Origin: Arenicola marina
Taxonomy: Eukaryota > Annelida > Polychaeta > Arenicolidae
DNA length: 64,000 nucleotides
NCBI GenBank assembly: GCA_964019135.1
Contig: OZ025256.1
Span: forward strand, 36,056,035-36,120,034
Reading direction: 5' to 3'
The notes beneath the pieces are model-generated. The model was given only the letters and a program-made list of their open reading frames with translations, ran no database searches and was not told where the DNA came from. Shown here in pieces: positions 1-64,000 of this stretch (positions are counted from its first letter, which is position 1; every line of letters begins with the position of its first letter). The translations under genes were made by a program, and so were the position numbers.

Positions 1-859
1 ATAAAGTGTGACGCGGCCCCGTTGCCCTTAGCTAAGGGTTTTTATTGGTCAAAGATGAAGTGTGACGCTGCCCCATTGCCCTTAGCTAAGGGTTTTTATT
101 GGTCTGAGATGAAGTGTGACGCGGCCCCATTGCCCTTAGCTAAGGGTTTTTATTGGTCTGAGATGAAGTGTGACGCGGCCCCATTGCCCTTAGCTAAGGG
201 TTTTTATTGGTCTGAGATGAAGTGTGACGCGGCCCCATTGCCCTTAGCTAAGGGTTTTTATTGGTCTGAGATGAAGTGTGACGCGGCCCCATTGCCCTTA
301 GCTAAGGGTTTTTATTGGTCTGAGATGAAGTGTGACGCTGCCACATTGCCCTTAGCTAAGGGTTTTTATTGGTCTGAGATGAAGTGTGACGCTGCCCCAT
401 TGCCCTTAGCTAAGGGTTTTTCTTGGTCTGAGATGAAGTGTGACGCTGCCCCATTGCCCTTAGCTAAGGGTTTTTATTGGTCAAGGATGAAGTGTGACGC
501 GGCCCCATTGCCCTTAGCTAAGGTTTTTATTGGTCTGAGATGAAGTGTGACGTGGCCCCATTGCCCTTAGCTAAGGGTTTTTATTGGTCTGGGATAAAGT
601 GTGACGCGGCCCCATTGCCCTTAGCCAAGGGTTTTTATTGGTCTGAGATGAAGTGTGACGCGGCCCCATTGCCCTTAGCTAAGGGTTTTTATTGGTCTGA
701 GATGAAGTGTGACGCGGCCCCATTGCCCTTAGCTAAGGGTTTTTATTGGTCTGGGATAAAGTGTGACGCGGCCCCATTGCCCTTAGCTAAGGGTTTTTAT
801 TGGTCTGAGATGAAGTGTGACGCTGCCCCATTGACCTTAGCTAAGGGTTTTTATTGGTC
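1..859. repeat. 54-bp tandem satellite, first block
   Basis: About 16 head-to-tail copies of a 54-bp unit, for example with successive GATGAAGTGTGAC starts 54 bp apart. Each unit holds CCCTTAGCTAAGGG, a perfect 14-bp palindrome, followed by TTTTTATTGG. Units differ by few substitutions (GACGCGG or GACGCTG; GGTCTGAG or GGTCAAGG) and one single-base loss near 522. Because 54 is divisible by 3, one plus-strand frame stays open and reads as an 18-residue peptide repeat. The array starts outside the window. No function can be assigned. Confidence 0.97.
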
Positions 860-1055
860 AAGGCCACGGTAACGGGTTTATTAACTTGGAACCCTAGTAA
901 ATGGGTAATTATCTCATGGACCGCCCTCTACTGGTTCCGAATAGTAAGGCGAATCAGTGAACACCTCGGCAATGTTGCAAGAGGCTGGACTGGTCAGCCA
1001 CAAAAAAACACCAACAAATGTGTAAACAAGCATTCGGCCGTGGAGATAATCATCT
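860..1055. mobile_element. 196-bp insertion in the 54-bp array, flanked by 15-bp direct repeats (SINE-like or other short element)
   Basis: The 54-bp array stops after GGGTTTTTATTGGTC at 845-859 and resumes with the same 15 bases at 1056-1070. The intervening 196 bp has no similarity to the satellite. This is the arrangement left by target-site duplication. It contains CCGCCCTCTACTGG at about 921-934 and a short A7 run near 1002-1008, but no clear poly-A tail at either end. I could not find convincing A-box or B-box promoter motifs. The 15-bp repeat length would suit LINE-type target-primed insertion. An alternative is that two array blocks with non-satellite DNA between them were joined by recombination, since the flanking repeat is itself array sequence. 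Confidence 0.5.
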
Positions 1056-1200
1056 GGGTTTTTATTGGTCTGAGATGAAGTGTGACGCGGCCCCATTGCC
1101 CTTAGCTAAGGGTTTTTATTGGTCTAGGATGAAGTGTGACGCTGCCCCATTGCCCTTAGCTAAGGGTTTTTATTGGTCTGAGATGAAGTGTGACGCGGCC
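1056..1200. repeat. 54-bp tandem satellite, second block
   Basis: Two full units and a partial of the same 54-bp repeat, in the same orientation as the first block. They include the CCCTTAGCTAAGGG palindrome and end abruptly within a unit after GACGCGGCC. The following sequence is unrelated. Confidence 0.95.
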
Positions 1201-1420
1201 TAACTCCTCTTGGTTACGAATATTACCTGCTACGTCGCCTGGTTCTCTTAAAGTCCATCTCTTATGTCCTATGTTACTTTGCATATATTTGATCCATTTG
1301 CACTATATTAACGAAACTCCATACGCACTGAATTTATTCGCCATGAATATTAACAATATTAGCCATTTTATCACATACCTACGCAAAAAAGTAGAAGATA
1401 GACAGGGGCAATTTTTTCAT
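1201..1420. other. AT-rich unique spacer
   Basis: Between the end of the 54-bp array and the terminal inverted repeat of the next element. It is AT-rich, with no repeat structure and no gene I can support. Confidence 0.7.
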
Positions 1421-1459
1421 TGATTCGTGACGTCACAAGATGAACCGGTTTTGTTGCGC
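1421..1459 (+). repeat. Left terminal inverted repeat
   Basis: Pairs with 2408-2446 on the opposite strand. Mismatches are at 1426 and 1452-1454 only. It contains the palindrome GTGACGTCAC at 1427-1436, which embeds the octamer TGACGTCA. That octamer is the consensus of a CREB/ATF site, but no regulatory role is shown. Confidence 0.75.
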
Positions 1460-2407
1460 AATATGGTAAACGCGTCTTTGAGCATGGCGTCTATAGGATG
1501 GTCAGCGTCCTTCCGCATCGATCGGGATGCAGCGATACGCGCACGATTATTTGGAAATAATGATAGTGAGGGTGAGAAAGAAGAAGTGGAGGATTTAGGC
1601 AACCGGAGCATGTATTCTGCCGCCGTACGTATCGCTTCGAGCCACCTCGAATGATGACAGATTGCTAAGCCTAAGGGACTGTAAACGTTGAAAACCTCGA
1701 AACGCCCTACGCAAAACAGTATTTTCGGAAGAAGTGCGAACGCTTCATTCATAAAAAGTGAGGCTTATTATATCATGAGATCTAGATCAAAAACCTGCAA
1801 ATATGCCTTGTAATCATATAAAGTATTAATTTGGCGACCAGCAGGCACATTAGTGAAAAGCTACTTAGTTGTTTGTCCCAACCGGACACCATAACGTTCG
1901 GGTGTCCACAAGTATTACTATAAAAAGTACGCGATGAAAATTGTTACGAGATGTGCGCTGGGTGTGTTTTTTATGCTAGGCCGATAAATGTCGCCCTCTC
2001 TCCCTTCTGTCAAGTTCTGATGTGCATGAACAACTTCTCTCAGTACATACATTTCATTTAACCCTGGATCTAGATTCTATGTCTACGATTCGACGGACAT
2101 CCCCGCGACGGCCCGTCCACTACTGTAGCCTAGCCCACCCTTTTCATTTTTGGGAAGAAACGTAGGCTGGCAACACACTGGCAGGCAGTGGCCACTGCAT
2201 CTGTTTGTTTTCTGTCATGCAAGTGTCAGTGTCACGAATGTTGCGCTAACCAACATTCACACACCTCTAATGTAATTGATCTAGGTCTATCTACATCTAC
2301 ATGTGGAAAATATTCATCATGAGTTAATGTTAACCGAAATAAACATCTGAGCTTCCCTGCCGCACGTAGGCTACATTCAAACACCGCGGGCAGTCGAAGC
2401 GAGCGAG

Positions 2408-2446
2408 GCGCACTCAAACCGGTTCATCTTGTGACGTCACAAATCA
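2408..2446 (-). repeat. Right terminal inverted repeat
   Basis: Inverted partner of 1421-1459. The perfect core is 2416-2440, with GTGACGTCAC at 2431-2440. Flanking bases outside 2446 do not repeat those outside 1421, so no target-site duplication could be assigned. Confidence 0.75.
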
Positions 2447-3426
2447 CTACTCTGGGCGGGGGTTTGGAAATGGATCGTTCGCTGCTTGAGTTTATTTTGG
2501 TGACTTTAGATATTAATATTTATGGCATAAGAGACATTGTAAAATAATTGCATCTGATAAATGGCTTTAGTAACCACTGAGAAATGTATATTTGAAAGTG
2601 GTTTAGAAACAAATACCCCCCCAAGAGATGGACTTTAAGATGACACCGGCCCGCTGCTCTCACCAGTCCTTGTGGTACTTTTTATTAAGTGGAGTTCGAT
2701 ACAGAAGTTTTACCGCTCGTCATTTCTGTTCCCCTCGCATATCCCAGTCGGCACCTCACCCCCCCCCCCCCCCCCGCTCACCCTCTCACTCCCGTTCCCA
2801 AGGCGGCCAGCCGGACGAGACTGGTCTGGGAGTCGACTGAGGACACGGAAAAGCCAAGGAAATTGGAATTCCCCTCATAACACCCTAACTGGCACAAAGA
2901 CCTCGCCACATATTCATAAGATCGTCTTATTTTATGATTTTCGTGAGTAAAATCCTTATTGGGTATGTCTCGTTGTCTAATCCTACATCGTTAACCAGAA
3001 GACATATTGCGATGGCAATGATCTTGTGTCACAATAAAATACGGGCTCCAGTCGCCCTGTCGTCTACAATGGGCGCCCACGTCACGGCCGCCCACGAACT
3101 CAACGCCGTCAAGTCTGCCACAGCAAAACGCCATTACACCTCCCCCAGATGGACACATATTCAGATGAGCAATAAACAAGGGGATAAGGGAAGCCCTGGA
3201 AGACCACGTGTCCACACATATTGAATGGAAATTCTACTTTGCCGTCTGATGTCGTGGTGGCAGGGGCCGACCATCGGTTCATGGGGCCATGTTGTATACA
3301 TAAACAGGGGTGACACTGAGAGCAGGACGTAATTAAGGCCCTGAACATTACTGTATGTATTGTCCCGTGCCTGATCCTGATAATTAATATGTGTATATGT
3401 TATTAATAGTACGTTTGATCAGAATT
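2447..3426. other. Unique region without a supportable gene
   Basis: Mixed-composition DNA with only short open frames (up to 96 codons) on either strand. None has a recognisable domain, consistent codon pattern or partner exon signals I trust. It holds the C17 tract. I see no RNA gene or repeat array in it. Confidence 0.65.
2759..2775. repeat. C17 homopolymer tract
   Basis: Seventeen consecutive C on the plus strand, followed by a CT-rich stretch to about 2800. Such tracts can form G-quadruplex or i-motif structures and are prone to slippage, so the exact length in the assembly is uncertain. Confidence 0.95.
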
Positions 3427-3900
3427 CACCATTATTCACTCTCTCTTTTGCTCATCCTCTCTCGCCACCATTATCATTTTCTCCTCCCCATTCTCATCCT
3501 CTCTCGCCACCATTATCATTCTCTCCCCCCCATTCTCATCCTCTCTCGCCACCATTATCATTTTCTCCTCCCCATTCTCATCCTCTCTCGCCACCATTAT
3601 CATTCTCTCCTCCCCATTCTTATCCTCTCTCGCCACCATTATCATTTTCTCCTCCCCATTCTCATCCTCTCTCGCCACCATTATCATTTTCTCCTCCCCA
3701 TTCTCATCCTCTCTCGCCACCATTATCATTCTCTCCTCCCCATTCTCATCCTCTCTCGCCACCATTATCATTTTCTCCTCCCCATTCTCATCCTCTCTCG
3801 CCACCATTATCATTTTCTCCTCCCCATTCTCATTCTCTCTCGTCACCATTATCATTTTCTCCTCCCCATTCTCATTCTCTCTCGTCACCCCTTTCATCAT
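3427..3900. repeat. 42-bp pyrimidine-rich minisatellite
   Basis: About 11 copies of a 42-bp unit containing CTCGCCACCATTATCATT then TCTCCTCCCCATTCTCATC; for example the CTCGCCAC motif recurs at 3461 and 3503. The plus strand is strongly pyrimidine-biased. Variation is small: ATTTTCTCC or ATTCTCTCC in a mixed order, and the last two units have CTCGTCACC instead of CTCGCCACC. The first unit, from 3427, is degenerate. A 14-codon periodic frame is open on both strands because 42 is divisible by 3, which I take as an artefact of periodicity. Confidence 0.95.
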
Positions 3901-4165
3901 TTAATCCCTATCTCCTCATATCGTCACTATTATTATTATGTCCCTCCCCTACTCATCCTTTCGTCACCATTGTCATTAACTGATTCCATACCCCCCCCCC
4001 CCCCCTCAGCAGGCTGGTTCTCTCTCGCCCTGGATCTCGTTACCACTTTCATCATCTACTTCCCTTTCTCCTCCTCCCGCCTCTAATCATTCTCTCCTTA
4101 TCTATTTCCCTCTCTCGTTCTCTCTCGTCACCATTATCATCCTTTCCTTCCCTCACTTATGGTTC
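3901..4165. repeat. Degenerate CT-rich flank of the 42-bp array
   Basis: Scattered motifs of the 42-bp unit (TCGTCACCATT, CTCTCTCG, CTCATCC) continue without regular spacing. These look like decayed edge copies. A C15 tract lies inside. No gene is seen. Confidence 0.7.
3991..4005. repeat. C15 homopolymer tract
   Basis: Fifteen consecutive C on the plus strand, followed by TCAGCAGG. It is the second long C tract in the window and lies within pyrimidine-rich DNA. Confidence 0.95.
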
Positions 4166-4814
4166 AAAACGATCTTACCTTGTAGAGTAGGTAATTTCCT
4201 CTTGGACACCGATATTATTCGATGAAGTTTCACGAAGTGTTCACAGATAGTCGGGTACAGCTCAGTGGTCGTGCCGTCGGCCGGGGGACACAGAGTTTAT
4301 GCATGTGATGGCGATATTGGGGATCCGTGTTTAGCTTCACCGGATATCCTTGAGCGTTGGTCCTTAGAGGCAAACAACACTTTCAGGGAGTACATGGGTC
4401 GAACCCGTTTTTCACGCAGAAGGCAGTTGGCGGTGCGCTGTGGTGTTTTTCTCGGGCCCACAGCTTGGGATGACTTTCTACCATGGACCGCCGCGGCGAC
4501 TAGTCGGCCGCACCCCACGCTTAGGTATCGTCAGCCGTACAAAGCTCTGCGGCAGGAGAGAAAAGTCAATTTGTCCCGCGACGCACCCTTTCAGCCGTGT
4601 TGACGGGGCGAGTGCCGTGGGAGAGGCCGTCGCCGAGTGGTCGCCGTCGTCCTTGCCGCTCGTGACGGTCGTGGGTCACAGCGAGACTTGGTGTCAGTCT
4701 CCAGCAAGGCGGCGAGGCGGGCGGCGTGGCAGGCAGGCGCCGCGGTGGCGGGCTGGCCCCCTACAGGACGAGGCCTACACCACGAGCTCCCTCCGCAGAT
4801 AACGGAGGGTGCAG
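4166..4814. other. GC-rich unique region without a supportable gene
   Basis: CpG- and GC-rich, especially 4480-4800. Overlapping open frames exist in several phases on both strands (for example 112 codons at 4265-4603 plus, and 120 at 4440-4802 plus), as expected by chance where stops are rare. None has a recognisable motif. It could hold part of an exon or a CpG island, but the sequence does not show which. Confidence 0.5.
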
Positions 4815-5028
4815 CAGCTCCTCCCTCCCCTCCCCCTCCCGCCACCCCTCACCACCAGCTCCTCCCTCCCCTCCACATCCCGCTCACCCCTCACCACCAG
4901 CTCCTTCCTCCCCTCCCCCTCCCGCCACCCCTCACCACCAGCTCCTCCCTCCCCTCCACATCCCGCTCACCCCTCACCACCAGCTCCTTCCTCCCCTCCC
5001 CCTCCCGCCGACCCCTCACCACCCACTG
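4815..5028. repeat. C-rich array of alternating 41- and 42-bp units (83-bp dimer)
   Basis: CAGCTCC unit starts fall at 4815, 4856, 4898, 4939 and 4981, giving spacings of 41, 42, 41 and 42. The 41-bp type carries CCCTCCCCTCCCCCTCCC. The 42-bp type replaces part of this with CCACATCCCGCTC. The real period is therefore an 83-bp dimer with two and a half copies. The minus strand of every unit has four or more G3+ runs separated by loops of 7 bases or fewer. Confidence 0.95.
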
Positions 5029-5242
5029 AGACGAGAATTATGGCTCTTAGACAAGGTGACGGCAGCATACGCTACCGTCACCATGACACCTTCCTCTCGC
5101 CGCAATGTCTGGCACCAGTCATATAAGTAGGCCGCAAAGCAAAAACCCAAATGTGCTACCACAGAGATGGGAACGGATGGATATATCAGAAAAAAGTACC
5201 ATCTCACTGTCTAACATCCCATCCTAAACGTTATCTAATAAC
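5029..5242. other. Unique spacer between two arrays
   Basis: About 210 bp separating the C-rich dimer array from the 26-bp array. No gene, repeat or RNA signal is seen. Confidence 0.7.
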
Positions 5243-7831
5243 CCAGCTGACCGTCGGGCTCCAAGGCCCGAGCTGACCGTCGGGCTCCAAGGCCCGAGCT
5301 GACCGTCGGGCTCCAAGGCCCCAGCTGACCGTTGGGCTCCAAGGCCCCAGCTGACCGTCGGGCTCCAAGGCCCCAGCTGACCGTCGGGCTCCAAGGCCCC
5401 AGCTGACCGTCGGGCTCCAAGGCCCCAGCTGACCGTCGGGCTCCAAGGCCCCAGCTGACCGTCGGGCTCCAAGGCCCCAGCTGACAGTCGGGCTGCAAGG
5501 CCCCAGCTGACCGTCGGGCTCCGAGGCTCCAGCTGACCGTCAGGCTCCAAGGCCCCAGCTGACAGTCGGGCTGCAAGGCCCCAGCTGACCGTCGGGCTGC
5601 GAGGCTCCAGCTGACCGTCGGGCTCCAAGGCCCCAGCTGACCGTCGGGCTCCAAGGCCCCAGCTGACAGTCGGGCTGCAAGGCCCCAGCTGACCGTCGGG
5701 CTGCGAGGCTCCAGCTGACCGTCGGGCTCCAAGGCCCCAGCTGACCGTCGGGCTCCAAGGCCCCAGCTGACCGTCGGGCTCCAAGGCCCCAGCTGACCGT
5801 CGGGGCTCCAAGGCCCCAGCTGACCGTCGGGCTCCAAGGCCCCAGCTGACAGTCGGGCTCCAAGGCCCCAGCTGACCGTCGGGCTGCGAGGCCCCAGCTG
5901 ACCGTCGGGCTGCGAGGCCCCAGCTGACCGTCGGGCTGCGAGGCCCCAGCTGACCGTCGGGCTGCGAGGCCCCAGCTGACCGTCGGGCTGCGAGGCCCCA
6001 GCTGACAGTCGGGCTGCGAGGCCCCAGCTGACCGTCGGGCTCCAAGGCCCCAGCTGACCGTCGGGCTGCGAGGCCCCAGCTGACCGTCGGGCTGCAAGGC
6101 CCCAGCTGACCGTCGGGCTCCAAGGCCCCAGCTGACGGTCGGGCTCCAAGGCCCCAGCTGACCGCCGGCTCCAAGGCCCCAGCTGACCGTCGGGCTCCAA
6201 GGCCCCAGCTGACAGTCGGGCTCCAAGCCCCAGCTGACCGTCGGGCTCCAAGGCCCCAGCTGACCGTTGGGGTCCAAGGCCCCAGCTGACCGTCGGGCTC
6301 TAAGGCCCTAGCTGACCGTCGGGCTCCAAGGCCCCAGCTGACCGTCGGGCTCCAAGGCCCCAGCTGACCGTCGGGCTCCAAGGCCCCAGCTGACCGTCGG
6401 GCTCCAAGGCCCCAGCTGACAGTCGGGCTCCAAGGCCCCAGCTGACCGTCGGGCTGCGAGGCTCCAGCTGACCGTCGGGCTCCAAGGCCCCAGCTGACCG
6501 TCGGGCTCCAAGGCCCCAGCTGACCGTCGGGCTCCAAGGCCCCAGCTGACCGTCGGGCTCCAAGGCCCCAGCTGACCGTCGGGCTGCGAGGCCCCAGCTG
6601 ACCGTCGGGCTGCAAGGCCCCAGCTGACCGTCGGGCTCCAAGGCCCCAGCTGACGGTCGGGCTCCAAGGCCCCAGCTGACCGTCGGGCTCCAAGGCCCCA
6701 GCTGACCGTCGGGCTCCAAGGCCCCAGCTGACAGTCGGGCTCCAAGCCCCAGCTGACCGTCGGGCTCCAAGGCCCCAGCTGACCGTTGGGGTCCAAGGCC
6801 CCAGCTGACCGTCGGGCTCTAAGGCCCTAGCTGACCGTCGGGCTCCAAGGCCCCAGCTGACCGTCGGGCTCCAAGGCCCCAGCTGACCGTCGGGCTCCAA
6901 GGCCCCAGCTGACCGTCGGGCTCCAAGGCCCCAGCTGACAGTCGGGCTCTAAGGCCCCAGCTGACCGTCGGGCTGCGAGGCTCCAGCTGACCGTCGGGCT
7001 CCAAGGCCCCAGCTGACCGTCGGGCTCCAAGGCCCCAGCTGACCGTCGGGCTCCAAGGCCCCAGCTGACCGTCGGGCTCCAAGGCCCCAGCTGACCGTCG
7101 GGCTCCAAGGCCCCAGCTGACAGTCGGGCTCCAAGGCCCCAGCTGACCGTCGGGCTGCGAGGCCCCAGTTGACCGTCGGGCTGCGAGGCCCCAGCTGACC
7201 GTCGGGCTGCGAGGCCCCAGCTGACCGTCGGGCTGCGAGGCCCCAGCTGACAGTCGGGCTGCGAGGCCCCAGCTGACCGTCGGGCTCCAAGGCCCCAGCT
7301 GACCGTCGGGCTGCGAGGCCCCAGCTGACCGTCGGGCTCCAAGGCCCCAGCTGACCGTCGGGCTCCAAGGCCCCAGCTGACGGTCGGGCTCCAAGGCCCC
7401 AGCTGACCGTCGGGCTCCAAGGCCCCAGCTGACCGTCGGTCTCCAAGGCCCCAGCTGACCGTCGGGCTGCGAGGCCCCAGCTGACCGTCGGGCTGCGAGG
7501 CCCCAGCTGACCGTCGGGCTGCGAGGCCCCAGCTGACAGTCGGGCTGCGAGACCCCAGCTGACCGTCGGGCTCCAAGGCCCCAGCTGACCGTCGGGCTGC
7601 GAGGCCCCAGCTGACCGTCGGGCTCCAAGGCCCCAGCTGACAGTCGGGCTGCGAGACCCCAGCTGACCGTCGGGCTCCAAGGCCCCAGCTGACCGTCGGG
7701 CTGCGAGGCCCCAGCTGACCGTCGGGCTCCAAGGCCCCGGCTGACCGTCGGGCTCCAAGGCCCCAGCTGACCGTCGGGCTTCAAGGCCCCAGCTGACCGT
7801 CGGGCTGCGAGGCCCTAGCTGACCGTCAAGC
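5243..7831. repeat. 26-bp tandem array, about 100 copies
   Basis: Head-to-tail copies of a 26-bp unit beginning CAGCTGACCGTCGGGCT. The main variants are GCTCCAAGGCC, GCTGCGAGGCC and GCTGCAAGGCC, with ACAGTC or ACGGTC in place of ACCGTC. Most units contain the palindrome CAGCTG. On the minus strand the unit has no stop codon in any frame, so all three minus frames stay open for long stretches (one of 558 codons at 5224-6900). These frames read as the same three peptide motifs rotating and are not gene candidates. The last unit is degenerate near 7816-7831. Confidence 0.97.
6138..6420. repeat. Upstream copy of a ~520-bp higher-order duplication in the 26-bp array
   Basis: A rare set of variants recurs about 519 bp further on, at 6657-6939: a short unit with CTCCAAGCCCC, then GACCGTTGGGGTCC, then CTCTAAGGCCCTAG. 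The order and spacing are the same. The 519 bp equals 20 monomers less one base, and the upstream copy has a one-base-shorter unit (GACCGCCGGCTCC). The duplication probably extends further both ways, but common monomers make its ends hard to place. Confidence 0.85.
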
Positions 7832-8270
7832 CTGTAAAAATTGATATGATGATCCAGAAAAGGATTGATTTGAGAGGATGATTTCTGGTAAAACATAGGG
7901 GAATTAGAATAGAAAAATACAGAATATGAATCAATTACTTATGAATTTGTGTTCAACAAAAAGTAAACATTGGATGAGTGGGGACGCACGGACTTGTATA
8001 GTGACGTCAGAACACTGATGTAACCCGCATGAATAATTTTCCGACAGAGGGCGCCACAACTTCTCGTTTGCCGATATTCACCCACTGTGGGAGAGTGACT
8101 CAGTGTATACTTATTGAGACACGTGGCCGGGTTTTGCCATCATAACAGATATCCAGCAGAACTTCCAAACGCAGACCTGCTGGCCATCGTGGATAATTTG
8201 GTTATAGCCATGTACGTGACGTTGATGCTCCCGGTGTCCTTGTATCTGTCTGTTTAAGGCAGGCGTGTAA
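7832..8270. other. Unique spacer between the 26-bp and 43-bp arrays
   Basis: About 440 bp, AT-rich at first. It contains TGACGTCA at 8002-8009 and CAGAGGGCGCCAC at about 8045. A minus-strand frame of 64 codons (8111-8305) runs into the satellite and is not convincing. No gene or RNA is seen. Confidence 0.65.
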
Positions 8271-10433
8271 GCCGTCGTTCCTTGTGGTGCGTAACCGTAC
8301 TGCACTAAGAAACGACGTCGTTCCTTGTGGTGCGTTACCGTACTGCACTAAGAAACGACGTCGTTCCTTGTGGTGCGTTACCGTACTGCACTAAGAAACG
8401 ACGACGCTCCTTGTGGTGCGTTACCGTACTGCACTAAGAAACGACGTCGCTCCTTGTGGTGCGTAACCGTACTGCACTAAGAAACGACGTCGCTCCTTGT
8501 GGTGCGTTACCGTACTGCACTAAGAAACGACGTCCCTCCTTGTGGTGCGTTACCGTACTGCACTAAGAAACGACGTTGCTCCTTGTGGTGCGTTACCGTA
8601 CTGCACTAAGAAACGACGTCGCTCCTTGTGGTGCGTTACCGTACTGCACTAAGAAACGACGTCGCTCCTTGTGGTGCGTTACCGTACTGCACTAAGAAAC
8701 GACGTCGCTCCTTGTGGTGCGTTACCGTACTGCACTAAGAAACGACGTCGCTCCTTGTGGTGCGTTACCGTACTGCACTAAGAAACGACGTTGCTCCTTG
8801 TGGTGCGTTACCGTACTGCACTAAGAAACGCCGTCGCTCCTTGTGGTGCGTTACCGTACTGCACTAAGAAACGACGTCGCTCCTTGTGGTGCATTACCGT
8901 ACTGCACTAAGAAACGCCGTCGCTCTTTGTGGTGCGTTACCGTACTGCACTGAGAAACGCCGGCGCTCCTTGTGGTGCGTTACCGTACTGCACTAAGAAA
9001 CGCCGTCGCTCCTTGTGGTGCGTTACCGTACTGCACTAAGAAACGCCGTCGCTCCTTGTGGTGCGTTACCGTACTGTACTAAGAAACGCCGTCGCTCCTT
9101 GTGGTGCGTTACCGTACTGCCCTAAGAAACGCCGTCGCTCCTTGTGGTGCGTTACCGTACTGCACTAAGAAACGCCGTCGCTCCTTGTGGTGCGTTACCG
9201 TACTGCACTAAGAAACGCCGTCGCTCCTTGTGGTGCGTTACCGTACTGCACTAAGAAACGCCGTCGCTCCTTGTGGTGCGTTACCGTACTGCACTAAGAA
9301 TCGACGTCGTTCCTTGTGGTGCGTTACCGTACTGCGCTTAGAAACGCCGTCGTTCCTTGTGGTGCGTTACCGTACTGCACTAAGAAACGCCGTCGTTCCT
9401 TGTGGTGCGTTACCGTACGGCACTAAGAAACGCCGTCGCTCCTTGTGGTGCGTTACCGTACTGCACTAAGAAACGCCGTCGCTCCTTGTGGTGCGTTACC
9501 GTACTGCACTTAGAAACGACGTCGTTCCTTGTGGTGCGTTCCCGTACTGCACTAAGATACGACGTCGTTCCTTGTGGTGCGTTACCGTACTGCACTAAGA
9601 AACGCCGTCGCTCCTTCTGGTGCGTTACCGTACTGCACTAAGAAACGCCGTCGCTCCTTGTGGTGCGTTACCGTACTGCACTAAGAAACGCCGTCGCTCC
9701 TTGGGGTGCGTTACCGTACTGCACTAAGAAACGCCGTCGCTCCTTGTGGTGCGTTACCGTACTGCACTAAGAAACGCCGTCGCTCCTTGTGGTACGTTAC
9801 CGTACTGCACTAAGAAACGACGTCGTTCCTTGTGGTGCGTCACCGTACTGCACTTAGAAACGACGTCGTTCCTTGAGGTGCGTTACCGTACTGCACTTAG
9901 AAACGCCGTCGTTCCTTGTGGTGCGTTACCGTACTGCACTAAGAAACGCCGTCGTTCCTTGTGGTGCGTTACCGTACGGCACTTAGAAACGACGTCGTTC
10001 CTTGTGGTGCGTTAACGTACTGCACTAAGAAACGCCGTCGCTCCGTGTGGTGCGTTACCGTACTGCACTAAGAAACGACGTCGCTCCTTGTGGTGCGTTA
10101 CCGTACTGCACTAAGAAACGCCGTCGCTCCTTGTGGTGCGTTACCGTACTGCACTAAGGAACGCCGTCGCTTCTTGTGGGGCGTTACCGTACTGCACAAA
10201 GAAACGCCGTCGCTCCTTGTGGTGCGTTACCGTACTGCACTAAGAAACGACGTCGCTCCTTGTGGTGCGTTACCGTACTGTACTAAGAAACGCCGTCGAT
10301 CCTTGTGGTGCGTTACCGTACTGCACTAAGAAACGCCGTCGCTCCTTGTGGTGCGTTACCGTACTGCACTAAGAAACGCCGTCGCTCCTTGTGGTGCGTT
10401 ACCGTACTGCACTAAGCAGCGCCGTCGCTCCTT

Positions 10434-13400
10434 GTGGTACGTTACCGTACTGCACTAAGAAACGACGTCGCTCCTTGTGGTGCGTTGCCGTACTGCACTA
10501 AGAAACGACGTCGCTCCTTGTGGTGCGTTACCGTAATGCACTTAGTAACACCGTCGCTCCTTGTGGTGCGTTACCGTACTGCACTAAGAAACGCCGTCGC
10601 TCCTTGTGGTGCGTTACCGTACGGCACTAAGAAACGCCGTCGCTCCTTGTGGTGCGTTACCGTACTGCACTAAGAAACGCCGTCGCTCCTTGTGGTGCGT
10701 TACCGTACGGCACTAAGAAACGCCGTCGCTCCTTGTGGTGCGTTACCGTACTGCACTAAGAAACGCCGTCGTTCTTTGTGGTGCGTTACCGTACTGCACT
10801 AAGAAACGCCGTCGTTCCTTGTGGTGCGTTACCGTACGGCACTTAGAAACGACGTCGTTCCTTGTGGTGCGTTACCGTACTGCACTAAGAAACGCCGTCG
10901 CTCCTTGTGGTGCGTTACCGTACTGCACTTAGAAACGACGTCGTTCCTTGTGGTGCGTTACCGTACTGCACTAAGAAACGACGTCGCTCCTTGTGGTGCG
11001 TTACCGTACTGCACTAAGAAACGCCGTCGCTCCTTGTGGTGCGTTACCGTACTGCACTAAGAAACGCCGTCGCTCCTTGTGGTGCGTTACCGTACTGCAC
11101 TAAGAAAAGCCGTCGCTCCTTGTGGTGCGTTACCGTACTGCACTAAGAAACGCCGTCGCTCCTTGTGGTGCGTTACCGTACTGCACTAAGAAACGCCGTC
11201 GCTTCCTGTGGTGCGTTACCGTACTGCACTAAGAAACGCCGTCGTTCCTTGTGGTGCGTTACCGTACGGCACTTAGAAACGACGTCGTTCCTTGTGGTGC
11301 GTTACCGTACTGCGCTAAGAAACGACGTCGCTCCTTGTGGTGCGTTACCTTAATGCACTAAGAAACGCCGTCGCTCCTTGTGGTGCGTTACCGTACTGCA
11401 CTAAGAAACGCCGTCGCTCCTTGTGGTGCGTTACCGTACTGCACTAAGAAACGCCGTCGTTCCTTGTGGTGCGTTACCGTACTGTACTAAGAAACGACGT
11501 CGCTCCTTATGGTGCGTTACCGTACTGCACTAAGAAACGCCGTCGCTCCTTGTGGTGCGTTACCGTACTGCACTAAGAAACGCCGTCGCTCTTTGTGGTG
11601 CGTTACCGTACTGCACTAAGAAACGCCGTCGCTCCTTGTGGTGCGTTACCGTACTGCACTAAGAAACGCCGTCGCTCCTTGTGGTGCGTTACCGTACTGC
11701 ACTAAGAAACGACGTCGCTCCTTGTGGTGCGTTACCGTACTGCACTAAGAAACGTCGTCGCTCCTTGTGGTACGTTACCGTACTGCACTAAGAAACGACG
11801 TCGCTCCTTGTGGTGCGTTGCCGTACTGCACTAAGAAACGACGTCGCTCCTTGTGGTGCGTTACCGTAATGCACTTAGTAACACCGTCGCTCCTTGTGGT
11901 GCGTTACCGTACGGCACTAAGAAACGCCGTCGCTCCTTGTGGTGCGTTACCGTACTGCACTAAGAAACGCCGTCGCTCCTTGTGGTGCGTTACCATACTG
12001 CACTAAGAAACGCCGTCGCTCCTTGTGGTGCGTTACCGTACTGCACTAAGAAACGACGTCGCTCCTTGTGGTGCGTTGCCGTACTGCACTAAGAAACGAC
12101 GTCGCTCCTTGTGGTGCGTTACCGTAATGCACTTAGTAACACCGTCGCTCCTTGTGGTGCGTTACCGTACTGCACTAAGAAACGCCGTCGCTCCTTGTGG
12201 TGCGTTACCGTACGGCACTAAGAAACGCCGTCGCTCCTTGTGGTGCGTTACCGTACTGCACTAAGAAACGCCGTCGTTCTTTGTGGTGCGTTACCGTACT
12301 GCACTAAGAAACGCCGTCGTTCCTTGTGGTGCGTTACCGTACGGCACTTAGAAACGACGTCGTTCCTTGTGGTGCGTTACCGTACTGCACTAAGAAACGC
12401 CGTCGCTCCTTGTGGTGCGTTACCGTACTGCACTTAGAAACGACGTCGTTCCTTGTGGTGCGTTACCGTACTGCACTAAGAAACGACGTCGCTCCTTGTG
12501 GTGCGTTACCGTACTGCACTAAGAAACGCCGTCGCTCCTTGTGGTGCGTTACCGTACTGCACTAAGAAACGCCGTCGCTCCTTGTGGTGCGTTACCGTAC
12601 TGCACTAAGAAACGCCGTCGCTCCTTGTGGTGCGTTACCGTACTGCACTAAGAAACGCCGTCGCTCCTTGTTTTGCGTTACCGTACTGCACTAAGAAACG
12701 CCGTCGCTCCTTGTGGTGCGTTACCGTACTGCACTAAGAAACGACGTCGCTCCTTGTGGTGCGTTACCGTACTGCACTAAGAAACGCCATCGCTCCTTGT
12801 GGTGCGTTACCGTACTGCGCTAAGAAACGCCGTCGCTCCTTGTGGTGCGTTACCGTACTGCACTTAGAAACGACGTCGCTCCTTGTGGTGCGTTACCGTA
12901 CTGCGCTAAGAAACGACGTCGCTCCTTGTGGTGCGTTACCGTAATGCACTAAGAAACGCCGTCGCTCCTTGTGGTGCGTTACCGTACTGCACTAAGAAAC
13001 GCCGTCGCTCCTTGTGGTGCGTTACCGTACTGCACTAAGAAACGCCGTCGTTCCTTGTGGTGCGTTACCGTACTGCACTAAGAAACGACGTCGCTCCTTA
13101 TGGTGCGTTACCGTACTGCACTAAGAAACGCCGTCGCTCCTTGTGGTGCGTTACCGTACTGCACTAAGAAACGCCGTCGCTCTTTGTGGTGCGTTACCGT
13201 ACTGCACTAAGAAACGCCGTCGCTCCTTGTGGTGCGTTACCGTACTGCACTAAGAAACGCCGTCGCTCCTTGTGGTGCGTTACCGTACTGCACTAAGAAA
13301 CGACGTCGCTCCTTGTGGTGCGTTACCGTACTGCACTAAGAAACGCCATCGCTCCTTGTGGTGCGTTACCGTACTGCGCTAAGAAACGCCGTCGCTCCTT

Positions 13401-16400
13401 GTGGTGCGTTACCGTACTGCACTAAGAAACGCCGTCGCTCCTTGTGGTGCGTTACCGTACTGCACTAAGAAACGCCGTCGCTTCCTGTGGTGCGTTACCG
13501 TACTGCACTAAGAAACGCCGTCTCTCCTTGTGGTGCGTTACCGTACTGCACTAAGAAACGCCGTCGCTCCTTGTGGTGCGTTACCGTACTGCACTAAGAA
13601 ACGCCGTCGCTCCTTGTGGTGCGTTACCGTACTGCACTAAGAAACGCCGTCGCTCCTTGTGGTGCGTTACCGTACTGCACTAAGAAACGCCGTCGCTCCT
13701 TGTTTTGCGTTACCGTACTGCACTAAGAATCGACGTCGTTCCTTGTGGTGCATTACCGTACTGCGCTTAGAAACGCCGTCGTTCCTTGTGGTGCGTTACC
13801 GTACGGCACTAAGAAACGCCGTCGTTCCTTGTGCTGCGTTACCGTACGGCACTTAGAAACGACGTCGTTCCTTGTGGTGCGTTACCGTACTGCGCTAAGA
13901 AACGACGTCGCTCCTTGTGGTGCGTTACCGTACTGCACTAAGAAACGCCGTCGCTCCTTGTGGTGCGTTACCGTACTGCACTAAGAAACGCCGTCGCTCC
14001 TTGTGGTGCGTTACCGTACTGCACTAAGAAACGCCGTCGTTCCTTGTGGTGCGTTACCGTACTGCACTAAGAAACGACGTCGCTCCTTGTGGTGCGTTAC
14101 CGTACTTCACTAGGAAGCGCCGTCGCTCCTTGTGGTGCGTTACCGTACTGCACTAAGAAACGCCGTCGCTCCTTGTGGTGCGTTACCGTACTGCACTAAG
14201 AAACGCCGTCGCTCCTTGTGGTGCGTTACCGTACTGCACTAAGAAACGCCGTCGCTCCTTGTGGTGCGTTACCGTACTGCACTAAGAAACGCCGTCGTTC
14301 CTTGTGATGCGTTACCGTACTGCACTAAGAAACGACGTCGCTCCTTGTGGTGCGTTACCGTACTGCACTAAGAACCGTCGTCGCTCCTTGTGGTGCGTTA
14401 CCGTACTGCACTAAGAAACGACGTCGCTCCTTGTGGTGCGTTGCCGTAGTGCACTAAGAAACGACGTCGCTCCTTGTGGTGCGTTACCGTAATGCACTTA
14501 GTAACACCGTCGCTCCTTGTGGTGCGTTACCGTACTGCACTAAGAAACGCCGTCGCTCCTTGTGGTGCGTTACCGTACGGCACTAAGAAACGCCGTCGCT
14601 CCTTGTGGTGCGTTACCGTACTGCACTAAGAAACGCCGTCGCTCCTTGTGGTGCGTTACCGTACTGCACTAAGAAACGACGTCGCTCCTTGTGGTGCGTT
14701 ACCGTACTGCACTTAGAAACGACGTCGTTCCTTGTGGTGCGTTACGGTACTGCACTAAGAAACGACGCCGTTCCTTGTGGTGCGTTACCGTACTGCAATA
14801 AGAAACGCCGTCGTTCCTTGTGTTGCGTTACCGCACTGCACTAAGAAACGACGTCGTTCCTTGTGGTGCGTTACCTTACTGCACTAAGAAACGACGTCGC
14901 TCTTTGTGGGGCGTTAGCGTACTGCACTAAGAAACAACGTCGTTCCTTGTGGTGCGTTACCGTACTGCACTAAGAAACGCCGTCGCTCCTTGTGGTGCGT
15001 TACCGTACTGCACTAAGAAACGACATCACCCTTTGTGGTGCGTTACCGTACTGCACTAAGAAACGACGTCGTTCCTTGTGGTGCGTTACCGTACTGCACT
15101 TAGAAACGACGTCGTTCCTTGTGATGCGTTACGGTACTGCACTAAGAAACGACGTCGCTCCTTGTGGTGCGTTACCGTACTGCCCTAAGAAACGACGTCG
15201 TTCCTTGTGGTGCGTTACGGTACTGCACTAAGAAACGACGTCGCTGCTTGTGGTGCGTTACCGTACTGCACTACGAAACGACGTCGCTCCTTGTGGTGCG
15301 TTACCGCACTGCACTAAGAAGCGCCGTCGTTCCTTGTGGTGCGTTACCGTACTGCACTTAGAAACGACGTCGCTCCTTGGGGTGCGTTACCGTACTGCAC
15401 TTAGAAACGACGTCGCTCCTTGTGGTGCGTTACCGTACTGCACTTAGAAACGACGTCGCTCCTTGTGGTGCGTTACCGTACTGCACTTAGAAACGCCGTC
15501 GTTCCTTGTGCTGCGTTACCGTACTGCACTAAGAAACGCCGTCGTTCCTTGTGGTGCGTTACCGTACTGCACTAAGAAACGACGTCGTTCCTTGTGGTGC
15601 GTTACTGTACTGCACTAAGAAACGACGTCATTCCTTGTGGTGCGTTACCGTACTGCACTAAGAAACGCCGTCGCTCCTTGTGGTGCGTTACTGTACTGCA
15701 CTAAGAAACGACGTCGTTCCTTGTGGTGCGTTACGGTACTGCACTAAGAAACGACGCCGTTCCTTGTGGTGCGTTACCGTACTGCAATAAGAAACGCCGT
15801 CGTTCCTTGTGTTGCGTTACCGCACTGCACTAAGAAACGACGTCGTTCCTTGTGGTGCGTTACCTTACTGCACTAAGAAACGACGTCGCTCTTTGTGGGG
15901 CGTTAGCGTACTGCACTAAGAAACAACGTCGTTCCTTGTGGTGCGTTACCGTACTGCACTAAGAAACGCCGTCGCTCCTTGTGGTGCGTTACCGTACTGC
16001 ACTAAGAAACGACATCACCCTTTGTGGTGCGTTACCGTACTGCACTAAGAAACGACGTCGTTCCTTGTGGTGCGTTACCGTACTGCACTTAGAAACGACG
16101 TCGCTCCTTGGGGTGCGTTACCGTACTGCACTTAGAAACGACGTCGCTCCTTGTGGTGCGTTACCGTACTGCACTTAGAAACGACGTCGCTCCTCGTGGT
16201 GCGTTACCGTACTGCACTTAGAAACGCCGTCGTTCCTTGTGCTGCGTTACCGTACTGCACTAAGAAACGCCGTCGTTCCTTGTGGTGCGTTACCGTAATG
16301 CACTTAGAAACGCCGTCGTTCCTTGTGGTGCGTTACCGTACTGCACTAAGAAACGACGTCGTTCCTTGTGGTGCGTTACTGTACGGCACTAAGAAACGAC

Positions 16401-18490
16401 GTCGTTCCTTGTGGTGCGTTACCGTACTGCACTAAGAAACGCCGTCGCTCCTTGTGGTGCGTTACCGTACTGCACTAAGAAACGACGTCGTTCCTTGTGG
16501 TGCGTTACGGTACTGCACTAAGAAACGACGCCGTTCCTTGTGGTGCGTTACCGTACTGCAATAAGAAATGACGTCGTTCCTTGTGGTGCGTTACCGCACT
16601 GCACTAAAAAACGACGTCGTTCCTTGTGGTGCGTTACCGTACTGCACTAAAAAACGACGTCGTTCCTTGTGATGCGTTACGGTACTGCACTAAGAAACGA
16701 CGTCGCTCTTTGTGGTGCGTTACCGTACTGCACTAAGAAACGACGTCGCTCCTTGTGGTGCGTTACGGTACTGCACTAAGAAACGACGTCGCTCCTTGTG
16801 GTGCGTTACCGTACTGCACTAAGAAACGACGTCGCTCCTTGTGGTGCGTTACCGTACTGCACTAAGAAGCGCCGTCGTTCCTTGTGGTGCGTTACCTTAC
16901 TGCACTTAGAAACGACGTCGCTCCTTGTGGTGCGTTACCGTACTGCACTAAGAAACGACGTCGCTCCTTGTGGTGCGTTACCGTACTGCACTTAGAAACG
17001 CCGTCGTTCCTTGTGCTGCGTTACCGTACTGCACTAAGAAACGATGTCGCTCTTTGTGGTGCGTTAGCGTACTGCACTAAGAAACAACGTCGTTCCTTGT
17101 GGTGCGTTACCGTACTGCACTAAAAAACGTCTTTCCTTGTGGTGCGTTACCGTACTGCACTTAGAAACGACGTCGTTCCTTGTGATGCGTTACGGTACTG
17201 CACTAAGAAACGACGTCGCTCCTTGTGGTGCGTTACCGTACTGCACTAAGAAACGACGTCGTTCCTTGTGGTGCGTTACCGTACTGCACTAAGAAACGAC
17301 GTCGCTCCTTGTGGTGCGTTACCGTACTGCACTAAGAAACGACGTCGTTCCTTGTGGTGCGTTACTGTACTGCACTAAGAAACGACGTCGTTCCTTGTGG
17401 TGCGTTATCGTACTGCACTTAGAAACGACGTCGTTCCTTGTGGTGCGTTACGGTACTGCACTAAGAAACGACGTCGCTCCTTGTGGTGCGTTACCGTACT
17501 GCACTAAGAAACGACGTCGCTCCTTGTGGTGCGTTACCGTACTGCACTAAGAAGCGCCGTCGTTCCTTGTGGTGCCTTACCTTACTGCACTTAGAAACGA
17601 CGTCGCTCCTTGTGGTGCGTTACCGTACTGCACTAAGAAACGACGTCGCTCCTTGTGGTGCGTTACCGTACTGCACTTAGAAACGCCGTCGTTCCTTGTG
17701 CTGCGTTACCGTACTGCACTAAGAAACGCCGTCGTTCCTTGTGGTGCGTTACCGTACTGCACTAAGAAACGCCGTCGTTTCTTGTGGTGCGTTACCGTAC
17801 TCCACTAAGAAACGACGTCGTTCCTTGTGGTGCGTTACCGTACTGCACTAAAAAACGACGTCATTCCTTGTGGTGCGTTACCGTACTGCACTAAGAAACG
17901 CCGTCGTTCCTTGTGGTGCGTTACCGTACTGCACTAAGAAACGACGTCGTTCCTTGTGGTGCGTTACTGTACTGCACTAAGAAACGACGTCGTTCCTTGT
18001 GGTGCGTTAAGGTACTGCACCATGAAACGACGCCGTTCCTTGTGGTGCGTTACCGTACTGCAATAAGAAACGACGTCGTTCCTTGTGTTGGGTTACCTTA
18101 CTGCACTAAGAAACGACGTCGTTCCTTGTGGTGCGTTACCTTACTGCACTAAGAAACGACGTCGCTCTTTGTGGTGCGTTAGCGTACTGCACTAAGAAAC
18201 AACGTCGTTCCTTGTGGTGCGTTACCGTACTGCACTAAAAACGCCGTCGCTCCTTGTGGTGCGTTACCGTACTGCACTAAGAAACGACATCACCCCTTGT
18301 GGTGCGTTACCGTACTGCACTAAGATACGACGTCGTTCCTTGTGGTGCGTTACCGTACTGCACTTAGAAACGACGTCGCTCCTTGGGGTGCGTTACCGTA
18401 CTGCACTTAGAAACGACGTCGCTCCTTGTGGTGCGTTAACGTACTGCACTTAGAAACGACGTCGCTCCTTGTGGTGCGTTACCGTACTGC
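10434..18490. repeat. Large duplication in the 43-bp array, copy 1 (partner 47057-55801)
   Basis: Marker monomers at 10434, 11165, 12025, 13659, 14605, 16798, 17311 and 18214 reappear in the same order at 47057, 48003, 49164, 50970, 51916, 54109, 54622 and 55525. The offset grows from 36623 to 36838, 37139 and finally 37311 bp, in steps of 5, 7 and 4 whole monomers. From about 13.6 to 18.49 kb the offset is constant. Both copies contain the rare 40-bp monomer (near 17125 and 54436). Confidence 0.9.
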
Positions 18491-18909
18491 ACTAAGAAAC
18501 GACATCAGCCCTTGTGGTGCGTTACCGTACTGCACTAAGAAACGCCGTCGTTCCTTGTTGTGCGTTACCGTACGGCACTAAGAAACGCCGTCGTTCCTTG
18601 TGGTGCGTTACCGTACTGCACTAAGAAACGACGTCGTTCCTTGTGGTGCGTTACTGTACTGCACTAAGAAACGACGTCGTTCCTTGTGGTGCGTTACCGT
18701 ACTGCACTAAGAAACGCCGTCGCTCCTTGTGGTGCGTTACCGTACTGCACTAAGAAACGACGTCGTTCCTTGTGGTGCGTTACGGTACTGCACTAAGAAA
18801 CGACGCCGTTTCTTGTGGTGCGTTACCGCACTGCAATAAGAAACGCCGTCGTTCCTTGTGGTGCGTTACCGCACTGCACTAAGAAACGACGTCGTTCCTT
18901 GTGGGGCGT

Positions 18910-21900
18910 TACCGCACTGCACTAAGAAACGACGTCGTTCCTTGTGGTGCGTTAGCGTACTGCACTAAGAAACAACGTCGTTCCTTTTGGTGCGTTACCG
19001 TAGTGCACTAAGAAACGCCGTCGTTCCTTGTGGTGCGTTACCGTACTGCACTAAGAAACGCCGTCGTTTCTTGTGGTGCGTTACCGTACTGCACTAAGAA
19101 ACGACGTCGTTCCTTGTGGTGCGTTACCGTACTGCACTAAAAAACGACGTCATTCCTTGTGGTGCGTTACCGTACTGCACTAAGAAACGCCGTCGTTCCT
19201 TGTGGTGCGTTACCGTACTGCACTAAGAAACGACGTCGTTCCTTGTGGTGCGTTAAGGTACTGCACCATGAAACGACGCCGTTCCTTGTGGTGCGTTACC
19301 GTACTGCAATAAGAAACGACGTCGTTCCTTGTGTTGGGTTACCTTACTGCACTAAGAAACGACGTCGTTCGTTGTGGTGCGTTACCTTACTGCACTAAGA
19401 AACGACGTCGCTCTTTGTGGTGCGTTAGCGTACTGCACTAAGAAACAACGTCGTTCCTTGTGGTGCGTTACCGTACTGCACTAAAAACGCCGTCGCTCCT
19501 TGTGGTGCGTTACCGTACTGCACTAAGAAACGACATCACCCCTTGTGGTGCGTTACCGTACTGCACTAAGAAACGACGTCGCTCCTTATGGTGCGTTACC
19601 GTACTGCACTAAGAAACGCCGTCGCTCCTTGTGGTGCGTTACCGTACTGCACTAAGAAACGCCGTCGCTCTTTGTGGTGCGTTACCGTACTGCACTAAGA
19701 AACGCCGTCGCTCCTTGTGGTGCGTTACCGTACTGCACTAAGAAACGCCGTCGCTCCTTGTGGTGCGTTACCGTACTGCACTAAGAAACGACGTCGCTCC
19801 TTGTGGTGCGTTACCGTACTGCACTAAGAAACGCCATCGCTCCTTGTGGTGCGTTACCGTACTGCGCTAAGAAACGCCGTCGCTCCTTGTGGTGCGTTAC
19901 CGTACTGCACTAAGAAACGCCGTCGCTCCTTGTGGTGCGTTACCGTACTGCACTAAGAAACGCCGTCGCTTCCTGTGGTGCGTTACCGTACTGCACTAAG
20001 AAACGCCGTCTCTCCTTGTGGTGCGTTACCGTACTGCACTAAGAAACGCCGTCGCTCCTTGTGGTGCGTTACCGTACTGCACTAAGAAACGCCGTCGCTC
20101 CTTGTGGTGCGTTACCGTACTGCACTAAGAAACGCCGTCGCTCCTTGTGGTGCGTTACCGTACTGCACTAAGAAACGCCGTCGCTCCTTGTTTTGCGTTA
20201 CCGTACTGCACTAAGAATCGACGTCGTTCCTTGTGGTGCGTTACCGTACTGCGCTTAGAAACGCCGTCGTTCCTTGTGGTGCGTTACCGTACGGCACTAA
20301 GAAACGCCGTCGTTCCTTGTGCTGCGTTACCGTACGGCACTTAGAAACGACGTCGTTCCTTGTGGTGCGTTACCGTACTGCGCTAAGAAACGACGTCGCT
20401 CCTTGTGGTGCGTTACCGTACTGCACTAAGAAACGCCGTCGCTCCTTGTGGTGCGTTACCGTACTGCACTAAGAAACGCCGTCGCTCCTTGTGGTGCGTT
20501 ACCGTACTGCACTAAGAAACGCCGTCGTTCCTTGTGGTGCGTTACCGTACTGCACTAAGAAACGACGTCGCTCCTTGTGGTGCGTTACCGTACTTCACTA
20601 GGAAGCGCCGTCGCTCCTTGTGGTGCGTTACCGTACTGCACTAAGAAACGCCGTCGCTCCTTGTGGTGCGTTACCGTACTGCACTAAGAAACGCCGTCGC
20701 TCCTTGTGGTGCGTTACCGTACTGCACTAAGAAACGCCGTCGCTCCTTGTGGTGCGTTACCGTACTGCACTAAGAAACGCCGTCGTTCCTTGTGATGCGT
20801 TACCGTACTGCACTAAGAAACGACGTCGCTCCTTGTGGTGCGTTACCGTACTGCACTAAGAACCGTCGTCGCTCCTTGTGGTGCGTTACCGTACTGCACT
20901 AAGAAACGACGTCGCTCCTTGTGGTGCGTTGCCGTAGTGCACTAAGAAACGACGTCGCTCCTTGTGGTGCGTTACCGTAATGCACTTAGTAACACCGTCG
21001 CTTCTTGTGGTGCGTTACCGTACTGCACTAAGAAACGCCGTCGCTCCTTGTGGTGCGTTACCGTACGGCACTAAGAAACGCCGTCGCTCCTTGTGGTGCG
21101 TTACCGTACTGCACTAAGAAACGCCGTCGCTCCTTGTGGTGCGTTACCGTACTGCACTAAGAAACGACGTCGCTCCTTGTGGTGCGTTACCGTACTGCAC
21201 TTAGAAACGACGTCGTTCCTTGTGGTGCGTTACGGTACTGCACTAAGAAACGACGCCGTTCCTTGTGGTGCGTTACCGTACTGCAATAAGAAACGCCGTC
21301 GTTCCTTGTGTTGCGTTACCGCACTGCACTAAGAAACGACGTCGTTCCTTGTGGTGCGTTACCTTACTGCACTAAGAAACGACGTCGCTCTTTGTGGGGC
21401 GTTAGCGTACTGCACTAAGAAACAACGTCGTTCCTTGTGGTGCGTTACCGTACTGCACTAAGAAACGCCGTCGCTCCTTGTGGTGCGTTACCGTACTGCA
21501 CTAAGAAACGACATCACCCTTTGTGGTGCGTTACCGTACTGCACTAAGAAACGACGTCGTTCCTTGTGGTGCGTTACCGTACTGCACTTAGAAACGACGT
21601 CGTTCCTTGTGATGCGTTACGGTACTGCACTAAGAAACGACGTCGCTCCTTGTGGTGCGTTACCGTACTGCCCTAAGAAACGACGTCGTTCCTTGTGGTG
21701 CGTTACGGTACTGCACTAAGAAACGACGTCGCTGCTTGTGGTGCGTTACCGTACTGCACTACGAAACGACGTCGCTCCTTGTGGTGCGTTACCGCACTGC
21801 ACTAAGAAGCGCCGTCGTTCCTTGTGGTGCGTTACCGTACTGCACTTAGAAACGACGTCGCTCCTTGGGGTGCGTTACCGTACTGCACTTAGAAACGACG

Positions 21901-24900
21901 TCGCTCCTTGTGGTGCGTTACCGTACTGCACTTAGAAACGACGTCGCTCCTTGTGGTGCGTTACCGTACTGCACTTAGAAACGCCGTCGTTCCTTGTGCT
22001 GCGTTACCGTACTGCACTAAGAAACGCCGTCGTTCCTTGTGGTGCGTTACCGTACTGCACTAAGAAACGACGTCGTTCCTTGTGGTGCGTTACTGTACTG
22101 CACTAAGAAACGACGTCATTCCTTGTGGTGCGTTACCGTACTGCACTAAGAAACGCCGTCGCTCCTTGTGGTGCGTTACTGTACTGCACTAAGAAACGAC
22201 GTCGTTCCTTGTGGTGCGTTACGGTACTGCACTAAGAAACGACGCCGTTCCTTGTGGTGCGTTACCGTACTGCAATAAGAAACGCCGTCGTTCCTTGTGT
22301 TGCGTTACCGCACTGCACTAAGAAACGACGTCGTTCCTTGTGGTGCGTTACCTTACTGCACTAAGAAACGACGTCGCTCTTTGTGGGGCGTTAGCGTACT
22401 GCACTAAGAAACAACGTCGTTCCTTGTGGTGCGTTACCGTACTGCACTAAGAAACGCCGTCGCTCCTTGTGGTGCGTTACCGTACTGCACTAAGAAACGA
22501 CATCACCCTTTGTGGTGCGTTACCGTACTGCACTAAGAAACGACGTCGTTCCTTGTGGTGCGTTACCGTACTGCACTTAGAAACGACGTCGCTCCTTGGG
22601 GTGCGTTACCGTACTGCACTTAGAAACGACGTCGCTCCTTGTGGTGCGTTACCGTACTGCACTTAGAAACGACGTCGCTCCTCGTGGTGCGTTACCGTAC
22701 TGCACTTAGAAACGCCGTCGTTCCTTGTGCTGCGTTACCGTACTGCACTAAGAAACGCCGTCGTTCCTTGTGGTGCGTTACCGTAATGCACTTAGAAACG
22801 CCGTCGTTCCTTGTGGTGCGTTACCGTACTGCACTAAGAAACGACGTCGTTCCTTGTGGTGCGTTACTGTACGGCACTAAGAAACGACGTCGTTCCTTGT
22901 GGTGCGTTACCGTACTGCACTAAGAAACGCCGTCGCTCCTTGTGGTGCGTTACCGTACTGCACTAAGAAACGACGTCGTTCCTTGTGGTGCGTTACGGTA
23001 CTGCACTAAGAAACGACGTCGTTCCTTGTGGTGCGTTACCGCACTGCACTAAGAAACGACGTCGTTCCTTGTGGTGCGTTAGCGTACTGCACTAAGAAAC
23101 AACGTCGTTCCTTTTGGTGCGTTACCGTACTGCACTAAGAAACGCCGTCGTTCCTTGTGGTGCGTTACCGTACTGCACTAAGAAACGCCGTCGTTTCTTG
23201 TGGTGCGTTACCGTACTGCACTAAGAAACGACGTCGTTCCTTGTGGTGCGTTACCGTACTGCACTAAAAAACGACGTCATTCCTTGTGGTGCGTTACCGT
23301 ACTGCACTAAGAAACGCCGTCGTTCCTTGTGGTGCGTTACCGTACTGCACTAAGAAACGACGTCGTTCCTTGTGGTGCGTTAAGGTACTGCACCATGAAA
23401 CGACGCCGTTCCTTGTGGTGCGTTACCGTACTGCAATAAGAAACGACGTCGTTCCTTGTGTTGGGTTACCTTACTGCACTAAGAAACGACGTCGTTCGTT
23501 GTGGTGCGTTACCTTACTGCACTAAGAAACGACGTCGCTCTTTGTGGTGCGTTAGCGTACTGCACTAAGAAACAACGTCGTTCCTTGTGGTGCGTTACCG
23601 TACTGCACTAAAAACGCCGTCGCTCCTTGTGGTGCGTTACCGTACTGCACTAAGAAACGACATCACCCCTTGTGGTGCGTTACCGTACTGCACTAAGAAA
23701 CGACGTCGCTCCTTATGGTGCGTTACCGTACTGCACTAAGAAACGCCGTCGCTCCTTGTGGTGCGTTACCGTACTGCACTAAGAAACGCCGTCGCTCTTT
23801 GTGGTGCGTTACCGTACTGCACTAAGAAACGCCGTCGCTCCTTGTGGTGCGTTACCGTACTGCACTAAGAAACGCCGTCGCTCCTTGTGGTGCGTTACCG
23901 TACTGCACTAAGAAACGACGTCGCTCCTTGTGGTGCGTTACCGTACTGCACTAAGAAACGCCATCGCTCCTTGTGGTGCGTTACCGTACTGCGCTAAGAA
24001 ACGCCGTCGCTCCTTGTGGTGCGTTACCGTACTGCACTAAGAAACGCCGTCGCTCCTTGTGGTGCGTTACCGTACTGCACTAAGAAACGCCGTCGCTTCC
24101 TGTGGTGCGTTACCGTACTGCACTAAGAAACGCCGTCTCTCCTTGTGGTGCGTTACCGTACTGCACTAAGAAACGCCGTCGCTCCTTGTGGTGCGTTACC
24201 GTACTGCACTAAGAAACGCCGTCGCTCCTTGTGGTGCGTTACCGTACTGCACTAAGAAACACCGTCGCTCCTTGTGGTGCGTTACCGTACTGCACTAAGA
24301 AACGCCGTCGCTCCTTGTTTTGCGTTACCGTACTGCACTAAGAATCGACGTCGTTCCTTGTGGTGCGTTACCGTACTGCGCTTAGAAACGCCGTCGTTCC
24401 TTGTGGTGCGTTACCGTACGGCACTAAGAAACGCCGTCGTTCCTTGTGCTGCGTTACCGTACGGCACTTAGAAACGACGTCGTTCCTTGTGGTGCGTTAC
24501 CGTACTGCGCTAAGAAACGACGTCGCTCCTTGTGGTGCGTTACCGTACTGCACTAAGAAACGCCGTCGCTCCTTGTGGTGCGTTACCGTACTGCACTAAG
24601 AAACGCCGTCGCTCCTTGTGGTGCGTTACCGTACTGCACTAAGAAACGCCGTCGTTCCTTGTGGTGCGTTACCGTACTGCACTAAGAAACGACGTCGCTC
24701 CTTGTGGTGCGTTACCGTACTTCACTAGGAAGCGCCGTCGCTCCTTGTGGTGCGTTACCGTACTGCACTAAGAAACGCCGTCGCTCCTTGTGGTGCGTTA
24801 CCGTACTGCACTAAGAAACGCCGTCGCTCCTTGTGGTGCGTTACCGTACTGCACTAAGAAACGCCGTCGCTCCTTGTGGTGCGTTACCGTACTGCACTAA

Positions 24901-26054
24901 GAAACGCCGTCGTTCCTTGTGATGCGTTACCGTACTGCACTAAGAAACGACGTCGCTCCTTGTGGTGCGTTACCGTACTGCACTAAGAACCGTCGTCGCT
25001 CCTTGTGGTGCGTTACCGTACTGCACTAAGAAACGACGTCGCTCCTTGTGGTGCGTTGCCGTAGTGCACTAAGAAACGACGTCGCTCCTTGTGGTGCGTT
25101 ACCGTAATGCACTTAGTAACACCGTCGCTCCTTGTGGTGCGTTACCGTACTGCACTAAGAAACGCCGTCGCTCCTTGTGGTGCGTTACCGTACGGCACTA
25201 AGAAACGCCGTCGCTCCTTGTGGTGCGTTACCGTACTGCACTAAGAAACGCCGTCGCTCCTTGTGGTGCGTTACCGTACTGCACTAAGAAACGACGTCGC
25301 TCCTTGTGGTGCGTTACCGTACTGCACTTAGAAACGACGTCGTTCCTTGTGGTGCGTTACGGTACTGCACTAAGAAACGACGCCGTTCCTTGTGGTGCGT
25401 TACCGTACTGCAATAAGAAACGCCGTCGTTCCTTGTGTTGCGTTACCGCACTGCACTAAGAAACGACGTCGTTCCTTGTGGTGCGTTACCTTACTGCACT
25501 AAGAAACGACGTCGCTCTTTGTGGGGCGTTAGCGTACTGCACTAAGAAACAACGTCGTTCCTTGTGGTGCGTTACCGTACTGCACTAAGAAACGCCGTCG
25601 CTCCTTGTGGTGCGTTACCGTACTGCACTAAGAAACGACATCACCCTTTGTGGTGCGTTACCGTACTGCACTAAGAAACGACGTCGTTCCTTGTGGTGCG
25701 TTACCGTACTGCACTTAGAAACGACGTCGTTCCTTGTGATGCGTTACGGTACTGCACTAAGAAACGACGTCGCTCCTTGTGGTGCGTTACCGTACTGCCC
25801 TAAGAAACGACGTCGTTCCTTGTGGTGCGTTACGGTACTGCACTAAGAAACGACGTCGCTGCTTGTGGTGCGTTACCGTACTGCACTACGAAACGACGTC
25901 GCTCCTTGTGGTGCGTTACCGCACTGCACTAAGAAGCGCCGTCGTTCCTTGTGGTGCGTTACCGTACTGCACTTAGAAACGACGTCGCTCCTTGGGGTGC
26001 GTTACCGTACTGCACTTAGAAACGACGTCGCTCCTTGTGGTGCGTTACCGTACT
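18910..26054. repeat. 4127-bp higher-order tandem repeat (96 monomers)
   Basis: 18910-21927 repeats at 23037-26054 with constant offset 4127 bp, that is 96 monomers less one base from a single 42-bp monomer. Shared markers include TCCTTTTGG, the CACCATGAAACG monomer, TTGTTTTGCG and CACTTAGTAACACC. A few private differences exist, for example GCTTCTTG at 21001 only and AACACCGTCG near 24260 only, showing the copies are not mechanically identical. Confidence 0.9.
19561..23003. repeat. Higher-order copy of 13073-16515 (offset 6488 bp)
   Basis: Begins with the CTCCTTATGG marker (19561 and 13073) and carries the same series of rare monomers. The offset 6488 equals 151 monomers minus 5 bases. Those 5 bases are explained by one 40-bp and two 42-bp monomers in between. 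The copies diverge near 23.0 kb. Confidence 0.88.
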
Positions 26055-29000
26055 GCACTAAGAAGCGCCGTCGTTCCTTGTGGTGCCTTACCTTACTGCA
26101 CTTAGAAACGACGTCGCTCCTTGTGGTGCGTTACCGTACTGCACTAAGAAACGACGTCGCTCCTTGTGGTGCGTTACCGTACTGCACTTAGAAACGCCGT
26201 CGTTCCTTGTGCTGCGTTACCGTACTGCACTAAGAAACGCCGTCGTTCCTTGTGGTGCGTTACCGTACTGCACTAAGAAACGCCGTCGTTTCTTGTGGTG
26301 CGTTACCGTACTCCACTAAGAAACGACGTCGTTCCTTGTGGTGCGTTACCGTACTGCACTAAAAAACGACGTCATTCCTTGTGGTGCGTTACCGTACTGC
26401 ACTAAGAAACGCCGTCGTTCCTTGTGGTGCGTTACCGTACTGCACTAAGAAACGACGTCGTTCCTTGTGGTGCGTTACTGTACTGCACTAAGAAACGACG
26501 TCGTTCCTTGTGGTGCGTTAAGGTACTGCACCATGAAACGACGCCGTTCCTTGTGGTGCGTTACCGTACTGCAATAAGAAACGACGTCGTTCCTTGTGTT
26601 GGGTTACCTTACTGCACTAAGAAACGACGTCGTTCCTTGTGGTGCGTTACCTTACTGCACTAAGAAACGACGTCGCTCTTTGTGGTGCGTTAGCGTACTG
26701 CACTAAGAAACAACGTCGTTCCTTGTGGTGCGTTACCGTACTGCACTAAAAACGCCGTCGCTCCTTGTGGTGCGTTACCGTACTGCACTAAGAAACGACA
26801 TCACCCCTTGTGGTGCGTTACCGTACTGCACTAAGAAACGACGTCGTTCCTTGTGGTGCGTTACCGTACTGCACTTAGAAACGACGTCGCTCCTTGGGGT
26901 GCGTTACCGTACTGCACTTAGAAACGACGTCGCTCCTTGTGGTGCGTTAACGTACTGCACTTAGAAACGACGTCGCTCCTTGTGGTGCGTTACCGTACTG
27001 CACTAAGAAACGACATCAGCCCTTGTGGTGCGTTACCGTACTGCACTAAGAAACGCCGTCGTTCCTTGTTGTGCGTTACCGTACGGCACTAAGAAACGCC
27101 GTCGTTCCTTGTGGTGCGTTACCGTACTGCACTAAGAAACGACGTCGTTCCTTGTGGTGCGTTACTGTACTGCACTAAGAAACGACGTCGTTCCTTGTGG
27201 TGCGTTACCGTACTGCACTAAGAAACGCCGTCGCTCCTTGTGGTGCGTTACCGTACTGCACTAAGAAACGACGTCGTTCCTTGTGGTGCGTTACGGTACT
27301 GCACTAAGAAACGACGCCGTTTCTTGTGGTGCGTTACCGCACTGCAATAAGAAACGCCGTCGTTCCTTGTGGTGCGTTACCGCACTGCACTAAGAAACGA
27401 CGTCGTTCCTTGTGGGGCGTTACCGCACTGCACTAAGAAACGACGTCGTTCCTTGTGGTGCGTTAGCGTACTGCACTAAGAAACAACGTCGTTCCTTTTG
27501 GTGCGTTACCGTACTGCACTAAGAAACGCCGTCGTTCCTTGTGGTGCGTTACCGTACTGCACTAAGAAACGCCGTCGTTTCTTGTGGTGCGTTACCGTAC
27601 TGCACTAAGAAACGACGTCGTTCCTTGTGGTGCGTTACCGTACTGCACTAAAAAACGACGTCATTCCTTGTGGTGCGTTACCGTACTGCACTAAGAAACG
27701 CCGTCGTTCCTTGTGGTGCGTTACCGTACTGCACTAAGAAACGACGTCGTTCCTTGTGGTGCGTTAAGGTACTGCACCATGAAACGACGCCGTTCCTTGT
27801 GGTGCGTTACCGTACTGCAATAAGAAACGACGTCGTTCCTTGTGTTGGGTTACCTTACTGCACTAAGAAACGACGTCGTTCGTTGTGGTGCGTTACCTTA
27901 CTGCACTAAGAAACGACGTCGCTCTTTGTGGTGCGTTAGCGTACTGCACTAAGAAACAACGTCGTTCCTTGTGGTGCGTTACCGTACTGCACTAAAAACG
28001 CCGTCGCTCCTTGTGGTGCGTTACCGTACTGCACTAAGAAACGACATCACCCCTTGTGGTGCGTTACCGTACTGCACTAAGAAACGACGTCGCTCCTTAT
28101 GGTGCGTTACCGTACTGCACTAAGAAACGCCGTCGCTCCTTGTGGTGCGTTACCGTACTGCACTAAGAAACGCCGTCGCTCTTTGTGGTGCGTTACCGTA
28201 CTGCACTAAGAAACGCCGTCGCTCCTTGTGGTGCGTTACCGTACTGCACTAAGAAACGCCGTCGCTCCTTGTGGTGCGTTACCGTACTGCACTAAGAAAC
28301 GACGTCGCTCCTTGTGGTGCGTTACCGTACTGCACTAAGAAACGCCATCGCTCCTTGTGGTGCGTTACCGTACTGCGCTAAGAAACGCCGTCGCTCCTTG
28401 TGGTGCGTTACCGTACTGCACTAAGAAACGCCGTCGCTCCTTGTGGTGCGTTACCGCACTGCACTAAGAAGCGCCGTCGTTCCTTGTGGTGCGTTACCGT
28501 ACTGCACTTAGAAACGACGTCGCTCCTTGGGGTGCGTTACCGTACTGCACTTAGAAACGACGTCGCTCCTTGTGGTGCGTTACCGTACTGCACTAAGAAG
28601 CGCCGTCGTTCCTTGTGGTGCCTTACCTTACTGCACTTAGAAACGACGTCGCTCCTTGTGGTGCGTTACCGTACTGCACTAAGAAACGACGTCGCTCCTT
28701 GTGGTGCGTTACCGTACTGCACTTAGAAACGCCGTCGTTCCTTGTGCTGCGTTACCGTACTGCACTAAGAAACGCCGTCGTTCCTTGTGGTGCGTTACCG
28801 TACTGCACTAAGAAACGCCGTCGTTTCTTGTGGTGCGTTACCGTACTCCACTAAGAAACGACGTCGTTCCTTGTGGTGCGTTACCGTACTGCACTAAAAA
28901 ACGACGTCATTCCTTGTGGTGCGTTACCGTACTGCACTAAGAAACGCCGTCGTTCCTTGTGGTGCGTTACCGTACTGCACTAAGAAACGACGTCGTTCCT

Positions 29001-30620
29001 TGTGGTGCGTTACTGTACTGCACTAAGAAACGACGTCGTTCCTTGTGGTGCGTTAAGGTACTGCACCATGAAACGACGCCGTTCCTTGTGGTGCGTTACC
29101 GTACTGCAATAAGAAACGACGTCGTTCCTTGTGTTGGGTTACCTTACTGCACTAAGAAACGACGTCGTTCCTTGTGGTGCGTTACCTTACTGCACTAAGA
29201 AACGACGTCGCTCTTTGTGGTGCGTTAGCGTACTGCACTAAGAAACAACGTCGTTCCTTGTGGTGCGTTACCGTACTGCACTAAAAACGCCGTCGCTCCT
29301 TGTGGTGCGTTACCGTACTGCACTAAGAAACGACATCACCCCTTGTGGTGCGTTACCGTACTGCACTAAGAAACGACGTCGTTCCTTGTGGTGCGTTACC
29401 GTACTGCACTTAGAAACGACGTCGCTCCTTGGGGTGCGTTACCGTACTGCACTTAGAAACGACGTCGCTCCTTGTGGTGCGTTAACGTACTGCACTTAGA
29501 AACGACGTCGCTCCTTGTGGTGCGTTACCGTACTGCACTAAGAAACGACATCAGCCCTTGTGGTGCGTTACCGTACTGCACTAAGAAACGCCGTCGTTCC
29601 TTGTTGTGCGTTACCGTACGGCACTAAGAAACGCCGTCGTTCCTTGTGGTGCGTTACCGTACTGCACTAAGAAACGACGTCGTTCCTTGTGGTGCGTTAC
29701 TGTACTGCACTAAGAAACGACGTCGTTCCTTGTGGTGCGTTACCGTACTGCACTAAGAAACGCCGTCGCTCCTTGTGGTGCGTTACCGTACTGCACTAAG
29801 AAACGACGTCGTTCCTTGTGGTGCGTTACGGTACTGCACTAAGAAACGACGCCGTTTCTTGTGGTGCGTTACCGCACTGCAATAAGAAACGCCGTCGTTC
29901 CTTGTGGTGCGTTACCGCACTGCACTAAGAAACGACGTCGTTCCTTGTGGGGCGTTACCGCACTGCACTAAGAAACGACGTCGTTCCTTGTGGTGCGTTA
30001 GCGTACTGCACTAAGAAACAACGTCGTTCCTTTTGGTGCGTTACCGTACTGCACTAAGAAACGCCGTCGTTCCTTGTGGTGCGTTACCGTACTGCACTAA
30101 GAAACGCCGTCGTTTCTTGTGGTGCGTTACCGTACTGCACTAAGAAACGACGTCGTTCCTTGTGGTGCGTTACCGTACTGCACTAAAAAACGACGTCATT
30201 CCTTGTGGTGCGTTACCGTACTGCACTAAGAAACGCCGTCGTTCCTTGTGGTGCGTTACCGTACTGCACTAAGAAACGACGTCGTTCCTTGTGGTGCGTT
30301 AAGGTACTGCACCATGAAACGACGCCGTTCCTTGTGGTGCGTTACCGTACTGCAATAAGAAACGACGTCGTTCCTTGTGTTGGGTTACCTTACTGCACTA
30401 AGAAACGACGTCGTTCGTTGTGGTGCGTTACCTTACTGCACTAAGAAACGACGTCGCTCTTTGTGGTGCGTTAGCGTACTGCACTAAGAAACAACGTCGT
30501 TCCTTGTGGTGCGTTACCGTACTGCACTAAAAACGCCGTCGCTCCTTGTGGTGCGTTACCGTACTGCACTAAGAAACGACATCACCCCTTGTGGTGCGTT
30601 ACCGTACTGCACTAAGAAAC
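25906..30620. repeat. 2535-bp higher-order tandem repeat (59 monomers)
   Basis: 25906-28440 is followed directly by a second copy, 28441 to about 30620, with constant offset 2535 bp (59 monomers minus two bases from two 42-bp monomers). The first copy is itself related to 17544-19929 at an offset of 8511 bp (198 monomers minus 3 bases, again matching three 42-bp monomers). Confidence 0.9.
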
Positions 30621-33600
30621 GACGTCGTTCCTTGTGGTGCGTTACCGTACTGCACTTAGAAACGACGTCGCTCCTTGGGGTGCGTTACCGTACTGCACTT
30701 AGAAACGACGTCGCTCCTTGTGGTGCGTTAACGTACTGCACTTAGAAACGACGTCGCTCCTTGTGGTGCGTTACCGTACTGCACTTAGAAACGCCGTCGT
30801 TCTTTGTGGTGCGTTACCGTACTGCACTAAGAAACGCCGTCGTTCCTTGTGGTGCGTTACCGTACTGCACTAAGAAACGACATCACCCCTTGTGGTGCGT
30901 TACCGTACTGCACTAAGAAACGCCGTCGTTCCTTGTTGTGCGTTACCGTACGGCACTAAGAAACGCCGTCGTTCCTTGTGGTGCGTTACCGTACTGCACT
31001 AAGAAACGACGTCGTTCCTTGTGGTGCGTTACTGTACTGCACTAAGAAACGACGTCGTTCCTTGTGGTGCGTTACCGTACTGCACTAAGAAACGCCGTCG
31101 CTCCTTGTGGTGCGTTACCGTACTGCACTAAGAAACGACGTCGTTCCTTGTGGTGCGTTACGGTACTGCACTAAGAAACGACGCCGTTTCTTGTGGTGCG
31201 TTACCGCACTGCAATAAGAAACGCCGTCGTTCCTTGTGGTGCGTTACCGCACTGCACTAAGAAACGACGTCGTTCCTTGTGGGGCGTTACCGCACTGCAC
31301 TAAGAAACGACGTCGTTCCTTGTGGTGCGTTAGCGTACTGCACTAAGAAACAACGTCGTTCCTTTTGGTGCGTTACCGTACTGCACTAAAAAACGACGTC
31401 GTTCCTTGTGGTGCGTTACCGTACTGCACTAAAAAACGACGTCGTTCCTTGTGGTGCGTTACCGTACTGCACTTAGAAACGACGTCGTTCCTTGTGATGC
31501 GTTACGGTACTGCACTAAGAAACGACGTCGCTCCTTGTGGTGCGTTACCGTACTGCACTAAGAAACGACGTCGTTCCTTGTGGTGCGTTACCGTACTGCA
31601 CTAAGAAACGACGTCGCTCCTTGTGGTGCGTTACCGTACTGCACTAAGAAACGACGTCGTTCCTTGTGGTGCGTTACCGTACTGCACTAAGAAACGACGT
31701 CGTTCCTTGTGGTGCGTTACCGTACTGCACTTAGAAACGACGTCGTTCCTTGTGGTGCGTTGCGGTACTGCACTAAGAAACGACGTCGCTCCTTGTGGTG
31801 CGTTACCGTACTGCACTAAGAAACGACGTCGCTCATTGTGGTGCGTTACCGTACTGCACTAAGAAGCGCCGTCGTTCCTTGTGGTGCGTTACCGTACTGC
31901 ACTTAGAAACGACGTCGCTCCTTGGGGTGCGTTACCGTACTGCACTGAGAAACGACGTCGCTCCTTGTGGTGCGTTACCGTACTGCACTAAGAAACGACG
32001 TCGCTCTTTGTGGTGCGTTAGCGTACTGCACTAAGAAACAACGTCGTTCCTTGTGGTGCGTTACCGTACTGCACTTAGAAACGTCGTCGTTCCTTGTGCT
32101 GCGTTACCGTACTGCACTAAGAAACGCCGTCGTTCCTTGTGGTGCGTTACCGTACTGCACTAAGAAACGACATCACCCCTTGTGGTGCGTTACCGTACTG
32201 CACTAAGAAACGCCGTCGTTCCTTGTGCTGCGTTACCGTACTGCACTTAGAAACGACGTCGTTCCTTGTGATGCGTTACGGTACTGCACTAAGAAACGAC
32301 GTCGCTCCTTGTGGTGCGTTACCGTACTGCACTAAGAAACGACGTCGCTCCTTGTGGTGCGTTACCGTACTGCACTAAGAAACGACGTCGTTCCTTGTGG
32401 TGCGTTACCGTACTGCACTAAGAAACGACGTCGTTCCTTGTGGTGCGTTACCGTACTGCACTAAGAAACGACGTCGTTCCTTGTGGTGCGTTACCGTACT
32501 GCACTAAGAAACGCCGTCGTTCCTTGTGGTGCGTTACGGTACTGCACTAAGAAACGACGTCGCTCCCTGTGGTGCGTTACCGTACTGCACTAAGAAGCGC
32601 CGTCGTTCCTTGTGGTGCGTTACCGTACTGCACTTAGAAACGACGTCGCTCCTTGGGGTGCGTTACCGTACTGCACTTAGAAACGACGTCGCTCCTTGTG
32701 GTGCGTTACCGTACTGCACTTAGAAACGACGTCGCTCCTTGTGGTGCGTTACCGTACTGCACTTAGAAACGCCGTCGTTCCTTGTGCTGCGTTACCGTAC
32801 TGCACTAAGAAACGCCGTCGTTCCTTGTGGTGCGTTACCGTACTGCACTAAGAAACGCCGTCGCTCCTTGTGGTGCGTTACCGTACTGCACTAAGAAACG
32901 ACGTCGTTCCTTGTGGTGCGTTACGGTACTGCACTAAGAAACGACGCCGTTTCTTGTGGTGCGTTAAAGCACTGCAATAAGAAACGCCGTCGTTCCTTGT
33001 GGTGCGTTACCGCACTGCACTAAGAAACGACGTCGTTCCTTGTGGGGCGTTACCGCACTGCACTAAGAAACGACGTCGTTCCTTGTGCTGCGTTACCGTA
33101 CTGCACTAAGAAACGCCGTCGTTCCTTGTGGTGCGTTACCGTACTGCACTAAGAAACGACATCACCCCTTGTGGTGCGTTACCGTACTGCACTAAGAAAC
33201 GCCGTCGTTCCTTGTGCTGCGTTACCGTACTGCACTTAGAAACGACGTCGTTCCTTGTGATGCGTTACGGTACTGCACTAAGAAACGACGTCGCTCCTTG
33301 TGGTGCGTTACCGTACTGCACTAAGAAACGACGTCGCTCCTTGTGGTGCGTTACCGTACTGCACTAAGAAACGACGTCGTTCCTTGTGGTGCGTTACCGT
33401 ACTGCACTAAGAAACGACGTCGTTCCTTGTGGTGCGTTACCGTACTGCACTAAGAAACGACGTCGTTCCTTGTGGTGCGTTACCGTACTGCACTAAGAAA
33501 CGCCGTCGTTCCTTGTGGTGCGTTACGGTACTGCACTAAGAAACGACGTCGCTCCCTGTGGTGCGTTACCGTACTGCACTAAGAAGCGCCGTCGTTCCTT

Positions 33601-36600
33601 GTGGTGCGTTACCGTACTGCACTTAGAAACGACGTCGCTCCTTGGGGTGCGTTACCGTACTGCACTTAGAAACGACGTCGCTCCTTGTGGTGCGTTACCG
33701 TACTGCACTTAGAAACGACGTCGCTCCTTGTGGTGCGTTACCGTACTGCACTTAGAAACGCCGTCGTTCCTTGTGCTGCGTTACCGTACTGCACTAAGAA
33801 ACGCCGTCGTTCCTTGTGGTGCGTTACCGTACTGCACTAAGAAACGCCGTCGCTCCTTGTGGTGCGTTACCGTACTGCACTAAGAAACGACGTCGTTCCT
33901 TGTGGTGCGTTACGGTACTGCACTAAGAAACGACGCCGTTTCTTGTGGTGCGTTAAAGCACTGCAATAAGAAACGCCGTCGTTCCTTGTGGTGCGTTACC
34001 GCACTGCACTAAGAAACGACGTCGTTCCTTGTGGGGCGTTACCGCACTGCACTAAGAAACGACGTCGTTCCTTGTGGCGCGTTACCTTACTGCACTAAGA
34101 AACGACGTCGCTCTTTGTGGTGCGTTAGCGTACTGCACTAAGAAACAACGTCGTTCCTTGTGATGCGTTACGGTACTGCACTAAGAAACGACGTCGCTCC
34201 TTGTGCTGCGTTACCGTACTGCACTAAGAAACGACGTCGTTCCTTGTGGTGCGTTACCGTACTGCACTAAGAAACGACGTCGCTCCTTGTGGTGCGTTAC
34301 CGTACTGCACTAAGAAACGACGTCGTTCCTTGTGGTGCGTTACCGTACTGCACTAAGAAACGACGTCGTTCCTTGTGGTGCGTTACCGTACTGCACTTAG
34401 AAACGACGTCGTTCCTTGTGGTGCGTTGCGGTACTGCACTAAGAAACGACGTCGCTCCTTGTGGTGCGTTACCGTACTGCACTAAGAAACGACGTCGCTC
34501 CTTGTGGTGCGTTACCGTACTGCACTAAGAAGCGCCGTCGTTCCTTGTGGTGCGTTACCGTACTGCACTTAGAAACGACGTCGCTCCTTGTGGTGCGTTA
34601 CCGTATTGCACTTAGAAACGACGTCGCTCCTTGTGGTGCGTTACCGTACTGCACTAAGAAACGACGTCGCTCTTTGTGGTGCGTTAGCGTACTGCACTAA
34701 GAAACAACGTCGTTCCTTGTGGTGCGTTACCGTACTGCACTTAGAAACGTCGTCGTTCCTTGTGCTGCGTTACCGTACTGCACTAAGAAACGCCGTCGTT
34801 CCTTGTGGTGCGTTACCGTACTGCACTAAGAAACGACATCACCCCTTGTGGGGCGTTACCGTACTGCACTAAGAAACGCCGTCGTTCCTTGTGCTGCGTT
34901 ACCGTACTGCACTTAGAAACGACGTCGTTCCTTGTGATGCGTTACGGTACTGCACTAAGAAACGACGTCGCTCCTTGTGGTGCGTTACCGTACTGCACTA
35001 AGAAACGACGTCGCTCCTTGTGGTGCGTTACCGTACTGCACTAAGAAACGACGTCGTTCCTTGTGGTGCGTTACCGTACTGCACTAAGAAACGACGTCGC
35101 TCCTTGTGGTGCGTTACCGTACTGCACTAAGAAACTACGCCGTTCCTTGTGGTGCGTTACCGTACTGCACTAAGAAACGACGTCGTTCCTTGTGGTGCGT
35201 TACCGTACTGCACTTAGAAACGACGTCGTTCCTTGTGGTGCGTTACGGTACTGCACTAAGAAACGACGTCGCTCCCTGTGGTGCGTTACCGTACTGCACT
35301 AAGAAGCGCCGTCGTTCCTTGTGGTGCGTTACCGTACTGCACTTAGAAACGACGTCGCTCCTTGGGGTGCGTTACCGTACTGCACTTAGAAACGACGTCG
35401 CTCCTTGTGGTGCGTTACCGTACTGCACTTAGAAACGACGTCGCTCCTTGTGGTGCGTTACCGTACTGCACTTAGAAACGCCGTCGTTCCTTGTGCTGCG
35501 TTACCGTACTGCACTAAGAAACGCCGTCGTTCCTTGTGGTGCGTTACCGTACTGCACTTAGAAACGCCGTCGTTCCTTGTGGTGCGTTACCGTACTGCAC
35601 TAAGAAACGACGTCGTTCCTTGTGGTGCGTTACTGTACTGCACAAAGAAACGACGTCGTTCCTTGTGGTGCGTTACCGTACCGCACTAAGAAACGACATC
35701 GCTCCTTTTGGTGCGTTACCGTACTGCACTTAGAAACGACGTCGCTCCTTGTGGTGCGTTACCGTACTGCACTAAGAAACGACGTCGTTCCTTGTGGTGC
35801 GTTACCGTACCGCACTAAGAAACGACATCGCTCCTTGTGGTGCGTTACCGTACTGCACTAAGAAACGACGTCGTTCCTTGTGGTGCGTTACCGTACTGCA
35901 CTAAGAAACGACGTCGCTCCTTGTGGTGCGTTACCGTACTGCACTAAGAAACGACGTCGTTCCTTGTGGTGCGTTACCGTACTGCACTAAGAAACGACGT
36001 CGTTCCTTGTGGTGGGTTACCGTACTGCACTTAGAAACGACGTCGTTCCTTGTGGTGCGTTACGGTACTGCACTAAGAAACGACGTCGCTCCTTGTGGTG
36101 CGTTACCGTACTGCACTAAGAAACGACGTCGCTCCTTGTGGTGCGTTACCGTACTGCACTAAGAAGCGCCGTCGTTCCTTGTGGTGCGTTACCGTACTGC
36201 ACTTAGAAACGACGTCGCTCCTTGTGGTGGGTTACCGTACTGCACTAAGAAACGACGTCGCTCCTTGTGGTGCGTTACCGTACTGCACTTAGAAACGCCG
36301 TCGTTCCTTGTGCTGCGTTACCGTACTGCACTAAGAAACGCCGTCGTTCCTTGTGGTGCGTTACCGTACTGCACTAAGAAACGCCGTCGTTCCTTGTGGT
36401 GCGTTACCGTACTGCACTAAGAAACGACGTCGTTCCTTGTGGTGCGTTACCGTACTGCACTAAAAAACGACGTCATTCCTTGTGGTGCGTTACCGTACTG
36501 CACTAAGAAACGCCGTCGTTCCTTGTGGTGCGTTACCGTACTGCACTAAGAAACGACGTCGTTCCTTGTGGTGCGTTACTGTACTGCACTAAGAAACGAC

Positions 36601-38122
36601 GTCGTTCCTTGTGGTGCGTTACGGTACTGCACTATGAAACGACGCCGTTCCTTGTGGTGCGTTACCGTACTGCAATAAGAAACGACGTCGTTCCTTGTGT
36701 TGGGTTACCTTACTGCACTAAGAAACGACGTCGTTCCTTGTGTTGCGTTACCTTACTGCACTAAGAAACGACGTCGCTCTTTGTGGTGCGTTAGCGTACT
36801 GCACTAAGAAACAACGTCGTTCCTTGTGGTGCGTTACCGTACTGCACTAAAAACGCCGTCGCTCCTTGTGGTGCGTTACCGTACTGCACTAAGAAACGAC
36901 ATCACCCCTTGTGGTGCGTTACCGTACTGCACTAAGAAACGACGTCGTTCCTTGTGGTGCGTTATCGTACTGCACTTAGAAACGACGTCGCTCCTTGAGG
37001 TGCGTTACCGTACTGCACTTAGAAACGACGTCGCTCCTTGTGGTGCGTTAACGTACTGCACTTAGAAACGACGTCGCTCCTTGTGGTGCGTTACCGTACT
37101 GCACTTAGAAACGCCGTCGTTCTTTGTGCTGCGTTACCGTACTGCACTAAGAAACGCCGTCGTTCCTTGTGGTGCGTTACCGTACTGCACTAAGAAACGA
37201 CATCACCCCTTGTGGTGCGTTACCGTACTGCACTAAGAAACGCCGTCGTTCCTTGTTGTGCGTTACCGTACGGCACTAAGAAACGCCGTCGTTCCTTGTG
37301 GTGCGTTACCGTACTGCACTAAGAAACGACGTCGTTCCTTGTGGTGCGTTACTGTACTGCACTAAGAAACGACGTCGTTCCTTGTGGTGCGTTACCGTAC
37401 TGCACTAAGAAACGCCGTCGCTCCTTGTGGTGCGTTACCGTACTGCACTAAGAAACGACGTCGTTCCTTGTGGTGCGTTACGGTACTGCACTAAGAAACG
37501 ACGCCGTTTCTTGTGGTGCGTTAAAGCACTGCAATAAGAAACGCCGTCGTTCCTTGTGGTGCGTTACCGCACTGCACTAAGAAACGACGTCGTTCCTTGT
37601 GGGGCGTTACCGCACTGCACCAAGAAACGACGTCGTTCCTTGTGGTGCGTTACCTTACTGCACTAAGAAACGACGTCGCTCTTTGTGGTGCGTTAGCGTA
37701 CTGCACTAAGAAACAACGTCGTTCCTTTTGGTGCGTTACCGTACTGCACTAAAAAACGACGTCGTTCCTTGTGGTGCGTTACCGTACTGCACTAAGAAAC
37801 GACGTCGCTCCTTGTGGTGCGTTACCGTACTGCACTAAGAAACGACGCCGTTCCTTGTGGTGCGTTACCGTACTGCACTAAGAAACGACGTCGTTCCTTG
37901 TGGTGCGTTACCGTACTGCACTTAGAAACGACGTCGTTCCTTGTGGTGCGTTACGGTACTGCACTAAGAAACGACGTCGCTCCCTGTGGTGCGTTACCGT
38001 ACTGCACTAAGAAGCGCCGTCGTTCCTTGTGGTGCGTTACCGTACTGCACTAAGAAACGACGTCGCTCCTTGTGGTGCGTTACCGTACTGCACTTAGAAA
38101 CGACGTCGCTCCTTGGGGTGCG
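30205..38122. repeat. Second large duplication in the 43-bp array, copy 1 (partner about 57201-64000)
   Basis: Markers at 30506, 31365, 32139, 34289, 35106, 36826 and 37814 reappear in order at 57502, 58189, 58963, 60167, 60984, 62704 and 63692. Offsets are 26996, then 26824, then 25878 bp. The last equals 602 monomers minus 8 bases, matching the five 42-bp and one 40-bp monomers lying between. Steps between offsets are 4 and 22 whole monomers. The partner is cut by the window end. Confidence 0.9.
32085..34070. repeat. 989-bp higher-order tandem repeat (23 monomers)
   Basis: 32085-33073 repeats at 33074 to about 34070 with offset exactly 989 bp, or 23 monomers. In the distant duplicate around 59.0-60.1 kb this second copy is missing, so the tandem event post-dates the larger duplication or was reversed in one copy. 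Confidence 0.88.
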
Positions 38123-41100
38123 TTACCGTACTGCACTTAGAAACGACGTCGCTCCTTGTGGTGCGTTACCGTACTGCACTTAGAAACGACGTCGCTCCTT
38201 GTGGTGCGTTACCGTACTGCACTTAGAAACGCCGTCGTTCCTTGTGCTGCGTTACCGTACTGCACTAAGAAACGCCGTCGTTCCTTGTGGTGCGTTACCG
38301 TACTGCACTTAGAAACGCCGTCGTTCCTTGTGGTGCGTTACCGTACTGCACTAAGAAACGACGTCGTTCCTTGTGGTGCGTTACTGTACTGCACTAAGAA
38401 ACGACGTCGTTCCTTGTGGTGCGTTACCGTACCGCACTAAGAAACGACATCGCTCCTTTTGGTGCGTTACCGTACTGCACTTAGAAACGACGTCGCTCCT
38501 TGTGGTGCGTTACCGTACTGCACTAAGAAACGACGTCGTTCCTTGTGGTGCGTTACCGTACCGCACTAAGAAACGACATCGCTCCTTTTGGTGCGTTACC
38601 GTACTGCACTTAGAAACGACGTCGCTCCTTGTGATGCCTTACGGTACTGCACTAAGAAACGACGTCGCTCCTTGTGGTGCGTTACCGTACTGCACTAAGA
38701 AACGTCGTCGCTCCTTGTGGTGCGTTACCGTACGGCACTAAGAAACGCCGTCGCTCCTTGTGGTGCGTTACCGTACTGCACTAAGAAACGCCGTCGTTCT
38801 TTGTGGTGCGTTACCGTACTGCACTAAGAAACGCCGTCGTTCCTTGTGGTGCGTTACCGTACGGCACTTAGAAACGACGTCGTTCCTTGTGGTGCGTTAC
38901 CGTACTGCACTAAGAAACGCCGTCGCTCCTTGTGGTGCGTTACCGTACTGCACTTAGAAACGACGTCGTTCCTTGTGGTGCGTTACCGTACTGCACTAAG
39001 AAACGACGTCGTTCCTTGTGGTGCGTTACCGTACTGCACTAAGAAACGCCGTCGCTCCTTGTGGTGCGTTACCGTACTGCACTAAGAAACGCCGTCGCTC
39101 CTTGTGGTGCGTTACCGTACTGCACTAAGAAACGCCGTCGCTCCTTGTGGTGCGTTACCGTACTGCACTAAGAAACGCCGTCGCTCCTTGTGGTGCGTTA
39201 CCGTACTGCACTAAGAAACGCCGTGGCTCCTTGTGGTGCGTTACCGTACTGCACTAAGAAACGCCGTCGCTCCTTGTGGTGCGTTACCGTACTGCACTTA
39301 GAAACGACGTCGCTCCTTGTGGTGCGTTACCGTACTGCACTTAGAAACGCCGTCGTTCCTTGTGCTGCGTTACCGTACTGCACTAAGAAACGCCGTCGTT
39401 CCTTGTGGTGCGTTACCGTACTGCACTTAGAAACGCCGTCGTTCCTTGTGGTGCGTTACCGTACTGCACTAAGAAACGACGTCGTTCCTTGTGGTGCGTT
39501 ACTGTACTGCACAAAGAAACGACGTCGTTCCTTGTGGTGCGTTACCGTACCGCACTAAGAAACGACATCGCTCCTTTTGGTGCGTTACCGTACTGCACTT
39601 AGAAACGACGTCGCTCCTTGTGGTGCGTTACCGTACTGCACTAAGAAACGACGTCGTTCCTTGTGGTGCGTTACCGTACCGCACTAAGAAACGACATCGC
39701 TCCTTGTGGTGCGTTACCGTACTGCACTAAGAAACGACGTCGTTCCTTGTGGTGCGTTACCGTACTGCACTAAGAAACGACGTCGCTCCTTGTGGTGCGT
39801 TACCGTACTGCACTAAGAAACGACGTCGTTCCTTGTGGTGCGTTACCGTACTGCACTAAGAAACGACGTCGTTCCTTGTGGTGCGTTACCGTACTGCACT
39901 TAGAAACGACGTCGTTCCTTGTGGTGCGTTACGGTACTGCACTAAGAAACGACGTCGCTCCTTGTGGTGCGTTACCGTACTGCACTAAGAAACGACGTCG
40001 CTCCTTGTGGTGCGTTACCGTACTGCACTAAGAAGCGCCGTCGTTCCTTGTGGTGCGTTACCGTACTGCACTTAGAAACGACGTCGCTCCTTGTGGTGGG
40101 TTACCGTACTGCACTAAGAAACGACGTCGCTCCTTGTGGTGCGTTACCGTACTGCACTTAGAAACGCCGTCGTTCCTTGTGCTGCGTTACCGTACTGCAC
40201 TAAGAAACGCCGTCGTTCCTTGTGGTGCGTTACCGTACTGCACTAAGAAACGCCGTCGTTCCTTGTGGTGCGTTACCGTACTGCACTAAGAAACGACGTC
40301 GTTCCTTGTGGTGCGTTACCGTACTGCACTAAAAAACGACGTCATTCCTTGTGGTGCGTTACCGTACTGCACTAAGAAACGCCGTCGTTCCTTGTGGTGC
40401 GTTACCGTACTGCACTAAGAAACGACGTCGTTCCTTGTGGTGCGTTACTGTACTGCACTAAGAAACGACGTCGTTCCTTGTGGTGCGTTACGGTACTGCA
40501 CTATGAAACGACGCCGTTCCTTGTGGTGCGTTACCGTACTGCAATAAGAAACGACGTCGTTCCTTGTGTTGGGTTACCTTACTGCACTAAGAAACGACGT
40601 CGTTCCTTGTGGTGCGTTACCTTACTGCACTAAGAAACGACGTCGCTCTTTGTGGTGCGTTAGCGTACTGCACTAAGAAACAACGTCGTTCCTTGTGGTG
40701 CGTTACCGTACTGCACTAAAAACGCCGTCGCTCCTTGTGGTGCGTTACCGTACTGCACTAAGAAACGACATCACCCCTTGTGGTGCGTTACCGTACTGCA
40801 CTAAGAAACGACGTCGTTCCTTGTGGTGCGTTATCGTACTGCACTTAGAAACGACGTCGCTCCTTGAGGTGCGTTACCGTACTGCACTTAGAAACGACGT
40901 CGCTCCTTGTGGTGCGTTAACGTACTGCACTTAGAAACGACGTCGCTCCTTGTGGTGCGTTACCGTACTGCACTTAGAAACGCCGTCGTTCTTTGTGCTG
41001 CGTTACCGTACTGCACTAAGAAACGCCGTCGTTCCTTGTGGTGCGTTACCGTACTGCACTAAGAAACGACATCACCCCTTGTGGTGCGTTACCGTACTGC

Positions 41101-42664
41101 ACTAAGAAACGCCGTCGTTCCTTGTTGTGCGTTACCGTACGGCACTAAGAAACGCCGTCGTTCCTTGTGGTGCGTTACCGTACTGCACTAAGAAACGACG
41201 TCGTTCCTTGTGGTGCGTTACTGTACTGCACTAAGAAACGACGTCGTTCCTTGTGGTGCGTTACCGTACTGCACTAAGAAACGCCGTCGCTCCTTGTGGT
41301 GCGTTACCGTACTGCACTAAGAAACGACGTCGTTCCTTGTGGTGCGTTACGGTACTGCACTAAGAAACGACGCCGTTTCTTGTGGTGCGTTAAAGCACTG
41401 CAATAAGAAACGCCGTCGTTCCTTGTGGTGCGTTACCGCACTGCACTAAGAAACGACGTCGTTCCTTGTGGGGCGTTACCGCACTGCACCAAGAAACGAC
41501 GTCGTTCCTTGTGGTGCGTTACCTTACTGCACTAAGAAACGACGTCGCTCTTTGTGGTGCGTTAGCGTACTGCACTAAGAAACAACGTCGTTCCTTTTGG
41601 TGCGTTACCGTACTGCACTAAAAAACGACGTCGTTCCTTGTGGTGCGTTACCGTACTGCACTAAGAAACGACGTCGCTCCTTGTGGTGCGTTACCGTACT
41701 GCACTAAGAAACGACGCCGTTCCTTGTGGTGCGTTACCGTACTGCACTAAGAAACGACGTCGTTCCTTGTGGTGCGTTACCGTACTGCACTTAGAAACGA
41801 CGTCGTTCCTTGTGGTGCGTTACGGTACTGCACTAAGAAACGACGTCGCTCCCTGTGGTGCGTTACCGTACTGCACTAAGAAGCGCCGTCGTTCCTTGTG
41901 GTGCGTTACCGTACTGCACTAAGAAACGACGTCGCTCCTTGTGGTGCGTTACCGTACTGCACTTAGAAACGACGTCGCTCCTTGGGGTGCGTTACCGTAC
42001 TGCACTTAGAAACGACGTCGCTCCTTGTGGTGCGTTACCGTACTGCACTTAGAAACGACGTCGCTCCTTGTGGTGCGTTACCGTACTGCACTTAGAAACG
42101 CCGTCGTTCCTTGTGCTGCGTTACCGTACTGCACTAAGAAACGCCGTCGTTCCTTGTGGTGCGTTACCGTACTGCACTTAGAAACGCCGTCGTTCCTTGT
42201 GGTGCGTTACCGTACTGCACTAAGAAACGACGTCGTTCCTTGTGGTGCGTTACTGTACTGCACTAAGAAACGACGTCGTTCCTTGTGGTGCGTTACCGTA
42301 CCGCACTAAGAAACGACATCGCTCCTTTTGGTGCGTTACCGTACTGCACTTAGAAACGACGTCGCTCCTTGTGGTGCGTTACCGTACTGCACTAAGAAAC
42401 GACGTCGTTCCTTGTGGTGCGTTACCGTACCGCACTAAGAAACGACATCGCTCCTTTTGGTGCGTTACCGTACTGCACTTAGAAACGACGTCGCTCCTTG
42501 TGATGCCTTACGGTACTGCACTAAGAAACGACGTCGCTCCTTGTGGTGCGTTACCGTACTGCACTAAGAAACGCCGTCGCTCCTTGTGGTGCGTTACCGT
42601 ACGGCACTAAGAAACGCCGTCGCTCCTTGTGGTGCGTTACCGTACTGCACTAAGAAACGCCGTC
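35420..42664. repeat. 3869-bp higher-order tandem repeat (90 monomers)
   Basis: 35420-39288 repeats from 39289 to about 42664 with offset 3869 bp, which is 90 monomers minus one base from one 42-bp monomer. Shared markers: ACCGTACCGCAC, GACATCGCTCC, GATGCCTTACGG, GGTGGGTTACC and GTTAAAGCACTGC. A private difference is CGTCGTCGCTCC at about 38703, which is CGCCGTCGCTCC in the second copy. Confidence 0.9.
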
Positions 42665-45070
42665 GTTCCTTGTGGTGCGTTACCGTACTGCACTAAGAAA
42701 CGACGTCGTTCCTTGTGGTGCGTTACCGTACTGCACTAAAAAACGACGTCATTCCTTGTGGTGCGTTACCGTACTGCACTAAGAAACGCCGTCGTTCCTT
42801 GTGGTGCGTTACCGTACTGCACTAAGAAACGACGTCGTTCCTTGTGGTGCGTTACTGTACTGCACTAAGAAACGACGTCGTTCCTTGTGGTGCGTTACGG
42901 TACTGCACTATGAAACGACGCCGTTCCTTGTGGTGCGTTACCGTACTGCAATAAGAAACGACGTCGTTCCTTGTGTTGGGTTACCTTACTGCACTAAGAA
43001 ACGACGTCGTTCCTTGTGGTGCGTTACCTTACTGCACTAAGAAACGACGTCGCTCTTTGTGGTGCGTTAGCGTACTGCACTAAGAAACAACGTCGTTCCT
43101 TGTGGTGCGTTACCGTACTGCACTAAAAACGCCGTCGCTCCTTGTGGTGCGTTACCGTACTGCACTAAGAAACGACATCACCCCTTGTGGTGCGTTACCG
43201 TACTGCACTAAGAAACGACGTCGTTCCTTGTGGTGCGTTATCGTACTGCACTTAGAAACGACGTCGCTCCTTGAGGTGCGTTACCGTACTGCACTTAGAA
43301 ACGACGTCGCTCCTTGTGGTGCGTTAACGTACTGCACTTAGAAACGACGTCGCTCCTTGTGGTGCGTTACCGTACTGCACTTAGAAACGCCGTCGTTCTT
43401 TGTGCTGCGTTACCGTACTGCACTAAGAAACGCCGTCGTTCCTTGTGGTGCGTTACCGTACTGCACTAAGAAACGACATCACCCCTTGTGGTGCGTTACC
43501 GTACTGCACTAAGAAACGCCGTCGTTCCTTGTTGTGCGTTACCGTACGGCACTAAGAAACGCCGTCGTTCCTTGTGGTGCGTTACCGTACTGCACTAAGA
43601 AACGACGTCGTTCCTTGTGGTGCGTTACTGTACTGCACTAAGAAACGACGTCGTTCCTTGTGGTGCGTTACCGTACTGCACTAAGAAACGCCGTCGCTCC
43701 TTGTGGTGCGTTACCGTACTGCACTAAGAAACGACGTCGTTCCTTGTGGTGCGTTACGGTACTGCACTAAGAAACGACGCCGTTTCTTGTGGTGCGTTAA
43801 AGCACTGCAATAAGAAACGCCGTCGTTCCTTGTGGTGCGTTACCGCACTGCACTAAGAAACGACGTCGTTCCTTGTGGGGCGTTACCGCACTGCACCAAG
43901 AAACGACGTCGTTCCTTGTGGTGCGTTACCTTACTGCACTAAGAAACGACGTCGCTCTTTGTGGTGCGTTAGCGTACTGCACTAAGAAACAACGTCGTTC
44001 CTTTTGGTGCGTTACCGTACTGCACTAAAAAACGACGTCGTTCCTTGTGGTGCGTTACCGTACTGCACTAAGAAACGACGTCGCTCCTTGTGGTGCGTTA
44101 CCGTACTGCACTAAGAAACGACGCCGTTCCTTGTGGTGCGTTACCGTACTGCACTAAGAAACGACGTCGTTCCTTGTGGTGCGTTACCGTACTGCACTTA
44201 GAAACGACGTCGTTCCTTGTGGTGCGTTACGGTACTGCACTAAGAAACGACGTCGCTCCCTGTGGTGCGTTACCGTACTGCACTAAGAAGCGCCGTCGTT
44301 CCTTGTGGTGCGTTACCGTACTGCACTAAGAAACGACGTCGCTCCTTGTGGTGCGTTACCGTACTGCACTTAGAAACGACGTCGCTCCTTGGGGTGCGTT
44401 ACCGTACTGCACTTAGAAACGACGTCGCTCCTTGTGGTGCGTTACCGTACTGCACTTAGAAACGACGTCGCTCCTTGTGGTGCGTTACCGTACTGCACTT
44501 AGAAACGCCGTCGTTCCTTGTGCTGCGTTACCGTACTGCACTAAGAAACGCCGTCGTTCCTTGTGGTGCGTTACCGTACTGCACTTAGAAACGCCGTCGT
44601 TCCTTGTGGTGCGTTACCGTACTGCACTAAGAAACGACGTCGTTCCTTGTGGTGCGTTACTGTACTGCACTAAGAAACGACGTCGTTCCTTGTGGTGCGT
44701 TACCGTACCGCACTAAGAAACGACATCGCTCCTTTTGGTGCGTTACCGTACTGCACTTAGAAACGACGTCGCTCCTTGTGGTGCGTTACCGTACTGCACT
44801 AAGAAACGACGTCGTTCCTTGTGGTGCGTTACCGTACCGCACTAAGAAACGACATCGCTCCTTTTGGTGCGTTACCGTACTGCACTTAGAAACGACGTCG
44901 CTCCTTGTGATGCCTTACGGTACTGCACTAAGAAACGACGTCGCTCCTTGTGGTGCGTTACCGTACTGCACTAAGAAACGCCGTCGCTCCTTGTGGTGCG
45001 TTACCGTACGGCACTAAGAAACGCCGTCGCTCCTTGTGGTGCGTTACCGTACTGCACTAAGAAACGCCGT
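40258..45070. repeat. 2407-bp higher-order tandem repeat (56 monomers)
   Basis: 40258-42664 repeats from 42665 to about 45070, offset 2407 bp (56 monomers minus one). The array then follows 38760-39260 at offset 6276 bp, which is the sum 3869 + 2407. The joint shows that the 2407-bp unit is an internally shortened form of the 3869-bp unit. Confidence 0.9.
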
Positions 45071-47056
45071 CGTTCTTTGTGGTGCGTTACCGTACTGCAC
45101 TAAGAAACGCCGTCGTTCCTTGTGGTGCGTTACCGTACGGCACTTAGAAACGACGTCGTTCCTTGTGGTGCGTTACCGTACTGCACTAAGAAACGCCGTC
45201 GCTCCTTGTGGTGCGTTACCGTACTGCACTTAGAAACGACGTCGTTCCTTGTGGTGCGTTACCGTACTGCACTAAGAAACGACGTCGTTCCTTGTGGTGC
45301 GTTACCGTACTGCACTAAGAAACGCCGTCGCTCCTTGTGGTGCGTTACCGTACTGCACTAAGAAACGCCGTCGCTCCTTGTGGTGCGTTACCGTACTGCA
45401 CTAAGAAACGCCGTCGCTCCTTGTGGTGCGTTACCGTACTGCACTAAGAAACGCCGTCGCTCCTTGTGGTGCGTTACCGTACTGCACTAAGAAACGCCGT
45501 GGCTCCTTGTGGTGCGTTACCGTACTGCACTAAGAAACGCCGTCGCTCCTTGTGGTGCGTTACCGTACTGCACTAAGAAACGACGTCGCTCCTTGTGGTG
45601 CGTTACCGTACTGCACTAAGAAACGCCATCGCTCCTTGTGGTGCGTTACCGTACTGCGCTAAGAAACGCCGTCGCTCCTTGTGGTGCGTTACCGTACTGC
45701 ACTAAGAAACGCCGTCGCTCCTTGTGGTGCGTTACCGTACTGCACTAAGAAACGCCGTCGCTTCCTGTGGTGCGTTACCGTACTGCACTAAGAAACGCCG
45801 TCGCTCCTTGTGGTGCGTTACCGTACTGCACTAAGAAACGCCGTCGCTCCTTGCGGTGCGTTACCGTACTGCACTAAGAAACGCCGTCGCTCCTTGTGGT
45901 GCGTTACCGTACTGCACTAAGAAACGCCGTCGCTCCTTGTGGTGCGTTACCGTACTGCACTAAGAAACGCCGTCGCTCCTTGTTTTGCGTTACCGTACTG
46001 CACTAAGAATCGACGTCGTTCCTTGTGGTGCGTTATCGTACTGCGCTTAGAAACGCCGTCGTTCCTTGTGGTGCGTTACCGTACTGCACTAAGAAACGCC
46101 GTCGTTCCTTGTGGTGCGTTACCGTACGGCACTTAGAAACGACGTCGTTCCTTGTGGTGCGTTACCGTACTGCGCTAAGAAACGACGTCGCTCCTTGTGG
46201 TGCGTTACCGTACTGCACTAAGAAACGCCGTCGCTCCTTGTGGTGCGTTACCGTACTGCACTAAGAAACGCCGTCGCTCCTTGTGGTGCGTTACCGTACT
46301 GCACTAAGAAACGCCGTCGTTCCTTGTGGTGCGTTACCGTACTGCACTAAGAAACGACGTCGCTCCTTGTGGTGCGTTACCGTACTGCACTAAGAAGCGC
46401 CGTCGCTTCTTGTGGTGCGTTACCGTACTGCACTAAGAAACGACGTCACTCCTTGTGGTGCGTTACCGTACTGCACTAAGAAACGACGTCGCTCCTTGTG
46501 GTGCGTTACCGTACTGCACTAAGAAACACCGTCGCTCCTTGTGGTGCGTTACCGTACTGCACTAAGAAACGCCGTCGCTCCTTGTGGTGCGTTACCATAC
46601 TGCACTAAGAAACGCCGTCGCTCCTTGTGGTGCGTTACCGTACTGCACTAAGAAACGCCGTCGTTCCTTGTGGTGCGTTACCGTACTGCACTAAGAAACG
46701 ACGTCGCTCCTTGTGGTGCGTTACCGTACTGCACTAAGAAACGACGTCGCTCCTTGTGGTGCGTTACGGTACTGCACTAAGAAACGACGTCGCTCCTTGT
46801 GGTGCGTTACCGTACTGCACTAAGAAACGCCGTCGCTCCTTGTGGTGCGTTACCGTACTGCACTAAGAAACGCCGTCGCTCCTTGTGGTGCGTTACCATA
46901 CTGCACTAAGAAACGCCGTCGCTCCTTGTGGTGCGTTACCGTACTGCACTAAGAAACGCCGTCGTTCCTTGTGGTGCGTTACCGTACTGCACTAAGAAAC
47001 GACGTCGCTCCTTGTGGTGCGTTACCGTACTGCACTAAGAAACGTCGTCGCTCCTT

Positions 47057-50000
47057 GTGGTACGTTACCGTACTGCACTAAGAAACGACGTCGCTCCTTG
47101 TGGTGCGTTGCCGTACTGCACTAAGAAACGACGTCGCTCCTTGTGGTGCGTTACCGTAATGCACTTAGTAACACCGTCGCTCCTTGTGGTGCGTTACCGT
47201 ACTGCACTAAGAAACGCCGTCGCTCCTTGTGGTGCGTTACCGTACGGCACTAAGAAACGCCGTCGCTCCTTGTGGTGCGTTACCGTACTGCACTAAGAAA
47301 CGCCGTCGCTCCTTGTGGTGCGTTACCGTACGGCACTAAGAAACGCCGTCGCTCCTTGTGGTGCGTTACCGTACTGCACTAAGAAACGCCGTCGTTCTTT
47401 GTGGTGCGTTACCGTACTGCACTAAGAAACGCCGTCGTTCCTTGTGGTGCGTTACCGTACGGCACTTAGAAACGACGTCGTTCCTTGTGGTGCGTTACCG
47501 TACTGCACTAAGAAACGCCGTCGCTCCTTGTGGTGCGTTACCGTACTGCACTTAGAAACGACGTCGTTCCTTGTGGTGCGTTACCGTACTGCACTAAGAA
47601 ACGACGTCGCTCCTTGTGGTGCGTTACCGTACTGCACTAAGAAACGCCGTCGCTCCTTGTGGTGCGTTACCGTACTGCACTAAGAAACGCCGTCGCTCCT
47701 TGTGGTGCGTTACCGTACTGCACTAAGAAAAGCCGTCGCTCCTTGTGGTGCGTTACCGTACTGCACTAAGAAACGCCGTCGCTCCTTGTGGTGCGTTACC
47801 GTACTGCACTAAGAAACGCCGTCGCTCCTTGTGGTGCGTTACCGTACTGCACTAAGAAACGACGTCGCTCCTTGTGGTGCGTTACCGTACTGCACTAAGA
47901 AACGCCATCGCTCCTTGTGGTGCGTTACCGTACTGCGCTAAGAAACGCCGTCGCTCCTTGTGGTGCGTTACCGTACTGCACTAAGAAACGCCGTCGCTCC
48001 TTGTGGTGCGTTACCGTACTGCACTAAGAAACGCCGTCGCTTCCTGTGGTGCGTTACCGTACTGCACTAAGAAACGCCGTCGTTCCTTGTGGTGCGTTAC
48101 CGTACGGCACTTAGAAACGACGTCGTTCCTTGTGGTGCGTTACCGTACTGCGCTAAGAAACGACGTCGCTCCTTGTGGTGCGTTACCTTAATGCACTAAG
48201 AAACGCCGTCGCTCCTTGTGGTGCGTTACCGTACTGCACTAAGAAACGACGTCGCTCCTTGTGGTGCGTTACCGTACTGCACTAAGAAACGCCGTCGTTC
48301 CTTGTGGTGCGTTACCGTACTGCACTAAGAAACGACGTCGCTCCTTATGGTGCGTTACCGTACTGCACTAAGAAACGCCGTCGCTCCTTGTGGTGCGTTA
48401 CCGTACTGCACTAAGAAACGCCGTCGCTCTTTGTGGTGCGTTACCGTACTGCACTAAGAAACGCCGTCGCTCCTTGTGGTGCGTTACCGTACTGCACTAA
48501 GAAACGCCGTCGCTCCTTGTGGTGCGTTACCGTACTGCACTAAGAAACGACGTCGCTCCTTGTGGTGCGTTACCGTACTGCACTAAGAAACGTCGTCGCT
48601 CCTTGTGGTACGTTACCGTACTGCACTAAGAAACGACGTCGCTCCTTGTGGTGCGTTGCCGTACTGCACTAAGAAACGACGTCACTCCTTGTGGTGCGTT
48701 ACCGTAATGCACTTAGTAACACCGTCGCTCCTTGTGGTGCGTTACCGTACTGCACTAAGAAACGCCGTCGCTCCTTGTGGTGCGTTACCGTACGGCACTA
48801 AGAAACGCCGTCGCTCCTTGTGGTGCGTTACCGTACTGCACTAAGAAACGCCGTCGCTCCTTGTGGTGCGTTACCATACTGCACTAAGAAACGCCGTCGC
48901 TCCTTGTGGTGCGTTACCGTACTGCACTAAGAAACGACGTCGCTCCTTGTGGTGCGTTGCCGTACTGCACTAAGAAACGACGTCGCTCCTTGTGGTGCGT
49001 TACCGTAATGCACTTAGTAACACCGTCGCTCCTTGTGGTGCGTTACCGTACGGCACTAAGAAACGCCGTCGCTCCTTGTGGTGCGTTACCGTACTGCACT
49101 AAGAAACGCCGTCGCTCCTTGTGGTGCGTTACCATACTGCACTAAGAAACGCCGTCGCTCCTTGTGGTGCGTTACCGTACTGCACTAAGAAACGACGTCG
49201 CTCCTTGTGGTGCGTTGCCGTACTGCACTAAGAAACGACGTCGCTCCTTGTGGTGCGTTACCGTAATGCACTTAGTAACACCGTCGCTCCTTGTGGTGCG
49301 TTACCGTACTGCACTAAGAAACGCCGTCGCTCCTTGTGGTGCGTTACCGTACGGCACTAAGAAACGCCGTCGCTCCTTGTGGTGCGTTACCGTACTGCAC
49401 TAAGAAACGCCGTCGTTCTTTGTGGTGCGTTACCGTACTGCACTAAGAAACGCCGTCGTTCCTTGTGGTGCGTTACCGTACGGCACTTAGAAACGACGTC
49501 GTTCCTTGTGGTGCGTTACCGTACTGCACTAAGAAACGCCGTCGCTCCTTGTGGTGCGTTACCGTACTGCACTTAGAAACGACGTCGTTCCTTGTGGTGC
49601 GTTACCGTACTGCACTAAGAAACGATGTCGCTCCTTGTGGTGCGTTAGCGTACTGCACTAAGAAACGCCGTCGCTCCTTGTGGTGCGTTACCGTACTGCA
49701 CTAAGAAACGCCGTCGCTCCTTGTGGTGCGTTACCGTACTGCACTAAGAAACGCCGTCGCTCCTTGTGGTGCGTTACCGTACTGCACTAAGAAACGCCGT
49801 CGCTCCTTGTTTTGCGTTACCGTACTGCACTAAGAAACGCCGTCGCTCCTTGTGGTGCGTTACCGTACTGCACTAAGAAACGACGTCGCTCCTTGTGGTG
49901 CGTTACCGTACTGCACTAAGAAACGCCATCGCTCCTTGTGGTGCGTTACCGTACTGCGCTAAGAAACGCCGTCGCTCCTTGTGGTGCGTTACCGTACTGC

Positions 50001-53000
50001 ACTAAGAAACGCCGTCGCTCCTTGTGGTGCGTTACCGTACTGCACTAAGAAACGCCGTCGCTTCCTGTGGTGCGTTACCGTACTGCACTAAGAAACGCCG
50101 TCGTTCCTTGTGGTGCGTTACCGTACGGCACTTAGAAACGACGTCGTTCCTTGTGGTGCGTTACCGTACTGCGCTAAGAAACGACGTCGCTCCTTGTGGT
50201 GCGTTACCGTAATGCACTAAGAAACGCCGTCGCTCCTTGTGGTGCGTTACCGTACTGCACTAAGAAACGCCGTCGCTCCTTGTGGTGCGTTACCGTACTG
50301 CACTAAGAAACGCCGTCGTTCCTTGTGGTGCGTTACCGTACTGCACTAAGAAACGACGTCGCTCCTTATGGTGCGTTACCGTACTGCACTAAGAAACGCC
50401 GTCGCTCCTTGTGGTGCGTTACCGTACTGCACTAAGAAACGCCGTCGCTCTTTGTGGTGCGTTACCGTACTGCACTAAGAAACGCCGTCGCTCCTTGTGG
50501 TGCGTTACCGTACTGCACTAAGAAACGCCGTCGCTCCTTGTGGTGCGTTACCGTACTGCACTAAGAAACGCCGTCGCTCCTTGTGGTGCGTTACCGTACT
50601 GCACTAAGAAACGACGTCGCTCCTTGTGGTGCGTTACCGTACTGCACTAAGAAACGCCATCGCTCCTTGTGGTGCGTTACCGTACTGCGCTAAGAAACGC
50701 CGTCGCTCCTTGTGGTGCGTTACCGTACTGCACTAAGAAACGCCGTCGCTCCTTGTGGTGCGTTACCGTACTGCACTAAGAAACGCCGTCGCTTCCTGTG
50801 GTGCGTTACCGTACTGCACTAAGAAACGCCGTCTCTCCTTGTGGTGCGTTACCGTACTGCACTAAGAAACGCCGTCGCTCCTTGTGGTGCGTTACCGTAC
50901 TGCACTAAGAAACGCCGTCGCTCCTTGTGGTGCGTTACCGTACTGCACTAAGAAACGCCGTCGCTCCTTGTGGTGCGTTACCGTACTGCACTAAGAAACG
51001 CCGTCGCTCCTTGTTTTGCGTTATCGTACTGCACTAAGAATCGACGTCGTTCCTTGTGGTGCGTTACCGTACTGCGCTTAGAAACGCCGTCGTTCCTTGT
51101 GGTGCGTTACCGTACGGCACTAAGAAACGCCGTCGTTCCTTGTGCTGCGTTACCGTACGGCACTTAGAAACGACGTCGTTCCTTGTGGTGCGTTACCGTA
51201 CTGCGCTAAGAAACGACGTCGCTCCTTGTGGTGCGTTACCGTACTGCACTAAGAAACGCCGTCGCTCCTTGTGGTGCGTTACCGTACTGCACTAAGAAAC
51301 GCCGTCGCTCCTTGTGGTGCGTTACCGTACTGCACTAAGAAACGCCGTCGTTCCTTGTGGTGCGTTACCGTACTGCACTAAGAAACGACGTCGCTCCTTG
51401 TGGTGCGTTACCGTACTTCACTAGGAAGCGCCGTCGCTCCTTGTGGTGCGTTACCGTACTGCACTAAGAAACGCCGTCGCTCCTTGTGGTGCGTTACCGT
51501 ACTGCACTAAGAAACGCCGTCGCTCCTTGTGGTGCGTTACCGTACTGCACTAAGAAACGCCGTCGCTCCTTGTGGTGCGTTACCGTACTGCACTAAGAAA
51601 CGCCGTCGTTCCTTGTGATGCGTTACCGTACTGCACTAAGAAACGACGTCGCTCCTTGTGGTGCGTTACCGTACTGCACTAAGAACCGTCGTCGCTCCTT
51701 GTGGTGCGTTACCGTACTGCACTAAGAAACGACGTCGCTCCTTGTGGTGCGTTGCCGTAGTGCACTAAGAAACGACGTCGCTCCTTGTGGTGCGTTACCG
51801 TAATGCACTTAGTAACACCGTCGCTCCTTGTGGTGCGTTACCGTACTGCACTAAGAAACGCCGTCGCTCCTTGTGGTGCGTTACCGTACGGCACTAAGAA
51901 ACGCCGTCGCTCCTTGTGGTGCGTTACCGTACTGCACTAAGAAACGCCGTCGCTCCTTGTGGTGCGTTACCGTACTGCACTAAGAAACGACGTCGCTCCT
52001 TGTGGTGCGTTACCGTACTGCACTTAGAAACGACGTCGTTCCTTGTGGTGCGTTACGGTACTGCACTAAGAAACGACGCCGTTCCTTGTGGTGCGTTACC
52101 GTACTGCAATAAGAAACGCCGTCGTTCCTTGTGTTGCGTTACCGCACTGCACTAAGAAACGACGTCGTTCCTTGTGGTGCGTTACCTTACTGCACTAAGA
52201 AACGACGTCGCTCTTTGTGGGGCGTTAGCGTACTGCACTAAGAAACAACGTCGTTCCTTGTGGTGCGTTACCGTACTGCACTAAGAAACGCCGTCGCTCC
52301 TTGTGGTGCGTTACCGTACTGCACTAAGAAACGACATCACCCTTTGTGGTGCGTTACCGTACTGCACTAAGAAACGACGTCGTTCCTTGTGGTGCGTTAC
52401 CGTACTGCACTTAGAAACGACGTCGTTCCTTGTGATGCGTTACGGTACTGCACTAAGAAACGACGTCGCTCCTTGTGGTGCGTTACCGTACTGCCCTAAG
52501 AAACGACGTCGTTCCTTGTGGTGCGTTACGGTACTGCACTAAGAAACGACGTCGCTGCTTGTGGTGCGTTACCGTACTGCACTAAGAAACGACGTCGCTC
52601 CTTGTGGTGCGTTACCGCACTGCACTAAGAAGCGCCGTCGTTCCTTGTGGTGCGTTACCGTACTGCACTTAGAAACGACGTCGCTCCTTGGGGTGCGTTA
52701 CCGTACTGCACTTAGAAACGACGTCGCTCCTTGTGGTGCGTTACCGTACTGCACTTAGAAACGACGTCGCTCCTTGTGGTGCGTTACCGTACTGCACTTA
52801 GAAACGCCGTCGTTCCTTGTGCTGCGTTACCGTACTGCACTAAGAAACGCCGTCGTTCCTTGTGGTGCGTTACCGTACTGCACTAAGAAACGACGTCGTT
52901 CCTTGTGGTGCGTTACTGTACTGCACTAAGAAACGACGTCATTCCTTGTGGTGCGTTACCGTACTGCACTAAGAAACGCCGTCGCTCCTTGTGGTGCGTT

Positions 53001-55801
53001 ACTGTACTGCACTAAGAAACGACGTCGTTCCTTGTGGTGCGTTACGGTACTGCACTAAGAAACGACGCCGTTCCTTGTGGTGCGTTACCGTACTGCAATA
53101 AGAAACGCCGTCGTTCCTTGTGTTGCGTTACCGCACTGCACTAAGAAACGACGTCGTTCCTTGTGGTGCGTTACCTTACTGCACTAAGAAACGACGTCGC
53201 TCTTTGTGGGGCGTTAGCGTACTGCACTAAGAAACAACGTCGTTCCTTGTGGTGCGTTACCGTACTGCACTAAGAAACGCCGTCGCTCCTTGTGGTGCGT
53301 TACCGTACTGCACTAAGAAACGACATCACCCTTTGTGGTGCGTTACCGTACTGCACTAAGAAACGACGTCGTTCCTTGTGGTGCGTTACCGTACTGCACT
53401 TAGAAACGACGTCGCTCCTTGGGGTGCGTTACCGTACTGCACTTAGAAACGACGTCGCTCCTTGTGGTGCGTTACCGTACTGCACTTAGAAACGACGTCG
53501 CTCCTCGTGGTGCGTTACCGTACTGCACTTAGAAACGCCGTCGTTCCTTGTGCTGCGTTACCGTACTGCACTAAGAAACGCCGTCGTTCCTTGTGGTGCG
53601 TTACCGTAATGCACTTAGAAACGCCGTCGTTCCTTGTGGTGCGTTACCGTACTGCACTAAGAAACGACGTCGTTCCTTGTGGTGCGTTACTGTACTGCAC
53701 TAAGAAACGACGTCGTTCCTTGTGGTGCGTTACCGTACTGCACTAAGAAACGCCGTCGCTCCTTGTGGTGCGTTACCGTACTGCACTAAGAAACGACGTC
53801 GTTCCTTGTGGTGCGTTACGGTACTGCACTAAGAAACGACGCCGTTCCTTGTGGTGCGTTACCGTACTGCAATAAGAAATGACGTCGTTCCTTGTGGTGC
53901 GTTACCGCACTGCACTAAAAAACGACGTCGTTCCTTGTGGTGCGTTACCGTACTGCACTAAAAAACGACGTCGTTCCTTGTGATGCGTTACGGTACTGCA
54001 CTAAGAAACGACGTCGCTCTTTGTGGTGCGTTACCGTACTGCACTAAGAAACGACGTCGCTCCTTGTGGTGCGTTACGGTACTGCACTAAGAAACGACGT
54101 CGCTCCTTGTGGTGCGTTACCGTACTGCACTAAGAAACCGCGTCGCTCCTTGTGGTGCGTTACCGTACTGCACTAAGAAGCGCCGTCGTTCCTTGTGGTG
54201 CGTTACCTTACTGCACTTAGAAACGACGTCGCTCCTTGTGGTGCGTTACCGTACTGCACTAAGAAACGACGTCGCTCCTTGTGGTGCGTTACCGTACTGC
54301 ACTTAGAAACGCCGTCGTTCCTTGTGCTGCGTTACCGTACTGCACTAAGAAACGACGTCGCTCTTTGTGGTGCGTTAGCGTACTGCACTAAGAAACAACG
54401 TCGTTCCTTGTGGTGCGTTACCGTACTGCACTAAAAAACGTCTTTCCTTGTGGTGCGTTACCGTACTGCACTTAGAAACGACGTCGTTCCTTGTGATGCG
54501 TTACGGTACTGCACTAAGAAACGACGTCGCTCCTTGTGGTGCGTTACCGTACTGCACTAAGAAACGACGTCGTTCCTTGTGGTGCGTTACCGTACTGCAC
54601 TAAGAAACGACGTCGCTCCTTGTGGTGCGTTACCGTACTGCACTAAGAAACGACGTCGTTCCTTGTGGTGCGTTACTGTACTGCACTAAGAAACGACGTC
54701 GTTCCTTGTGGTGCGTTATCGTACTGCACTTAGAAACGACGTCGTTCCTTGTGGTGCGTTACGGTACTGCACTAAGAAACGACGTCGCTCCTTGTGGTGC
54801 GTTACCGTACTGCACTAAGAAACGACGTCGCTCCTTGTGGTGCGTTACCGTACTGCACTAAGAAGCGCCGTCGTTCCTTGTGGTGCGTTACCTTACTGCA
54901 CTTAGAAACGACGTCGCTCCTTGTGGTGCGTTACCGTACTGCACTAAGAAACGACGTCGCTCCTTGTGGTGCGTTACCGTACTGCACTTAGAAACGCCGT
55001 CGTTCCTTGTGCTGCGTTACCGTACTGCACTAAGAAACGCCGTCGTTCCTTGTGGTGCGTTACCGTACTGCACTAAGAAACGCCGTCGTTTCTTGTGGTG
55101 CGTTACCGTACTGCACTAAGAAACGACGTCGTTCCTTGTGGTGCGTTACCGTACTGCACTAAAAAACGACGTCATTCCTTGTGGTGCGTTACCGTACTGC
55201 ACTAAGAAACGCCGTCGTTCCTTGTGGTGCGTTACCGTACTGCACTAAGAAACGACGTCGTTCCTTGTGGTGCGTTACTGTACTGCACTAAGAAACGACG
55301 TCGTTCCTTGTGGTGCGTTAAGGTACTGCACCATGAAACGACGCCGTTCCTTGTGGTGCGTTACCGTACTGCAATAAGAAACGACGTCGTTCCTTGTGTT
55401 GGGTTACCTTACTGCACTAAGAAACGACGTCGTTCCTTGTGGTGCGTTACCTTACTGCACTAAGAAACGACGTCGCTCTTTGTGGTGCGTTAGCGTACTG
55501 CACTAAGAAACAACGTCGTTCCTTGTGGTGCGTTACCGTACTGCACTAAAAACGCCGTCGCTCCTTGTGGTGCGTTACCGTACTGCACTAAGAAACGACA
55601 TCACCCCTTGTGGTGCGTTACCGTACTGCACTAAGAAACGACGTCGTTCCTTGTGGTGCGTTACCGTACTGCACTTAGAAACGACGTCGCTGCTTGGGGT
55701 GCGTTACCGTACTGCACTTAGAAACGACGTCGCTCCTTGTGGTGCGTTAACGTACTGCACTTAGAAACGACGTCGCTCCTTGTGGTGCGTTACCGTACTG
55801 C
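47057..55801. repeat. Large duplication in the 43-bp array, copy 2 (partner 10434-18490)
   Basis: Same marker order as 10434-18490, with three extra groups of whole monomers. Part of the length gain is a local 7-monomer repeat: marker blocks start at 48605 and 48906 (301 bp apart), then 49164 (258 bp, six monomers). After about 55.8 kb similarity to the 18.6-19.3 kb region continues with about two monomers missing. Confidence 0.9.
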
Positions 55802-57200
55802 ACTAAGAAACGCCGTCGTTCCTTGTGGTGCGTTACCGTACTGCACTAAGAAACGACGTCGTTCCTTGTGGTGCGTTACTGTACTGCACTAAGAAACGAC
55901 GTCGTTCCTTGTGGTGCGTTACCGTACTGCACTAAGAAACGCCGTCGCTCCTTGTGGTGCGTTACCGTACTGCACTAAGAAACGACGTCGTTCCTTGTGG
56001 TGCGTTACGGTACTGCACTAAGAAACGACGCCGTTTCTTGTGGTGCGTTACCGCACTGCAATAAGAAACGCCGTCGTTCCTTGTGGTGCGTTACCGCACT
56101 GCACTAAGAAACGACGTCGTTCCTTGTGGGGCGTTACCGCACTGCACTAAGAAACGACGTCGTTCCTTGTGGTGCGTTAGCGTACTGCACTAAGAAACAA
56201 CGTCGTTCCTTTTGGTGCGTTACCGTACTGCACTAAGAAACGCCGTCGTTCCTTGTGGTGCGTTACCGTACTGCACTAAGAAACGCCGTCGTTTCTTGTG
56301 GTGCGTTACCGTACTGCACTAAGAAACGACGTCGTTCCTTGTGGTGCGTTACCGTACTGCACTAAAAAACGACGTCATTCCTTGTGGTGCGTTACCGTAC
56401 TGCACTAAGAAACGCCGTCGTTCCTTGTGGTGCGTTACCGTACTGCACTAAGAAACGACGTCGTTCCTTGTGGTGCGTTACTGTACTGCACTAAGAAACG
56501 ACGTCGTTCCTTGTGGTGCGTTAAGGTACTGCACCATGAAACGACGCCGTTCCTTGTGGTGCGTTACCGTACTGCAATAAGAAACGACGTCGTTCCTTGT
56601 GTTGGGTTACCTTACTGCACTAAGAAACGACGTCGTTCCTTGTGGTGCGTTACCTTACTGCACTAAGAAACGACGTCGTTCCTTGTGGTGCGTTACCGTA
56701 CTGCACTTAGAAACGACGTCGCTCCTTGGGGTGCGTTACCGTACTGCACTTAGAAACGACGTCGCTCCTTGTGGTGCGTTAACGTACTGCACTTAGAAAC
56801 GACGTCGCTCCTTGTGGTGCGTTACCGTACTGCACTTAGAAACGACGTCGTTCCTTGTGGTGCGTTACCGTACTGCACTTAGAAACGCCGTCGTTCCTTG
56901 TGGTGCGTTACCGTACTGCACTAAGAATCGACATCACCCCTTGTGGTGCGTTACCGTACTGCACTAAGAAACGCCGTCGTTCCTTGTTGTGCGTTACCGT
57001 ACGGCACTAAGAAACGCCGTCGTTCCTTGTGGTGCGTTACCGTACTGCACTAAGAAACGACGTCGTTCCTTGTGGTGCGTTACCGTACTGCACTAAGAAA
57101 CGACATCACCCCTTGTGGTGCGTTACCGTACTGCACTAAGAAACGCCGTCGTTCCTTGTTGTGCGTTACCGTACTGCACTAAGAAACGCCGTCGTTCCTT

Positions 57201-60200
57201 GTGGTGCGTTACCGTACTGCACTAAGAAACGACGTCGTTCCTTGTGGTGCGTTACTGTACTGCACTAAGAAACGACGTCGTTCCTTGTGGTGCGTTAAGG
57301 TACTGCACCATGAAACGACGCCGTTCCTTGTGGTGCGTTACCGTACTGCAATAAGAAACGACGTCGTTCCTTGTGTTGGGTTACCTTACTGCACTAAGAA
57401 ACGACGTCGTTCCTTGTGGTGCGTTACCTTACTGCACTAAGAAACGACGTCGCTCTTTGTGGTGCGTTAGCGTACTGCACTAAGAAACAACGTCGTTCCT
57501 TGTGGTGCGTTACCGTACTGCACTAAAAACGCCGTCGCTCCTTGTGGTGCGTTTCCGTACTGCACTAAGAAACGACATCACCCCTTGTGGTGCGTTACCG
57601 TACTGCACTAAGAAACGACGTCGTTCCTTGTGGTGCGTTACCGTACTGCACTTAGAAACGACGTCGCTCCTTGGGGTGCGTTACCGTACTGCACTTAGAA
57701 ACGACGTCGCTCCTTGTGGTGCGTTAACGTACTGCACTTAGAAACGACGTCGCTCCTTGTGGTGCGTTACCGTACTGCACTTAGAAACGCCGTCGTTCTT
57801 TGTGGTGCGTTACCGTACTGCACTAAGAAACGCCGTCGTTCCTTGTGGTGCGTTACCGTACTGCACTAAGAAACGACATCACCCCTTGTGGTGCGTTACC
57901 GTACTGCACTAAGAAACGCCGTCGTTCCTTGTTGTGCGTTACCGTACGGCACTAAGAAACGCCGTCGTTCCTTGTGGTGCGTTACCGTACTGCACTAAGA
58001 AACGACGTCGTTCCTTGTGGTGCGTTACTGTACTGCACTAAGAAACGACGTCGTTCCTTGTGGTGCGTTACCGCACTGCACTAAGAAACGACGTCGTTCC
58101 TTGTGGGGCGTTACCGCACTGCACTAAGAAACGACGTCGTTCCTTGTGGTGCGTTAGCGTACTGCACTAAGAAACAACGTCGTTCCTTTTGGTGCGTTAC
58201 CGTACTGCACTAAAAAACGACGTCGTTCCTTGTGGTGCGTTACCGTACTGCACTAAAAAACGACGTCGTTCCTTGTGGTGCGTTACCGTACTGCACTTAG
58301 AAACGACGTCGTTCCTTGTGATGCGTTACGGTACTGCACTAAGAAACGACGTCGCTCCTTGTGGTGCGTTACCGTACTGCACTAAGAAACGACGTCGTTC
58401 CTTGTGGTGCGTTACCGTACTGCACTAAGAAACGACGTCGCTCCTTGTGGTGCGTTACCGTACTGCACTAAGAAACGACGTCGTTCCTTGTGGTGCGTTA
58501 CCGTACTGCACTAAGAAACGACGTCGTTCCTTGTGGTGCGTTACCGTACTGCACTTAGAAACGATGTCGTTCCTTGTGGTGCGTTGCGGTACTGCACTAA
58601 GAAACGACGTCGCTCCTTGTGGTGCGTTACCGTACTGCACTAAGAAACGACGTCGCTCATTGTGGTGCGTTACCGTACTGCACTAAGAAGCGCCGTCGTT
58701 CCTTGTGGTGCGTTACCGTACTGCACTTAGAAACGACGTCGCTCCTTGGGGTGCGTTACCGTACTGCACTGAGAAACGACGTCGCTCCTTGTGGTGCGTT
58801 ACCGTACTGCACTAAGAAACGACGTCGCTCTTTGTGGTGCGTTAGCGTACTGCACTAAGAAACAACGTCGTTCCTTGTGGTGCGTTACCGTACTGCACTT
58901 AGAAACGTCGTCGTTCCTTGTGCTGCGTTACCGTACTGCACTAAGAAACGCCGTCGTTCCTTGTGGTGCGTTACCGTACTGCACTAAGAAACGACATCAC
59001 CCCTTGTGGTGCGTTACCGTACTGCACTAAGAAACGCCGTCGTTCCTTGTGCTGCGTTACCGTACTGCACTTAGAAACGACGTCGTTCCTTGTGATGCGT
59101 TACGGTACTGCACTAAGAAACGACGTCGCTCCTTGTGGTGCGTTACCGTAGTGCACTAAGAAACGACGTCGCTCCTTGTGGTGCGTTACCGTACTGCACT
59201 AAGAAACGACGTCGTTCCTTGTGGTGCGTTACCGTACTGCACTAAGAAACGACGTCGCTCCTTGTGGTGCGTTACCGTATTGCACTAAGAAACGACGCCG
59301 TTCCTTGTGGTGCGTTACCGTACTGCACTAAGAAACGACGTCGTTCCTTGTGGTGCGTTACCGTACTGCACTAAGAAACGCCGTCGTTCCTTGTGGTGCG
59401 TTACGGTACTGCACTAAGAAACGACGTGGCTCCCTGTGGTGCGTTACCGTACTGCACTAAGAAGCGCCGTCGTTCCTTGTGGTGCGTTACCGTACTGCAC
59501 TTAGAAACGACGTCGCTCCTTGGGGTGCGTTACCGTACTGCACTTAGAAACGACGTCGCTCCTTGTGGTGCGTTACCGTACTGCACTTAGAAACGACGTC
59601 GCTCCTTGTGGTGCGTTACCGTACTGCACTTAGAAACGCCGTCGTTCCTTGTGCTGCGTTACCGTACTGCACTAAGAAACGCCGTCGTTCCTTGTGGTGC
59701 GTTACCGTACTGCACTAAGAAACGCCGTCGCTCCTTGTGGTGCGTTACCGTACTGCACTAAGAAACGACGTCGTTCCTTGTGGTGCGTTACGGTACTGCA
59801 CTAAGAAACGACGCCGTTTCTTGTGGTGCGTTAAAGCACTGCAATAAGAAACGCCGTCGTTCCTTGTGGTGCGTTACCGCACTGCACTAAGAAACGACGT
59901 CGTTCCTTGTGGGGCGTTACCGCACTGCACTAAGAAACGACGTCGTTCCTTGTGGCGCGTTACCTTACTGCACTAAAAAACGACGTCGCTCTTTGTGGTG
60001 CGTTAGCGTACTGCACTAAGAAACAACGTCGTTCCTTGTGATGCGTTACGGTACTGCACTAAGAAACGACGTCGCTCCTTGTGCTGCGTTACCGTACTGC
60101 ACTAAGAAACGACGTCGTTCCTTGTGGTGCGTTACCGTACTGCACTAAGAAACGACGTCGCTCCTTGTGGTGCGTTACCGTACTGCACTAAGAAACGACG

Positions 60201-63200
60201 TCGTTCCTTGTGGTGCGTTACCGTACTGCACTAAGAAACGACGTCGTTCCTTGTGGTGCGTTACCGTACTGCACTTAGAAACGACGTCGTTCCTTGTGGT
60301 GCGTTGCGGTACTGCACTAAGAAACGACGTCGCTCCTTGTGGTGCGTTACCGTACTGCACTAAGAAACGACGTCGCTCCTTGTGGTGCGTTACCGTACTG
60401 CACTAAGAAACGCCGTCGTTCCTTGTGGTGCGTTACCGTACTGCACTTAGAAACGACGTCGCTCCTTGTGGTGCGTTACCGTATTGCACTTAGAAACGAC
60501 GTCGCTCCTTGTGGTGCGTTACCGTACTGCACTAAGAAACGACGTCGCTCTTTGTGGTGCGTTAGCGTACTGCACTAAGAAACAACGTCGTTCCTTGTGG
60601 TGCGTTACCGTACTGCACTTAGAAACGTCGTCGTTCCTTGTGCTGCGTTACCGTACTGCACTAAGAAACGCCGTCGTTCCTTGTGGTGCGTTACCGTACT
60701 GCACTAAGAAACGACATCACCCCTTGTGGTGCGTTACCGTACTGCACTAAGAAACGCCGTCGTTCCTTGTGCTGCGTTACCGTACTGCACTTAGAAACGA
60801 CGTCGTTCCTTGTGATGCGTTACGGTGCTGCACTAAGAAACGACGTCGCTCCTTGTGGTGCGTTACCGTACTGCACTAAGAAACGACGTCGCTCCTTGTG
60901 GTGCGTTACCGTACTGCACTAAGAAACGACGTCGTTCCTTGTGGTGCGTTACCGTACTGCACTAAGAAACGACGTCGCTCCTTGTGGTGCGTTACCGTAC
61001 TGCACTAAGAAACTACGCCGTTCCTTGTGGTGCGTTACCGTACTGCACTAAGAAACGACGTCGTTCCTTGTGGTGCGTTACCGTACTGCACTTAGAAACG
61101 ACGTCGTTCCTTGTGGTGCGTTACGGTACTGCACTAAGAAACGACGTCGCTCCCTGTGGTGCGTTACCGTACTGCACTAAGAAGCGCCGTCGTTCCTTGT
61201 GGTGCGTTACCGTACTGCACTTAGAAACGACGTCGCTCCTTGGGGTGCGTTACCGTACTGCACTTAGAAACGACGTCGCTCCTTGTGGTGCGTTACCGTA
61301 CTGCACTTAGAAACGACGTCGCTCCTTGTGGTGCGTTACCGTACTGCACTTAGAAACGCCGTCGTTCCTTGTGCTGCGTTACCGTACTGCACTAAGAAAC
61401 GCCGTCGTTCCTTGTGGTGCGTTACCGTACTGCACTTAGAAACGCCGTCGTTCCTTGTGGTGCGTTACCGTACTGCACTAAGAAACGACGTCGTTCCTTG
61501 TGGTGCGTTACTGTACTGCACAAAGAAACGACGTCGTTCCTTGTGGTGCGTTACCTTACCGCACTAAGAAACGACATCGCTCCTTTTGGTGCGTTACCGT
61601 ACTGCACTTAGAAACGACGTCGCTCCTTGTGGTGCGTTACCGTACTGCACTAAGAAACGACGTCGTTCCTGGTGGTGCGTTACCGTACCGCACTAAGAAA
61701 CGACATCGCTCCTTGTGGTGCGTTACCGTACTGCACTAAGAAACGACGTCGTTCCTTGTGGTGCGTTACCGTACTGCACTAAGAAACGACGTCGCTCCTT
61801 GTGGTGCGTTACCGTACTGCACTAAGAAACGACGTCGTTCCTTGTGGTGCGTTACCGTACTGCACTAAGAAACGACGTCGTTCCTTGTGGTGGGTTACCG
61901 TACTGCACTTAGAAACGACGTCGTTCCTTGTGGTGCGTTACGGTACTGCACTAAGAAACGACGTCGCTCCTTGTGGTGCGTTACCGTACTGCACTAAGAA
62001 ACGACGTCGCTCCTTGTGGTGCGTTACCGTACTGCACTAAGAAGCGCCGTCGTTCCTTGTGGTGCGTTACCTTACTGCACTTAGAAACGACGTCGCTCCT
62101 TGTGGTGGGTTACCGTACTGCACTAAGAAACGACGTCGCTCCTTGTGGTGCGTTACCGTACTGCACTTAGAAACGCCGTCGTTCCTTGTGCTGCGTTACC
62201 GTACTGCACTAAGAAACGCCGTCGTTCCTTGTGGTGCGTTACCGTACTGCACTAAGAAACGCCGTCGTTCCTTGTGGTGCGTTACCGTACTGCACTAAGA
62301 AACGACGTCGTTCCTTGTGGTGCGTTACCGTACTGCACTAAAAAACGACGTCATTCCTTGTGGTGCGTTACCGTACTGCACTAAGAAACGCCGTCGTTCC
62401 TTGTGGTGCGTTACCGTACTGCACTAAGAAACGACGTCGTTCCTTGTGGTGCGTTACTGTACTGCACTAAGAAACGACGTCGTTCCTTGTGGTGCGTTAC
62501 GGTACTGCACTATGAAACGACGCCGTTCCTTGTGGTGCGTTACCGTACTGCAATAAGAAACGACGTCGTTCCTTGTGTTGGGTTACCTTACTGCACTAAG
62601 AAACGACGTCGTTCCTTGTGGTGCGTTACCTTACTGCACTAAGAAACGACGTCGCTCTTTGTGGTGCGTTAGCGTACTGCACTAAGAAACAACGTCGTTC
62701 CTTGTGGTGCGTTACCGTACTGCACTAAAAACGCCGTCGCTCCTTGTGGTGCGTTACCGTACTGCACTAAGAAACGACATCACCCCTTGTGGTGCGTTAC
62801 CGTACTGCACTAAGAAACGACGTCGTTCCTTGTGGTGCGTTACCGTACTGCACTTAGAAACGACGTCGCTCCTTGAGGTGCGTTACCGTACTGCACTTAG
62901 AAACGACGTCGCTCCTTGTGGTGCGTTAACGTACTGCACTTAGAAACGACGTCGCTCCTTGTGGTGCGTTACCGTACTGCACTTAGAAACGCCGTCGTTC
63001 TTTGTGCTGCGTTACCGTACTGCACTAAGAAACGCCGTCGTTCCTTGTGGTGCGTTACCGTACTGCACTAAGAAACGACATCACCCCTTGTGGTGCGTTA
63101 CCGTACTGCACTAAGAAACGCCGTCGTTCCTTGTTGTGCGTTACCGTACGGCACTAAGAAACGCCGTCGTTCCTTGTGGTGCGTTACCGTACTGCACTAA

Positions 63201-64000
63201 GAAACGACGTCGTTCCTTGTGGTGCGTTACTGTACTGCACTAAGAAACGACGTCGTTCCTTGTGGTGCGTTACCGTACTGCACTAAGAAACGCCGTCGCT
63301 CCTTGTGGTGCGTTACCGTACTGCACTAAGAAACGACGTCGTTCCTTGTGGTGCGTTACGGTACTGCACTAAGAAACGACGCCGTTTCTTGTGGTGCGTT
63401 AAAGCACTGCAATAAGAAACGCCGTCGTTCCTTGTGGTGCGTTACCGCACTGCACTAAGAAACGACGTCGTTCCTTGTGGGGCGTTACCGCACTGCACCA
63501 AGAAACGACGTCGTTCCTTGTGGTGCGTTACCTTACTGCACTAAGAAACGACGTCGCTCTTTGTGGTGCGTTAGCGTACTGCACTAAGAAACAACGTCGT
63601 TCCTTTTGGTGCGTTACCGTACTGCACTAAAAAACGACGTCGTTCCTTGTGGTGCGTTACCGTACTGCACTAAGAAACGACGTCGCTCCTTGTGGTGCGT
63701 TACCGTACTGCACTAAGAAACGACGCCGTTCCTTGTGGTGCGTTACCGTACTGCACTAAGAAACGACGTCGTTCCTTGTGGTGCGTTACCGTACTGCACT
63801 TAGAAACGACGTCGTTCCTTGTGGTGCGTTACGGTACTGCACTAAGAAACGACGTCGCTCCCTGTGGTGCGTTACCGTACTGCACTAAGAAGCGCCGTCG
63901 TTCCTTGTGGTGCGTTACCGTACTGCACTAAGAAACGACGTCGCTCCTTGTGGTGCGTTACCGTACTGCACTTAGAAACGACGTCGCTCCTTGGGGTGCG
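57201..64000. repeat. Second large duplication in the 43-bp array, copy 2 (partner 30205-38122)
   Basis: Follows the marker order of 30.2-38.1 kb to the last base of the window. It lacks the second 989-bp unit seen at 33.1-34.1 kb. Private changes include GTGCTGCAC near 60827 and CCTGGTGGTGCG near 61669. Just upstream, 56427 and 57201 start a repeated marker block 774 bp apart (18 monomers). Confidence 0.88.

What the first reader, a model, noticed from the sequence alone, without database searches (positions are those of the whole stretch)
8271..64000. A 55.7-kb 43-bp satellite with nested higher-order structure
Marker variants of a very short monomer recur in fixed order, at periods of 989, 2407, 2535, 3869, 4127, 6488 and 8511 bp and at two distances of 25.9-27.0 and 36.6-37.3 kb. 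Higher-order repeats are best known for ~171-bp primate alpha satellite. Here a 43-bp monomer forms units of 23 to 96 monomers, themselves duplicated in larger blocks. This suggests repeated recent amplification of long segments, as in centromeric, subtelomeric or sex-chromosome heterochromatin. Organism and role are unknown.
Basis: partly seen in the sequence, partly recalled or inferred. Interest (0 to 1): 0.75.

Follow-up and report, generated by a model that had tools for sequence, protein, structure and literature searches.

The report
Giant private 43-bp tandem repeat array
A 43-letter DNA word is repeated about 6,840 times in a row at one place in a large genome and has been reshuffled by copying long blocks next to themselves; it is a large but ordinary example of non-coding repeat DNA, and neutral copying and mutation are enough to explain it.

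Summary
Window 8273-64000 is an unbroken head-to-tail array of a 43-bp unit (1,297 monomers, 95% identical to consensus). The array runs on to about C9:36,358,447: 294 kb, about 6,840 monomers, one orientation. Within stated limits, no copy was found elsewhere in the 867-Mb assembly.

"Higher-order satellite" is only partly right. The spacings are not one iterated unit. They are separate tandem duplications of 20-296 monomers, plus older ones up to 37 kb, nested in each other; only 1 of 903 segments reaches 2.9 tandem copies. Junctions in the part read are in register, pointing to homologous misaligned exchange or slippage. A neutral simulation can reproduce the measured statistics. Being single-locus argues against a shared centromeric satellite; the site is not subtelomeric; a chromosome-specific centromere is not excluded. 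The 54-, 26- and 31-bp minisatellites beside it are also confined to this locus.

Irregular higher-order structure in single-locus VNTRs is already described in human. Verdict: new, unusually large member of a known kind.

The parts
8273..64000 (+). 43-bp tandem array, 1,297 monomers; continues beyond the window to about C9:36,358,447
8273..10164 (+). left-edge 44 monomers, not covered by any duplicated segment of >=20 monomers within the window
12917..18550 (+). block of 131 monomers duplicated at 50228 (lag 868 monomers, 37,311 bp, 99.54%)
50228..55861 (+). second copy of 12917-18550
33203..38148 (+). block of 115 monomers duplicated at 59081 (lag 602, 25,878 bp, 99.58%)
59081..64000 (+). 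second copy of 33203-38148, running to the window edge
12960..16658 (+). block of 86 monomers duplicated at 19449 (lag 151, 6,489 bp, 99.46%)
35267..42877 (+). adjacent tandem duplication, lag 90 monomers (3,869 bp), length 87, 99.44%
40039..45327 (+). adjacent tandem duplication, lag 56 (2,407 bp), length 67, 99.17%
18761..26156 (+). adjacent tandem duplication, lag 96 (4,127 bp), length 76, 99.27%
17386..28606 (+). blocks 17386-20095 and 25897-28606, lag 198 (8,511 bp), length 63, 99.19%
25768..30797 (+). adjacent tandem duplication, lag 59 (2,535 bp), length 58, 99.12%
31999..34149 (+). adjacent tandem duplication, lag 23 (989 bp), length 27, 98.54%
5242..7827 (+). flanking 26-bp minisatellite, 99.5 copies; found at this locus only
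4..1200 (+). flanking 54-bp minisatellite (4-859 and 1056-1200), starting left of the window; found at this locus only
3451..3889 (+). flanking 42-bp minisatellite, 10.5 copies
4815..5023 (+). flanking 42/83-bp minisatellite

Best explanation
A non-coding, single-locus tandem array (a giant minisatellite or VNTR of satellite size) that grew and turned over by misaligned homologous events between monomers: unequal sister-chromatid exchange, or replication slippage or break-induced replication within the array. Each event duplicates or deletes a block of whole monomers, from a few to several hundred. Point mutations label the monomers; later duplications nest inside and overprint earlier ones, which gives marker variants recurring in fixed order at many unrelated spacings. 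Shown here: the array, its extent, its confinement to one locus within the limits stated, the block structure, the in-register junctions in the part read, and that a selection-free model can suffice. Inferred: which homologous process acts, the order of events, and that the array has no sequence-specific function.
For: (1) One locus, one orientation: a 33-nt pattern with <=2 mismatches gives 6,052 forward and 0 reverse matches genome-wide, control 0; 5,226 lie in the read part and 69 in L053, leaving about 757 for the 35.4 kb not read, which has room for about 822 monomers. Two rarer markers, fully listed, give 57 of 57 and 63 of 63 matches on C9 inside the array. (2) Block structure: of 903 duplicated segments in 5,946 monomers, 33 have length 0.7-1.5 x lag at lags of 20 or more and 1 has more (lag 68, 2.87 tandem copies); the longest is lag 296, 286 monomers, 99.74%. 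(3) In-register junctions: monomer lengths are only 40, 42, 43 or 45, plus one cut by the end of the stretch, and no monomer of 5,946 differs from consensus at more than 7 of 43 columns, so no chimeric or out-of-phase junction is seen. (4) Sharing of monomer triplets is 0.12-0.60 between neighbouring 20-kb bins and near 0 between the ends of the read array, as local duplication predicts. (5) Selection-free simulation with mean divergence set: of 12 runs at 6 settings, the 4 runs at the two closest settings (block limit 300 with 10,000 events; 600 with 5,000), picked after seeing the results, give 467-692 distinct variants (observed 576), 167-208 singletons (206), 608-1,244 segments (903), coverage 0.896-0.962 (0.95), longest 219-421 (286), 0-2 multi-copy segments (1), 24-49 adjacent duplications (33) (observed; runs). 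(6) Non-coding: 43 is not a multiple of 3, and the longest ATG/GTG/TTG ORF in the window part of the array is 122 aa; no Rfam or tRNA match in the window.
Against: The spread of 179 single-step singleton mutations over the 43 columns is slightly uneven (p=0.037), with none at columns 7, 20 and 42, so weak constraint on some columns is not excluded. The simulation has free settings; the other 8 runs, the 2 equilibrium runs and the 9 growth runs fitted less well. Lags of 59 and 23 monomers recur at several places and have above-average label identity (8.0% and 6.6%, chance 2.8%); part of this may be copies of one duplication, but a preferred block size is not excluded. Some blocks recur more than twice at scattered places (for example the one near C9:36,141,337, at lags 708, 823, 1001 and 1297). 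Rolling-circle reinsertion would also leave in-register junctions. Single-locus status rests on an assembly: in mouse, a repeat called single-locus from the assembly gave about fifty FISH signals (PMC3218096, passage). Assembly order could not be checked against reads.
Confidence: 0.82

Rival explanations
1. Chromosome-specific centromeric satellite: this array carries the kinetochore of C9, and other chromosomes use other repeats.
For: Long, single-orientation tandem array of 294 kb without insertions in the part read and with nested duplications, flanked by other tandem repeats and fragments resembling reverse transcriptase. A chromosome-specific centromere sequence is reported for one chromosome of a stick insect (PMC11691646, passages).
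Against: Found on one contig only, 0.034% of the genome; the most abundant tandem repeat was the centromere repeat in most species with known centromeres (PMC4053949, passages; that method was not made to find chromosome-specific repeats). The 26-, 31- and 54-bp neighbours are equally private, so private arrays are the local rule and need no special role.
Confidence: 0.08
2. True regular higher-order-repeat satellite, as in primate alpha satellite.
For: Marker variants recur in fixed order; listed segments have means of 97.9-99.7% against a 92-93% background. Lags 59 and 23 recur at several places.
Against: No dominant period: the best lag over the read array (296) makes only 8.3% of labels identical. 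902 of 903 segments have length below 1.5 x lag.
Confidence: 0.04
3. Assembly artefact: the order of blocks, or the array length, is wrong.
For: Duplicates up to 12.3 kb long at 99.74% identity are hard to assemble.
Against: No N in the part read, non-array DNA on both sides in the same contig, sharing that falls with distance. The longest duplicate still carries about 0.26% differences, which accurate long reads can resolve (inference).
Confidence: 0.06

Closest known systems
Human single-locus VNTR arrays with irregular HORs, such as the 61-bp VNTR of Xp22.33 (PMC2588610, passages)
   Same: Short unit, single locus, irregular higher-order blocks (1.6 and 2.5 kb) in a complex arrangement
   Different: 18.6 kb there, about 294 kb here; duplicated blocks here reach 12.3 kb in one piece and 37 kb in lag
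DYZ19, 125-bp repeat of human Yq11.222, 246 kb (PMC2588610, passages)
   Same: Single-locus, non-centromeric array of similar total size
   Different: Longer unit, Y-linked; no HOR is marked for it in the table seen
Arabidopsis CEN178 arrays with pairwise-block HORs (TRASH, PMC10199239, passages)
   Same: HORs there are defined as pairs of multi-monomer blocks, as found here
   Different: 178-bp unit in centromeres (that it is on all chromosomes is recalled)
Mouse single-locus tandem-repeat families (PMC3218096, passages)
   Same: Short units (17, 29, 54 bp among the rows seen) at one assembled locus, some with HOR
   Different: Arrays in the rows seen are about 4-12 kb with 22-33% variability; the 54-bp one was multi-locus by FISH

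Membership tests
Single-locus VNTR / minisatellite array | Tandem unit of about 10-100 bp (range recalled) | tested here: met
   43 bp
Single-locus VNTR / minisatellite array | Found at one place in the genome | tested here: met
   6,052 forward, 0 reverse; rarer markers 57 of 57 and 63 of 63 on C9 within the array; about 757 matches of the common pattern were counted but not listed one by one; assembly only, no FISH
Single-locus VNTR / minisatellite array | Copy number varies between individuals | not testable with these tools
   One assembly only
HOR satellite (alpha-satellite sense) | A unit of n monomers iterated in many highly similar copies | tested here: not met
   1 of 903 segments has length >=1.5 x lag
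HOR in the pairwise-block sense (TRASH) | Pair of blocks of at least 3 monomers, each monomer pair with few variants | tested here: met
   903 pairs of blocks of at least 20 monomers built from stretches at >=98.5% identity; TRASH itself was not run; definition from PMC10199239 (passages)
Centromeric satellite | CENP-A/CenH3 chromatin | not testable with these tools
   Sequence only
Centromeric satellite | Shared by most chromosomes | tested here: not met
   Found on C9 only
Centromeric satellite | Most abundant tandem repeat of the genome | not tested
   Other tandem repeats of the genome were not surveyed; this one is 0.034% of it
Subtelomeric repeat | Near chromosome ends | tested here: not met
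   C9:36.06-36.36 Mb of 43.38 Mb, so at least 7.0 Mb from either end of its contig; telomere motif TTAGGG starts at base 5 of C2, the ends of C9 were not listed

The most novel reading that the evidence does not exclude
The array is the chromosome-specific centromere of C9, built on a 43-bp unit far below nucleosome length and kept young by kilobase-scale in-register duplications, in a genome whose chromosomes each use private repeats.
Probability: 0.07. Interest if true: 0.6.

Novelty: new member of a known kind. Interest (0 to 1): 0.3.

Why it matters
It is a clean, largely readable case of satellite turnover: one locus, no insertions in the part read, thousands of labelled monomers, and blocks duplicated at graded ages. 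It lets models of unequal exchange be fitted directly. It also cautions that marker variants recurring at fixed distances do not prove a regular higher-order repeat.

Tried and rejected
Coding repeat: rejected, 43 is not a multiple of 3 and ORFs in the window part of the array are at most 122 aa. Structured RNA or tRNA: no match in the window. Hairpin-forming monomer: weak; the TRF consensus has z -1.57 with 15 of 200 shuffles as stable, and the commonest exact variant of the window has z -0.24 with 75 of 200. Prokaryotic or viral origin: no exact match of the 33-nt core in genome contigs or viral contigs. Dispersed satellite: rejected within the limits stated. DNA-mode search of the own genome gave nothing, but that mode skips common words, so it says nothing. 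Literature: of '43-bp' satellite searches I looked into one paper for the 43-bp unit; the 43-bp As51 variant of Psalidodon fasciatus (PMC9253505, passages) has the same length, but its sequence was not seen, so identity was not tested. Equilibrium simulations (2 runs, divergence not tuned) and growth simulations (9 runs) fitted worse than the closest settings.
Full report
What is there. The window is C9:36,056,035-36,120,034 of an 867-Mb genome in 762 contigs; C9 is 43.38 Mb. From window position 8273 to the window edge lies an unbroken head-to-tail array of a 43-bp unit, 93% matches, 0% indels. Splitting it gives 1,297 monomers, 162 distinct strings, and 95.2% mean identity of the 43-bp monomers to consensus. 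The next 200 kb show no gap over 500 bp between matches of the 33-nt core, and no N. The right end is in L053, at about C9:36,358,447. The array is therefore about 294.1 kb, about 6,840 monomers by length. I read 5,946 whole monomers from the left and about 72 at the right end; 35.4 kb in between were not read.

One locus. A 33-nt core pattern with up to 2 mismatches has 6,052 forward and 0 reverse matches in the whole genome, and 0 for the reversed control. The listing shows only the first 100 places and starts at this array; since another listing runs in contig order from C1, I infer that C1-C8 hold none. 5,226 matches lie in the read part and 69 in L053; the remaining 757 or so fit the unread 35.4 kb (room for about 822 monomers), but were not listed singly. 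Two rarer markers, all of whose places were listed, gave 57 of 57 and 63 of 63 on C9 within the array, all forward. This is a statement about the assembly: in mouse a repeat called single-locus from the assembly gave about fifty FISH signals (PMC3218096, passage).

Block structure in the window. Sliding stretches of 20 monomers at every lag, those at 98.5% identity or more join into 56 segments, against 0 in each of 5 shuffles of monomer order; random pairs are 92.7% identical. 1,219 of 1,297 monomers lie in at least one segment (40 of the 56 were listed). But these are pairs of blocks. Lag 90 has length 87, lag 59 has 58, lag 56 has 67, lag 96 has 76, lag 23 has 27. The 37.3-kb and 25.9-kb lags seem to belong together: blocks 12917-18550 and 33203-38148 recur at 50228 and 59081, which fits an old duplication of about 37 kb followed by expansion of the first copy, or deletion in the second, between them. 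Lags 602, 512 and 456 differ by 90 and 56, the local duplications of the first copy; their three source blocks map to overlapping parts of one stretch, 59081 to the window edge. The order of events is my inference.

Block structure over the read array. In 5,946 monomers there are 903 segments, covering 5,649 monomers; one shuffle of single monomers and one of blocks of five give none. The longest is lag 296, 286 monomers, 99.74%. One segment of 903 has length at least 1.5 x lag (lag 68, 2.87 copies); 33 have length 0.7 to 1.5 x lag at lags of 20 or more. Some blocks recur more than twice at scattered places (near C9:36,141,337: lags 708, 823, 1001, 1297), and lags 59 and 23 appear at 4 and 6 of the 33 near-adjacent duplications, some of which may be copies of one event. 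No lag dominates: the best, 296, makes 8.3% of monomer labels identical, then 59 with 8.0%, 178 and 23 with 6.6%, against 2.8% by chance. Sharing of label triplets is 0.12-0.60 between neighbouring 20-kb bins and 0.00-0.07 between the first bin and those from 60 kb on.

Mechanism. Monomer lengths are 43 (5,816), 42 (90), 45 (38) or 40 (2), apart from one cut by the end of the stretch; most odd-length monomers belong to a few variants that recur. No monomer differs from consensus at more than 7 of 43 columns. So the duplications visible here joined monomer to monomer in register, which points to homologous misalignment (unequal sister exchange, slippage, break-induced replication) and not to end joining. 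Which of these acts cannot be told from one assembly.

Is selection needed? I simulated an array of roughly constant size, started homogeneous, with random block duplication or deletion (block length log-uniform to a limit) and point mutation, divergence set to match. Of 12 runs at 6 settings, the 4 at the two closest settings, picked after seeing the results, include each observed value in their range: distinct variants 467-692 (observed 576), singletons 167-208 (206), segments 608-1,244 (903), coverage 0.896-0.962 (0.95), longest 219-421 (286), multi-copy 0-2 (1), adjacent 24-49 (33); observed values are. The other 8 runs fit less well, as do the 2 equilibrium runs, whose divergence was not tuned, and the 9 growth runs. 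Block limit and number of events were free, so this shows sufficiency and is no proof. Of 206 singleton variants, 179 are one step from a commoner one; their spread over columns is slightly uneven (p=0.037), and CpG transitions are not in clear excess (21 of 179, against 56 elsewhere; 10 of the 43 consensus columns are in CpG). The monomer's fold is not clearly more stable than shuffles. Nothing in the window part of the array looks coding or like a known RNA.

Surroundings. Left of the array are minisatellites of 54, 42, 42/83 and 26 bp; right of it one of 14 bp and one of 31 bp. Of 8 reading-frame pieces from the flanks, 5 match reverse transcriptase, zf-RVT or RNase H models, all below Pfam's cut-offs, and look like decayed retroelements; one has only chance-level matches and two have none. 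Complete listings for the 26-, 54- and 31-bp units gave 80 of 80, 49 of 49 and 15 of 15 matches at this locus; the 42-, 42/83- and 14-bp ones were not searched. The 294-kb array thus sits in a nest of minisatellites, of which those tested are private.

Compared with what is known. Human single-locus VNTRs show irregular HORs: 1.6 and 2.5 kb in an 18-kb array of a 61-bp unit (PMC2588610, passages). That paper puts the classical VNTR arrays at up to 50 kb and gives DYZ19 as 246 kb. HOR structure was seen in 76 of 171 species with Sanger data (PMC4053949, passages). TRASH defines a HOR as a pair of similar multi-monomer blocks (PMC10199239, passages); by that wide definition this array is full of HORs, by the alpha-satellite one it is not. 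The listings of searches for a 43-bp satellite and for related structures did not name this repeat; apart from the passages cited, only titles and starts of abstracts were seen, so its absence from print is not shown. I file it as a new, very large member of the single-locus VNTR/minisatellite kind.

Noticed in passing
5242-7827: 26-bp minisatellite of about 100 copies; 80 of 80 genome-wide pattern matches are here. Its minus strand is open for up to 558 codons, probably only because its units hold few stop codons.
   Followed up: partly
4-1200: 54-bp minisatellite (18 codons per unit, open in one frame with breaks), starting about 1.8 kb left of the window; 49 of 49 matches at this locus. Interrupted by unrelated DNA at 860-1055.
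   Followed up: partly
1246-2640: Nested inverted repeats, 18 bp at 1246-1263/2623-2640 (100%) and 39 bp at 1421-1459/2408-2446 (90%), look like the ends of one or two non-autonomous DNA transposons.
   Followed up: no
L053 2801-3000: Near the right end of the array a run of consensus monomers is identical (100% at 43-bp lag), so that edge is homogeneous and not decayed.
   Followed up: no
C9:36191287-36298898 (L038-L048): A 45-bp monomer class (38 copies) occurs only in this part of the read array, marking a separate domain.
   Followed up: no
L052 840-1454 and L052 2390 to L051 326: 14-bp and 31-bp minisatellites right of the array; the 31-bp one is found at this locus only, 15 of 15.
   Followed up: partly
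L051 and L052: Fragments resembling reverse transcriptase, zf-RVT and RNase H, interrupted by stops, all below Pfam cut-offs.
   Followed up: partly
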